DNA from: an uncultured Eubacteriales bacterium
GTDB taxonomy: Bacteria; Bacillota; Clostridia; Oscillospirales; Acutalibacteraceae
Reading direction: 5' to 3'
DNA: 47,597 bases
Assembly (NCBI GenBank): GCA_900316025.1
Contig: ONBJ01000011.1
Span: 1-47,597 of the forward strand
Shown here: one piece after another, positions 1 to 47,597 of the stretch
Layout: each line of letters begins with the position of its first letter
How positions within the stretch are numbered: position 1 is the first letter of the stretch
Translations under genes and position numbers: made by a program
The notes under the pieces: generated by a model
Told to the model about the DNA's origin: nothing
Seen by the model: only the letters and a program-made list of their open reading frames with translations
Database searches by the model: none

Positions 1-77
1 ATTTGTAGGCTTTGTTCATCTCTGTTCACCTCTTTATTTCAAAGATACCATAATATGAAGTCATAGTCAACAATAAT

Positions 78-142
78 TCAGTCTACGGCTGAAAGGCAAT
101 TAATCTCACCGCCTATAGAGGCGGGAGACTTCTTGCCTATTA
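78..142 (-). pseudogene. Relic of the 3' end of an IS200/IS605-type tnpB
   Basis: On the minus strand this reads ...KKSPASIGGE... and ends in TGA at 80..78. It matches the C-terminal tail LKEAPVSIGGE of the tnpB cut by the right edge of the window, and the DNA is near-identical over about 30 bp around a CCGCCTCTATAGGCGG hairpin. No transposase body lies upstream, where the vanY-like gene ends at 152. I infer a decayed or solo right end of an IS200/IS605 element. The hairpin may also help end the mscL-vanY transcript. Confidence 0.5.
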
Positions 143-151
143 GGTTAAATT

Positions 152-1129
152 TTAAGCCGTTTTTACCGCAATTATAAAACCATCACAGTTATTTCCGCAA
201 ATCTGATATTCACTGGCTCTGGGAACTCGCATAGACGTTTTATCTCCGCTTTGTGCGGGAACATAGTAAACCGTCCAGTTTGCCATAGAACCGTCAGTCA
301 TATGTATCGGATTAGACAGCGTGTGCTTTCTCAGAAGCTCGATATACTCCTCAAGACAAAGCTTATTCTGCATAATATACGCTGCGTGCGGCACTCCTAC
401 ATATCTGTAGTGCCACGTTTCATAGCCTATATGCGTTTCCTTTACCTTATCTTTCGGGTATCTCAGAATAAAACCGTACTTTGTGCAGTTATTCAGCAGC
501 CAGCCGTATTCGCCGTCATTGTCAAGCTCTCTCATTGTTCCGTCCTCTTCTATTACGGAAAAGTCAACAGCATAGCCCGTCTGATGCTCACTGTAACCGG
601 GAACTGCGACAAGTTCTTCTTTATAACCGTCTGCGTTCTCAGCGGCTTTCTTTGCAGCGTCCTCGGAATAAAGCTCCGCCTGAAGTGACTTGCTTCTGTA
701 TCCGCTGACAACGTAAAGATTATCCTTTCCTGTCACATTGTAAAAATCAGAAAGCATTCTGTCAAGATTTTCCATAACTACACGGTTTACTTTGACATTG
801 TAGTCAGACGCACCGTATTTAAAGCTGCTTCTTTTTTCAAGCACAGTCTGAAGCTCCTCACCGTCAAACTTGCAGTTGTAATAATTGTTTACCAATACCA
901 AAGGCCCGTAATAAAGTCTGGTGTTGTCCACGTCAATTTTTACAAAATCGTCCTGCACATCAAGCGTTGTAACATACGGCAGTGAGCCTATGAGATTTTT
1001 TTCGCTTGCCAGAACCGAACCTATGCTTGCAGAAAATATAAGAATAAATGCTGTAGCACTTATATATATGAAAAATACCAGACTTACCAGAATAGGATAG
1101 TGGTTTTTAACTTTCTTTTTACGTAACAA
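152..1129 (-). CDS. Membrane-anchored D-alanyl-D-alanine carboxypeptidase, VanY/M15 family
   Basis: A zinc peptidase of the M15B (VanY/DacB) type that trims the terminal D-Ala from peptidoglycan stem peptides outside the membrane. One N-terminal membrane segment (about residues 11-35) acts as an uncleaved anchor. The catalytic domain carries SGYRS (142-146), the metal motif SEHQTGYAVD (180-189, with H182 and D189) and ETWHYR (237-242, with E237 and H240), so all expected zinc and base residues are present. The start is TTG at 1129 behind a GGGGGATAAGG ribosome site. It begins about 50 nt after mscL with no terminator between them, so the two are probably co-transcribed. Which cross-link or resistance role it has cannot be told; no vanHAX partners are present. 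Confidence 0.88.
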   Translation of the reverse strand: MLRKKKVKNHYPILVSLVFFIYISATAFILIFSASIGSVLASEKNLIGSLPYVTTLDVQDDFVKIDVDNTRLYYGPLVLVNNYYNCKFDGEELQTVLEKRSSFKYGASDYNVKVNRVVMENLDRMLSDFYNVTGKDNLYVVSGYRSKSLQAELYSEDAAKKAAENADGYKEELVAVPGYSEHQTGYAVDFSVIEEDGTMRELDNDGEYGWLLNNCTKYGFILRYPKDKVKETHIGYETWHYRYVGVPHAAYIMQNKLCLEEYIELLRKHTLSNPIHMTDGSMANWTVYYVPAQSGDKTSMRVPRASEYQICGNNCDGFIIAVKTA

Positions 1130-1179
1130 CAGCCTTATCCCCCATTCGTCAGATTAATTTATTTTTGTGTTATATAAAA

Positions 1180-1656
1180 TTATTTCTTTTCTAAGGAAAC
1201 TTCTTCCTCAAAGCCTTCAAGCTTAGATGTACAATGAGGACATCTTGTAGCTTCTATTGCGATTTCGCTCTTACAGTAAGGACACTCCTTGGTAGTAGCA
1301 GCTTCTTCTTCCTCTTCCTTCTTCTTGCCTATCGACATAAGCTTGTTAATAGCCTTTACTATAAGGAAGATTATAAGAGCCATAATCAGGAAGTTGATTA
1401 CTGCTGTTATAAATGCACCGTACTTGATTGTTACTGCTGTTCCTTCTCCGCCGCCTATAACATCAGGGAAGGTGAATTTCAGCATAAGCTGGTCGAAATT
1501 CATTTTTGTAAACAATCCGAGAATAGGAGAAATAATATTGTCTGTGAGCGATGTTACAATGTTCTGGAAAGCAGCACCGATGATTACAGCTACTGCCAAA
1601 TCAAGAACATTTCCTCTCATTACAAATTCCTTAAACTCTCCGAAGAACTTTTTCAT
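1180..1656 (-). CDS. mscL: Large-conductance mechanosensitive channel with C-terminal zinc ribbon
   Basis: MscL forms a homopentameric pore that opens under membrane tension and releases solutes on hypo-osmotic shock. The N-terminus has the amphipathic KKFFGEFKEFVMRGNVLDLAVAVIIGAAF segment split as helix S1 plus TM1 (about 15-45), and TM2 is about 80-102. After the usual basic/acidic linker the protein continues into a rubredoxin-like zinc ribbon with C125, C128, C139 and C142, giving 158 residues in total. The ribbon is an extra C-terminal cytoplasmic module. The ribosome site is AGAGGTG 10 nt upstream of ATG. It has its own promoter (1922..1950) and an unusually long leader of about 260 nt. 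Confidence 0.95.
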   Translation of the reverse strand: MKKFFGEFKEFVMRGNVLDLAVAVIIGAAFQNIVTSLTDNIISPILGLFTKMNFDQLMLKFTFPDVIGGGEGTAVTIKYGAFITAVINFLIMALIIFLIVKAINKLMSIGKKKEEEEEAATTKECPYCKSEIAIEATRCPHCTSKLEGFEEEVSLEKK

Positions 1657-1915
1657 AATTAATCATCACACCTCTTTAATGTATTGCACGGACAGTCTGA
1701 TAAATTAAAGATTATTTCAGTACTGACCGCAGCATTATCTGACAAACAGTGCGATATGCCGACTATACGGCTGCCTCAAGCTTTTTACTCCGATTTTCCG
1801 CATTCAATATGTGTATCTTAGCGAACCGTTTTTTAATATATACGATTTGCAAACGGTTAAAATTTAGCACACCTCCAAAAAAATTGTGCAGATTTATGAA
1901 TTAATCAATATCACG
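1657..1915 (-). promoter_or_regulatory. Long, possibly structured 5' leader of mscL
   Basis: The promoter at 1922..1950 would give a 5' UTR of about 260 nt. It holds an 8-bp inverted repeat (AACCGTTT/AAACGGTT, plus-strand 1824-1858), a small GCCG-TATAGT-CGGC hairpin near 1765-1780 and an internal GGAGGTGTG with no ORF behind it (GTG TGC TAA). I could not match it to a named riboswitch class. No U-tract terminator is seen, so any control would be translational or by RNA stability. Confidence 0.3.
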
Positions 1916-1921
1916 TGGTTA

Positions 1922-1950
1922 ATTATACTATAAATTATTGTTTTTTTCAA
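1922..1950 (-). promoter_or_regulatory. Sigma-A-type promoter for mscL(-vanY)
   Basis: Minus strand TTGAAA (1950..1945), 17-nt spacer, TATAAT (1927..1922). Confidence 0.6.
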
Positions 1951-2013
1951 TAAATCTGAACAATTTATTAAAAGACGATATTTTTTTATTTTTAAAGTTA
2001 CAGAATACGGTAA

Positions 2014-3237
2014 TTATCTGAGAATTACCTTATGGAATATCTTCTTTCCTTTTTTGATTACAATACCCGCTGAAAGCTCTTCTCTGCTGACTGTCTTTTT
2101 AGGGTCTGTTACCTTTACATCGTTTACGGATATTCCTCCCTGAACTACAAGTCTTCTTGCCTCTCCGTTTGAAGCTGTAAGACCTGCCTTGCAGAGAAGT
2201 CCGAGAACTCCTGCTTCGTTTCCTGTCAGATCTGCTTCCGTAATCTCGGTTGTGGGCATATTTTCATCGGTTGCCTTGCTTGAAAACAATGCTCTTGCCG
2301 TTACCTGTGCTTTTTCTGCCTCTTCCCTGCCGTGAATAAGCTCTGTAAGCTCATATGCAAGTATTTCCTTAGCTTTGTTGAGTTCGCTTCCCTCAAGCTT
2401 TTCAAGCTCCGCTATCTCACTAAGCGGAAGAAATGTGAGCATTTTCAGACATTTTATTACGTCGCTGTCGTCAACGTTTCGCCAGTACTGGTAGAAATCG
2501 TAGGGACTTGTTTTATCCGCAGAAAGCCATACTGCTCCCGACTGAGTTTTTCCCATTTTCTTTCCCTCTGAGTTGAGCAGAAGATTTATTGTCATTGCGT
2601 GAGCATCTTTTCCAAGCTTTCTTCTGATAAGCTCTGTTCCTGCAAGCATATTGCTCCACTGGTCATCTCCGCCAAACTGCATATTGCAGCCGTACTTGTT
2701 GTAAAGTACGTAAAAATCATATGCCTGCATTATCATATAGTTAAATTCGAGAAAACTCAGACCTCTTTCCATACGCTGCTTGTAGCATTCTGCCGTAAGC
2801 ATTCTGTTTACGCTGAAATGTGTGCCAACTTCTCTGAGCATTCCTATATAATTAAGGTCGAGCAGCCAGTCGGCATTGTTAACCAGCATAGCCTTGTTGT
2901 CGGAAAAATCTATGAAACGTCCCATCTGTACCTTGAAGCATTCTACATTGTGCTGTATAAGCTCCTTTGTCATCATCTGACGCATATCTGTTCTGCCTGT
3001 GGGGTCGCCTATCATAGCCGTACCGCCGCCGATTAATGCTATCGGCTTGTTTCCTGCCATTTGCAGACGCTTCATCAGACACAATGCCATAAAATGTCCT
3101 ACGTGCAGACTGTCTGCTGTAGGGTCAAAGCCTATGTAAAACGTTGCCTTGCCGTTGTTTATCATTTCTCTTATTTCTTCTTCGTTTGTTACCTGAGCTA
3201 TTAACCCTCTTTCTATAAGCTCTTCGTAAACTCCCAT
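2014..3237 (-). CDS. tyrS: Tyrosyl-tRNA synthetase
   Basis: A class I synthetase that charges tRNA-Tyr with tyrosine in the cytoplasm. I chose ATG at 3237 ([12 protein letters not shown]...) because AGGAGG sits 7 nt upstream; a longer reading to 3294 would run into the T-box terminator. The result is 407 residues, normal for TyrRS. Visible motifs are HVGH (about 45-48, the HIGH motif), the Tyr-binding [12 protein letters not shown] and GGDDQWSN region, and KMGKT (the KMSKS motif). An S4-type RNA-binding domain at the C-terminus includes [17 protein letters not shown]. It is transcribed from the promoter at 3569..3597 through a T-box leader. Confidence 0.97.
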
Positions 3238-3244
3238 TCCAATT

Positions 3245-3563
3245 CCTCCTGATATTTTTATTAAGCAAAAAAGTCCTCTGTGTAAAAAATGCAATTACAC
3301 AGAGGACGAACTGACCTTGAAAGTCCGTGGTACCACCTCTATTTACCGCCTTGCGGCAGCCTTAAAGGATAATGTCATATCCATAAGCTGTAACGGGCTT
3401 TCCCGATGATGCCTACACAATGTACATAAATATTATATACATCTTCGGCAGCACAGCTTACAGAGGTAACTTCACAGCAACAGTACAGCCGTTTTCACCG
3501 TCCACGACCTCTCTTAAGCTACCGATTGCTACTACTTCATCTGCTCACGGCTTTCTGATATTG
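3245..3563 (-). promoter_or_regulatory. T-box riboswitch controlling tyrS
   Basis: The minus-strand leader holds the T-box core AGAGGTGGTACCACGG (around 3340-3323). Its AGAGG arm can pair with the TCCTCT that starts the terminator, the classic antiterminator/terminator switch. Upstream are AGAGAGG (AG-bulge region) and GGTGAAAA (stem I terminal loop, GGUGNRA-like). The UGGU bulge pairs with ACCA, as expected for a tRNA with discriminator A such as tRNA-Tyr. A UAC triplet lies at 3468..3466, but I could not fix the specifier loop with certainty. Uncharged tRNA-Tyr should allow readthrough into tyrS. Confidence 0.92.
3267..3307 (-). terminator. T-box terminator of tyrS
   Basis: GTCCTCTGTGTAA and TTACACAGAGGAC form a perfect 13-bp hairpin followed by TTTTTT on the minus strand. 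The left arm overlaps the antiterminator pairing partner. Confidence 0.93.
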
Positions 3564-3568
3564 TTATC

Positions 3569-3597
3569 ATTATAATAAAACTGTATACCTTTGTCAA
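3569..3597 (-). promoter_or_regulatory. Consensus sigma-A promoter for the tyrS leader
   Basis: TTGACA (3597..3592), 17-nt spacer, TATAAT (3574..3569): a perfect consensus. A TCCGATT/AATCGGA hairpin at 3601-3625 lies between this promoter and the upstream SPFH gene and could separate the two units, although it lacks a U-tract. Confidence 0.85.
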
Positions 3598-3644
3598 CCC
3601 TCCGATTGCATATGCGGAAATCGGATTTCAGCAAACAGAGGTAA

Positions 3645-4946
3645 TCAGAGCTTGTTTCCGCAGTTAGGACAGAATTTAGGTGTCTGTCCCTCGGGAGGCT
3701 CAAAGCCGCACTTCGAGCATTTAGCCTTTGAGGGCATAGGCTTTCCGCATTCTGAACAGAACTTGCCTTTGTTTACTGCTCCGCACTCACATTTCCAGCC
3801 GTCTGCCTGCTGAGGCTTGGGTTTGCCGCACTCGTTACAGAATTTTCCTGTGTTGCTTGCTCCGCACTCACACTTCCACGAATTTGCAGCCTGCTGTCTT
3901 TGCTGGGGCTGGTGAGGCTGAGGAGGAACAAATCCGCCCTGCTGCTGACCGTAGTTCTGCTGCTGATAGCCCTGCATAACGTTTCCTGCCATATTCATAC
4001 CCATTCCCATACCTATGAATGAGTTCATCGCACCGCCTGAATTGCTTCCTGCATTTTTCAGACCTTCAGCTACATTCTTAGCCATATATCCCGACTGTAC
4101 CTGCGGATTTCCGAACATCATACCCTCGGAACGTGACTTTACAATCTTTTCGGAATCCTGGTCATATGAAACAGAAATAGTAGTTTCAACAATTTCAAAT
4201 CCTCTGAGCTGACGCCATTCGTCATCAAGAGCCGTATTGAGGTATTTTGTAAGATTTTTCGTATTTCCGTGAATCTGATATATGGGATAGCCGTCAATAG
4301 ACATCTGTCCGAGCGAATTGCGAAGCTCTGTAAGGAACTCTCCGTTGAACTGCTGCTTGATAGCGTTTATATCAATATTGCTGTTTGATATTGTGCTTCC
4401 TCTGTCTACAACCTCTGTATAGAATTTCATAGGGTCTACAATTTTTATAGAGTAAGTACCGTGAGCTCTTATGAAAAGCTCTGCCTGATACATCGCATCA
4501 AAGTAGTTCATAGCATTCTCCGTGCCGAACTTTATACCCCTGATTTCCTGCATATTTATATAGAAAACTCTCTGTGAACGGGGAGTAGTTCCTCCGAACT
4601 TAACTCTCTCGAATGTATCCTTGAGTGCGTCTTTCCACTGACCTGCAAATATCGACGGCGAGGTTGAATCGCTTACCTGATAGTAACCTTCCTCACAGGA
4701 AGCTGCTATAACTCTTCCTCCGTCTACAAGAAGCATCATTGAGTTAGGCCATACGTGTATAATCGAACCGTTTGATACAACATTGTCTGTACCTCTGTTG
4801 GTATTGCGGCGGTCATTTGCTCTTGCTTTCTGACCTGCTGCAAAAACAATGTTGTTGGACATATTTTCGGGCGGCTCAATAACTTCTCCGTACTGGTCGG
4901 CAAAAGCTCCTCCTACAGAATTTATCGCTGCTCTGATAATTCCCAT
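3645..4946 (-). CDS. SPFH-domain (YdjI-like) protein with three C-terminal zinc ribbons
   Basis: Residues about 20-270 match the SPFH/Band-7 'virion core protein-like' family that includes B. subtilis YdjI (recognised by WKDALKDTFERVKFGG, the RVFYINMQEIRGIKFGT region and the FEIVETTISVSYDQD strand). A Gly/Met/Gln-rich linker (about 290-355) follows. Three zinc ribbons come next (WKCECGASNTGKFCNECG, WKCECGAVNKGKFCSECG, then CSKCGF...FCPNCG); the first two are near-duplicates. There is no signal peptide or clear transmembrane helix. Family members are thought to organise membrane or stress complexes with phage-shock-like proteins; no such partner is adjacent here. It is a monocistronic unit with its own promoter and a palindrome near +1. 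Confidence 0.8.
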   Translation of the reverse strand: MGIIRAAINSVGGAFADQYGEVIEPPENMSNNIVFAAGQKARANDRRNTNRGTDNVVSNGSIIHVWPNSMMLLVDGGRVIAASCEEGYYQVSDSTSPSIFAGQWKDALKDTFERVKFGGTTPRSQRVFYINMQEIRGIKFGTENAMNYFDAMYQAELFIRAHGTYSIKIVDPMKFYTEVVDRGSTISNSNIDINAIKQQFNGEFLTELRNSLGQMSIDGYPIYQIHGNTKNLTKYLNTALDDEWRQLRGFEIVETTISVSYDQDSEKIVKSRSEGMMFGNPQVQSGYMAKNVAEGLKNAGSNSGGAMNSFIGMGMGMNMAGNVMQGYQQQNYGQQQGGFVPPQPHQPQQRQQAANSWKCECGASNTGKFCNECGKPKPQQADGWKCECGAVNKGKFCSECGKPMPSKAKCSKCGFEPPEGQTPKFCPNCGNKL

Positions 4947-5025
4947 TATTAATCTCTCCTTTTCAGATACAATTTTTATTTTTCACTTTTTAGATTAAAA
5001 TAAAAATTATTACTGCTTATTATTT

Positions 5026-5040
5026 GTATACTATGTATAC
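5026..5040 (-). promoter_or_regulatory. Palindromic operator candidate before the SPFH gene
   Basis: A GTATAC-N3-GTATAC inverted repeat just downstream of the -10 box, about where a repressor would block transcription. No regulator gene is adjacent. Confidence 0.35.
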
Positions 5041-5050
5041 CTTACCGAAT

Positions 5051-5079
5051 ATTATATAATACTTCAACAAATAATTCAA
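5051..5079 (-). promoter_or_regulatory. Sigma-A-type promoter for the SPFH gene
   Basis: TTGAAT (5079..5074), 17-nt spacer, TATAAT (5056..5051). Confidence 0.65.
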
Positions 5080-5129
5080 TATATAATTTGTTAATTTATA
5101 GGGTATGTCTGAATCCTTTTTATGCTTTA

Positions 5130-5165
5130 AGAAAACGGAACACAGCGGTATGATGCTGTGTTCCG
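5130..5165 (-). terminator. Intrinsic terminator of the htrA-like gene
   Basis: CGGAACACAGC/GCTGTGTTCCG hairpin with an 8-nt loop, followed on the minus strand by TTTTC. It lies about 40 nt after the stop codon at 5205. Confidence 0.8.
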
Positions 5166-5204
5166 TTTGTTCATAAATTTATTGTATTCTTTCAGCTTCG
5201 GAAT

Positions 5205-6932
5205 TTATTCCTCAGGGCTTTCTTCAGCCGAACCGAGAGTAGCGGTAACTGTCTGTTCCTTGTATCCGCCGTTTCTCTGCTGACGCTGGATTGTTATTTC
5301 AGCTTTGTCGCCAGGGTTCATATTTTTAAGCTTGTTCTGGAGCTGTGACATAGTGGAAAGAGTTTCACCGTTGAGCTTGGTTATTATATCTCCTGCCTGA
5401 ATGCCTGCTCCTGATGCGGGAGAACCTTCGGTTACACTGGAAACATATATTCCTGTGGGAAGTCCGAATGAATTGGAGTATCTGTCACTTACGTCTACGC
5501 CTCTTATTCCAAGATATGCACGGCTTGACTGAGCTTTATGAGTATTGTTCATCAAATCCTCGATAATAGGCTTTGCCTTTGAAATGGGGATTGCATATCC
5601 CATACCCTCAACACTGGTATCAGAGTATTTAGCTGAGTTTATTCCTACAACCTGTCCGCTCATATTGAGGAGAGCTCCGCCGCTGTTTCCGGGATTTATT
5701 GCAGCGTCAGTCTGGATAAGGTTCATTGTATTGTCTGTCATCTGAACCTCACGCTCCAATGCACTTATATAACCTACAGTTACCGACTGACCATAGCCGA
5801 GTGCATTTCCTATAGCTATTGCACGTTCACCAAGTTTGAGGTCATCGGAGCTTCCAAGCTCTGCCGTTGCTATATTTCCTTTTGTTTCATCTGAAATTGA
5901 GGAAAGCTTCACTGCTATTACCGCAAGGTCATAGTCTGAATCCGTACCCTTTACGCTTGCAGAATAGCTTGAACCGTCATTGAATGTTACATTTATTTCT
6001 GTAGCGTCCTCTACAACATGGTTATTGGTTACTATGAGAAGTTCAGACTCGTTTTCGGAAATTATAATGCCTGAACCGCTTCCTGTTGTTTCCTGCTGAT
6101 AGGTATCGTTTCCGCCGAAGCTGAAGAAATATCTGTAAGGATTTTCAACAGTTGTAGTGGCTTTTACATTTATTGATACCATCGCCGGCATAACACGTTC
6201 CACAACCGAGGAAACATCGCTGTCTGTGTCTGATTTGGACGAGCTGTCTGTTTTGGTTTTGGTGTCAGATGTGCTTTTTATCGTGCCGTTTTCTGATGAG
6301 CCTGAAAGTTTAAGCGAAGAACTGCTGCTTGATGAAGTATTGCTTGGAATAAATCTGTTTCCTGCATAATTTATACCTACCATAACCGTTCCTGCAACTA
6401 TACCGAAGCAAAGAGCGGCAGCTATTACCTTTGCAAAAAATTTTCCGCTGCTCTTTTTTTCTTTTTTGACTTTCGGTGTGCTCTGTGTATTTGAATACAC
6501 GTTTGAGGCGGTGGTACTCATATCGGGAGTGCTTTTTCTGTAGGAATAGCTGTACTCTGCTTCCTGATGATATACTCCGTTTGAATTGGAACTGTCCGTA
6601 TTGCCGTATGTTCCGCCTCCGTAATATGAGCCTTCCGAGGGAGTATCGTTATTGGGTGTGTTTCCGTAAGAACCTGCATTTCCGCTGTAGCTGCGGGAAT
6701 TCTGATAGTAGCGGCTGTCAGAATATATATTGTTTTCATCATTCTGCATATTGTTCTGAACTCCCGAAGCGTTTATTGTGTTTTCGTTTGTATTGTTATA
6801 TCTGCTTTCATAGCTGTTGAAGTTGTCGTTGAAGTTATCGTTGAAGTTATTGTCATTTCTGCCTGCTGCATTGAAGCTGTTGTTATTGTTATTGTTATTG
6901 TTATTGTTGTTATTATTGATGTTGTTATCCAT
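5205..6932 (-). CDS. HtrA/DegP-type membrane-anchored serine protease with poly-Asn N-terminus
   Basis: A trypsin-like S1C protease for quality control of misfolded proteins at the outer face of the membrane. Residues 1-160 are a hydrophilic low-complexity cytoplasmic tail that starts with 13 consecutive Asn (6-18) and continues with NFND repeats. One transmembrane helix lies at about 164-188, followed by a Ser-rich linker. The protease domain has the triad H305 (NNHVV), D335 (DYDLAV) and S417 (GNSGGA). One PDZ domain follows (about 470-560, with GIRGVDV and GSPASGAGIQAGDIITKLNG). The total length of 575 is longer than a typical 400-450 residue family member because of the tail. The reading frame is intact. 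It has its own terminator at 5130..5165. Confidence 0.93.
   Translation of the reverse strand: MDNNINNNNNNNNNNNNNSFNAAGRNDNNFNDNFNDNFNSYESRYNNTNENTINASGVQNNMQNDENNIYSDSRYYQNSRSYSGNAGSYGNTPNNDTPSEGSYYGGGTYGNTDSSNSNGVYHQEAEYSYSYRKSTPDMSTTASNVYSNTQSTPKVKKEKKSSGKFFAKVIAAALCFGIVAGTVMVGINYAGNRFIPSNTSSSSSSSLKLSGSSENGTIKSTSDTKTKTDSSSKSDTDSDVSSVVERVMPAMVSINVKATTTVENPYRYFFSFGGNDTYQQETTGSGSGIIISENESELLIVTNNHVVEDATEINVTFNDGSSYSASVKGTDSDYDLAVIAVKLSSISDETKGNIATAELGSSDDLKLGERAIAIGNALGYGQSVTVGYISALEREVQMTDNTMNLIQTDAAINPGNSGGALLNMSGQVVGINSAKYSDTSVEGMGYAIPISKAKPIIEDLMNNTHKAQSSRAYLGIRGVDVSDRYSNSFGLPTGIYVSSVTEGSPASGAGIQAGDIITKLNGETLSTMSQLQNKLKNMNPGDKAEITIQRQQRNGGYKEQTVTATLGSAEESPEE
6816..6918. repeat. Simple-sequence tracts encoding poly-Asn and NFND repeats
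   Basis: 6879-6918 is an AACAAT-type hexamer/trinucleotide tract coding for poly-Asn. 6816-6851 has three tandem 12-bp units (GTTGAAGTT[AG]T[CT] on the plus strand) coding for N-F-N-D. Both are in frame within the htrA-like gene, so length changes by 3, 6 or 12 nt keep the protein intact. Confidence 0.85.
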
Positions 6933-7175
6933 AAATCTCTTTCCTTTCGTCGAATATTTAAGCTGTTGGTTTTATGCACTTCTCTTGGAACACCTATATA
7001 ATAAAATGAAAACCTTGAAAAAATATTGAAAAAGCTTTAATTTTTAATTATTCAAATAAAGTTAATATTTGTAACCAAAGTATGCTCTATAAGACAAAAT
7101 ATCCTAAACAATATGCAGCCATTCCAGAATAAGTTATGCAAAGATTAAAAACAGTGATGTAAATTTATAAAAGGG

Positions 7176-7204
7176 TTGAATATTGTCGCATTTGGGGTTA
7201 TAAT
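7176..7204 (+). promoter_or_regulatory. Sigma-A-type promoter for the CYTH gene
   Basis: TTGAAT, 17-nt spacer, TATAAT. A leader of about 125 nt follows, with crossed inverted repeats AATCCCT (7235-7241)/AGGGATT (7280-7286) and CTGTACA (7255-7261)/TGTACAG (7287-7293). The rest of the 6933-7175 gap holds nothing I can assign. Confidence 0.65.
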
Positions 7205-7336
7205 ACTAACTAGCCTGAAAAAAACAAGTACGTCAATCCCTTCAATTTCATATTCTGTACATATGCTGATTGTTTGCAGAGGGATTTGTACAGGCCGTGC
7301 AGGAAATATTTGTTTGGAAGATGAGGAGAAAGCTTT

Positions 7337-7858
7337 ATGAACGGTAATAAGAGACTGCCACTGGAGATAGAAAGAAAATATCTCATAAGAATGCCCGATG
7401 TATCTTTACTTGAGAAGCAGCCGCTTTATATGCGTATAGAGATGGAGCAGGCATATCTCAGGGACAGGGGAGATAATTCCGGTATGCGTATAAGAAAAAG
7501 TACGCTCAACGGAAAAACATCATACAAAAAGACGTACAAAAAGAGCATAAGCTTTATGACCAGAATAGAGATAGAGGACGATATATCAGAACAGACCTGG
7601 AAGGATTTGCTTTTCAATAAAGACCCTGACAGTACACCGATTGAAAAGGTTCGTCACTGCTTTATGTATGGCGGACAGCTTTTCGAGCTTGACATATATC
7701 CTTTCTGGAATGACAGAGCTACGCTTGAAATAGAACTTAGCGCCGAAAACGAAAACTTCGAGCTTCCTCCCTTTATTGAGGTAATAAAGGAAGTAACCGA
7801 TGATGACAGATATAAGAACCGTTCCTTGTCTTATGAAATAGTAAACGAGGAAATATGA
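7337..7858 (+). CDS. CYTH-domain (triphosphate tunnel) protein
   Basis: The protein opens with the signature ExExK motif (E10-I-E12-R-K14) of the CYTH/triphosphate tunnel metalloenzyme superfamily. Alternating basic and acidic strands follow that would line the tunnel (GMRIRKS, SYKKTYK, TRIEIEDD, FELDIYPFW, ATLEIELS). The 173-residue length suits a single-domain member. Such proteins hydrolyse inorganic tri- or polyphosphate or thiamine triphosphate, and some are class IV adenylate cyclases; the substrate here cannot be told. The start is ATG with GAGGAG 8 nt upstream. It is monocistronic and convergent with the DUF6873-like gene. Confidence 0.85.
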   Translation: MNGNKRLPLEIERKYLIRMPDVSLLEKQPLYMRIEMEQAYLRDRGDNSGMRIRKSTLNGKTSYKKTYKKSISFMTRIEIEDDISEQTWKDLLFNKDPDSTPIEKVRHCFMYGGQLFELDIYPFWNDRATLEIELSAENENFELPPFIEVIKEVTDDDRYKNRSLSYEIVNEEI

Positions 7859-7869
7859 ATATATAATTC

Positions 7870-8014
7870 AGCCTGCGGAAAAACACAGGCGATTGCAGCC
7901 GTTTTCGGACATTTGTCCGAAAACAAAATTCAGGCATCTGCCTGAATTTTCACTGCGGCATATGCCGCAGCGGGCTGCAATCGCAAGTATGAGCGAAACC
8001 GCAGGCTTTTTTTA
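7870..8014 (+). terminator. Possible terminator enclosing a family 1 element
   Basis: AGCCTGCGG (7870-7878) can pair with CCGCAGGCT (7999-8007), and T7 follows. The whole family 1 copy sits in the loop. It may end the CYTH transcript, and it shows how the element can be nested within other pairing arms. Confidence 0.45.
7889..7984. repeat. Family 1 four-way-junction element, copy 1
   Basis: The outer arm GCGATTGCAGCC pairs with GGCTGCAATCGC (12 bp). Inside are hairpin 1 GTTTTCGGAC/GTCCGAAAAC (loop ATTT), hairpin 2 AAAATTCAGGC/GCCTGAATTTT (loop ATCT) and hairpin 3 CTGCGGC/GCCGCAG (loop ATAT). TGAGCG lies 5 nt after the right arm. Confidence 0.93.
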
Positions 8015-8023
8015 ATCCTGTCA

Positions 8024-8773
8024 TCATTCGGCTTCCTGTATAACGGGAAGTATGCTGCCAACATCAGTCAAAGGCTTATTGCTAAGCTCCAGTGAGTATA
8101 TATTGTAATTTCTCAGAAAGGATTTTATTCTGTCACAATCTCTGTGTAAGCTGAGCTTTCCTGTAAAGGCAAGAATATCTTTACTGATTTTTCCGCAGCA
8201 GCCTCCTATAAATCCGTAGCTGTATCCGTAAAGCCTTACATCTCCCTGTTCAACCATAAGTGCATCAACTCCGTTTTTTATGCAGGCATTGTATATTCCC
8301 GAATCCGCTGTTATGACTGCATTTGCATTTACTACCGCTGTTGAACATTTTGTATATCCTTGTTTTACATCTATAAGCCTGATTTTTTTGCTTATGCAAT
8401 AATTCTTTACCTCCGTACAGGTATATTTCTCTCTGCATATCAGAAAATTACCCATAACAACGTGATTAAGCAATGTATTGTAAGGGTATTCTGTTCCCGT
8501 CTTATCTTTGGTAAACTCCGTCCTGATTTCAAGACTACTTTTTTCTAATTTTACAGAACTGTCAGTACTTAAAAACACCTTTCCCCTTTCGTAATATGAA
8601 CACTGCATATCCGCATGGTATCTTTCATAATATGGCAGATAACTGCACGGAAAAACTTTTACTGCATTAATTCCCAGATTTTCCAGTTCCTTTATTATGT
8701 AGGTATACTCTCCTGATATTATAACGTCGGTTACTCTTTTTTCTGGCAGATTTGGTCTGCAAAATTCTCTCAA
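8024..8773 (-). CDS. DUF6873-like protein, possible GME-fold (amidinotransferase-like)
   Basis: A soluble protein with no signal peptide. The pattern (SGEYTYIIKELENLGI near the start, EYPYNTLLNHVVMGNFLI in the middle, GGCCGKISKDILAFTGKLSLH and the terminal PLTDVGSILPV) resembles the clostridial DUF6873 family, thought to have a guanidino-group-modifying (GME) fold. That assignment is from memory and should be checked. The ATG at 8809 touches the family 1 arm and lacks a ribosome site, so I prefer TTG at 8773 with AAGGGGAG 10 nt upstream (249 residues). It lies downstream of the ABC permease on the same strand, separated by family 1 copy 2. The substrate is unknown. Confidence 0.6.
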   Translation of the reverse strand: MREFCRPNLPEKRVTDVIISGEYTYIIKELENLGINAVKVFPCSYLPYYERYHADMQCSYYERGKVFLSTDSSVKLEKSSLEIRTEFTKDKTGTEYPYNTLLNHVVMGNFLICREKYTCTEVKNYCISKKIRLIDVKQGYTKCSTAVVNANAVITADSGIYNACIKNGVDALMVEQGDVRLYGYSYGFIGGCCGKISKDILAFTGKLSLHRDCDRIKSFLRNYNIYSLELSNKPLTDVGSILPVIQEAE

Positions 8774-8810
8774 ATTTATAATTTCTCCCCTTTCATTTTC
8801 CGTCAGCATA

Positions 8811-8905
8811 TGCGATTGCAGATGTCTGCGGACATTTGTCCGCAGACAATAAAAAGGCTTGCCTTTTTACCATCAAAAGCAAAGCTTTTGATGGCTGCAA
8901 TCGCA
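8811..8905. repeat. Family 1 four-way-junction element, copy 2
   Basis: Outer arm TGCGATTGCAG/CTGCAATCGCA. Hairpin 1 TGTCTGCGGAC/GTCCGCAGACA (loop ATTT), hairpin 2 AAAAAGGC/GCCTTTTT (loop TT), hairpin 3 CCATCAAAAGC/GCTTTTGATGG (loop AAA). TGAGCG at 8909. A further CCGTCA (8800-8805)/TGACGG (8915-8920) pair encloses the element. It lies between the permease stop and the DUF6873-like start. Confidence 0.93.
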
Positions 8906-8924
8906 GCCTGAGCGTTGACGGCAC

Positions 8925-10118
8925 TCAAAGCGAACGCAAAGCATTGGCAGGATTTAATTCAGATGCCTTTACAGCAGGATAAACTCCGAAAACCGCACCT
9001 GAAATCATAGAAATAACGCACGTTGTAAGTACGGTTTTTAAATCTGTACCTACAGAGCTGTTGTTCATCAAAGCACCTCCTGCAAGCACGACAAAGAAAG
9101 CCATAAACGCTCCAATTATACAGCCTGTAAGCGAAAGTATAAGTGCTTCTGAAAGAAACTCACGTACTATGACGGCTCTTCCTGCACCTATAGCTTTTTT
9201 GATACCTATTTCACGCTTTCTCTCTCCTACCGATACCAGCATAACAGTCATTATGCTAAGCCCTGCAACTATGAGCGATACAGCTCCGACAGCCGAAAGT
9301 ATTGACGTAACTATGTTCAATATATCGGTAAGTGATTCCTTTTGTTTTGCCAGATTTGTTATTTTATAGCTTCCCTCACTCTCTGAATTGAGTGCGGAAA
9401 GCTTTTTCTCTATGGTTCTTGACAAAGCAGAAAGTTCCGTGTTTCTGTCGGCTTTTGTTATTATCTGATTATAGTTTGCAAGTCCTGCAATATGCTGTAC
9501 TGTGGTATAAGGAACATATATAAAGTTCGGAACATAGCTTCCCATAGCAGACTGCAAAAGTCCGCTTCCTGTTTTTATTACTCCTGCTATCTTGAAATCC
9601 TGAGTATTGCCCTTGATTGTAAGCGTTATCATATGTCCTACTGCATTATCTTTTCCGAACATATTTCTGGCAAACGTCTGGTCTACAACACATACACAGG
9701 CATTGTTTACTATATCGGCTCTGCTTATATCTCTGCCGTAAACGGTTTTAAGCGATACTATATCCTTTGCGTTGCTGTCTATTCCCCATATAATGGAATT
9801 TTCGCTTTTTCCGAATGATGACAGTGCTTCTGAATTTTCCGCAAAAACGGGCATAGCACTGATTACTCCGTCTATGCTTTTTATAGTATTGAGTTCATCT
9901 CTGCCGAGCGGAATGCTGCTGTTTTTTGCGGCTACCGTAAGTCCTCCAAGACCAAGGCTTTCTATTTCCGTATTTACGGCTGTTGTTCCGAAAACTCCTA
10001 TACTGTTTATTATTATAACAGAACATACACCTATGGCAACACCCAATATTGTTATAAGGCTTCTTCCTTTTTTTCTCATAAGATTTTTAAGGGGATATAT
10101 AAGCATTTGTTCAAGCAT
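8925..10118 (-). CDS. MacB/FtsX-type ABC transporter permease
   Basis: The membrane subunit of a MacAB-like exporter: four transmembrane segments, one at the N-terminus (about 20-45) and three at the C-terminus (about 270-395), around a large extracellular MacB periplasmic-core domain. The signatures RSLITILGVAIGVCSVIIINSIG near the N-terminus and GERKREIGIKKAIGAGR before the third helix are typical. I chose the ATG at 10118 because GGAG is 6 nt before it; the upstream ATG at 10124 is only 2 nt from that site. It overlaps the hlyD-like gene by 8 nt, so translation is probably coupled. The matching ATPase gene is not next to it or anywhere else in the window. Confidence 0.9.
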   Translation of the reverse strand: MLEQMLIYPLKNLMRKKGRSLITILGVAIGVCSVIIINSIGVFGTTAVNTEIESLGLGGLTVAAKNSSIPLGRDELNTIKSIDGVISAMPVFAENSEALSSFGKSENSIIWGIDSNAKDIVSLKTVYGRDISRADIVNNACVCVVDQTFARNMFGKDNAVGHMITLTIKGNTQDFKIAGVIKTGSGLLQSAMGSYVPNFIYVPYTTVQHIAGLANYNQIITKADRNTELSALSRTIEKKLSALNSESEGSYKITNLAKQKESLTDILNIVTSILSAVGAVSLIVAGLSIMTVMLVSVGERKREIGIKKAIGAGRAVIVREFLSEALILSLTGCIIGAFMAFFVVLAGGALMNNSSVGTDLKTVLTTCVISMISGAVFGVYPAVKASELNPANALRSL

Positions 10119-11052
10119 TGTCATTCTCCAGAAGTTTATTTATTTTTACCGCACCTTTCTTGTTTTCCATTTTGTCGGGAAAATTTATTATGAGGTCGTT
10201 TTCCTTTATTCCCGAAAGTATTTCTATACCGTTTTCGTACTCGTTTCCTGTTTTTACAGATTTTCTGACAGCTTTTCCGTCATTGTAGGTATATACTGCT
10301 CCTTTGCTGCCACTTTCCATTTCGACCGCTTCATAGGGAATGATATAGTCATTATTCTTGACCTTTGTCGTTATGGTACATTTTGCGGTATAACCCTGTC
10401 TTATGCTGTCATCAGGGTTATTTATATCGACCGTTACATTTACCGCAGTTTCTTTTCCTGATGTTGTGATAACCTGCTTTGCTACGTTGTCGATTTCCGA
10501 TACAACTCCGTCATACTCCTTATCCCCCAGTGCCGAGCCTGTTATTCTGACTTTCTGACCGTTGGAAATAACCGAAATTTTACTCTCACTTACAGGTATG
10601 CTGACGCATAAATCCTTGCTGTTTACTATTGTTACCGCTGTCTGAGTATTTATGACATCATCGCCCTGCTTTATTCCGATATCGAGTATCTTGCCTGATA
10701 CGGGGGCTGTAATTTTCAGTTCGGATTTATTCACCACATCTGCAAGCATACCGTCAAGCTGACTGTATTCTTCGGGTATATCAGCATACATAGTAAACAG
10801 AACATCGTCTTTTTCTACAATATCCCCCTTAATAAATTTTATGTCCTTTATTCTGCCGACTGACGGCGGTGTTACTTCGCAGGTTTCCTTATACTGAATT
10901 TTTCCGTAGCATACGACCGTATCCTCTACTCTGCTTGCCGTTACCCTGTAGACATCTGCTGCATACACGCTGTTTTTCACCGCCGCTCCACATATTATAA
11001 GCGTAATCACCACCCCTGCGGTTATAACCAGCTCCAGAATGATTTTTTTCAT
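10111..11052 (-). CDS. HlyD/MacA-type membrane fusion (adaptor) protein
   Basis: An N-terminal anchor (about 5-28) is followed by a biotinyl-lipoyl-like domain split around a very short hairpin (TPPSVGRIKDIKFIKGDIVEKDDVLF, then the second half TAPVSGKILDIGIKQGDDV). Beta-barrel and membrane-proximal domains follow (VTVDINNPDDSIRQGYTAKCTI). This is the RND/MacA-type adaptor layout. The coiled-coil hairpin usually found between the lipoyl halves is almost missing, as in many Gram-positive adaptors. It is the first gene of a two-gene unit with the permease. It probably links extracellular substrate or envelope to the exporter; the substrate is unknown. Confidence 0.85.
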   Translation of the reverse strand: MKKIILELVITAGVVITLIICGAAVKNSVYAADVYRVTASRVEDTVVCYGKIQYKETCEVTPPSVGRIKDIKFIKGDIVEKDDVLFTMYADIPEEYSQLDGMLADVVNKSELKITAPVSGKILDIGIKQGDDVINTQTAVTIVNSKDLCVSIPVSESKISVISNGQKVRITGSALGDKEYDGVVSEIDNVAKQVITTSGKETAVNVTVDINNPDDSIRQGYTAKCTITTKVKNNDYIIPYEAVEMESGSKGAVYTYNDGKAVRKSVKTGNEYENGIEILSGIKENDLIINFPDKMENKKGAVKINKLLENDNA

Positions 11053-11130
11053 TAATTATCAGCTCCTCATTTCTTATTATTCAAAAATAAAGTAAGATTA
11101 TTTACATTAAAAATCTTTTTTTCCCTTTGG

Positions 11131-11260
11131 TTTAAGGGTTTCACCCTTAAAAATCCTGACCAAAGGCTCCGCCTTTGGAAACCGCAAGGGCTCTGCCCTT
11201 GACCCGCAAGCCTTTGAAAAGGCTTGACATAAGGGACAGAGGTTTCCGCCTCTGTCCCTT
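11131..11260. repeat. Family 2 multi-hairpin element, copy A (reverse orientation)
   Basis: Five hairpins in a row: TTTAAGGGT/ACCCTTAAA, CCAAAGGC/GCCTTTGG, CAAGGGC/GCCCTTG, CAAGCCTTT/AAAGGCTTG and AAGGGACAGAGG/CCTCTGTCCCTT. The last lies 14 nt after the Cys-rich gene stop and may end the feo transcript, although no U-tract follows. It carries one CAAGGGC hairpin more than copies B and C. Confidence 0.85.
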
Positions 11261-11274
11261 TTGATAAAAATTAT

Positions 11275-11475
11275 TTATTCAGAAATGTTCTGACTGTTTA
11301 CGTTTGCCGAGCAATCCGTGCAGCCGCAGCAGCCGTTACAGCCACCTCCGCAGGAAGAACAGTTTTTTCCGTTTTTCTTATCCTTCACGACTGAAAAAAA
11401 CGCAAGTAAGATAACAGCGAGAACTATAATTCCTACCGATATAGTGCCCATATTGGCAGACAACCATTCAAGCAT
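11275..11475 (-). CDS. FeoB-associated Cys-rich membrane protein
   Basis: A small protein (66 residues) with one N-terminal transmembrane helix (about 8-30) and a Cys/Gly-rich cytoplasmic tail with CSSCGGGCNGCCGCTDC. This fits the FeoB-associated Cys-rich family, which sits downstream of feoB in many Firmicutes and may handle iron delivered by FeoB. I chose ATG at 11475 with GGGAGG 8 nt upstream; a longer reading to 11526 overlaps feoB and lacks a better site. It is the last gene of the feo operon. Confidence 0.85.
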   Translation of the reverse strand: MLEWLSANMGTISVGIIVLAVILLAFFSVVKDKKNGKNCSSCGGGCNGCCGCTDCSANVNSQNISE

Positions 11476-11518
11476 AATAAAAACCTCCCTGAAGCTTAAA
11501 ATTTCTGTTTCAGACAAT

Positions 11519-14020
11519 TTAAACATTTACTTTTTGGGTAAGTCTGTTCGACTCCTTATAAGGTCTGAACAACATATATATTATACAGCCTACAGCAGCA
11601 ACGGCAATAACTGCACCAATAATATTCCACACTGTGAGAGTACCGCCTGCAAAGAGTGAGCCTATCTGATTTATAATAAATGCAATAACATAGGCAAAGC
11701 CACACTGATAACCTATAGCAAACCAAGTCCATTTAGCATTGTTCATTTCACGCTTGATAGCACCTATTGCCGCAAAGCAGGGAGCACAAAGAAGGTTGAA
11801 TACAAGGAATGAATATCCTGTAACACCTGTAAAGGCATTACTCAAAGCTTGCCATACCGTATTATCACCGCCACCGTAAAGAACTCCCATTGTACCGACA
11901 ATGTTTTCCTTAGCGACAAGACCTGTTATTGAAGCAACGGCAGCCTGCCAGTTGCCCCAGCCTAGCGGAACAAATATCCACGCAATAGCCGAACCTATAG
12001 CTGCAAGAATTGATTTGTCAAGCTCATCTTCCGCAAGCATTCTGAAAGCACCATCAGCAAATCCGAAATATGTTGTAAACCATACAACTACCGTTGACAG
12101 CAGAATGATTGTACCGGCTTTCTTTATAAATGACCAGCCTCTTTCCCACATTGAACGAAGTACATTTATTAATGTGGGCATATGGTATGCAGGAAGCTCC
12201 ATTACGAAAGGTGCAGGGTCACCTGCAAACATCTTTGTCTTTTTAAGCATAATTCCTGAAATTATTATAGCCGCCATTCCTATAAAGTATGCTGAAACGG
12301 CTACCCAAGGAGCTTTTCCGAATATAGCACCTGCTATCATAGCTATGAAAGGCATTTTCGCACCGCAGGGAATAAATGTTGTTGTCATAATTGTCATACG
12401 TCTGTCACGTTCGTTTTCTATGGTACGGCTTGCCATAATACCGGGTACTCCGCAGCCTGTTCCTACAAGCATAGGTATAAAGGATTTTCCTGAAAGTCCG
12501 AACTTTCTGAATACCCTGTCAAGTACAAACGCAATACGTGCCATATATCCGCATGCTTCAAGAAATGCAAGCAGTAAAAACAGCACCAGCATCTGAGGAA
12601 CAAATCCAAGCACCGCACCTACACCGGCTACTATACCGTCAAGTACAAGTCCCTTGAGCCAGTCGGCAACGCCTATGCTGTCAAGTCCGCTCTCAACCAA
12701 GGCAGGTATTCCCGGAATCCATATTCCTTCTGCGGCAGGGTCAGGCTCTTCAAAGCCGTTTTTCTCAAAATACTTCACTGCTTCTGTATAGGAAATTCCG
12801 ATAACCTCTTCTTCATCGGCATTTTCGGGAACTTTGTCAAAATAGACTGTCATATCAACAGTTTCAAGTGTTTCTTCATCTTCTACGGAAATAACTGCTG
12901 TCTTTTCGCCTTTTACCTCAGACATCTCTTTCAGTGCAGCTTCTTTGTCAAAGTCCTCAGCGTCCGTATCAAGTTCGTAAAAAGCACTTACCGCATTAGC
13001 TGCGTCCGCATACTCTCCTGCTTTTTCCTCGTATGAAGCCGCACCTATACCAAACAGGTGAAATCCGTCACCGAAAAGATTGTCATTTGTCCAGTCAGTG
13101 GCAGGAGTTCCCACTGCAACCATAGCTATGTAGTACACCAGAAACATTATACACGCAAATATCGGCAGACCTAAAAATCTGTTGGTCACTACCTTGTCTA
13201 TCTTATCAGATACCGAAAGTGCTTCGCTGTTCTTTTTCTTATAGCATTCATTTATGATTGAAGAAATATACTCATAACGTTCATTTACAATAATACTTTC
13301 TGAGTCATCATCAAGTTCTTCCTCTACAGCCTCAATATCCCTCTCTATATGACTGCGGACTTTTTCGGAAAGACTGAGTTTTTCCATTACCTTTTCGTCA
13401 CGCTCAAAAAGCTTTATCGAATACCAACGCTGTCTTTCTTCGGGCATATCGTGAACAACTGCTTCTTCTATATGTGCAAGAGCATGTTCAACCGTTCCGT
13501 TGAACGTATGCTTCGGAACAGTCTTACCTCCCTTTGCGGCTTTTATTGCCGCTTCTACAGCTTCGTCCGTACCCGTACCCTTAAGTGCGGAAATTTCTAC
13601 AATATTACAGCCGAGCTTATCTGAAAGCTTTTTTATATTTATCTTGTCACCGCTTTTTTTTACAATATCCATCATATTTATTGCAATTACAACAGGTATT
13701 CCCAATTCCGTAAGCTGTGTTGTAAGATAAAGATTTCTTTCAAGGTTTGTACCGTCAATTATATTCAGAATTGCATCGGGACGTTCATCAATAAGATAGT
13801 TTCTTGATACTACCTCCTCAAGCGTATACGGTGAAAGCGAGTATATACCGGGCAGGTCGGTAATGATTACACCGTCACTTTTTTTTAGCTTGCCCTCTTT
13901 TTTCTCAACCGTTACTCCCGGCCAGTTTCCGACAAACTGATTTGAGCCTGTAAGTGCATTGAACAGTGTCGTTTTACCGCAGTTGGGGTTACCCGCAAGA
14001 GCAATCCGCAGTTGTTTCAT
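11519..14020 (-). CDS. feoB: Ferrous iron transporter B
   Basis: A GTP-dependent Fe(II) uptake protein. The N-terminal G domain shows GNPNCGKT (10-17), the G2 region VGNWPGVTVEK, DLPG (55-58) and NMMD (115-118). A GDI helical spacer follows (about 170-280). The membrane part has Gate motifs with GTGCGVPGI and PCGAKMPF around the conserved cysteines. At 833 residues it is longer than typical, owing to an acidic soluble insertion (about 325-432) between the first transmembrane helix and LKGLVLDGIVAGVGAVLGFVPQ. The start is ATG with AAGGAAG upstream. It follows two feoA genes and precedes the Cys-rich gene. Confidence 0.97.
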   Translation of the reverse strand: MKQLRIALAGNPNCGKTTLFNALTGSNQFVGNWPGVTVEKKEGKLKKSDGVIITDLPGIYSLSPYTLEEVVSRNYLIDERPDAILNIIDGTNLERNLYLTTQLTELGIPVVIAINMMDIVKKSGDKINIKKLSDKLGCNIVEISALKGTGTDEAVEAAIKAAKGGKTVPKHTFNGTVEHALAHIEEAVVHDMPEERQRWYSIKLFERDEKVMEKLSLSEKVRSHIERDIEAVEEELDDDSESIIVNERYEYISSIINECYKKKNSEALSVSDKIDKVVTNRFLGLPIFACIMFLVYYIAMVAVGTPATDWTNDNLFGDGFHLFGIGAASYEEKAGEYADAANAVSAFYELDTDAEDFDKEAALKEMSEVKGEKTAVISVEDEETLETVDMTVYFDKVPENADEEEVIGISYTEAVKYFEKNGFEEPDPAAEGIWIPGIPALVESGLDSIGVADWLKGLVLDGIVAGVGAVLGFVPQMLVLFLLLAFLEACGYMARIAFVLDRVFRKFGLSGKSFIPMLVGTGCGVPGIMASRTIENERDRRMTIMTTTFIPCGAKMPFIAMIAGAIFGKAPWVAVSAYFIGMAAIIISGIMLKKTKMFAGDPAPFVMELPAYHMPTLINVLRSMWERGWSFIKKAGTIILLSTVVVWFTTYFGFADGAFRMLAEDELDKSILAAIGSAIAWIFVPLGWGNWQAAVASITGLVAKENIVGTMGVLYGGGDNTVWQALSNAFTGVTGYSFLVFNLLCAPCFAAIGAIKREMNNAKWTWFAIGYQCGFAYVIAFIINQIGSLFAGGTLTVWNIIGAVIAVAAVGCIIYMLFRPYKESNRLTQKVNV

Positions 14021-14139
14021 ACTTTTCTTCCTTTCATTTCATTATTGTTATATTAAACTAACCTTTATGGTAAATCATATTGAGAAAACCCGAGCGGCTT
14101 TCTCAATGATATGATTTCTGATTATTTTATTCAATCTCC

Positions 14140-14361
14140 TTATTCAACTTCTATAAGTTCGGCATCTGCTTTTCTTATGGAAAGCTCATAGCCTCTTACC
14201 TTCAGTTCCAAAGGGTCGCCCAAAGGTGCTACTTTTCTTACAAGAACTTCTGTTCCCTTCGTAAGTCCCATATCCATAATCCTGCGTTTTACTGCACCCT
14301 CTCCGTGCAGCTTTTTAACCTTCGCTGTCTGTCCTATTCCTACATCTTTCAATGTTTTCAT
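14140..14361 (-). CDS. feoA: FeoA, SH3-like iron transport accessory protein
   Basis: A 73-residue cytoplasmic protein of the FeoA family that folds as an SH3-like barrel and is thought to modulate FeoB GTPase or transport. Visible are LKDVGIGQTAKVKKLHGEG, MDMGLTKGTEVLV and DPLELKVRGYELSIRKADAELI, the usual FeoA core. It has a GGGGGA ribosome site and lies 15 nt after the other feoA gene. Confidence 0.93.
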   Translation of the reverse strand: MKTLKDVGIGQTAKVKKLHGEGAVKRRIMDMGLTKGTEVLVRKVAPLGDPLELKVRGYELSIRKADAELIEVE

Positions 14362-14376
14362 TTTTATTTCCCCCTG

Positions 14377-14589
14377 TTATACCATAATTTTTTTTGCCAT
14401 TTCTTCGCTTATTGCAACTCTGGTTTCCTTTACGTTTACTATGACGTTTCCTCCGAGCTTATTGACTATCCTTACATTTCCTCCTGCTACAAAGCCAAGA
14501 TTTTCAAGATGTCTTTTCACATCGGGACTTCCTCCTATTTTTTTTATTATATTTTCCTCTCCGATAACTGCCATTGATAACGGCATCAT
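14377..14589 (-). CDS. FeoA-like protein, first gene of the feo operon
   Basis: A second FeoA-domain protein (70 residues): SPDVKRHLENLGFVAGGNVRIVNKLGGNVIVNVKETRVAISEEMAKKI as two halves of the SH3-like barrel. The sequence is clearly diverged from the downstream FeoA, so the pair is an old duplication. GGGGGA lies just before ATG at 14589. It starts about 60 nt downstream of a promoter with a DtxR-like box. Confidence 0.9.
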   Translation of the reverse strand: MMPLSMAVIGEENIIKKIGGSPDVKRHLENLGFVAGGNVRIVNKLGGNVIVNVKETRVAISEEMAKKIMV

Positions 14590-14619
14590 AAGAAATCCCC
14601 CTTTGTCAAGCCTTCTTTT

Positions 14620-14638
14620 TTAGGTTAGGCTTTTCTAA
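14620..14638 (-). promoter_or_regulatory. DtxR/IdeR-like iron box of the feo operon
   Basis: The plus strand reads TTAGGTTAGGCTTTTCTAA, matching 16 of 19 positions of the DtxR/IdeR consensus TTAGGTTAGGCTAACCTAA. It starts 10 nt downstream of the -10 box, so it covers the start site. Iron-loaded repressor would block feo transcription (inference). Confidence 0.7.
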
Positions 14639-14647
14639 CTGTATATA

Positions 14648-14676
14648 ATGATAACTCTTATTTAAAAATTTGTCAA
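14648..14676 (-). promoter_or_regulatory. Promoter of the feo operon
   Basis: TTGACA (14676..14671), 17-nt spacer, TATCAT (14653..14648). Confidence 0.7.
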
Positions 14677-14792
14677 TAGCTTACAAAAAATAAATATTTT
14701 TTTATATCCTGAATATAATTTGAAATATCATACAGAAAATATACTGTATATTTTAACCAATACAATTTATTGCAGTTCTTCATTTTTTTGCA

Positions 14793-14821
14793 TTGAAAAT
14801 ATAAAAAAATAGTGCTAAAAT
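14793..14821 (+). promoter_or_regulatory. Promoter of the LRR/BIG2 gene
   Basis: TTGAAA, 17-nt spacer, TAAAAT. It places family 2 copy B inside a 5' UTR of about 200 nt. Confidence 0.5.
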
Positions 14822-14841
14822 AAAGTCAGGATATACAAATT

Positions 14842-14936
14842 ACCCAAATCTTAAAGTTTGGGTCAAGCCTTTTCAAAGGCTTGCGGTTTCTAAAGGCAGA
14901 GCCTTTGGTGGGATTTTCAAGGGCAAAGCCCTTGAA
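14842..14936. repeat. Family 2 multi-hairpin element, copy B
   Basis: ACCCAAA/TTTGGGT, CAAGCCTTT/AAAGGCTTG, CTAAAGGC/GCCTTTGG (one mismatch) and TTCAAGGGC/GCCCTTGAA in order. It sits in the predicted 5' UTR of the LRR/BIG2 gene. Confidence 0.88.
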
Positions 14937-15026
14937 CAAAAAATATTGTAGGATAACGCAAATGCTTCGGCGAATTTGCGTTGGCATATATATCAAACTT
15001 TTATTTATCACTAAGGAGGTTTCTCA

Positions 15027-17783
15027 ATGAAATTTTCAAAAAAATTAATATCATTGACTTTAGCCGCATTTATGGTACAGAGCGTATTTGCTGCGGGCAT
15101 TTCATCAGCTTCCTCATACAATACCGAAGTATTCCAGAGCAGTGCTGTAAGTCACAAAGAAGCGGTCGGTGACACCGAACTTCTGTCATTCGGCGATTTT
15201 ATGTACAAGGTCGAAAATAACGCAATAACCATAGTAAGCTACGGCGGAAGCGGTGCTGATACCCTTAATATCCCATCAAATATCAACGGTCTGCCTGTAA
15301 AAGTCTTAGGTGACGGCGTGTTCGCAAACTGTACCTCCCTTACTTCAATTACTATTCCTGAGGGAATACAGACCATCAGCAACGGTGCATTCTTCCAGTG
15401 CCGTTTCGCAAGCATTACAATTCCGACTACCGTTACAAAAATAGGCGACTTCGCTTTCCAGCGTTGTAACAATCTTACTACAATAAAAATTCCGGGCAGG
15501 GTAACAAGTCTTGGCAAATACGCATTTTCAATGTGTACCGCTCTTAAATCCGTAACATTATCAGGTAAAATTACTACTATCCGTGAAAAAACCTTTGCTG
15601 ACACTGCTCTTACTTCCGTCAACATACCCTCAAATGTTACCACTATAGAGGACAGTGCGTTTGAAAATTGTGCAAACCTTAAAAAAGTAACAATCCCCAC
15701 TTCCGTTACAACAATACGTTCTGCCGCTTTCAAAACCGATACAGCTATAACAGATGTCTATTTCCTCGGTACAAAGGCTCAGTGGAGCAAAATATCCATC
15801 GGAAGCTATAATGACGCAATAACCGACAGCAACGTACTCCACTACGGCAGCCAGTCAGTATCTCTCAGTGCGTCAAGAGCTACTCTTTACGTAGGTCAGA
15901 CAAAGACACTTACTGCTACAATCACACCCGAAAATCCCGATGAATCATTCTACTGGAAGAGCGATAATACTACTGTTGCAGCCGTAAACTCAGCAGGAAA
16001 GATTACCGCAAAAGCTGAGGGTACAGCTACAATTACGGTTTCAACCTCTCTCGGAAATACCGCTACCTGCATAGTTTCCGTAAGAAAAGCTCCCGAAAGT
16101 ATTGCACTTAACAAAACGTCCGCAACAATAAGCGTAGGCGAAACTCTTGCTCTTTCCTACACTCTCACACCCTCAGACGCATACACGGTATGCTCATGGA
16201 GCAGCAGTGATTCAACAGTCGCTTCCGTTACATCAGGCGGAAGTGTTACGGCTAAAAAAGTAGGCAAGGCTACTATAACCGTAAAGACATCAAACGCAAA
16301 GACAGCCACATGTACCGTTACCGTAAAGAAAGCTGCTACTGCTGTAACTCTTGACAAAACTTCGGCTTCAATGGGTGAAGGACAAAGCTGTCAGCTTACC
16401 GCAACAGTAACACCTTCAGATGCTCTGACAAAGCTTACATGGAGCAGCAGCAACGAAAATGTTGCCACTGTAAGCGGTTCGGGAAAAGTATCAGGTAAGA
16501 GTGCAGGTACAGCCACAATCAAGGTTACAACTTCCAACGGTAAGACGGCTTCCTGTTCGGTAACAGTTAAAAAAGGCCCTAAAAGCATATCACTGAACAA
16601 AACCTCTGAAACACTCGGAGTTGGTCAGACACTTACTCTCGTTGCTGCACTCAACCCTTCAAACTCTGTGACATACTGCAACTGGAAAAGTACGGATACT
16701 ACAATAGCTACCGTAAGCTCGGCAGGAAAGGTTACAGCTAAAAAGCCCGGTGACGCTATAATAACTGTGAAAACCTCCAACGGCAGAGTAGCTGTATGTG
16801 AAATAACAGTAAAAAAAGCACCTACAAGCATAGCGCTCAACAAAACATCTGTAAAGAACTGCGTTGGTCAGTCATTTACTCTGAAATGTACTCCTACTCC
16901 CAGCAGTGCTTACAAGGTATGTACATGGAGCAGCAGCAACAGTACCGTCGCTTCGGTAGACAGCAACGGAAAAGTTACATCTAAAAAAGAGGGTACTGCA
17001 AAGATAACTGCTAAAACCTACAACGGTCTGACAGCAACCTGTAATGTAACGGTTCAGAAAGAACCCACAGCAATAACTCTTAACAAAACTTCACTTACAA
17101 TGGCTGTAGGTCAGTCATATAAGCTTGTAAAGACACTTACTCCCTCAGATTCGGTTACGGGATATACATGGCAGAGCCACAACCTCTTTGTCGCAACCGT
17201 TGACAGTACAGGAAAAATAAAGGCTGAAAATATGGGTACATCTGTAATAACAGTTACTACATCAAACGGAAAATCGGCTGCTTGTACTGTAACGGTAAAA
17301 AAAGCTCCCACAACTGTTGAACTCAACAAAACAGAGGCAACTCTCGGTGTTGGTCAGACGCTTACTCTTACAACCACGCTTACACCTTCAGACGCTTTCA
17401 CATACTATAGCTGGAGCAGCAGCAACAGTACTGTAGCTACAGTTGAAAAAGGTAAGGTTACTGCTAAAAAGGTTGGTACGGCTACTATAACCGCAAAGAC
17501 CTCCAACGGCAAAACAGCAACCTGTACTATAACCGTAAAGCCTGCACCCACTGCAGTTTCGCTTGACAAGACCACGCTCGACCTCAAGGTAGGTCAGTAT
17601 TACAAACTTACAACTACCCTCACCCCCTCGGACGCATACACTTACTACAGTTGGAGCAGCAGCGACAGCACTGTAGCAACTGTTGAAAAAGGTAAGGTCA
17701 CTGCTAAAAAAGTCGGTACGGCTGTTATAACTGTAAAGACCTCCAACGGCAAAACCAAAACCTGCACTGTAACAGTTAAATAA
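15027..17783 (+). CDS. Secreted LRR_5 (BspA-like) and BIG2-repeat surface protein
   Basis: A signal peptide (about 1-26, KKLISLTLAAFMVQSVFAAG) is followed by a BspA-type LRR_5 region (about 60-260; repeats such as LTSITIPEGIQTISNGAFFQC and LKKVTIPTSVTTIRSAAF). Eight bacterial Ig-like group 2 (BIG2) domains of about 80 residues follow (about 275-918), each with LNKT...VGQ...TLTPSDA...WSSSNSTVATV...GKVTAKKVGTATIT. The last two domains are the most alike. No LPXTG, dockerin or SLH motif is seen at the C-terminus, so the attachment mode is unclear. The protein probably acts in adhesion or glycan binding outside the cell. ATG with AAGGAGG upstream. Monocistronic. Confidence 0.9.
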   Translation: MKFSKKLISLTLAAFMVQSVFAAGISSASSYNTEVFQSSAVSHKEAVGDTELLSFGDFMYKVENNAITIVSYGGSGADTLNIPSNINGLPVKVLGDGVFANCTSLTSITIPEGIQTISNGAFFQCRFASITIPTTVTKIGDFAFQRCNNLTTIKIPGRVTSLGKYAFSMCTALKSVTLSGKITTIREKTFADTALTSVNIPSNVTTIEDSAFENCANLKKVTIPTSVTTIRSAAFKTDTAITDVYFLGTKAQWSKISIGSYNDAITDSNVLHYGSQSVSLSASRATLYVGQTKTLTATITPENPDESFYWKSDNTTVAAVNSAGKITAKAEGTATITVSTSLGNTATCIVSVRKAPESIALNKTSATISVGETLALSYTLTPSDAYTVCSWSSSDSTVASVTSGGSVTAKKVGKATITVKTSNAKTATCTVTVKKAATAVTLDKTSASMGEGQSCQLTATVTPSDALTKLTWSSSNENVATVSGSGKVSGKSAGTATIKVTTSNGKTASCSVTVKKGPKSISLNKTSETLGVGQTLTLVAALNPSNSVTYCNWKSTDTTIATVSSAGKVTAKKPGDAIITVKTSNGRVAVCEITVKKAPTSIALNKTSVKNCVGQSFTLKCTPTPSSAYKVCTWSSSNSTVASVDSNGKVTSKKEGTAKITAKTYNGLTATCNVTVQKEPTAITLNKTSLTMAVGQSYKLVKTLTPSDSVTGYTWQSHNLFVATVDSTGKIKAENMGTSVITVTTSNGKSAACTVTVKKAPTTVELNKTEATLGVGQTLTLTTTLTPSDAFTYYSWSSSNSTVATVEKGKVTAKKVGTATITAKTSNGKTATCTITVKPAPTAVSLDKTTLDLKVGQYYKLTTTLTPSDAYTYYSWSSSDSTVATVEKGKVTAKKVGTAVITVKTSNGKTKTCTVTVK

Positions 17784-17791
17784 TTCCTTTC

Positions 17792-17837
17792 AGGCTGTGT
17801 GAAGATTATCATTAATTTTCACACAGCCTTTCTTTTT
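17792..17837 (+). terminator. Intrinsic terminator of the LRR/BIG2 gene
   Basis: AGGCTGTGTGAA/TTCACACAGCCT hairpin (12 bp) followed by TTCTTTTT. Confidence 0.9.
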
Positions 17838-17948
17838 GAGAGTTCTGCCTGTAAAAATACCTGAAATACAGCCTTCATAGTTATTATAAAAAGCTACACA
17901 TTTATAATATTTTTAAGTAATTGTTACAAAAAATTAAATCTTTTTTTA

Positions 17949-17977
17949 TTGCAGTTTACCGAAATATGTTGTATAAT
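17949..17977 (+). promoter_or_regulatory. Promoter of the Thr/Ala-rich lipoprotein gene
   Basis: TTGCAG, 17-nt spacer, TATAAT. The rest of the 17838-18060 gap holds nothing else I can assign. Confidence 0.6.
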
Positions 17978-18060
17978 TTTATCGCAGTTGCAAATTAACA
18001 GATTGTTGTAAAAACAATGGATATATATTTTGATATGTTTTCAGAGGTGTAATAAAAGAT

Positions 18061-18906
18061 ATGAAAAAAACGTTGACTATTATGCTCGCAGCAGCTATGG
18101 CGATTACAATGACTGCTGCTTTTACAGGATGCAGTAACGATAAAGCAGGTTCTTCCGCAGCAACATCAGCCTCCGCTGCTACAAAAGCTACTCAGAAGGC
18201 TACAGCCAAAACTACCGAAAAATCTACTCAGAAAGCCACTCAGAAAGCTACTCAGGCTGCTACGGAAGCTCCCACAGAGGCAGAAACAGAAGCTCCTACA
18301 GAAGCTCCTACAGAGGCAAGTACATTCAATGTTTCTGAGATAATCAAGCAGGACGAGTTCACCGCCGATGATGCGGCAGCAGCCTTGATCCAGTTCCTCG
18401 GAAGCGATGAAAGACTTTCCGCAAATTATCTCAGCTCCGTAACAGTTGAAGAGTACGGTCAGAGTGTTGAGTATTTCTGCTTTGACGTAAGACTTATTGA
18501 CGAAATCTCAAACAGCCATATTGATTATTACTATGTTATAAATTCACGTCAGGGCGGCGGTATATATGACAGCGAAGCTTTTGCACAGAGATTTGATATA
18601 AACGGCGGAGAAGAAGAGCCTGACACCTCCGACGATGCAGTAAAAACCGAAGATTTTACAGTAGCAGATGCTAAGACCGCTTTGCTCTCATATCTCGGCG
18701 GCGATGAAAAGCTTAGTGCCGATTATCTCGGCTCAGCAAAAGTTGAGGATTACGGTTCTGAGGTTGTATATTACTGCTTTGATATAAAAATCACAACCGA
18801 AACTGAAAATACCCACGTTGATAACTACTATATAGTTAAGTCACGTTTCGGCGGCGGTATATATGACAGTGCAAGCTTCAGAGAGCATTTCCCCACTATT
18901 GAATGA
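18061..18906 (+). CDS. Lipoprotein with tandem-duplicated C-terminal domain
   Basis: Not a named family I recognise. A lipoprotein signal peptide ends in the lipobox FTGC (Cys23). A low-complexity linker (about 30-95) of TKATQKAT and EAPTEAPTEA units follows, a typical cell-wall-spanning stalk. Two homologous domains of about 80 residues come next: FTADDAAAALIQFLGSDERL...GGGIYDSEAF and FTVADAKTALLSYLGGDEKL...GGGIYDSASF. Both keep a YYCFD/YFCFD strand, a Y-rich NYYI/YYYV strand and a terminal S-R-x-GGGIYDS motif. It is exported and membrane-anchored; the function is unknown. The ribosome site is GAGGTG upstream of ATG. It has its own promoter and a following hairpin. Confidence 0.75.
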   Translation: MKKTLTIMLAAAMAITMTAAFTGCSNDKAGSSAATSASAATKATQKATAKTTEKSTQKATQKATQAATEAPTEAETEAPTEAPTEASTFNVSEIIKQDEFTADDAAAALIQFLGSDERLSANYLSSVTVEEYGQSVEYFCFDVRLIDEISNSHIDYYYVINSRQGGGIYDSEAFAQRFDINGGEEEPDTSDDAVKTEDFTVADAKTALLSYLGGDEKLSADYLGSAKVEDYGSEVVYYCFDIKITTETENTHVDNYYIVKSRFGGGIYDSASFREHFPTIE

Positions 18907-18933
18907 TGAACGATAACTGACAATCAAAAATAA

Positions 18934-18968
18934 GAGGTCGGCTACACATTGATTGAGTAGCCGACCTC
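18934..18968 (+). terminator. Probable terminator hairpin after the lipoprotein gene
   Basis: GAGGTCGGCTAC/GTAGCCGACCTC, a perfect 12-bp stem with an 11-nt loop. No proper U-tract follows on the plus strand, so termination may be weak. Confidence 0.5.
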
Positions 18969-19022
18969 TCACATTACTGAAATACAACTATAATCAGAAG
19001 ATTTTTACCTGAAATTTTTGGC

Positions 19023-19051
19023 TTGTTAAAACTGCGTTGATATGATATAAT
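19023..19051 (+). promoter_or_regulatory. Promoter of ruvCAB
   Basis: TTGTTA, 17-nt spacer, TATAAT. The leader of about 210 nt up to ruvC contains family 1 copy 3. No LexA box was recognised. Confidence 0.6.
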
Positions 19052-19116
19052 CGTTAGGTATCGGCAAATCCGGCTTGAGAGCGGTTATGAAAACACAGCT
19101 TTCATCTTATTTTTGG

Positions 19117-19213
19117 TGCGATTGCAGCCCACAGCGGCATTTGCCGCTGTGAAATTCAGGCGGTATCGCCTGAATTTGGTCAAAAGCAAAGCTTTTGACC
19201 GGCTGCAATCGCC
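19117..19213. repeat. Family 1 four-way-junction element, copy 3
   Basis: Outer arm GCGATTGCAGCC/GGCTGCAATCGC. Hairpin 1 CACAGCGGC/GCCGCTGTG (loop ATTT), hairpin 2 AAATTCAGGCG/CGCCTGAATTT (loop GTAT), hairpin 3 GGTCAAAAGC/GCTTTTGACC (loop AAA). TGAGTG at 19217. It lies in the predicted ruvC 5' UTR. Confidence 0.93.
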
Positions 19214-19271
19214 GCCTGAGTGTAGCCGCAGACCGATATTCTGAATTATACTGTTTTTTGCGGAGGCTGTA

Positions 19272-19778
19272 ATGGTTGTACTGGGAATAGACCCCGGTTA
19301 TGCGATAGTAGGCTGGGGTGTGGTTTATTTTTCGGGAAATATGTATAAGCCATTGGGATTTGGTGCGGTTACAACAGAACCCGAAATGAAATTCACCAAA
19401 AGGCTGGAGTACATACATTCGGGTATGAGCAGACTTATGCTTAAATGCAAACCCGATGCTGTTGCCATAGAAAAGCTGTATTTTCAGAATAATCAGAAAA
19501 CAGCCATAGACGTTGCACAGGCAAGAGGAGTTATACTTCTTGCCGCAGAGCAGAGAGGAATACCTGTATTTGAGTATACGCCGCTTCAGATAAAGACGGT
19601 GGTTACAGGTTACGGAAAGGCTAAGAAGCCGCAGGTAATGGAAATGACAAGACGGCTTCTTAAACTTGAAAAAGTTCCGAAACCTGATGATACGGCAGAT
19701 GCTCTGGCGGTTGCATTGTGTCATATTCAGGCAAACGGTTCTGGAATAAGACGTATTTTATCACAGGGGAGATACTGA
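19272..19778 (+). CDS. ruvC: Holliday junction endonuclease RuvC
   Basis: The resolvase that cuts four-way DNA junctions symmetrically in homologous recombination. The RNase H-like fold shows the acidic residues D7 (GIDPG), E67 (VAIEKLYF) and the C-terminal DDTADALAVALCH pair. The 168-residue length is normal. ATG has GCGGAGG 6 nt upstream. It is the first gene of ruvC-ruvA-ruvB, with ruvA starting 4 nt after its stop. Confidence 0.96.
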   Translation: MVVLGIDPGYAIVGWGVVYFSGNMYKPLGFGAVTTEPEMKFTKRLEYIHSGMSRLMLKCKPDAVAIEKLYFQNNQKTAIDVAQARGVILLAAEQRGIPVFEYTPLQIKTVVTGYGKAKKPQVMEMTRRLLKLEKVPKPDDTADALAVALCHIQANGSGIRRILSQGRY

Positions 19779-19782
19779 AACT

Positions 19783-20406
19783 ATGTTCTACAGCGTAAGG
19801 GGAAGGCTGATATTTAAAGGTGAGAACTTTGTTGTAATAGAGTGTGCAGGAGTAGGCTACAGATGTTATACTTCGCAGAATACTATTAATAAAATCGGAA
19901 ATATGAACAGTGAAGCATTTCTTTATACTCAGCTTGTAGTAAGGGAAGATGCTATGGAGCTTTACGGTTTTTACAATACGAGGGAACTTGAGCTTTTTAA
20001 GCTTCTTTGCACCGTAAGCGGAGTAGGAGCAAAAATGGCGGTTTCCATACTTTCGGTTTTGCCCGAGGAAAGATTTGTGCTTGCAGTTGTTACTTCAGAT
20101 ACAGCTTCGATTTCTCAGACACAGGGAGTAGGCAGAAAAAAGGCAGAAAGAATAGTCCTTGAGCTTAAAGACAAGATTAATACATTCAATGATATGCTTC
20201 CTTCCGCAAATGCCGACTATCAGGAAAATTCAGCGGATACAGTTCTGCCAAAGGTATCGTCGGGTAATATCAGCAAGGCTGTCGAGGCTCTGGGTGTATT
20301 GGGATATACTCAGGGTGAGGTTATGCCGATACTTCTCACTATGGATTCCACGCAGGCCGTTGAAAAACTGATAAGCGGTGTTCTTAAAGAAATGGGAAGA
20401 CGCTGA
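19783..20406 (+). CDS. ruvA: Holliday junction branch migration protein RuvA
   Basis: The tetrameric junction-binding subunit that recruits the RuvB motor. An OB-fold N-terminus (MFYSVRGRLIFKGENFVVIECAGVGYRCY) is followed by helix-hairpin-helix motifs (LLCTVSGVGAKMAVSIL and ISQTQGVGRKKAERIVLELKDK). A flexible linker leads to the C-terminal RuvB-binding helices (KAVEALGVLGYTQGEV). The 207-residue length is normal. It is translationally close to ruvC (4-nt gap) and 16 nt before ruvB. Confidence 0.96.
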   Translation: MFYSVRGRLIFKGENFVVIECAGVGYRCYTSQNTINKIGNMNSEAFLYTQLVVREDAMELYGFYNTRELELFKLLCTVSGVGAKMAVSILSVLPEERFVLAVVTSDTASISQTQGVGRKKAERIVLELKDKINTFNDMLPSANADYQENSADTVLPKVSSGNISKAVEALGVLGYTQGEVMPILLTMDSTQAVEKLISGVLKEMGRR

Positions 20407-20422
20407 GAGGGTTGGTTAATAT

Positions 20423-21445
20423 ATGGATTTTGACAATATAGATTTTGAAAACAGAATAGTCGACCCTGAAGAACTGCCGGGTGACTTTGCGGAAACAGAT
20501 AATCCGCTTCGTCCCCGTACATTGGACGACTATATCGGTCAGGAAAAAGTCAAGGAAAATCTTGCGGTTTATATTCAGGCGGCGGTTCAAAGACACGAAA
20601 CACTTGACCATGTACTTCTTTATGGCCCTCCTGGACTTGGAAAAACAACTCTTGCCGGAATAATTGCAAACGAAATGGGTGTAAGTATGAGAGTAACCTC
20701 CGGCCCTGCCATAGAAAAGCCCGGAGATTTAGCTTCAATTCTTACAAACCTTAATGACGGTGATGTTCTTTTCATTGATGAAATACACCGTCTTAACAGA
20801 CAGGTTGAGGAGATACTTTATTCCGCTATGGAGGATTTTGCCATAGACATTATAACGGGTAAAGGTCAGATGGCGGCTTCATACCATCTGCCGCTTCCTA
20901 AGTTTACTCTTGTAGGGGCGACAACGAGAGCTGGTCAGATTTCAGCTCCGCTCAGGGACAGGTTCGGAGTTGTACTCAGACTTGAGCTTTACACTCCCGA
21001 AGAGCTTGGCAGAATAGTTACGAGAAGTGCAGGCATTCTGGAAATGCCTATAGATTATGACGGAGCTTTGGAAATAGCATCACGCTCAAGAGGAACTCCA
21101 CGCATAGCAAACAGACTGCTGAAAAGAGTAAGAGATTATGCTCAGGTTATGAGCGACGGATTTATTACGTGCGAAGCGGCACAGCTTGCACTTGATAAAA
21201 TGGAAATCGATGAACTTGGTCTTGATGCAAATGACAGACGTATGATAGAAGCTATGGTTAAATATTACCGTGGAGGACCTGTAGGAGTTGAAACACTCGC
21301 CGCTACAATAGGTGAGGAAGCAGTTACTATAGAAGATGTTTATGAACCTTATCTTATGCAGATTGGTTTCATAAACAGAACACCCAGAGGAAGGTGTGTT
21401 ACAGAAAATGCCTGCCGTCATCTGGGACTTGCATTTCCAACATAA
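20423..21445 (+). CDS. ruvB: Holliday junction branch migration ATPase RuvB
   Basis: An AAA+ hexameric motor that drives branch migration with RuvA. Visible are [19 protein letters not shown], Walker A GPPGLGKT (about 68-75), Walker B FIDEIHRL, sensor GATTRAG with the arginine-finger region LRDRFG, and the C-terminal winged-helix domain ([21 protein letters not shown]). The 340-residue length is normal. GAGAGGG lies upstream of ATG. It is the last ruv gene; glmM follows after about 70 nt. Confidence 0.97.
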
Positions 21446-21515
21446 GATGATTATAATTTTATGAACCAGCAATAAACTTACTTAGTAAATAATTAACGAA
21501 TTGGAGGATTTAAGA

Positions 21516-22874
21516 ATGGGAAGACTTTTTGGAACAGACGGTGCAAGAGGAGTAGCAAACACGGAACTTACATGTGAGCTTGCTATGAATATAGGAAGAG
21601 CGGCTGCTATGGTTCTTACGGAACAAAGCGATAAAAAGCCCGTTGTCATCATAGGAAAAGATACACGCTTAAGCTCGGATATGCTGGAGGGAGCTATAAT
21701 CGCAGGACTTTGTTCTGTAGGAGCAGATGTAATAACCCTAGGAGTAGTACCTACTCCTGCGGTAGCTCTTCTTGTAAAAAAATACAGTGCTGATGCAGGA
21801 ATTATGATTTCGGCTTCTCACAATCCGTATGAATTTAACGGAATTAAAATATTCAGTTCAACAGGCTTCAAACTTCCTGATATACTGGAAAATGAAATAG
21901 AAGAAATCGTTCTCGACAATGCAAAGCTTTACAATATAGTTTGTGAGGATAAACTTGGAAAGGTAACTGTTTCTGAAACAGGTCTTAATGACTATATAAA
22001 TCATGTTATAGGAACAGTACCCGAAAAACCTCAGGGACTTAAAGTCGCATTTGACTGTTCAAACGGTTCGGCATCACGCACGGCTGAGGCTATTTTCAGC
22101 GGCTTGGGTGTGGAATGCCATATGATGAATTCAAATCCTGACGGCGTGAACATAAATAAAAACTGCGGCTCAACACATATCGAAGCTCTTGCCGAGTATG
22201 TAAAGGAAAATAAACTCGACTGCGGTATAGCATTTGACGGTGATGCTGACAGATGTCTTGCTGTGGACGAAAACGGCGAGCTTATAGACGGTGACTTTAT
22301 AATAGCAATGTGTGCCCTCGATTTGAAAGAAAGAGGTATGCTTAAAAACAATACCGCTGTAGGAACAATTCTTACAAATATGGGATTTAACAAATTCTGC
22401 GAGAAAAATCAGATTGATTTTGAAGCCACAAAAGTAGGTGACAGATATGTCCTTGAATCTATGGTAAAGAACGGCTACTCAATAGGCGGAGAGCAGAGCG
22501 GTCACGTTATATTCCTTGATTACTGTACTACAGGTGACGGTCAGACAACTGCCGCACAGATTTTAAGCCTTATTAAAAGAAAAAATGTTAAGCTTTCAGA
22601 AGCTGCAAAAGTAATGCAGAGATATCCGCAGGTTATGGTCAACGTTAAAATCTCTCCCGAAGGAAAGAAAAAGTTGGACTGTGACAGCGATATTCAGGCT
22701 AAAATTTCAGAGGTTAAAAATCAGCTTGATGGTCACGGAAGAATTATTGTAAGAGAGTCCGGAACAGAACCTCTTGTAAGAGTAATGCTTGAGGGTACTG
22801 ATTACGATGAAATCAAAAAGCTTGCAGATGAAACAGCCAAGGTTGTAGAAAATAAACTGGGAGCAAAGTCTTGA
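21516..22874 (+). CDS. glmM: Phosphoglucosamine mutase
   Basis: Converts glucosamine-6-phosphate to glucosamine-1-phosphate for UDP-GlcNAc and peptidoglycan synthesis. I start at ATG 21516 (MGRLFGTDGARG), 7 nt after GGAGG, rather than at the in-frame codon 15 nt upstream. The phosphoserine loop is ISASHNP with S101. The metal-binding loop is DGDADR and the substrate loop is GGEQSGH. The C-terminal phosphate-binding RESGTEPLVRVM is complete. 452 residues, normal. Family 1 copy 4 follows the gene. Confidence 0.96.
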   Translation: MGRLFGTDGARGVANTELTCELAMNIGRAAAMVLTEQSDKKPVVIIGKDTRLSSDMLEGAIIAGLCSVGADVITLGVVPTPAVALLVKKYSADAGIMISASHNPYEFNGIKIFSSTGFKLPDILENEIEEIVLDNAKLYNIVCEDKLGKVTVSETGLNDYINHVIGTVPEKPQGLKVAFDCSNGSASRTAEAIFSGLGVECHMMNSNPDGVNINKNCGSTHIEALAEYVKENKLDCGIAFDGDADRCLAVDENGELIDGDFIIAMCALDLKERGMLKNNTAVGTILTNMGFNKFCEKNQIDFEATKVGDRYVLESMVKNGYSIGGEQSGHVIFLDYCTTGDGQTTAAQILSLIKRKNVKLSEAAKVMQRYPQVMVNVKISPEGKKKLDCDSDIQAKISEVKNQLDGHGRIIVRESGTEPLVRVMLEGTDYDEIKKLADETAKVVENKLGAKS

Positions 22875-22919
22875 ATTTATATTTTATGGTTCGGCAGCAG
22901 TTTCCGGCTGTCAGCATAA

Positions 22920-23016
22920 TGCGATTGCAGTCGACAAAAGACTTGTCTTTTGTCGCTTAAGTGGCACAGCCGCTTAAGCCCCTTACGGACTTGTCCGTAA
23001 GGGGACTGCAATCGCA
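22920..23016. repeat. Family 1 four-way-junction element, copy 4
   Basis: Outer arm TGCGATTGCAGT/ACTGCAATCGCA. Hairpin 1 CGACAAAAGAC/GTCTTTTGTCG (loop TT), hairpin 2 CTTAAGTGGC/GCCGCTTAAG (one G-U, loop ACA), hairpin 3 CCCCTTACGGAC/GTCCGTAAGGGG (loop TT). No TGAGYG flank. Between glmM and the methyltransferase gene. Confidence 0.93.
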
Positions 23017-23087
23017 CATAAAAACGCACATACACGTAATTATATATGAATTAAGTATGAAAAATTAAAATTCGGAGGTAACGGCAG

Positions 23088-23948
23088 TTGCGTTCAGCTA
23101 ATTGGAAAGACTATGAACTTATAGATACATCAGAGGGAGAAAGACTGGAGCGTTGGGGAAATATTATTCTTATAAGACCCGACCCTCAGATAATATGGAA
23201 TACTCCTGAAAAAAATCCTTTGTGGAAAAAGGCACACGCACGTTATCACCGTTCTTCATCAGGCGGCGGAAAATGGGAGCAGTACAGAAAAATACCTGAT
23301 GTATGGCAGATAAGCTACAGGAATATTGTATTCAGGATAAAACCTATGGGCTTCAAGCATACGGGAGTATTTCCCGAACAGGCGGCAAACTGGGATTTTG
23401 TTGACGGAGTTATAAAAAAATCCCATAAGCAGCTTAACGTACTTAACCTTTTTGCGTATACGGGTGGAGCTACTCTTGCATGTCTTAATGCAGGAGCTAA
23501 AGTATGCCACGTAGACGCTTCAAAAGGTATGGTGCAGTGGGCAAAGGAAAATGCGGACGTATCAGGATTATCCGACAGACCCGTAAGGTGGATTGTTGAT
23601 GACTGCATAAAATTTGTACAGCGTGAAAAACGCCGTGGTAACAAATACGACGGAATTATTATGGATCCTCCGTCATACGGAAGAGGTCCCGGAGGCGAAG
23701 TGTGGAAGCTTGAAGAACAGCTTTATTCTCTGGTTCAGCTTTGCTCAGAGGTTTTATCTGATGACGCACGGTTTTTTATACTTAATTCATATACAACGGG
23801 ATTATCGCCGGCAGTAATGGAATATTTGCTGGGTACTGTTCTTATTCCGAAATTCGGCGGAAACGTAACCTCCGATGAAATCGGACTGAGGGTTACTGAC
23901 ACAGGACTTGTGCTTCCGTGCGGCTCGACTGCGTTGTGGACAAGGTAA
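23088..23948 (+). CDS. Class I SAM-dependent methyltransferase, RlmI/RlmK-related
   Basis: A Rossmann-fold methyltransferase with motif I NLFAYTGGATLACLNAGAKVCHVD (about 120-143) and the catalytic/adenine loop MDPPSYGRGPGGEVWKLEE (about 195-213). It resembles COG1092-type rRNA methyltransferases (RlmI/RlmK C-terminal half) but has no PUA domain, so the target is probably RNA but not certain. TTG start with GGAGG 9 nt upstream. 286 residues. It ends 8 nt before ecfA1, so it may be co-transcribed with the transporter genes. Confidence 0.78.
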   Translation: MRSANWKDYELIDTSEGERLERWGNIILIRPDPQIIWNTPEKNPLWKKAHARYHRSSSGGGKWEQYRKIPDVWQISYRNIVFRIKPMGFKHTGVFPEQAANWDFVDGVIKKSHKQLNVLNLFAYTGGATLACLNAGAKVCHVDASKGMVQWAKENADVSGLSDRPVRWIVDDCIKFVQREKRRGNKYDGIIMDPPSYGRGPGGEVWKLEEQLYSLVQLCSEVLSDDARFFILNSYTTGLSPAVMEYLLGTVLIPKFGGNVTSDEIGLRVTDTGLVLPCGSTALWTR

Positions 23949-23955
23949 TTCGGCT

Positions 23956-24795
23956 ATGGAAAGTTTTATAAGCATAAAAAACGTAAGCTTTTCATACGGA
24001 AAGGCTGCTGTTATTGATAATATATCACTTGAAATAGAAAAAGGAAAATTTACTGCGTTGCTCGGTCACAACGGCTGCGGAAAATCCACTATGGCTAAGC
24101 TTTTCAACGCACTGCTTCTTCCCGATGAGGGTACAGTGTCGGTAGACGGCATCATTCCCGAAACGGAAGATGATATTTATGAAATAAGACGAAAAGTTGG
24201 TCTTGTGCTTCAAAATCCTGACAATCAGCTTGTGGCAACCATAGTTGAGGAAGATGTTGCTTTCGGGTGTGAGAATCTCGGAATAAACCCCAAAGAAATA
24301 CGGGAACGTGTAGATAATGTACTCAAAGCCGTAAATATGTACGAATACAGGAAACATGCACCTCATAAGCTTTCGGGAGGACAAAAGCAGAGGGTAGCTA
24401 TTGCAGGAATAATAGCAATGAAGCCTGAGTGCATAGTTCTGGACGAGCCTACCGCTATGCTCGACCCTGAAGGCAGAAAGGAAGTAACCGATACAGTACG
24501 CTTTCTGAATAAGGAGTACGGTATTACGGCGGTTCTCATAACACATTATATGGACGAAGCTGTACTTGCTGACAAGGTAATTGTTATGGATAAAGGAAAA
24601 ATACTCACTCAGGGAACACCTGATGAGGTTTTTTCTCAGGCAGAACTTTTAAAGAAGCATTCGCTTGATATACCACAGTCGGCACAGCTTGTGCATATGC
24701 TGAGGAAAAACGGCATAAAAACCGATACCCTGCCCTTAAAGCCTGATGAATGTATAGATCTTATAAAAAAATACATCAAAACGTCAGAGCAATAA
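23956..24795 (+). CDS. ecfA1: ECF transporter ATPase, EcfA1
   Basis: One of two ATPases powering the shared energy-coupling-factor module for vitamin and cofactor uptake. Motifs: Walker A GHNGCGKS, Q-loop VLQNPDNQLVATIVEEDVAFG (the ECF signature), ABC signature LSGGQKQR, Walker B CIVLDEPTAM, H-loop ITHYMDE. I start at ATG 23956 (MESFISIKN), not at the in-frame codon inside the methyltransferase gene. It is separated from ecfA2 by family 1 copy 5, yet the set is clearly one operon. Confidence 0.94.
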   Translation: MESFISIKNVSFSYGKAAVIDNISLEIEKGKFTALLGHNGCGKSTMAKLFNALLLPDEGTVSVDGIIPETEDDIYEIRRKVGLVLQNPDNQLVATIVEEDVAFGCENLGINPKEIRERVDNVLKAVNMYEYRKHAPHKLSGGQKQRVAIAGIIAMKPECIVLDEPTAMLDPEGRKEVTDTVRFLNKEYGITAVLITHYMDEAVLADKVIVMDKGKILTQGTPDEVFSQAELLKKHSLDIPQSAQLVHMLRKNGIKTDTLPLKPDECIDLIKKYIKTSEQ

Positions 24796-24814
24796 CCTTA
24801 GGTTTTGCTTACTA

Positions 24815-24913
24815 TGCGATTGCAGACGACAAAAGCGTTACGCTTTTGTCAGATTTCAGGCTTGAGCCTGAAATCCCGTTTCGGACAAATGTCCGAAACG
24901 GTCTGCAATCGCA
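24815..24913. repeat. Family 1 four-way-junction element, copy 5
   Basis: Outer arm TGCGATTGCAGAC/GTCTGCAATCGCA (13 bp). Hairpin 1 GACAAAAGCG/CGCTTTTGTC (loop TTA), hairpin 2 ATTTCAGGC/GCCTGAAAT (loop TTGA), hairpin 3 CGTTTCGGAC/GTCCGAAACG (loop AAAT). TGAGTG at 24920. It lies inside the ecfA1-ecfA2 intergenic gap. Confidence 0.93.
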
Positions 24914-24969
24914 CTGCACTGAGTGAGGCTGACAGCTTACTATTTTTATAATTTGGGAGTATTACTGAT

Positions 24970-25824
24970 TTGAGTATTATTGAAGCAAAAAATCTTAACT
25001 ACAGATACGGTGTCCGAACTCCGTTTGAAAAAACTGCCGTAAGTGATGTAAGCTTTTCGATAGAAAAAGGTGAATTTATCGGAATAATAGGTCACACAGG
25101 TTCGGGAAAGTCAACGCTTATACAGATGCTTAACGGACTGATAAAGCCTGACAGTGGTGAAATTCTGCTTGAAGGAAAAAACATATGGGAAAAACCAAAG
25201 GAAATACGAAAGGTACGTTTCAGGGTAGGAATGGTTTTTCAGTACCCTGAGTATCAGCTTTTTGAAGATACGGTTTACAAAGATATTGCATATGGAGCTG
25301 TCAACAAAGGTCTTTCGGGAAATGAGCTTGACGAAGCTGTCCGAAATGCGGCAAGATTTGCTGCATTGTCGGAGGATTTGCTGGAAAAATCCCCTTTTGA
25401 GCTTTCGGGAGGAGAAAAAAGAAGAGCCGCTATAGCAGGAGTTATAGCAATGCAGCCTGAGGTTCTCGTACTGGACGAACCCACGGCAGGACTTGACCCT
25501 ATGGGCAGGGAATTTCTTCTTTCACAAATTCAGAAATATCATAAAAATCAGGGAAATACTGTAATTCTGGTATCTCACAGTATGGAGGATATTGCAAAAA
25601 TATCTGACAGGGTTCTTGTGATGAATAAAGGCAGACTTGAAATGTGTGGTACAACCGAAAATGTATTCTCTCAGGGAGAAAGACTTAAACAGATGGGACT
25701 GAAAATTCCTGAAATAACATACATAATGAATAAGCTTTCCGAAAGCGGATACGGAGTAAAAAAAGGTATACTGACGGTAGAGGAAGCCGTCAGAGAGCTT
25801 CTGCCTCTGATGAAAAAATCCTGA
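24970..25824 (+). CDS. ecfA2: ECF transporter ATPase, EcfA2
   Basis: The second ECF ATPase. Walker A GHTGSGKS, Q-loop VFQYPEYQLFEDTVYKDIAYG (ECF type), signature LSGGEKRRAAIAG, Walker B VLVLDEPTAGLDP, H-loop VSHSMED. TTG start with GGGAG upstream. 284 residues. The C-terminal extension typical of EcfA proteins is present. ecfT begins 38 nt after its stop. No S-component lies nearby, as is normal for group II ECF modules. Confidence 0.95.
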   Translation: MSIIEAKNLNYRYGVRTPFEKTAVSDVSFSIEKGEFIGIIGHTGSGKSTLIQMLNGLIKPDSGEILLEGKNIWEKPKEIRKVRFRVGMVFQYPEYQLFEDTVYKDIAYGAVNKGLSGNELDEAVRNAARFAALSEDLLEKSPFELSGGEKRRAAIAGVIAMQPEVLVLDEPTAGLDPMGREFLLSQIQKYHKNQGNTVILVSHSMEDIAKISDRVLVMNKGRLEMCGTTENVFSQGERLKQMGLKIPEITYIMNKLSESGYGVKKGILTVEEAVRELLPLMKKS

Positions 25825-25862
25825 AAACAATCTATATTGAAATATAAGGGGGAAAATCTCCT

Positions 25863-26681
25863 TTGATAAGAGATATTACACTTGGTCAGTTTTTCCCGGG
25901 AACTTCACTTATACACAGAACTGACCCCAGAGTTAAAATCGTGCTTGTAACGGCATATATAATTTTTTTATTTGTGACAGGAAATTTTGTTTCGCTGGGA
26001 TTTATGCTTGCCGTTGTTCTGTTCGGCGTTGTTATGACGGGCATTCCTGTAAAAATGTATTTCAAGGGAATGAAGCCTGTAATTATGATACTGCTTTTTA
26101 CGTCTGTTCTCAACATATTTTACGGCAAGGGTGAAGCTGTCTGGCAATGGCATTTTCTGAAAATAACGTGGAACGGAATAAGCAACGCTGCTTTTGTATC
26201 CGTCAGAATAATCGCACTTATTCTTATAAGCTGCATTCTTACATATACAACATCGCCTACAGACCTTACGGACGCACTTGAAAGACTTATGAAACCGCTT
26301 AAAGTATTTCATATAAAGGTTCACGAAATAGCTATGATGATGACCATAGCTTTAAGGTTTATTCCTACACTTCTGGAGGAAACGGAAAAAATAACCAATG
26401 CACAGAAATCAAGGGGTGCGGATATGGAAAACGGAAGCCTTATGAAAAGATTAAAGGCAATGATACCTGTTCTTGTTCCTCTTTTCGTGTCATCGTTCAA
26501 CAGAGCCTACGAGCTTGCGGTAGCTATGGAATGCCGCTGCTATCGTGGAGGAAACGGCAGAACAAGAATGAAGGTTCTTAAAATAGGAATAACCGATATA
26601 GGTATTATAATTTTTTCGGTATTTGTTTTAATCGGGGTGATAATATGCAATCTGATGTTTTCGGAAATGATAGTGAAATAA
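25863..26681 (+). CDS. ecfT: ECF transporter transmembrane subunit, EcfT
   Basis: The scaffold T-component that couples the EcfA ATPases to substrate-binding S-components. It begins GQFFPGTSLIHRTDPRVKI, typical of EcfT. Several hydrophobic segments follow, along with the two coupling-helix motifs (around SRGADME and ECRCYRGG, both of the A-R-G type). TTG start with AAGGGGG upstream. 272 residues. The 3' end overlaps truA by 37 nt, so translation is coupled. Confidence 0.94.
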   Translation: MIRDITLGQFFPGTSLIHRTDPRVKIVLVTAYIIFLFVTGNFVSLGFMLAVVLFGVVMTGIPVKMYFKGMKPVIMILLFTSVLNIFYGKGEAVWQWHFLKITWNGISNAAFVSVRIIALILISCILTYTTSPTDLTDALERLMKPLKVFHIKVHEIAMMMTIALRFIPTLLEETEKITNAQKSRGADMENGSLMKRLKAMIPVLVPLFVSSFNRAYELAVAMECRCYRGGNGRTRMKVLKIGITDIGIIIFSVFVLIGVIICNLMFSEMIVK

Positions 26682-27418
26682 GAAATTTCCTTATAACAAT
26701 ATCTTATAACGGAAAAAATTACCACGGCTGGCAGATACAGACCAATGCCGTTACCGTACAGGAGGTATTTCAGACGGCACTGGAAAACATAATAGGCGAT
26801 ACTGCCTACAGCGTAAAGGGTTGTTCCAGAACAGACAGCGGAGTACACGCCAATATGTACTGTATAAGCCTAAAAATGATACACAGCATTCCTTGTCACC
26901 GACTGCTTTCGGCATTGAACAGATTTCTGCCGTCTGATATATCTGTGCTTGATATTAAAGAAGCCGAACAGGATTTTCACGCCAGATACAGCTGCAAGAG
27001 TAAGCAATACGTTTACAAGATATGGAATGCCGAAGTAAGAAATCCTTTTCTTGACGGACTTGCATATCATTATAAATTTCCGATAGATGTAACTCTGCTA
27101 AACGATTGCTGCAAAGCATATATAGGCAGACACGATTTCACCTCGTTCTGTACAATTGACAACAGGGATACCAATAATATGTGCAGAACGGTTACGGACT
27201 TTCGTGTCGAGCGTGACGGTGATATGGTAATAATTACGGTAGAGGCTGATGGTTTTTTATATAATATGGTTCGCATAATGGTGGGAACGCTCATCAGAAT
27301 AGCTCAGGGAAAGTTCAGTCCCGACTGTATCAGCGGTATAATAGAGGCTAAGGACAGAGCAAAGGCAGGGCCTACTGCTCCAGCCTGCGGCCTTTATCTG
27401 AACAAAGTCAACTACTGA
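26645..27418 (+). CDS. truA: tRNA pseudouridine(38-40) synthase
   Basis: Makes pseudouridine at positions 38-40 of the tRNA anticodon arm. Visible are ISYNGKNYHGWQIQ, the catalytic Asp in GCSRTDSGVHA (about 60-70), KQYVYKIWN and the C-terminal VRIMVGTLIRIAQGK. ATG with GGGGTGA upstream; it lies within the 3' end of ecfT. 257 residues. The ecfA1-ecfA2-ecfT-truA order is the usual Firmicutes cluster. Confidence 0.95.
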   Translation: MQSDVFGNDSEIRNFLITISYNGKNYHGWQIQTNAVTVQEVFQTALENIIGDTAYSVKGCSRTDSGVHANMYCISLKMIHSIPCHRLLSALNRFLPSDISVLDIKEAEQDFHARYSCKSKQYVYKIWNAEVRNPFLDGLAYHYKFPIDVTLLNDCCKAYIGRHDFTSFCTIDNRDTNNMCRTVTDFRVERDGDMVIITVEADGFLYNMVRIMVGTLIRIAQGKFSPDCISGIIEAKDRAKAGPTAPACGLYLNKVNY

Positions 27419-27464
27419 TGTATGGTAAAAATATAAGGGTTAAGCTGAATCAGAGGTGAGTTCT

Positions 27465-28697
27465 ATGGATATGAAAAAGAAAAGAAAAAACAAGAGAGAA
27501 ATGCTCAGCTATGAGGATAAACCCATAGAGGAATATGAAAGGGACAGTGAAATCAAAAAAAGAAAAGAACTGCCTAAGCCGAAAAATAAAAAAGTAAGAA
27601 CTATTGTGATAATAGGAATAATTCTGGTACTTGCTGTAGGTATAGCTGCCGTATGGAAATTCATATCTCCTGATTCGCTTATGGGAAGCCTTTTCTCTTC
27701 TCAGGTAAAAGGGGACGGCTTTCCCGTAAAAATAAAGGGCAAGTCCGTAAATGCCAGTGATATGTGTATTATCAACAACAGTCTTGCATATATAAGCGAA
27801 ACTCAGTTCCAGATGATAAACTCAAGCGGCGGAGTTACCGTAGACAAAAGAATAAAATATTCTTCTCCTGCGATGAAATCCTGCAAAAATTACAGTATAA
27901 TATATGACAGACAGGGAAACGGCTATGAAATACAGTCGGCTGTAGGAACAGTGTATGAAGGCAGCGTCGATGATATTATCTTTCAGGCTGTGATAATCGA
28001 CAACGGCTGTTATGCGATATTATCAAAAAGCGACGGCTACACATCAAAGCTGACTGTGTTTAACAAGGATAACACTCAGAAATATGCCTATTATTTTTCG
28101 GAATGCTATGCGGTTTCCATTTCTCTTAATAAAGATGCTACAAAGGCTGTAGTCTGCGGTCTTGATGCCAATGAGGGCAGCATAGTTTCAAAGGTATATA
28201 TAATCGACTTTTCAAGCGATAAACCCGAGTCCAAAATTGATTTTGATAACGTCACAATATACAGTGCCGGCTTCTTTGACAACGGAAATATCGGAATAAT
28301 AGGCGACCGCTCCGCTATGGTTATTACTTCCGATTACCAGAACAAGTATGAATTTACATATAACGGATATAATCTTATAAGTAAGAAAATTATGCAGAAC
28401 AATATAATACTTTCACTTTCTCCGTTTGAGGACGGAAAAAGCTGTGAGCTTTGGAATATATCTCAGAACGGCTTTATTACCAGCACCAAAACAGACCTTG
28501 CGATTGTAGCAGTTGATGTTTTCGGGGATAATGCCGCTGTTCTTGCCGGAAATACTGTTTCTGTATTCGACATAAAAAAAGAAAAGCTTCTGAACGAGTA
28601 TAATGTGGAGCTCGATTCAAAAGGAGTTACTTTTCTTGACGAAAAAACCGCCTATGTACTCGGAACAAGCGAAATACGTGCAATAAAACTGCGTTAA
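27465..28697 (+). CDS. DUF5711-like membrane-anchored protein, possible beta-propeller
   Basis: A charged N-terminal tail (about 1-47; KKKRKNKREMLSYEDKP) is followed by one transmembrane helix (about 48-67) and a long extracellular part. This has repeated short beta-strand stretches (GSVDDIIFQAV, SISLNKDATKAVVCGL, TVSVFDIKKEKLLNEYNVELDSKGVTFLDEKTAYVLGT) that read like WD-type propeller blades. It fits the clostridial DUF5711 family by general layout; that name is from memory. I start at ATG 27465 because AGAGGTGAG at 27452-27460 is its ribosome site. The function is unknown. It lies between truA and cvpA. Confidence 0.6.
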   Translation: MDMKKKRKNKREMLSYEDKPIEEYERDSEIKKRKELPKPKNKKVRTIVIIGIILVLAVGIAAVWKFISPDSLMGSLFSSQVKGDGFPVKIKGKSVNASDMCIINNSLAYISETQFQMINSSGGVTVDKRIKYSSPAMKSCKNYSIIYDRQGNGYEIQSAVGTVYEGSVDDIIFQAVIIDNGCYAILSKSDGYTSKLTVFNKDNTQKYAYYFSECYAVSISLNKDATKAVVCGLDANEGSIVSKVYIIDFSSDKPESKIDFDNVTIYSAGFFDNGNIGIIGDRSAMVITSDYQNKYEFTYNGYNLISKKIMQNNIILSLSPFEDGKSCELWNISQNGFITSTKTDLAIVAVDVFGDNAAVLAGNTVSVFDIKKEKLLNEYNVELDSKGVTFLDEKTAYVLGTSEIRAIKLR

Positions 28698-28735
28698 TAA
28701 GCAAAAACAATCCTCATTTGTTTACAATTTAATAA

Positions 28736-28764
28736 TTGTATTTTTGGGCATAATGTGTTATATT
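28736..28764 (+). promoter_or_regulatory. Possible promoter of cvpA
   Basis: TTGTAT, 17-nt spacer, TATATT, 40 nt before ATG. Confidence 0.4.
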
Positions 28765-28803
28765 AACTGGTAATAGCTGAATAATGATATGGGTTGATGA
28801 CAG

Positions 28804-29577
28804 ATGATGTTTAATTGGTTTGACAGTTTAATGCTTCTTACAGTGGCAGTATTTGCGATTATAGGATTTGCAAGGGGAGCTGTGGGGACGGTTCTTTCCT
28901 TAGTGGGCGGAATTGTTTCTATGATAATATCATATGCTTTGGGAACAAATCTCGCACCCTGGATTTATGAAAATTTTATAAGGCCCGGTGTTGACGAAAA
29001 AATAACAAATACTATTTCCGATGCAATATCCAACGGAGTTGCCAACATAGGTGACAGCGTATTCAACAGCTTTCCACCGTTTCTCTGGGAATTCTGTGAC
29101 AGCGAAGACATTATAAATTCCCTTAACAGTATAACCGGAAGCTCCGTTGAGGAGCTTTCGGGATATGCCAGCAATATAATACATAATGCTGCCGCTCCTG
29201 TATATATAGCAGTCATACGTGTCTGTGTCATATGTATCCTTTTTGCAGTTATAAGTATAATAATAGGAATTTTGTGCAGAGTAGCAAATATTGTAAACAA
29301 AATCCCCATCGTAGGCACTGCAAACCGTATAGTAGGTCTTATCATAGGTCTTGTTTACGGTATACTGATAGTTTTTATAGCTGTATTCGCTATGTCAGTG
29401 TTTATGCCTGCCATAGACAAGGAAGGAAAAGTAACCGAAAATATTCAGACAAATTCGTTTTTGTTTGATTTGATTTCGGACGGAAGAGAAAAATTTTACG
29501 GTTATGTATCTTTTGAAGATACCGATGATTATGATGAATCATATGATGAAGACGGAGAGGTATATTACGATGAATAA
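28804..29577 (+). CDS. CvpA-family membrane protein
   Basis: Four hydrophobic segments (about 6-25, 28-50, 134-160, 175-205) with the family start FNWFDSLMLLTVAVFAIIGFARGAVGTVLSLVGGI. A soluble loop of about 80 residues lies between segments 2 and 3. An Asp/Glu/Tyr-rich tail (EDTDDYDESYDEDGEVYYDE) ends the protein. CvpA proteins are linked to envelope maintenance; the name comes from colicin V production in E. coli. 257 residues, longer than E. coli CvpA because of the loop. The stop codon overlaps a short downstream reading frame. Confidence 0.85.
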   Translation: MMFNWFDSLMLLTVAVFAIIGFARGAVGTVLSLVGGIVSMIISYALGTNLAPWIYENFIRPGVDEKITNTISDAISNGVANIGDSVFNSFPPFLWEFCDSEDIINSLNSITGSSVEELSGYASNIIHNAAAPVYIAVIRVCVICILFAVISIIIGILCRVANIVNKIPIVGTANRIVGLIIGLVYGILIVFIAVFAMSVFMPAIDKEGKVTENIQTNSFLFDLISDGREKFYGYVSFEDTDDYDESYDEDGEVYYDE

Positions 29578-29641
29578 CAAAACTTTGAATATCCCTTTTC
29601 CTGCCGGCAGAAAATCCTTCCCCTTTGCGGCAGTAGTTTGA
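29570..29641 (+). CDS. Possible 23-codon peptide between cvpA and the pgsA-like gene
   Basis: ATG at 29570 overlaps the cvpA stop (ATGAATAA) and reads MNNKTLNIPFPAGRKSFPFA... to TGA at 29641, 21 nt before the next gene. It may couple translation across the gap or be chance. No family recognised. Confidence 0.2.
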   Translation: MNNKTLNIPFPAGRKSFPFAAVV

Positions 29642-29662
29642 AAAGGAGAGAATTTCTTTATA

Positions 29663-30295
29663 ATGTCTAATGCTGATAATAAAGATATAAAGATATTGAG
29701 TCCCTGCGACGAGGACTCCAATATGATTTTTACCGTACCAAACTGCATATCTTTTTTCAGAATTTTGTTGATAATCCCTTTTGTTCTGTTTTTCCTTTGC
29801 GGAAAATATATAGAAGCCTTCAGCTTCATACTTTTGTCGGGAATAAGTGACTGTCTGGACGGCTTTTTTGCAAGAAAATTAAATCAGGTATCAAAGCTTG
29901 GTAAACTGCTTGACCCTATTGCCGATAAACTCACTCTTGTAGCTGTAGTCATATGCTTCGGAATACTTATTCCTGTTATTTTTCCGTTTTTGTCCGTTCT
30001 GATAGTAAAAGATGTCCTTATGCTTACAGGCGGCTTCTACCTTCTGAAAAAAGGTATAGAGCCTCCCGCTGCAAAATGGTACGGCAAGGTGGCAACGCTG
30101 ATTTTTTATGTTTCGGTAGTATCCATAGTTTTATATAAATCAGTTCTTCACTATGATATGCCTTATCTTACCGTTTTTCTGGTCGGAATTACGGTTTTTG
30201 CGATGATTTTCGCTCTTCTGAATTATGCCGGAGTTTTTCTGCTTCTTTTGAAGGAGTTGCCCCAAAATGAGCAGAAACCCTCTAAAAAAATCTGA
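29663..30295 (+). CDS. CDP-alcohol phosphatidyltransferase (PgsA-like)
   Basis: Transfers a phosphatidyl group from CDP-diacylglycerol, probably to glycerol-3-phosphate for phosphatidylglycerol synthesis. The family motif D-G-x2-A-R-x8-G-x3-D-x3-D is intact (DGFFARKLNQVSKLGKLLDPIAD, with all three key Asp). NCISFFRILLIIPFVLFF is the typical first helix, and about six transmembrane helices follow. ATG with AAAGGAGAG upstream. 210 residues. The substrate is inferred; cardiolipin-type members look similar. Family 1 copy 6 follows. Confidence 0.85.
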   Translation: MSNADNKDIKILSPCDEDSNMIFTVPNCISFFRILLIIPFVLFFLCGKYIEAFSFILLSGISDCLDGFFARKLNQVSKLGKLLDPIADKLTLVAVVICFGILIPVIFPFLSVLIVKDVLMLTGGFYLLKKGIEPPAAKWYGKVATLIFYVSVVSIVLYKSVLHYDMPYLTVFLVGITVFAMIFALLNYAGVFLLLLKELPQNEQKPSKKI

Positions 30296-30310
30296 ATGCG
30301 GGTAAGTTCG

Positions 30311-30405
30311 GCGATTGCAGACGGTTTCGGACTAACGTCCGAAACCGAAATTCAGGCAAAGCCTGAATTTCCGCATCGGCGTATGCCGATGCGGTCTGCA
30401 ATCGC
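30311..30405. repeat. Family 1 four-way-junction element, copy 6
   Basis: Outer arm GCGATTGCAGAC/GTCTGCAATCGC. Hairpin 1 GGTTTCGGAC/GTCCGAAACC (loop TAAC), hairpin 2 AAATTCAGGC/GCCTGAATTT (loop AAA), hairpin 3 CCGCATCGGC/GCCGATGCGG (loop GTAT). TGAGCG at 30410. A further ATGCGG/CCGCAT pair (30296-30301/30419-30424) encloses it. Confidence 0.93.
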
Positions 30406-30437
30406 ATTGTGAGCGAAGCCGCATGATTAAGTTTATG

Positions 30438-30466
30438 TTAAGAAAATAAGTTGTATTTTGTATATA
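30438..30466 (+). promoter_or_regulatory. Possible promoter of clpE
   Basis: TTAAGA, 17-nt spacer, TATATA, 26 nt before ATG. No CtsR heptanucleotide repeat was recognised. Confidence 0.35.
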
Positions 30467-30491
30467 AAATCTATGTTGAGGAGTTAATTTT

Positions 30492-32804
30492 ATGCTTTGT
30501 AGTAATTGTGGAAAAAGACCTGCAGTTGTGTTTGTTTCTGACAGCTCCGGAAATAATCAGAAAGGTTACTGTCTGAGCTGTGCGGATAAGCTTAACATCA
30601 AACCAGTAAAGGATTTGATGAACAAAATGGGAATTACAAGCGAACAGCTCGAAAATATGCAGGATTCCATGGACAGCCTTATGGAAATGAACGGCGGTGA
30701 AATTCCGGGTATGTCTGATTTGGGCAGTATGCTCGGTGATGCAGGCTTTCCCGTAAGCGAAGATGATGATGACAGCGATAATCCTGATAAATTCTCTCAG
30801 GGAGGAGCACCGACATTTCCTTTCGGAATATTCGGTAATGCTGCCCGTGATAAAAAACAGCAGGGAAAAAGCAGAAAGGACAAGGAAGCCGGACATAAGC
30901 ATATAGATGCTTACTGTACAAACCTTACCGAAAGAGCAAGAAAAGGTAAGCTTGACAGAGTTATCGGAAGAGATAAAGAGATAGCAAGGGTTATTCAGAT
31001 ACTTTCGAGAAGAAGCAAAAACAATCCCTGTCTTATAGGAGAACCAGGAGTAGGAAAAACAGCTATAGCCGAAGGTCTTGCACTCAGAATAGCAAAAGGT
31101 GATGTTCCTCTCAGACTTAAAGACAAGGAAATACAGTTGCTTGACCTTACATCACTTATAGCAGGAACTCAGTTCCGAGGTCAGTTTGAAAGCAGAATAA
31201 AGGGTCTTACGGCAGAGGTAAAGGCAGCAGGAAACATAATACTTTTTATAGATGAAGTCCATAACCTTGTCGGAACAGGCGATTCCGAGGGAACTATGAA
31301 TGCTGCAAATATCCTCAAGCCTGCACTTTCAAGAGGTGAAATTCAGGTAATAGGAGCAACTACCTTCAACGAGTACAGAAAGTATATAGAAAAGGACGCA
31401 GCACTTGAAAGACGTTTTCAGCCTGTTACGGTAAATGAGCCTTCAATAAAAGATACCACAGATGTTCTGATGGGTGTAAAGGATTATTACGAAAAACACC
31501 ACAGGGTTTCAGTTCCTGAAAAGATTATACGCAGAGCGGTTGTTCTTTCAGAAAGATATATAACCGACAGATTTCTTCCCGACAAGGCTATAGATTTGCT
31601 TGATGAAGCGTGTGCGTGTGCGGCATTGGGCTGCAAGGCTATGGAAAAATATGATAACCTTACAAATGAGCTTAGATACCTTGAAACAAGAGAAGAAGAG
31701 CTTACAGAAAATCAGGAAGTAATAGATTACGAAGCTGTAGCAAAAATCAAGGCTGAGATTGCAAAGGTAAAAGGAAAAATAAGTAAATTAGAGCCTGAAG
31801 CACTTAGTGCTGAGGTTACAGATAAGGATCTGGCTCATGTCATAGAGCTTTGGACAGGTATTCCCGCTCAGCGTGTGGAAGAAAACGAGCTTAACAAGCT
31901 CGCAGAGCTTGAAGTTTCTATGAAAAAGCATATAGTAGGTCAGGACGAGGCTATATCCGCTATAGCAAAGGCTGTAAGAAGAAGCCGTGTACAGATAAGT
32001 CCTCGCAGACGACCTGCATCTTTTATATTTGTAGGCCCTACAGGTGTCGGAAAAACAGAGCTTGTAAAGGTACTTGCTGAGGAGCTTTTCGATACTCCCG
32101 AAACTCTTATCAGACTTGATATGTCGGAGTATATGGAAAAGCATGCTGTGTCAAAAATTATCGGTTCACCTCCGGGATACGTAGGCTATGACGAGGCTGG
32201 ACAGGTAACGGAAAAAGTAAGAAGAAAACCTTATTCCGTACTGCTTTTCGATGAAATAGAAAAAGCTCACCCCGATGTTCTGAATATACTGCTTCAGATT
32301 CTCGATGAGGGAAAAGTAACAGATGCTCACGGAAGAATTGTTAATTTTGAAAATACTGTAATAGTTATGACCTCCAATGCAGGAAGTAATAAAACCGAAT
32401 CCGCACTCGGCTTCGGAAAAACAGAGGAAGAAGCAAACAAGGAACACGTTCTTAAAGCTTTGAGAGAGTTTTTAAGACCTGAATTTCTTGCAAGAGTAGA
32501 TGATATTATAGTTTTCAGAAACCTTAATAAAGAGGATTTCAAGGGTATTGCAAAACTTGTTCTGAATGAGTATGTGGATTCTCTCAGCGAAAAAGGTATA
32601 AAATTTGAATTTGATGATCTTTCTGTTGATTTTATCGCAGAAAAATCAACAGGCGGAAAAAGCGGTGCAAGAGATATAAGAAACTATATAAGACATAATG
32701 TTGAAGATAAAATAGCTTCCGAGATAATAAGCCATGGTGAAGGAATGCTTACCACGGCAGCTCTTACCGTAGAAAACGATGACCTTATCATAAAAACTTG
32801 GTGA
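30492..32804 (+). CDS. clpE: ClpE-type Clp ATPase with N-terminal zinc finger
   Basis: A Hsp100 unfoldase that feeds substrates to ClpP or remodels aggregates. The N-terminal treble-clef zinc finger has C3, C6, C27 and C30, typical of ClpE rather than the ClpC double-Clp_N domain. A D/G/M-rich linker follows. AAA1 carries GEPGVGKT and FIDEVHNL. A short middle coiled coil (about 395-440, NELRYLETREEELTENQEV) precedes AAA2 with GPTGVGKT, LFDEIEKAHPD and sensor SNAGSN. The C-terminal D2-small domain (about 690-770) is complete. 770 residues. ATG with GAGGAG upstream. Confidence 0.9.
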   Translation: MLCSNCGKRPAVVFVSDSSGNNQKGYCLSCADKLNIKPVKDLMNKMGITSEQLENMQDSMDSLMEMNGGEIPGMSDLGSMLGDAGFPVSEDDDDSDNPDKFSQGGAPTFPFGIFGNAARDKKQQGKSRKDKEAGHKHIDAYCTNLTERARKGKLDRVIGRDKEIARVIQILSRRSKNNPCLIGEPGVGKTAIAEGLALRIAKGDVPLRLKDKEIQLLDLTSLIAGTQFRGQFESRIKGLTAEVKAAGNIILFIDEVHNLVGTGDSEGTMNAANILKPALSRGEIQVIGATTFNEYRKYIEKDAALERRFQPVTVNEPSIKDTTDVLMGVKDYYEKHHRVSVPEKIIRRAVVLSERYITDRFLPDKAIDLLDEACACAALGCKAMEKYDNLTNELRYLETREEELTENQEVIDYEAVAKIKAEIAKVKGKISKLEPEALSAEVTDKDLAHVIELWTGIPAQRVEENELNKLAELEVSMKKHIVGQDEAISAIAKAVRRSRVQISPRRRPASFIFVGPTGVGKTELVKVLAEELFDTPETLIRLDMSEYMEKHAVSKIIGSPPGYVGYDEAGQVTEKVRRKPYSVLLFDEIEKAHPDVLNILLQILDEGKVTDAHGRIVNFENTVIVMTSNAGSNKTESALGFGKTEEEANKEHVLKALREFLRPEFLARVDDIIVFRNLNKEDFKGIAKLVLNEYVDSLSEKGIKFEFDDLSVDFIAEKSTGGKSGARDIRNYIRHNVEDKIASEIISHGEGMLTTAALTVENDDLIIKTW

Positions 32805-32885
32805 ACTGCATGAAAGCTTTTGAGTTTGTTCATCAATATTATAATTTCTATTTAGACAGTTCGTTTGCACCATCCTGTCTATAAA

Positions 32886-32990
32886 CAAAACTAGGGCATC
32901 TATAGTTTATTAACTTATTGAATATAAGTTTTTGTAAACACAAAACTGTCGGTGCGTCTGCTTTATAATGGGCAGACGCTTTTATTTTGA
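32886..32990 (+). promoter_or_regulatory. Candidate preQ1 riboswitch with terminator, upstream of the que operon
   Basis: Hairpin P1 is AAACTA (32888-32893)/TAGTTT (32903-32908) with loop GGGCATCTA. A second hairpin is AACTTAT (32912-32918)/ATAAGTT (32924-32930). An A-rich stretch (GTAAACACAAAAC) follows. GGTGC (32951-32955) can pair with GCATC in the P1 loop, giving an H-type pseudoknot. It runs straight into a terminator at 32954. Pseudoknot, A-rich strand and position before queD fit a preQ1 aptamer. Class III, known mainly from Ruminococcaceae, is my best guess, but I could not check its consensus. Confidence 0.6.
32954..32988 (+). terminator. Regulatory terminator before queD
   Basis: GCGTCTGC/GCAGACGC hairpin followed by TTTTATTTT, 16 nt before the queD ATG. 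Two nucleotides are shared with the putative pseudoknot strand. Confidence 0.85.
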
Positions 32991-33003
32991 GGGTGAGTAT
33001 ATA

Positions 33004-33432
33004 ATGTATAAATTAAAAACATCAGCATCATTCGACAGTGCACATTTTCTCAAAGGCTATAACGGAAAATGTGCAAATATTCACGGACACCGCTGGGTCA
33101 TTGAGGCTGAAATATACGGAGAAAAATTACAGTCTGAAGGCGAAAAAAGCGGAATGCTCATAGATTTCGGAGATTTCAAAAAAGCCGTCAAAGCCGTTGC
33201 GGACAGCTTTGACCACTCTCTGATAGTACAAAAGGGAACTCTCAGAGAAAATACAATGAAAGCTCTATGTGATGAACATTTCAGAATTATAGAGGTTGAC
33301 TTCCGGCCGACAGCCGAAAATTTTTCAAAATACTTTTATGAGATACTTAAAGAAAGAGAAAAACTTCAGATGTACAGTGTGACGGTATACGAAACACCTG
33401 ATAACTGTGCCTGTTACGAGGAGGAAATATAA
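33004..33432 (+). CDS. queD: 6-carboxytetrahydropterin synthase QueD
   Basis: Converts dihydroneopterin triphosphate to 6-carboxytetrahydropterin, the second step to preQ1. The zinc-binding histidines are in SFDSAHFL (H15) and NIHGHRW (H30, H32), with the catalytic Cys just before them in GKCANIHGH. The C-terminal VYETPDNCACYEEE carries the substrate-anchoring Glu. I start at ATG 33004 with GAGGGTGAG upstream, after the terminator; the in-frame upstream codon at 32968 lies inside the terminator. 142 residues. Confidence 0.94.
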   Translation: MYKLKTSASFDSAHFLKGYNGKCANIHGHRWVIEAEIYGEKLQSEGEKSGMLIDFGDFKKAVKAVADSFDHSLIVQKGTLRENTMKALCDEHFRIIEVDFRPTAENFSKYFYEILKEREKLQMYSVTVYETPDNCACYEEEI

Positions 33433-33434
33433 CA

Positions 33435-34094
33435 ATGCTTGATGTCGTTGAAAAATTTGTAAGTATAAACGGAGAAGCTGCTCATGCGGGAGAACTTTCA
33501 GCATTCATACGTTTTAAGGGCTGTAATCTTAACTGCTCATACTGCGATACAAAATGGGCAAACTGTAAGGATACGCAATCAATTCCTATGTCACCGCAGG
33601 AGCTTCTGGAATGGGTAATACAGCAAAAAGTTATAAACGTTACCCTTACAGGCGGAGAGCCTCTTTTGCAGAATGATATTGGAACTCTTATTGAGCTTCT
33701 CTCAGGTAAAGGACTCAGAGTTGAGATAGAAACAAATGGGAGCATACCTCTCGGTAAATTTGCAGAATTAAAGCACCGTCCAGTATTTACTATGGATTAT
33801 AAGCTTCCGTCAAGCGGTATGGAAAACTTTATGTGTACAGATAACTTTTATCTTCTGAAAAAAAGTGATACAGTCAAAATGGTAGCAGGAAGCAGTACCG
33901 ACCTGAAAAAAGCATTGTACATAATAAAGAAGTATTCGCTTTCCGACAGATGTCATATATACCTAAGCCCTGTTTTCGGAAACATAGAACCGTCAGAAAT
34001 GGTTGACTTTATGATAGTGCATAATCTCAATAAGGTAAGGTTACAGTTACAGCTTCATAAATTTATATGGGAGCCTGAAAGAAGAGGAGTGTAA
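33435..34094 (+). CDS. queE: 7-carboxy-7-deazaguanine synthase QueE (radical SAM)
   Basis: A radical SAM enzyme that contracts the pterin ring to 7-carboxy-7-deazaguanine. The [4Fe-4S] ligands are in CNLNCSYC (about 31-38, CxxxCxxC), and the SAM-binding motif is TGGEPLL. It starts [27 protein letters not shown], typical of QueE. 219 residues. The start is 2 nt after the queD stop. Confidence 0.95.
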
Positions 34095-34104
34095 GTACAG
34101 ATTT

Positions 34105-34674
34105 ATGGACAGAAAAGCTATTGAGGAACATGTAAAGGGCATACTTGAGGCTATAGGAGAAAATCCCGAAAGAGAGGGTCTGAGAGAAACTCCGCAGAGA
34201 GTAGCGAGAATGCTCGAAGAAGTACTTGAGGGAACGGCTTATAGCAATCACGAAATTGCACAGATGTTCGGCAAAACCTTTGAGTACGAAAGCTATGCTG
34301 ACAGCGAAAATGCCGTAGTAATGAAAGATATTACAGTTTTCAGCTATTGTGAGCATCATATGGCACTTATGTATAATGTGAGGGTCAACGTAGCCTATAT
34401 TCCCAACGGAAAAGTTCTCGGTATGAGCAAAATTGTACGTATATGCGATATGGCGGCTAAAAGATTACAGCTTCAGGAAAAACTCGGAAAAGATATTGCT
34501 GAAATAATATCTGAAGCAGCAGGAACGGAAGATGTCGGAGTAGCAATAAGTGCCTGTCACAGTTGTATGACATCAAGAGGAATAAAAAATCCCAACGCAA
34601 AAACCATTACAACAACGTTTACAGGACAATTCCGTACCGATTCAAATCTTAAAGAACTTCTCAGATTTGAATAA
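34105..34674 (+). CDS. folE: GTP cyclohydrolase I
   Basis: Opens the GTP imidazole ring to give dihydroneopterin triphosphate, the entry to both folate and queuosine. The zinc site has CEHH (about 75-78) and the later Cys in [11 protein letters not shown] (about 146-156). [17 protein letters not shown] is the conserved N-terminal signature. 189 residues. Placement between queE and queC means it probably serves preQ1 synthesis; whether a separate folate copy exists cannot be seen here. Confidence 0.95.
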
Positions 34675-34704
34675 ACATATATATAAAGGAGAACTGTATA
34701 TTAT

Positions 34705-35391
34705 ATGAAAGCACTTGTATTGCTCAGCGGCGGTGTGGACAGTACAACCTGTCTTGCAGAAGCTGTAAATAAATACGGAAATGAAAATGTACTTGCACTG
34801 TCTGTAGCTTACGGACAAAAGCACGATAAAGAAATATCTTCTGCCGAAAATATAGCCGATTACTATGGTGTAAAACTTCTGAAACTCGATTTGGCAAAAA
34901 TATTTGAAAGCTCGGACTGTTCTCTTTTAAAGGGTTCAGAAAACGAAATTCCAAAGGAAAGCTATGCAGCTCAGCTTGAAAGTACTGACGGTTCGCCCGT
35001 ATCTACATATGTACCGTTCAGAAACGGCTTGTTTTTATCTGCGGCGGCAAGCATAGCACTTTCTCACGGCTGCGGCGAAATTTTCTACGGAGCACACAGC
35101 GATGATGCCGCCGGCAATGCCTATCCCGACTGCAGCAAGGAATTTAACGATGCAATAAATACTGCCATTTACATAGGCAGCGGAAATCAGCTTAAAGTAT
35201 CAGCTCCGTTTGTGGGAATGAAAAAAGCAGATGTCGTAAAAAGGGGACTTATCCTTAAAGTACCTTACGAACTTACCTGGAGCTGCTATGAAGGAAATGA
35301 AACTCCCTGCGGAATGTGCGGAACGTGCCGTGACAGAATTGCCGCATTCGAGGCAAACGGAGTAACCGACCCTCTTATGAAAGGAGAATAA
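34705..35391 (+). CDS. queC: 7-cyano-7-deazaguanine synthase QueC
   Basis: An ATP-dependent N-type PP-loop enzyme that turns 7-carboxy-7-deazaguanine plus ammonia into preQ0. The PP-loop is SGGVDSTT (about 8-15). The C-terminal zinc site uses Cys in [35 protein letters not shown] is a strong family motif. 228 residues. AAAGGAG lies before ATG. queF follows 2 nt after its stop. Confidence 0.96.
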
Positions 35392-35393
35392 TC

Positions 35394-35891
35394 TTGAACG
35401 GAAGAACAGAAAGCGAAAAAGGAAGCATAACTCTTTTAGGCAAAAAAAATACCGTATACGGAAACAGCTATTCTCCTGAACTGCTTGAAGCATTTCCGAA
35501 TAAGCATACGGAAAACGATTATTTTGTAAAGTTCAACTGTCCCGAATTTACAAGCCTCTGCCCTATCACGGGACAGCCTGATTTCGCAACAATATATATA
35601 TCATACATTCCCGATAAGCTTATGGTTGAAAGCAAATCCTTGAAGCTGTATCTTTTCAGCTTCCGAAATCACGGAGATTTCCACGAGGACTGCATAAACA
35701 TAATTATGAAAGACCTCATAAAGCTTATGAACCCTAAATATATCGAAGTATGGGGAAAGTTCCTGCCCAGAGGCGGATTATCCATCGACCCCTACTGCAA
35801 TTACGGCAAACCTGATTCAAAGTGGGAAAATCTCGCCTGGGAAAGACTTGCACATCACGATATGAACCCCGAAACAGTGAATAACCGATAA
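35394..35891 (+). CDS. queF: NADPH-dependent preQ0 reductase QueF
   Basis: Reduces the nitrile of preQ0 to the aminomethyl of preQ1, the base inserted into tRNA. The active-site Cys is in [16 protein letters not shown] (about 62), and the tunnel-fold motif is [22 protein letters not shown]. The short 165-residue type I form is typical of Firmicutes. TTG start with AAGGAG upstream. Last gene of the operon. queA and tgt are not in the window. Confidence 0.95.
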
Positions 35892-35944
35892 AAACCTGTT
35901 TAATATTCTTTTTTGCATCAGAATACTGTAGTGTTCAAATTTTT

Positions 35945-35993
35945 AGTAAAATATTTTTGTATTTTACTTGACTAAAGGGTAAAAGTGTTTTAC
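35945..35993 (+). promoter_or_regulatory. Two GTAAAA/TTTTAC palindromes at the potABCD promoter
   Basis: AGTAAAA (35945-35951) with TTTTACT (35962-35968), 10-nt spacer, touches the -35 box. GTAAAA-GTG-TTTTAC (35979-35993) overlaps the -10 box. The shared half-site suggests one dimeric repressor, but no potR-type regulator gene is adjacent. Confidence 0.4.
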
Positions 35994-35996
35994 AAT
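35968..35996 (+). promoter_or_regulatory. Promoter of potABCD
   Basis: TTGACT, 17-nt spacer, TACAAT. Confidence 0.65.
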
Positions 35997-36089
35997 GAAA
36001 TCTGTTTTATAATGTATATTGACAAATGAATACCGTCTTTTTTGTTGATGATTAAGGCAATTTGTCTATATTTTACGGAGGTGCATAAA

Positions 36090-37520
36090 TTGAGTGAAAA
36101 TCCTGTGGTTTCTTTAAAAAATATTGAAGTGTCGTTTGACGGAGAGGTAATTCTCGACAAAATCAATCTCGATATCAGGGACAGGGAATTTATTACCCTG
36201 CTGGGCCCCAGCGGCTGCGGAAAAACCACTACTCTGCGAATTATAGGAGGTTTTCTTGAGCCTGACAGCGGAGAGTTGTATTTCGACGGTGAGCTTATAA
36301 ACAACCTGCCGCCCAACAAACGAAATGTAAATACTGTTTTTCAGAAATATGCGTTATTTCCACATCTTAACGTTTATGAAAATATCGCTTTCGGGCTTAA
36401 ACTCAAGAAAAAATCAAAGGAAGAAATTGACAAAACCGTCAAAAAAATGCTAGCGGTAGTCGATTTGAAAGGCTACGAAAAGCGTCCTGTATCAAAGCTT
36501 TCAGGCGGTCAGCAGCAGAGAGTTGCCATAGCAAGAGCGTTGGTATGCGACCCTAAGGTTCTTCTTCTTGATGAGCCGCTCGGTGCTTTGGATTTAAAAC
36601 TGAGAAAAGATATGCAGATTGAACTTAAACAGCTTCAGAACCAGCTCAAAACCACCTTCGTGTTCGTAACGCACGACCAGGAGGAGGCTCTCACAATGTC
36701 GGACAGGGTTGTTGTTATGAACAACGGCAAAATCGAGCAGATTGGTACTCCGACCGATATTTACAATGAGCCTGCAAATGCCTTTGTAGCCGATTTTATC
36801 GGAGAAGCCAATATACTCAACGGTATTATGAAAGAGGACTGCACCGTGATTTTACAGGGCAGGGAAATAAAATGTATCGATACAGGTTTTGAAAGCTATC
36901 AGCCTGTAGACGTTGTTATCCGACCCGAAGATATAGAAATAGTAAGTCCCGAAAAAGGACTTCTTACAGGTACTGTTACAAGCGTTGTTTTCAAGGGCGT
37001 ACACTATGAAATGGAGGTTGACTGTGAGGGCTGTCTGTGGATTATTCACAGCACCGACTGCGAACCCGTAAATACTAAAATCGGTATGAGCTTTACTCCC
37101 GAAAACATTCATATAATGAAAAAGCTCTTCCCTACCGAAAACAATATATTTACGGCTGAGGTCACTTCAAGCGACCCTGAAAATAATTCTATGGAAATTG
37201 AAATCGAGGGCAAAACCCTCGAAGTGAACGGTCACTGCTACTCTGAGGGTGCTGTTGTTGAAATAACCCTCCCTCCTTCGGGAATTTATATTGCAGGTGA
37301 CGGTAACGGACAGCTTGAAGCTTATATCGAATCCGTCATATATAAGGGTGAGTACAACGAAATTATTATGGAAACAGAAAATCATAAGTGGCTTATGACA
37401 AGTACTCAGGACGAACAGGTTGCAACTACCGCTCCGATATGCTTCAATTTTGAGAATGCTCATTTCTCGGAATACTGCGGCACAAAGCCTTCATCATCTG
37501 ACGGAGGTGATAAGGCGTGA
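36090..37520 (+). CDS. potA: Spermidine/putrescine ABC transporter ATPase PotA
   Basis: The ATPase of the polyamine importer. Walker [10 protein letters not shown]-loop [20 protein letters not shown], signature LSGGQQQR, Walker [14 protein letters not shown]-loop VTHDQEE. I start at TTG 36090 ([11 protein letters not shown]) with GGAGGTG upstream. The C-terminal part is longer than the usual ~370 residues: after TOBE_2 (about 265-345) there is a further beta-rich TOBE-like segment to residue 476. The end overlaps potB by 4 nt. First gene of potABCD. Confidence 0.94.
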
Positions 37521-38311
37521 AATCAAAAGCTCCTGCAATACCTTATCTTATATGGATGCTGTTTTTTACTGTTGTACCTCTTGTTATGGTCGTGTACTAC
37601 GCATTCACCGACAAAAGCGGTGCATTTACGCTTAATTCATTCGTGGACAGCCTTTTTTATACCGATGTCTTTATACGCTCGCTGTGGATTGCACTCATAT
37701 CTACAGTTATCTGCCTTGTCATAGCATATCCTTTAAGCTACATAATGTCACGCTCCAGCGGAAGAGCAAGAACGGCAATAACTATGATGATTATGCTCCC
37801 TATGTGGATGAACTTCATACTCAGAATATACGCATGGGTTCTGCTGCTGCAAAATGACGGTCTTGTTGATACAGCCGTAAAAATATTCGGTCTTGATATT
37901 CCGCTTATGGGAAACGCTGGCTCAGTTGTACTCGGTATGGTATATAACTATCTTCCTTTTATGGTGCTTCCTCTGCACGCCGTTATGCTTAAAATAGATG
38001 ACAGCCTGATTGAAGCCGCAAAAGATTTAGGTGCAGGTAAATTCAACGTATTCAGAAAGGTTGTCTTTCCTCTCAGTGTATCCGGAATTATAAGCGGCTT
38101 TACTATGGTTTTTGTTCCCACCGCAAGTACATTCCTTGTAGCTCAGTATTTAGGCGGTACGGGCGACAAAATGATTGGTGACGTTATAGAAAATATCTTC
38201 CAGAGAGATAAAAACGTCGGTTCTGCTATTTCGCTTGCCCTTATGGTTATTATTCTTATCCTTGTGGTAATTATGAACAAGTTCGGTGACGAGGAGGCGG
38301 CTGTAGCTTGA
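37517..38311 (+). CDS. potB: Spermidine/putrescine ABC transporter permease PotB
   Basis: One of two inner-membrane permeases of the polyamine importer, about six transmembrane helices. The EAA-type coupling motif [23 protein letters not shown] (about 172-194) docks onto PotA. GTG start within the potA stop overlap, so translation is coupled. 264 residues. Confidence 0.93.
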
Positions 38312-39114
38312 AAAAAAAGAGAAAAATCGCTTCGGGAATTTATATTGCACTGGTTATGCTTTTCCTCTACCTCCCTATTGCCGTTCTTATTCTCTATTCT
38401 TTCAACAACGGCAAAACCTCCGTATGGAAGGGCTTTACCTTAAAATGGTACTATGAACTTTTCAACAACAGTGCCATTATGACCTCACTTTACAATACCG
38501 TTATTGTTGCTGTAATAGCTTCGATAGTTTCCACTGTTCTGGGAACTTTAGCCGCTGTCGGCATTTATAATATGAAAAAAACTGTCCGTACAGTAGTTAC
38601 CAACGTTTCAAACGTTCCTATTATAAATCCCGAAATAGTTACAGGTGTATCATTTATGCTTCTGTTTACATTTCTTGGTAATATTTTCAACTTTGAAATG
38701 GGCTTCTGGACAGTCCTTATCGCTCATATAAGCTTCTGTACACCGTATGTGGTTCTGAATGTTATGCCTAAGCTCAGACAGATGGACTACAGTATATATG
38801 AAGCCGCTCTCGACCTCGGCTGCAATCAGCGGCAGGCTTTTATGAAAACTGTTGTGCCTGAAATTATGCCCGGAGTTGTTTCAGGTCTGCTTATGTCTTT
38901 CACATACTCTCTTGATGACTTCGTAATTACATATTTTACCAGAGGTGCAAGATTTCAGACACTTCCCATTCAGATTTACACTATGCTGAGAAGAAGAATT
39001 TCGCCTACTATAAACGCATTGTCTACCCTGCTTTTTGTTGTTACGATAACTATACTCATAATCGTTAATGTCCGTGAGTACAGAGCCGAAAAAGCAAGGG
39101 CTGCAAACTCATAA
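38308..39114 (+). CDS. potC: Spermidine/putrescine ABC transporter permease PotC
   Basis: The second permease. It begins with a basic [32 protein letters not shown] helix and carries the EAA motif YEAALDLGCNQRQAFMKTVVPEIMPG (about 172-197) with TYSLDDFVITYF after it. TTG start overlapping the potB stop by 4 nt. 268 residues. It is followed by family 2 copy C before potD. Confidence 0.93.
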   Translation: MKKKRKIASGIYIALVMLFLYLPIAVLILYSFNNGKTSVWKGFTLKWYYELFNNSAIMTSLYNTVIVAVIASIVSTVLGTLAAVGIYNMKKTVRTVVTNVSNVPIINPEIVTGVSFMLLFTFLGNIFNFEMGFWTVLIAHISFCTPYVVLNVMPKLRQMDYSIYEAALDLGCNQRQAFMKTVVPEIMPGVVSGLLMSFTYSLDDFVITYFTRGARFQTLPIQIYTMLRRRISPTINALSTLLFVVTITILIIVNVREYRAEKARAANS

Positions 39115-39126
39115 ATATAATTAATT

Positions 39127-39222
39127 CCTAAAAACATAAAGTTTAGGTCAAGCCTTTTTAAAGGCTTGCGGTTTCCAAAGGCGGAGCCTTTGGTCAGGAT
39201 TTTTAAGGGTGAAACCCTTAAA
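39127..39222. repeat. Family 2 multi-hairpin element, copy C
   Basis: CCTAAA/TTTAGG, CAAGCCTTT/AAAGGCTTG, CCAAAGGC/GCCTTTGG (loop GGA) and TTTAAGGGT/ACCCTTAAA (loop GAA). It fills the potC-potD gap and ends just before the potD ribosome site AAGGAG, so it could tune potD expression relative to potABC. Confidence 0.9.
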
Positions 39223-39242
39223 CAGAAAAGGAGATATGAAAA

Positions 39243-40334
39243 TTGAAAAAAATACTAAGCTTGATTATGTCTGCACTTGTTATAAGCTCGGCAGCCTTTA
39301 TGGTTACAGGCTGTAATTCGGAAAACGGCGGCGGAAACGGCAACAACACGGAAAAACAGGAAATAAACGTTTTCAACTGGGGCGAATATATTTCAAACGG
39401 TGAGGACGGTACTCTCGATACCATAAAATCATTTGAGGAAAAATATAACGTCAAGGTCAACTATACAAACTATGAATCCAACGAGGAAATGTATAACCTC
39501 ATAAAAGAAAGTAATTCCTCCTACGATGTTATAATTCCCTCTGACTATATGGTCGCAAAGCTAATTGAAGAAGATATGCTTGAAAAAATTGATTTCAGCA
39601 ATATTCCCAACTATGACAACGTTATGGAAAAATATAAAAAGAACGATTTCGACCCCAACGGTGAATATTCCGTTCCTTACTCCTGGGGTGTGGTCGCTCT
39701 TGCTTACAACAAAACTATGGTTAAAGAAAAACCCGACAGCTTCAGCGTTCTTTGGGACAAGCAGTACAGCGGAAATATCCTTATGTTCGATAATTCGAGA
39801 GATGCTATGGCTATAGCTATGCGTCTTAAAGGCATAACTCCCACAAAAATTACAAAGGACGATATAGATATAGCTTCGGCTTATCTTAAAGAACAAAGAC
39901 CTCTGCTCAAAAAGTACGTTATGGATCAAGTGTTCACAGAGATGGAGGGAAATCAGTCTGCACTCGCTCCCTACTATGCCGGCGATATAGCTACTATGAT
40001 GGAGAATAACGAAGACCTTGACTACGTTCTCCCCAAAGAAGGCTCAAACCTCTTTATAGACTCTATGTGTATTCCAAAAACAACGAAAAACAAGGCTCTT
40101 GCTGAAAAGTTCATAAATTATATGCTCGAACCCGAAGTTGCCAAGGCTAACGCTGAATACCTCGGATATTCCACTCCCAATCAGGCTGCTTATGACCTGC
40201 TTGATGACGATATTAAAAACAATAAGCTTATCTATCCCGATGAGGCTTATCTTAAAAAATGCTATACTTTCTCAAATCTTCCTACAGATGTTTATAACTA
40301 TATGCAGGACGAATTTCTGAAAGCCAAGGTATAA
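39243..40334 (+). CDS. potD: Spermidine/putrescine-binding lipoprotein PotD
   Basis: The extracellular substrate-binding protein of the polyamine importer. The lipoprotein signal ends at VTGC (about Cys24). INVFNWGEYISNGEDGTLDTIKSFEEKYNVKVNYTNYESNEEM is the PotD/PotF signature, and YDVIIPSDYMVAKLIEE and NRSA-like SVPYSWGVVALAYNK follow. TTG start with AAAGGAG upstream. 363 residues. It closes the operon; a strong terminator follows. Confidence 0.95.
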   Translation: MKKILSLIMSALVISSAAFMVTGCNSENGGGNGNNTEKQEINVFNWGEYISNGEDGTLDTIKSFEEKYNVKVNYTNYESNEEMYNLIKESNSSYDVIIPSDYMVAKLIEEDMLEKIDFSNIPNYDNVMEKYKKNDFDPNGEYSVPYSWGVVALAYNKTMVKEKPDSFSVLWDKQYSGNILMFDNSRDAMAIAMRLKGITPTKITKDDIDIASAYLKEQRPLLKKYVMDQVFTEMEGNQSALAPYYAGDIATMMENNEDLDYVLPKEGSNLFIDSMCIPKTTKNKALAEKFINYMLEPEVAKANAEYLGYSTPNQAAYDLLDDDIKNNKLIYPDEAYLKKCYTFSNLPTDVYNYMQDEFLKAKV

Positions 40335-40344
40335 TGAAATATTA

Positions 40345-40396
40345 AACCCACAGTCAGATCCATTTTTGTTTGAATCTGACGGTGGGTTATTTTTTT
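40345..40396 (+). terminator. Intrinsic terminator of potABCD
   Basis: AACCCACAGTCAGAT and ATCTGACGGTGGGTT form a long stem, followed by ATTTTTTT. It lies between the convergent potD and gpr genes, whose stop is at 40399. Confidence 0.9.
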
Positions 40397-40398
40397 GT

Positions 40399-41268
40399 TC
40401 AGCCTGCAATTTCAGCAAGCTCTGTTAAACTGTAGCCCTCGTGCAGAGCCATATTGACAGCCATTCCGATAAATTTTGAGCTTTTTTCTATTAAAGTATC
40501 TATTTCCCTAGGTGTGACAAACATATCTTTCTTTCCTGTAAAATCCTTAATATCCGTTTTTTTATCCCCTATAATATCGTATACAAGAGTATACGCATTT
40601 ACTACTGTCGGCACTCCTATAGCTATAACAGGTATTCCCAGAAATTTTTCCTTAATCTCAATACGCCTGTTCCCTATTCCTGCACCCGGAGATATTCCCG
40701 TATCTGAAATTTGCAGAGTATTTCCCAGTCTTTCCGTTCGTCTTGATGCAAGTGCATCTATCACTATGACGGCGGACGGCTTTATTTTTTGTACCGTACT
40801 TAAAATAAGCTCGCCTGCTTCTATTCCCGTCTGCCCAAGAACTCCCGGAGCTATTACTGCTACGCTTCTTAATCCATTAAAACCTGAAATATCCGATATT
40901 TCACTTTTTATGTGCCTCGTAGCAATTATATATCTTGTACTCTGAGGGCCGAGTGCGTCAGGTGTTATTCTGTAATTTCCAAGCCCTGCTACAAGTACCG
41001 TTCCATTCTCAGGCAGAAGCTCCCTGATATACCTGCCTATAATTTTTATCTTGCAGCCGTTATCCGAAAATATATCAGGTATAGATAAAAACTCTGCCGT
41101 AATGTATGTTCCCTTATCTTTTCCGAAAATTTCGGCAGCCTTTTCCGTTATTATGTTTATTCTGGTAATGTGCATTCCGTCACAGGACTTTTCTGTAACT
41201 TCTGTTCCGTCCATACTGTTACCTGCAAATTCCTGTACTTCCAGTGCCAAATCCGTATTTATATTCAT
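40399..41268 (-). CDS. gpr: Germination protease Gpr
   Basis: An aspartic-type endoprotease that degrades small acid-soluble DNA-binding proteins when spores germinate. It begins NINTDLALEVQEF, matching the pro-region and start of GPR, and shows VLVAGLGNYRITPDALGP, PGVLGQTGIEAGE, VIVIDALASRR and TDTGISPGAGIGNRR. 289 residues, the shorter clostridial size. GGGAGTGA lies before ATG. It suggests that the organism or its recent ancestor sporulates. A sigma-F/G-like promoter is at 41294..41322. Confidence 0.92.
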   Translation of the reverse strand: MNINTDLALEVQEFAGNSMDGTEVTEKSCDGMHITRINIITEKAAEIFGKDKGTYITAEFLSIPDIFSDNGCKIKIIGRYIRELLPENGTVLVAGLGNYRITPDALGPQSTRYIIATRHIKSEISDISGFNGLRSVAVIAPGVLGQTGIEAGELILSTVQKIKPSAVIVIDALASRRTERLGNTLQISDTGISPGAGIGNRRIEIKEKFLGIPVIAIGVPTVVNAYTLVYDIIGDKKTDIKDFTGKKDMFVTPREIDTLIEKSSKFIGMAVNMALHEGYSLTELAEIAG

Positions 41269-41293
41269 ACCGAAATCACTCCCTTATTATCAG

Positions 41294-41322
41294 ATTCTTT
41301 CCCGTTCGTATTTTAATAATAC
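41294..41322 (-). promoter_or_regulatory. Candidate sigma-F/sigma-G promoter of gpr
   Basis: GTATT (41322..41318), 15-nt spacer, GGAAAGAAT (41302..41294). The latter fits the forespore -10 pattern GGNNANANT. Confidence 0.4.
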
Positions 41323-41402
41323 AAAAATTTAATGTCTGACAAAAAATAAAAGCGTTATACTTAAACAACGCTTTTACAAAATTATTAAAAACAGCAGTTA
41401 TT

Positions 41403-41499
41403 TGCGATTGCAGCCGTAAAAAGCTTTCGCTTTTTACAACTTCAAGGCAAAGCCTTGAAGTTCACGGACGGCTTATGCCGTCCGTGGGCTGCAATCGCA
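41403..41499. repeat. Family 1 four-way-junction element, copy 7
   Basis: Outer arm TGCGATTGCAGCC/GGCTGCAATCGCA (13 bp). Hairpin 1 GTAAAAAGC/GCTTTTTAC (loop TTTC), hairpin 2 AACTTCAAGGC/GCCTTGAAGTT (loop AAA), hairpin 3 CACGGACGGC/GCCGTCCGTG (loop TTAT). No TGAGYG flank. It lies 14 nt after the RND exporter stop. Confidence 0.93.
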
Positions 41500-41512
41500 T
41501 ATGGTTTGTGCA

Positions 41513-44500
41513 TCAGTCATCAATACTTTCAAGTTCTTCTCTGCTTACTACACGCATAGGCTTCCTGTTCATAACATCGTACATTACAGGTACTATAAAG
41601 AGTGTCATAAGTGTAGCGTACATAAGACCGAAGATACATACTATAGCTACAGGCTGCATCATCTCTGTACCCTCGCCTATGCCGAGAGCCATAGAAACAA
41701 GACCTATAATTGTAGTTATGGCAGTCATAAGTATGGGACGCATTCTTGTTTTTCCTGCTTCCACAAGAGCCTCTTTCTTATCCATACCGCCTATACGAAG
41801 CTGATTAACGTAATCTACAAGAACGATACCGTTATTTACAACAATACCACAAAGCATAACAAAGCCTATCATTGAAACAACGCTTATATCAAATCCTGTA
41901 AAGAACAATCCGAGGAAACCGCCCGTAAATGCAAGCGGAATAGTAAACATTACTATAAACGGAGATTTCAGACTCTGGAACTGTGCCACCATTACAAGGT
42001 ATATGAATACAACTCCGAGTAAAATCATTTTTGTAAGTTCACCTACCGACTCCATAGTTGTTTCGTTTTCTCCCGAAAAATCTATGGATACATCTGAATC
42101 ATGTTTATAGGCATTCACAACGTCCTGTATGCTGTTGGCAACCTCTGTTACAGTATGATACTCTGAAACTGATGCAGTTACTGTAACATACCTTCTCTGA
42201 CCGTTTCTTGAAATGGTATTCATAGCCTTTTCTCTCGTGATTTTTGAAATTTCTCCGAGTGTTACAGACTTTTCATTTCCCTCCATATCGGTATAGGTAA
42301 GCTTTTCGTCCATAAGCTCTTCTATTTCTATTTCGTTTTTGTTCTCGTCTATTACCATAACGTCTATGGAACTTCCGTCCTTTGAGGTAAGAGATGTCGC
42401 CTTGTTTTCATTTTTTATTATTCCTGAAATCTTCTGAAATACCTGTGCTACGGTCAGTGAATTTTCCATAGCCTTTTCCTTATCTACGGTAATTCTTATT
42501 TCTTTTGTTGTGTCAGGTATGCCGTTGTCGGTTTCGGTTACACCGTCAACTCTTTTAATGAGTGTTTCAATCTCATTTGCAGTTTTCTGAAGCTTGTCGA
42601 GGTCATCACAGTATACCGTTACACCTATGCCGCTCCCCATAAGTGCAGACATAGAACTCATACCGCTGCTGCCTACGGTGAATTTTACATCATCGTCAAA
42701 TTCTTTCTTGAATTTTTCCGAAAGCTCGGAAGAAATTTTTCCGCTTTCCTTTGCATATGCATCTTTGAGAACTATGTACATAGATGCTGCTCCGTCATCT
42801 GAGCCTCCGCCAATTCCCATTATCGATGTACTTCCGCCGACCATTGCTCCGACAGTTTCAAATTTTTCCTTTCCTGAGGAATTTATTATTTCAAGAACCT
42901 TATCTATTCCTTTTACGGTATCATCAAACTTACTGCCCTTAGGCATAGTCATACTTATCTGTATTTCGCTGCTGCTTGAATCAGGCATAAAGCTGAAACC
43001 CTTTGTAAACTCCAGAACAGAGCTTCCCACAAGCATAGCAAAGGCGATAAGCAGTGCAACAAGTCTGTGCGAAAGCGTAAATCTTATACTTTTTTCATAT
43101 AACCAGAGCATTCTGTCAAGCAGACCTTTTTTCTGCTCCTTGGTTTTTCTGAAAAGCGACTGTCCCATAGCAGGAACAAGCGTAAGTGCAACTATAAGAC
43201 TTGCCATAAGTGAATAGGTTATAGTAAGTGCAAGGTCAACAAATATCTGTTTTGTAATACCTTCTACGAAAACTATGGGTAAAAATACGCACACAGTGGT
43301 AATTGTCGAAGCCGTTATAGCTCCTGCAACCTGCCTTGCTCCGTTTACCGAAGCTTTTATTGCCGAATGTCCCAGACTTCTCAGTCTGTATATGTTCTCG
43401 ATTACAACAACAGAGTTGTCTACAAGCATACCGACACCGACGGCAAGTCCCGAAAGTGAAATTATATTCATAGTAACTCCGCTGAAATACATAAGTACTA
43501 TTGCAAATACCACGGAAAGCGGTATCGAGCAGGCTACTATCAGGGTAGGCTTGAAATCTCTCAGGAACAGTAAGAGTACAAGTATTGCAAATACTGCACC
43601 TACAATAAGGTTTTGCAGGACATTTCCGACAACAAGGTTTATATACTTTCCCTGATCCATAAGAATTGTATAGTTGAAATTGCTGTTGGTTTCTTTTATG
43701 CTGTCAAGCTTTTTCTTGATATTGTCGCATACGGTTGCCACCGCCGTCTGAGATGATTTTGTAAATGAAAGCATAACTCCGTCATTACCGTTAATTTTTG
43801 CATAGATTTCGTCAGAGTTATTCTTCTGGAATACGTCTGCAACATCTTTCAGGTATATAGGGTCTACCCCGTCCATTTTCATATCAAACAGAAGAAGCTC
43901 ATTCATTTCCTTTTCGTCAGCCAGCTTGTCGCCTACTCTTACAAGGTATTTTGTTCCTCCCTCGGTTATGTATCCGGCAGGCATTGAAAAATTCTGTGCT
44001 GTCAGTATACCCGACACCATTTCTATAGTAATCATTTTGGTTACATCTGATTTTTCCTTTGTCTGCTTTTGCTGCTCGTTTACGGTTGTAAGAGAACCCT
44101 CCAGTTCTGATTTTGTCTTTTCAAGCTGAGCCTGAGTTGCCGCAAGCGTGCTTTCGTTTACTCTCAGTTCGGTATAGGCTGTACTCATTTTATATTCGGC
44201 TTCACTTTTCTGCTTGTTAAGCTCATTCATAGCACTGTTAAGTGTTATAGAACCTTCTTCGAGCTGTGCAAGCGTTGCATTGAGCTGAACTACAGCTTCA
44301 TCTATCTTATCTATACCGTTCTTCATTTCGTCTACTGTTGTCTGTAAGGTTTCAACCGAAAAGCCCTTGTCGGTTACAGCCTTTATCATACTGTCAAGCG
44401 ATGCCTGAAGTTTGTTTACTGTTTCGTTGAATTCACGTATTTTTTGTGGAAGGTCGGCAGTTTTAAGTCCTATTTCCTTTAAGCGGTTTTCAATATCTTC

Positions 44501-45550
44501 AAGTCTTTGCAGTGCCTGTTTATACTCCTCGCTTTCGGGAGAGAGAGTTTCCATTGCAGCTTTGAGCTTTTCTACTGTTTTCTGATAAGCTTCAAGCTGC
44601 GTTATGGTTGCGGTCATATCGCTTATATTTTTTTCAAGCTCCAGTATAATGCTCTGAATGCCTGCCATCTGCTCATATGTACTCTGAAGCTGTGTTCTCT
44701 GTGTGGAAAGTGAACTTAATGTATTGAGTATCTGTATTTTTCCGCTTAACAGCTCCGACTGTTTTTCGCTGAGCTGCCCCTGAGCCTGAGAAAGCTGTTC
44801 ATTGGCAGCCTGTCTTTGTTTTTCAAGCTCATCTTTTCCTGCGTTTATCTGATTCTGACCTTCTTTTGTCTGTTCAAGACCATCATTAAGCTTTGAAAGA
44901 GCGTCATTCAGTTCTGTTTTTCCGTCATTGAATTTGCTGTCTATAGCTTTCTGAATTTTTTTATTTACCTTTTTGAGCTTTTCCTCGTTTATTACTACGT
45001 TTATTCCGTTTTCGATGGAACCCATAGTTGAAATTGATGCTACTCCGTCAACACCTTCAAGCTTGTTCAGAAGGTCGTTTTTTATGTATGACGAAAGCTC
45101 TACTGTTTTCATTCCCTCAACGTCTACTGCAACGACAGCGGCAGGCATCATATCGGGATTTATTTTCATAATAACGGGAGTGCCTATCATATCGTTCCAA
45201 GAGCCTTTAAGCGTATTTATACTGCTGTTGAGGTCTACTACGGCACTGTCCATATTTGTTCCGTCCTCATACTTCATAGTTATGAGGGAATAGTTATCGC
45301 TGGAACGAGAGCTTATTTCCTGCACTCCGTCCAGAACGGACAATGACTGTTCCATAGGCTTTGTTACTTCTGTTTCCACAAGCTCAGGACTTGCTCCCGG
45401 ATAGGTAGTCATAAGAATTACATACGGAAAGTCCATATTAGGCAGCAAATTCGGTGTCATATTCATAAAAGATACAACACCCAGAACTATCACAAGCACA
45501 ACGGCTACGAACACCGTCATCGGTTTTTTTACACTGAATTTAGCTAACAT
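41513..45550 (-). CDS. RND-family exporter (HAE1/SwrC-like) with coiled-coil insert
   Basis: A proton-driven RND efflux pump with twelve transmembrane helices in two halves. It begins FSVKKPMTVFVAVVLVIVLGVVSFMNMTPNLLPNMDFPYV, has the D-D motif helix SLSGLAVGVGMLVDNSVVVIENI and the second-half helices ending FGLMYATLMTLFIVPVMYD. 1345 residues, against the usual 1000-1070; the surplus is a Gln/Glu/Leu-rich coiled coil (about 190-520) in the first extracellular loop. I start at ATG 45550 with AAGGAGG upstream rather than 33 nt earlier. It has its own consensus promoter. No adaptor is adjacent. Confidence 0.9.
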   Translation of the reverse strand: MLAKFSVKKPMTVFVAVVLVIVLGVVSFMNMTPNLLPNMDFPYVILMTTYPGASPELVETEVTKPMEQSLSVLDGVQEISSRSSDNYSLITMKYEDGTNMDSAVVDLNSSINTLKGSWNDMIGTPVIMKINPDMMPAAVVAVDVEGMKTVELSSYIKNDLLNKLEGVDGVASISTMGSIENGINVVINEEKLKKVNKKIQKAIDSKFNDGKTELNDALSKLNDGLEQTKEGQNQINAGKDELEKQRQAANEQLSQAQGQLSEKQSELLSGKIQILNTLSSLSTQRTQLQSTYEQMAGIQSIILELEKNISDMTATITQLEAYQKTVEKLKAAMETLSPESEEYKQALQRLEDIENRLKEIGLKTADLPQKIREFNETVNKLQASLDSMIKAVTDKGFSVETLQTTVDEMKNGIDKIDEAVVQLNATLAQLEEGSITLNSAMNELNKQKSEAEYKMSTAYTELRVNESTLAATQAQLEKTKSELEGSLTTVNEQQKQTKEKSDVTKMITIEMVSGILTAQNFSMPAGYITEGGTKYLVRVGDKLADEKEMNELLLFDMKMDGVDPIYLKDVADVFQKNNSDEIYAKINGNDGVMLSFTKSSQTAVATVCDNIKKKLDSIKETNSNFNYTILMDQGKYINLVVGNVLQNLIVGAVFAILVLLLFLRDFKPTLIVACSIPLSVVFAIVLMYFSGVTMNIISLSGLAVGVGMLVDNSVVVIENIYRLRSLGHSAIKASVNGARQVAGAITASTITTVCVFLPIVFVEGITKQIFVDLALTITYSLMASLIVALTLVPAMGQSLFRKTKEQKKGLLDRMLWLYEKSIRFTLSHRLVALLIAFAMLVGSSVLEFTKGFSFMPDSSSSEIQISMTMPKGSKFDDTVKGIDKVLEIINSSGKEKFETVGAMVGGSTSIMGIGGGSDDGAASMYIVLKDAYAKESGKISSELSEKFKKEFDDDVKFTVGSSGMSSMSALMGSGIGVTVYCDDLDKLQKTANEIETLIKRVDGVTETDNGIPDTTKEIRITVDKEKAMENSLTVAQVFQKISGIIKNENKATSLTSKDGSSIDVMVIDENKNEIEIEELMDEKLTYTDMEGNEKSVTLGEISKITREKAMNTISRNGQRRYVTVTASVSEYHTVTEVANSIQDVVNAYKHDSDVSIDFSGENETTMESVGELTKMILLGVVFIYLVMVAQFQSLKSPFIVMFTIPLAFTGGFLGLFFTGFDISVVSMIGFVMLCGIVVNNGIVLVDYVNQLRIGGMDKKEALVEAGKTRMRPILMTAITTIIGLVSMALGIGEGTEMMQPVAIVCIFGLMYATLMTLFIVPVMYDVMNRKPMRVVSREELESIDD

Positions 45551-45606
45551 TTTTACCTCCTTGAACAAACCGTTCCTGAGCATAATAATACGCTCTCTAG
45601 CTTGTA

Positions 45607-45635
45607 ATTATACTTAACTAAATCTCAAATGTCAA
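45607..45635 (-). promoter_or_regulatory. Consensus promoter of the RND exporter
   Basis: TTGACA (45635..45630), 17-nt spacer, TATAAT (45612..45607). Confidence 0.8.
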
Positions 45636-45653
45636 TCAAATTTTCCTTTATTG

Positions 45654-45812
45654 TTCAAGGGTATTGCCCTTGAAAATCCGGTCGGCCTTCTCCAGCGCGT
45701 CATAATCCATTTCCGGCATATGTCCGTTCAAGGGCGTTGCCCTTGAAAATCCCACCAAAGGCTCCGCCTTTGGAAACCGCAAGCCTTTGAAAAGGCTTGA
45801 CCTAAACTTTAT
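45654..45812. repeat. Family 2 multi-hairpin element, copy D (reverse, with insertion)
   Basis: TTCAAGGG/CCCTTGAA (45654-45674), then a GC-richer 50-bp stretch, then TTCAAGGGC/GCCCTTGAA (45727-45747), CCAAAGGC/GCCTTTGG and CAAGCCTTT/AAAGGCTTG. The TTCAAGGGC hairpin is thus duplicated around an unrelated insert. Confidence 0.85.
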
Positions 45813-45834
45813 GGTTTTCAGATTTAAGAAATTT

Positions 45835-45870
45835 TGAAAAAAGAAAAAGACAGAACAAAAATTCTGTCTT
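45835..45870 (-). terminator. Intrinsic terminator of the TROVE gene
   Basis: AAGACAGAA/TTCTGTCTT hairpin followed on the minus strand by TTTCTTTTTTC, 19 nt after the stop codon. Confidence 0.88.
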
Positions 45871-45888
45871 TGAACTCCGTTTAATTTG

Positions 45889-47373
45889 TTATTCAACCTC
45901 ATATTCTTCTATTGTCTTTATGAGCGAACCTGTTCCCTGCTCGGCAAGATTTATAAATGAAAGTACTTTTTCGCTCCAGCCTGCAATAAGATTGAATTTC
46001 TTTCCGAAAAACTGCTGTGTTCCGTATCCCTGCAAGTCCACACCGTGAACCCAGAAATCGGGATTATACTTTAAACGATAATTTTCTATAAGCTCCTGAA
46101 CTGTTCTGTCGAAGCCGTCATAAGAATTGTTGCATTCATTGTCGCTGAAATAAATTACTCTGTCAAAAGGTCTGACACGTGCTGTTTCGTCATTATTAAG
46201 TGCGTATAACATAGGAAGGCTCATATCCGTACCGCCTCCGCCAAAACGGCTTTTACTGCATATTTTCATTATAGAATAATCTTTGCTGTAACGCTTTATC
46301 ATATATCCGCTTTTATCGGGAAAAGATGACCATTTTCCTGCATCATCAAAATAGCATACTGTAGCGTCCTCGCAAAGACGGCTTGCAATCGCACCCAGCA
46401 GTGTTGCAATATCGCTGCACTTTACCGTGGAATTCGCTGCAACAGATGTCTGCATAGAACCTGAAACATCTACAGCTATCAGAGTACGTCCCATAACAGG
46501 CTCCATATTTTCTACAGAAAAAGTTATGGCTTTCTCTAATGCGGCATTAATTTCGGCGGTCATAAGATGTGCCTGTTTCAGCATAAGATATGCACTGTAA
46601 AATCGGAACGGAAGCTGACGGCTTTTCAATACCTGCTCTTTTGAAGAAATTATGCTGAGTGCGGTTTCGATATCTGCTTCCTGCTGAATTATGTTACGAA
46701 GATTTCTCAGGAGTGCCATATAGCCAAGTTTTCCTGACGCAATAAGCTCATTCCAGACTTCCTTTGTATTGCCACGCTTTGAAAGCTCGGTTTCCCACGT
46801 ATACGGAGTTTCAAGGGTATCGTCAAGAATTTTTCTGAAAAGCTCTTCTGTTTTTTTGTCTTTCGGGGTAGGGTGCGTAATTCGCAGAACGTCCTTGAAT
46901 TTCATAGTCTTATGTCTGCTGTTGTATTTTGCAAATCCGTATTCGTCAAATCGTTGTATCTGTTTTGCTATCTCACGCTTGAGGGCATTCGGAAAAGGCT
47001 TTCCGTACATAAGACGATAGCATTCCATAATCTCGGTTATATCATCAGGACGGACAATTATATTTCTTATCGTTTTGCGTGTATATCTGTTTGCCTCGTG
47101 TGCAATTACTGCGGCAAGTACGTGACTTACGGAACGCATATTGAACTCATTTCTTGCATAGCAGGCAAGTCTGCAAAGAAAATCGGGATTTTCCCTTGCA
47201 CACACAACCGCCAGCCTTACAATATCGCTGTCCGTTGTGCCGTAAAACTTAGGCTCTCCTATCATAGAAGTAAGAACGGCAGCAACAAGCTGCTCCCTGT
47301 CGTCCGTCTTGTATGCAGCATACCCCTCACGGTTGACTGTTTTTTCAGTATTTTTCTGATTGAATTTCGACAC
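45889..47373 (-). CDS. TROVE-domain Ro60-like RNA-binding protein (Rsr)
   Basis: A ring-shaped HEAT-repeat TROVE domain (about 10-330; AVLTSMIGEPKFYGTTDSD, FLCRLACYARNEFNMRSVSHVLAAVIAHE, LRITHPTPKDKKTEELF) followed by a von Willebrand A domain. The vWA domain has the MIDAS motif DVSGSMQTS and later GGGGTDMSLP and FSDNECN. This is the Ro60/Rsr family that binds Y RNAs and misfolded RNAs. I start at GTG 47373 with AGGGGG upstream (494 residues) because the earlier in-frame ATG at 47448 would put a terminator inside the gene. Single gene between that terminator and its own. Confidence 0.88.
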   Translation of the reverse strand: MSKFNQKNTEKTVNREGYAAYKTDDREQLVAAVLTSMIGEPKFYGTTDSDIVRLAVVCARENPDFLCRLACYARNEFNMRSVSHVLAAVIAHEANRYTRKTIRNIIVRPDDITEIMECYRLMYGKPFPNALKREIAKQIQRFDEYGFAKYNSRHKTMKFKDVLRITHPTPKDKKTEELFRKILDDTLETPYTWETELSKRGNTKEVWNELIASGKLGYMALLRNLRNIIQQEADIETALSIISSKEQVLKSRQLPFRFYSAYLMLKQAHLMTAEINAALEKAITFSVENMEPVMGRTLIAVDVSGSMQTSVAANSTVKCSDIATLLGAIASRLCEDATVCYFDDAGKWSSFPDKSGYMIKRYSKDYSIMKICSKSRFGGGGTDMSLPMLYALNNDETARVRPFDRVIYFSDNECNNSYDGFDRTVQELIENYRLKYNPDFWVHGVDLQGYGTQQFFGKKFNLIAGWSEKVLSFINLAEQGTGSLIKTIEEYEVE

Positions 47374-47409
47374 AACACACGCCCCCTCAGCTACATAATT
47401 CCACAGACT

Positions 47410-47435
47410 AAAAAAAGCCGAACACGAGTTCGGCT
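47410..47435 (-). terminator. Intrinsic terminator between tnpB and the TROVE gene
   Basis: AGCCGAAC/GTTCGGCT with loop TCGT, then TTTTTTT on the minus strand. It lies 28 nt after the tnpB stop and could end the tnpB transcript or a small RNA from its 3' end. Confidence 0.88.
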
Positions 47436-47463
47436 GGCATAATCGCACACAGAGAATAAGCGA

Positions 47464-47597
47464 CTACGGTACAGTGAAGTACTCACCGCCTATAGAGACG
47501 GGAGCTTCCTTTAATCCGCCCAACCTTGCAAAGGATTTCATTTTACAGGCATCAGTTTCCGAGGCTATGGGTTTTTTATGAGGCAAACCCTTCCCGT
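47464..47597 (-). CDS. 3' end of an IS200/IS605-type tnpB (cut by window edge)
   Basis: The minus strand is open from the window edge to TAG at 47466..47464 and ends ...IASETDACK..LKEAPVSIGGEYFTVP. The S-E-T-D stretch and the tail LKEAPVSIGG resemble the C-terminus of TnpB-family RNA-guided nucleases of IS200/IS605 elements. Only about 44 residues are visible, so catalytic residues are outside the window. The CTCCCGTCTCTATAGGCGG hairpin inside the tail is where such elements keep the end of their guide RNA scaffold. A related tail is at 78..142. Confidence 0.6.
   Translation of the reverse strand, partial: GKGLPHKKPIASETDACKMKSFARLGGLKEAPVSIGGEYFTVP

Follow-up and report, generated by a model that had tools for sequence, protein, structure and literature searches.

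A high-copy intergenic repeat predicted to fold as a four-way junction in two sister species of uncultured Clostridia

An element of roughly 95 bases recurs between the genes of an uncultured Eubacteriales bacterium, and the question it raises is whether a shape, rather than a string of letters, is being kept. We analyzed a window of 47,597 nucleotides (the whole stretch, contig ONBJ01000011.1 of assembly GCA_900316025.1, here G000), for which a preliminary description had reported seven intergenic copies folding as a near-perfect four-way junction, and compared it with the sister species RUG213 (G202, uncultured Clostridiales bacterium isolate RUG213). All seven copies were present, with cores of 93-97 bp where 95-99 bp had been given, and the ~25 nt flanking either side, weakly conserved, appear to be part of the element. 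The outer arms, GCGATTGCAG and CTGCAATCGC, each occurred exactly seven times in the window, always inside these copies:

Copy 1, 7889-7984, strand not assigned: outer stem 7889-7900/7973-7984, hairpins 7901-7924, 7925-7950 and 7953-7970; flanked by convergent ORFs.
Copy 2, 8812-8904, + strand: hairpins in the order GC-rich, middle, A-rich; flanks CCGTCAGC (left) and GCGTTGACGG (right), able to pair.
Copy 3, 19118-19212, + strand: zero unpaired junction bases; orthologous RUG213 copy at L175:5237.
Copy 4, 22921-23015, - strand: orthologous RUG213 copy at L175:1333; its middle hairpin has a single mispair, T-G when read on the + strand and A-C on the complement.
Copy 5, 24816-24912, - strand: orthologous RUG213 copy, in which all three hairpins (A-rich, middle and GC-rich) show paired changes.
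Copy 6, 30311-30405, strand not assigned: orthologous RUG213 copy with paired changes; right flank ATTGTGAGCGAAGCCGCA.
Copy 7, 41404-41498, - strand: RUG213 copy at the matching place (locus L026); only one side aligned, so that it was left out of the 53 anchored copies discussed below.

DNA folding gave a closing stem plus three hairpins for all seven window copies (z -11.4 to -13.5), and for each of them none of 200 shuffles was equally good. Simple gene calls listed six of the seven as intergenic, and the remaining one, at 22921, is flanked by ORFs 21501-22874 and 23088-23948. The claim that no copy carries an ORF held for such calls but not for mechanical ORFs, two of which (19107-19724 on the - strand and 41475-41804 on the + strand) overlap two copies. 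ARAGORN found no tRNA or tmRNA gene in the window. In Rfam (release 15) nothing in the window exceeded the gathering score save a T-box elsewhere, which supports the suggestion of an undescribed, structure-conserved family of four-way junctions; for a stretch with two copies, the only match at E<=1 was RF02902, whose 20.8 bits fall below the cut-off of 39.8. Literature searches, at the level of titles and the openings of abstracts, yielded no description of such a four-armed repeat.

The family proved larger than the seven copies. Exact-arm copies numbered 129 in G000 (0 with a backwards-pattern control) and 131 in RUG213, in keeping with the hundreds of matches proposed as a test of a new family, and in both species the repeat was almost always intergenic. 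Its occurrence in related genomes is limited: two of the six genomes in the source genus have the repeat, and a search of the remaining four gave no match to it. In the genus of another genome, G092, one of eight has a repeat of this kind. The negatives are stronger for model searches in which 142-150 candidates were scored (the same-genus and G092-genus sets among them) and weak for the large ones, because just 10-28 candidates were scored per genome. Two genomes gave lone sightings: in G110, R1 picked up one copy and R2 none; in G030, the structure scan picked up one and R2 none. A match in G371 was rejected as a copy, folding as tandem hairpins with no junction. In a set of 99 copies, L053:2097 and L053:2107 are two readings of a single place, and L035 and L044 are two contig ends carrying the same repeat.

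An origin in phages or plasmids was discarded. Of three matches in viral_contigs, L203 has the very hairpins of copy C24 of G000 (locus L084) and looks like a piece of host chromosome, and the fold of L204 and L205 is not that of the element. A plasmid search with one copy gave no match. A signal of the DNA-uptake type was likewise rejected; in the stretches fetched, the exact 10-mer is almost confined to copies (149 of 153 in G000, 165 of 171 in RUG213), and several of those outside are variant copies.

How constant is the fold? When copies were chosen by arm sequence alone, every one of the 178 folded into a closing stem bearing three hairpins, no more and no fewer. Of the 82 G000 copies, one without flanks was left out of this fold and flank analysis. 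An arm-pattern scan had returned at least 62 loci, and 17 of the 62 were put aside as chance because their source organisms are unrelated; among these 17, 15 folded without three branches and two had three branches but weak interiors. A strict structure-only scan found 77 three-hairpin junctions in 392 kb of G000, 100 in 711 kb of G202 and 12 in 197 kb of G092, with zero two- or four-hairpin junctions in any set and nothing in shuffled DNA, and the excess of three-hairpin junctions persisted at looser limits. The terminal inverted repeats consist of arms of 10-12 bp plus a weak basal stem, for which a copy's own flanks gave a median of 16 pairs versus 13 for mismatched flanks (p=0.02), a slight effect that is too weak for conclusions. 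Solo basal hairpins were considered and rejected: all 19 occurrences of GAGCGAAGCCGCAGG (<=2 mismatches) in the 392 kb from G000 fall no more than 25 nt past a copy.

Across 72 oriented copies, hairpin pairing was 99.2% Watson-Crick, compared with 50.0% for shuffled partners and at most 40.2% for slid ones, and all four Watson-Crick pairs were observed at 19 of the 24 hairpin pair positions. G·U pairs were nearly absent (0.23%). Pairing, which had been described as fully kept, is near-perfect, and mismatches are rare: across the 178 copies, about 5,326 pairs include 33 internal ones that are not Watson-Crick. The view that structure rather than sequence is conserved holds for the three hairpins, which covary strongly, but not for the fourth, outer-arm stem, which is conserved in sequence too: it hardly varies within the main family and changes, with pairing retained, in minor variants only. 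With pairing kept through the changes of letters, one and the same four-armed junction is predicted for every copy. By nearest-paralogue score, no recent copies were seen among the 72 (alignment score per base: median 0.81, maximum 0.95).

Comparison with RUG213 showed how the copies have changed in place. Among copies with both flanks anchored, 51 of 53 were matched by a RUG213 copy at the same place, and the other two places had the appearance of one deletion and one replacement. Orthologous cores were more alike than their flanks (identity 0.90 versus 0.75; core better in 43 of 51), and cores with the arms removed, at 0.875, were still above the flanks in 41 of 51. Both sides of the stem had changed at 34 positions versus 13 one-sided changes, all of the latter at apical or mismatched positions; these counts leave out the 57 of 153 hairpins that differ in length. 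None of four one-sided places, two RUG213-only copies that are not clean inserts among them, was a clean empty site, and no target duplication was seen. Loop inversion, a mark of template switching, was rejected as proof of cruciform processing: it accounted for 8 of the 66 loops that differ, no excess over the shuffled mean of 8.9/99, with one clean case (L080/L052). Inversion of the whole element was also rejected, an inverted fit being better in 2 of 51 orthologues at an identity of just 0.61 and 0.78.

G092, in another genus, has its own repeat family with the same three-hairpin layout and different arms. On first folding, 21 of 23 places had three hairpins, the exceptions being L210:9648 and the cut-short L211:11325; with ends free to vary, a lenient test, each of the 23 could be trimmed so as to give three branches (L218:9500, among the 23 folded, was left out of the spacer-terminator run). 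The two families share an A-rich hairpin, CAAAAGC..GCTTTTG, found in 46 of 81 copies from G000 and in 12 of 23 places in G092; 716 kb drawn from G024, G151 and 20 further genomes lack it, so that common descent or transfer, and not shape alone, may link the families. It is possible, although we think it rather doubtful, that the junction itself is conserved and that two genera have each spread their own family, copied or kept by an undescribed enzyme system recognizing four-way junctions. Such structural conservation, if true, would be one in which arms differ, stems mostly differ and three hairpins on a closing stem stay constant.

The known dispersed bacterial palindromes are, as far as we are aware, single hairpins with conserved letters. 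The present repeat resembles REP and REPIN sequences in being high-copy and extragenic, with conserved inverted ends and a variable, compensating interior. The available portions of the REPIN papers describe these same properties together with a predicted single-stranded DNA fold (PMC3116915) and long persistence (PMC8049555), but a REPIN is a single long hairpin linked to RAYT tyrosine transposases (PMC3116915, PMC2817692), whereas the present repeat has three hairpins on a closing stem. The Y1/RAYT transposase (PF01797) had no match in G000 and G202; its two matches among the six same-genus genomes were in genomes that lack the repeat. According to the part of PMC3733652 available, REPs are tagged with GTAG or CGTC, and the CGTC type has no dedicated transposase. 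Within 25 nt of the arms of the 178 copies, GTAG was found 5 times on the left and 3 on the right, versus 15.7 and 13.0 in shuffled sequence, and CGTC 22 times on each side, versus 13.3 and 17.5; CGTC as a REP tag is unsupported, the left side being slightly over chance but limited to 22 of 178 copies. The repeat also resembles the bacterial MITEs RUP, NEMIS/Correia and RPE, which are about 100 bp with inverted ends, RUP having about 100 intergenic copies and a link to IS630 (PMC2229807, available text). These MITEs are described there with TIRs or long stem-loops, however, and the same text mentions no four-way junction and lacks the words 'cruciform' and 'cloverleaf'. In searches for Y1 and the IS110 C-terminal domain (PF02371), no transposase partner or MITE-type parent element was found in G000 and G202, the latter domain being absent in eight of eight, these two included.

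Our leading interpretation, held with a confidence that falls just short of even, is of a high-copy intergenic DNA repeat, likely REPIN/MITE-like, that would have spread because a putative enzyme recognized the shape of its folded single strand. In its favor are the copy numbers, the uniform architecture, the covariation, the places shared by the sister species, the conservation of cores above flanks, the position past stop codons, the depletion between divergent genes and the narrow range of species. Counting against it are the negative searches for Y1 and IS110 partners, the one-sided places with no clean insertion, the absence of recent copies among the 72, loop inversions no commoner than in shuffled partners and the A-rich hairpin shared with G092. 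DNA is preferred over RNA because G·U pairs are scarce, GNRA/UNCG loops are few and orientation to transcription is unbiased (68:57, p=0.37). A structured RNA in 3' untranslated or intercistronic transcripts, whose four-way junction shields or ends the upstream transcript, seems to us unlikely, if still worth weighing; both orientations would then work, because the fold is nearly symmetric. Placement suits it, since tandem copies (n=137) lie a median of 40 nt past the upstream stop codon and 82 nt ahead of the next start, and divergent spacers are depleted of copies (OR 0.26, p=2e-5). Tandem spacers with a copy are also poorer in ordinary terminators elsewhere (6 of 135 versus 30 of 191, p=0.001, not length-matched); for convergent spacers the figures are 6 of 24 versus 8 of 20 (p=0.34). 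G·U pairs number 33 in the sense versus 15 in the antisense strand, of about 5,660 pairs each, a weak excess that could stem from an RNA role or from strand-biased mutation, yet even the sense-strand share is only about 0.6%. GNRA or UNCG accounts for just 12 of 267 tetraloops (CTTG for 18 of 267, read along the element, not along mRNA), T-runs after the stem are not enriched (36% of the 137 tandem copies versus 33% of 4652 control 35-mers), and Rfam holds no relative above threshold.

Less probable again is a functionless remnant of an old repeat burst, with hairpins kept perfect solely by template-switch correction at replication forks. Template switching, a mutation process at RNA hairpins, is reported in the available portion of PMC8794818 to yield compensatory changes and loop inversions, and the one-step paired changes, perfect stems and occasional loop inversion seen here are alike; the predominance of two-sided over one-sided changes fits as well. 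However, it does not predict three hairpins with a conserved closing arm at more than 100 places, and correction of single hairpins leaves unexplained why the strict scan found no two-hairpin junctions. The better conservation of cores than flanks, with or without arms, the loss of merely 2 of 53 anchored places and the presence of all three hairpins in 178 of 178 copies also argue against a remnant. An integron-type, attC-like site for structure-recognized single-strand recombination beside genes would share the conserved outer inverted ends, the variable interior and the position 3' of genes, but we regard it as highly improbable given the unbiased gene orientation, the 51 of 53 positions kept between species and window neighbors that include phosphoglucomutase, ABC transporters and a germination protease.

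For the favored DNA repeat, we infer a history in which copies would have spread by transposition in the common ancestor of both sister species, the recognized object being a DNA strand read by the shape of the predicted four-way junction. The hairpins may stay perfect partly because they template their own correction (template switching) when DNA is synthesized, and copies may now be held at gene 3' ends because they would act as structural boundaries there.

In two genera, each with its own arms, the repeat keeps its shape of three hairpins on a stem as its letters change, and it amounts to a natural collection of predicted four-way junctions, hundreds in number, whose compensatory histories can be read. 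Whether covariation in such repeats comes from selection or from template switching also becomes testable, and the repeat points to an enzyme that reads structure, or to a function at 3' ends, so far nameless.

Each of the seven copies reported for the window in the preliminary description was recovered, with exact 10-base arms at 7889, 8812, 19118, 22921, 24816, 30311 and 41404. Folded as single-stranded DNA, all seven formed the four-way junction proposed there, i.e., a closing stem and three hairpins, with z-scores of -11.4 to -13.5; for every copy, 0 of 200 shuffles folded as well. The two arms separated by 50 to 80 bases occurred 129 times in the source assembly (2.08 Mb, 98 contigs) and 131 times in RUG213, the genome of a sister species (DNA identity about 86% over 52 kb aligned from fetched stretches), and the pattern written backwards had no match in either. 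The proposed covariance-model search, made with a model of six copies (R1), gave 140 strand-hits in the source assembly and 141 in RUG213 (142 candidates scored per genome). At E ≤ 0.001, R1 had no match in 28 other relatives, four of the same genus included.

After removal of 17 chance loci, the exact-arm copies of the two species were pooled. All 99 had three branches, 91 were free of internal mismatches in all three hairpins, and in 51 every junction base was paired; of the chance loci, which carry the same arms, 2/17 reached three branches. When copies were selected by their arms alone (at most one mismatch per arm; 81 from the source assembly, 97 from RUG213), three branches were present in 178/178 and, by a stricter count, three perfect hairpins in 147. 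Internal non-Watson-Crick pairs numbered 33 among about 5,326. Perfect stems were 9-11 bp long in 443 of the 534 hairpins and loops 3-4 nt in 467, and the middle hairpin was flanked by the GC-rich one on one side and the A-rich one on the other, in either orientation. A strict scan for structure alone covered 392 kb of the source assembly, with 77 three-hairpin junctions, and 711 kb of RUG213, with 100; these stretches were mostly picked around known copies, so that the densities are not genome averages. It found none in 200 kb each of two other genomes, G024 and G151, and no two-hairpin or four-hairpin junction in any of seven sequence sets. With looser limits, junctions with two, three and four hairpins numbered 5, 81 and 1 in the source assembly, 5, 105 and 1 in RUG213, and 3, 0 and 0 in G024. 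Two further forms were met in the fetched stretches (L-numbers):

L135:5171-5217 (source assembly, contig C65): one-hairpin form, the usual arms and a lone A-rich hairpin joined as one perfect stem
L172:15552-15669 (RUG213): long-hairpin junction, middle hairpin of 22 bp, about twice the usual length

A variant-arm junction lies about 45 bases from the one-hairpin form, at 5263.

Covariation in all four stems had been named as support for a new family, and it was seen in the three hairpins. In 72 oriented copies from the source assembly, hairpin pairs 1-8 were 99.2% Watson-Crick, versus 50.0% with shuffled partners and at most 40.2% with the partner slid by one base; G·U made up 0.23%, and all four Watson-Crick pairs were seen at 19 of 24 pair positions. 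The outer arm, however, was nearly invariant in these copies, although variants met in the structure-only scan (e.g., GCGATTTCAG/CTGAAATCGC, GGCGGTTGCAG and GCGGCTGCATAC) kept their pairing.

Among 82 copies in fetched stretches of the source assembly, 53 could be anchored by both flanks in the RUG213 sequence that had been fetched; at 51 of these 53 places RUG213 also carried a copy. Median identity between orthologues was 0.90 in the core versus 0.75 in the 40-base flanks (core higher in 43/51, p = 4e-8); with the arms removed, core identity was 0.875, above the flanks in 41/51. The 153 orthologous hairpin pairs comprised 32 that were identical, 57 of unequal length, which were left out of the count of stem changes, and 64 of equal length that differed. 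In the counted hairpins, 34 stem positions had changed on both sides and 13 on one side, the latter at apical or mismatched positions; because one-sided changes are impossible where both species are Watson-Crick, these counts measure how rarely pairing breaks. In one recent orthologous pair (L080:5667 and L052:114), the 45-base flanks were identical, the middle loop was exactly inverted and the GC-rich loop had changed as well. Over all orthologous pairs, inverted loops were no commoner than with shuffled partners.

R1 also had three matches at E ≤ 1e-4 in the genome G092, which belongs to a different genus of the same taxonomic family. Its repeats have different arms, e.g., GCGAAAGCCC/GGGCTTTCGC and GGCGGTTTT/AAAACCGCC, with the same three-hairpin layout; the exact arms of the window family were absent. 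The structure-only scan found 12 three-hairpin junctions in 197 kb of G092 and, with looser limits, 14, 22 and 1 junctions with two, three and four hairpins. A second covariance model, R2, gave 140 strand-hits in G092 and no match in 7 other genomes of that genus; some of the copies used to build R2 came from G092, so its matches there are partly by construction, which does not apply to the scan or to R1. Of 22 G092 copies, 18 were in tandem, 2 in convergent and 1 in divergent settings and 1 overlapped an ORF, and 5/831 pairs were G·U. The hairpin CAAAAGC..GCTTTTG occurred in 46/81 copies of the source assembly and 12/23 places in G092, and had no occurrence in 716 kb drawn from G024, G151 and 20 further genomes of the taxonomic family. 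Its presence in both repeat families could be due to descent from a common ancestor, to transfer or to a recognition motif common to both. Single junctions were found in two other genomes, one each in G110 and G030.

By the simple gene calls made here, 137 of the 178 arm-selected copies lay in tandem, 24 in convergent and 11 in divergent settings, with 2 overlapping an ORF and 4 at a contig edge. Spacers of at least 120 bases held a copy in 11/68 divergent cases versus 135/326 tandem and 24/44 convergent (p = 2e-5). In tandem spacers, copies lay a median of 40 nt past the stop and 82 nt ahead of the next start, 68 in sense and 57 in antisense to transcription, with no enrichment of T-runs. G·U was rare on both strands, with a sense excess (33 versus 15, of about 5,660 pairs each). 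Ordinary terminators occurred elsewhere in the tandem spacer in 6/135 cases with a copy versus 30/191 without, in spacers not matched for length. Ten window proteins adjoining copies were scanned and two had no Pfam match; matches among the neighbours included phosphoglucomutase, two ABC transporter ATPases, CDP-alcohol phosphatidyltransferase, a Clp-type AAA protein and a germination protease. Other features of the window were:

11099-11232, 14838-14943, 39121-39254, 45647-45827: second intergenic repeat, tandem hairpins
3299-3557, minus strand: T-box leader (RF00230, 99.8 bits)
15027-17783, plus strand: ORF of 918 amino acids, tandem repeats 240-243 nt apart, seven in register

Common motifs of the second repeat are CAAGGG..CCCTTG, ACCAAAGGCTCCGCCTTTGGAAACCGCAAG and CAAGCCTTT..AAAGGCTTG, and its longer pairs are 83-93% alike. 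The T-box leader is directly upstream of a minus-strand ORF (2014-3294). A sequence listed as viral (IMGVR_UViG_3300032007_004071, L203) holds three copies whose hairpins match those on contig C24 of the source assembly exactly, and looks like a fragment of host chromosome.

The rarity of G·U on either strand, the few RNA-type tetraloops, the free orientation and the few species point to spread at the DNA level in a REPIN-like way. Compensatory changes in the interior are likewise described for REPINs (PMC3116915). Membership of the REP/REPIN family was rejected: no Y1 transposase was found in the source assembly or RUG213, and neither a GTAG nor a CGTC tag is characteristic of the element. 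Palindromes without a dedicated transposase have a published precedent in the CGTC repeats (PMC3733652). Template switching, which on the account in PMC8794818 yields paired changes without intermediates, would explain such changes here, but leaves the conserved arms and hairpin number unexplained. The element's mobility, enzyme and function are putative; that positions are still shared, folds still intact and cores still better conserved than flanks argues that copies are kept for a function, the simplest being one at gene 3' ends.
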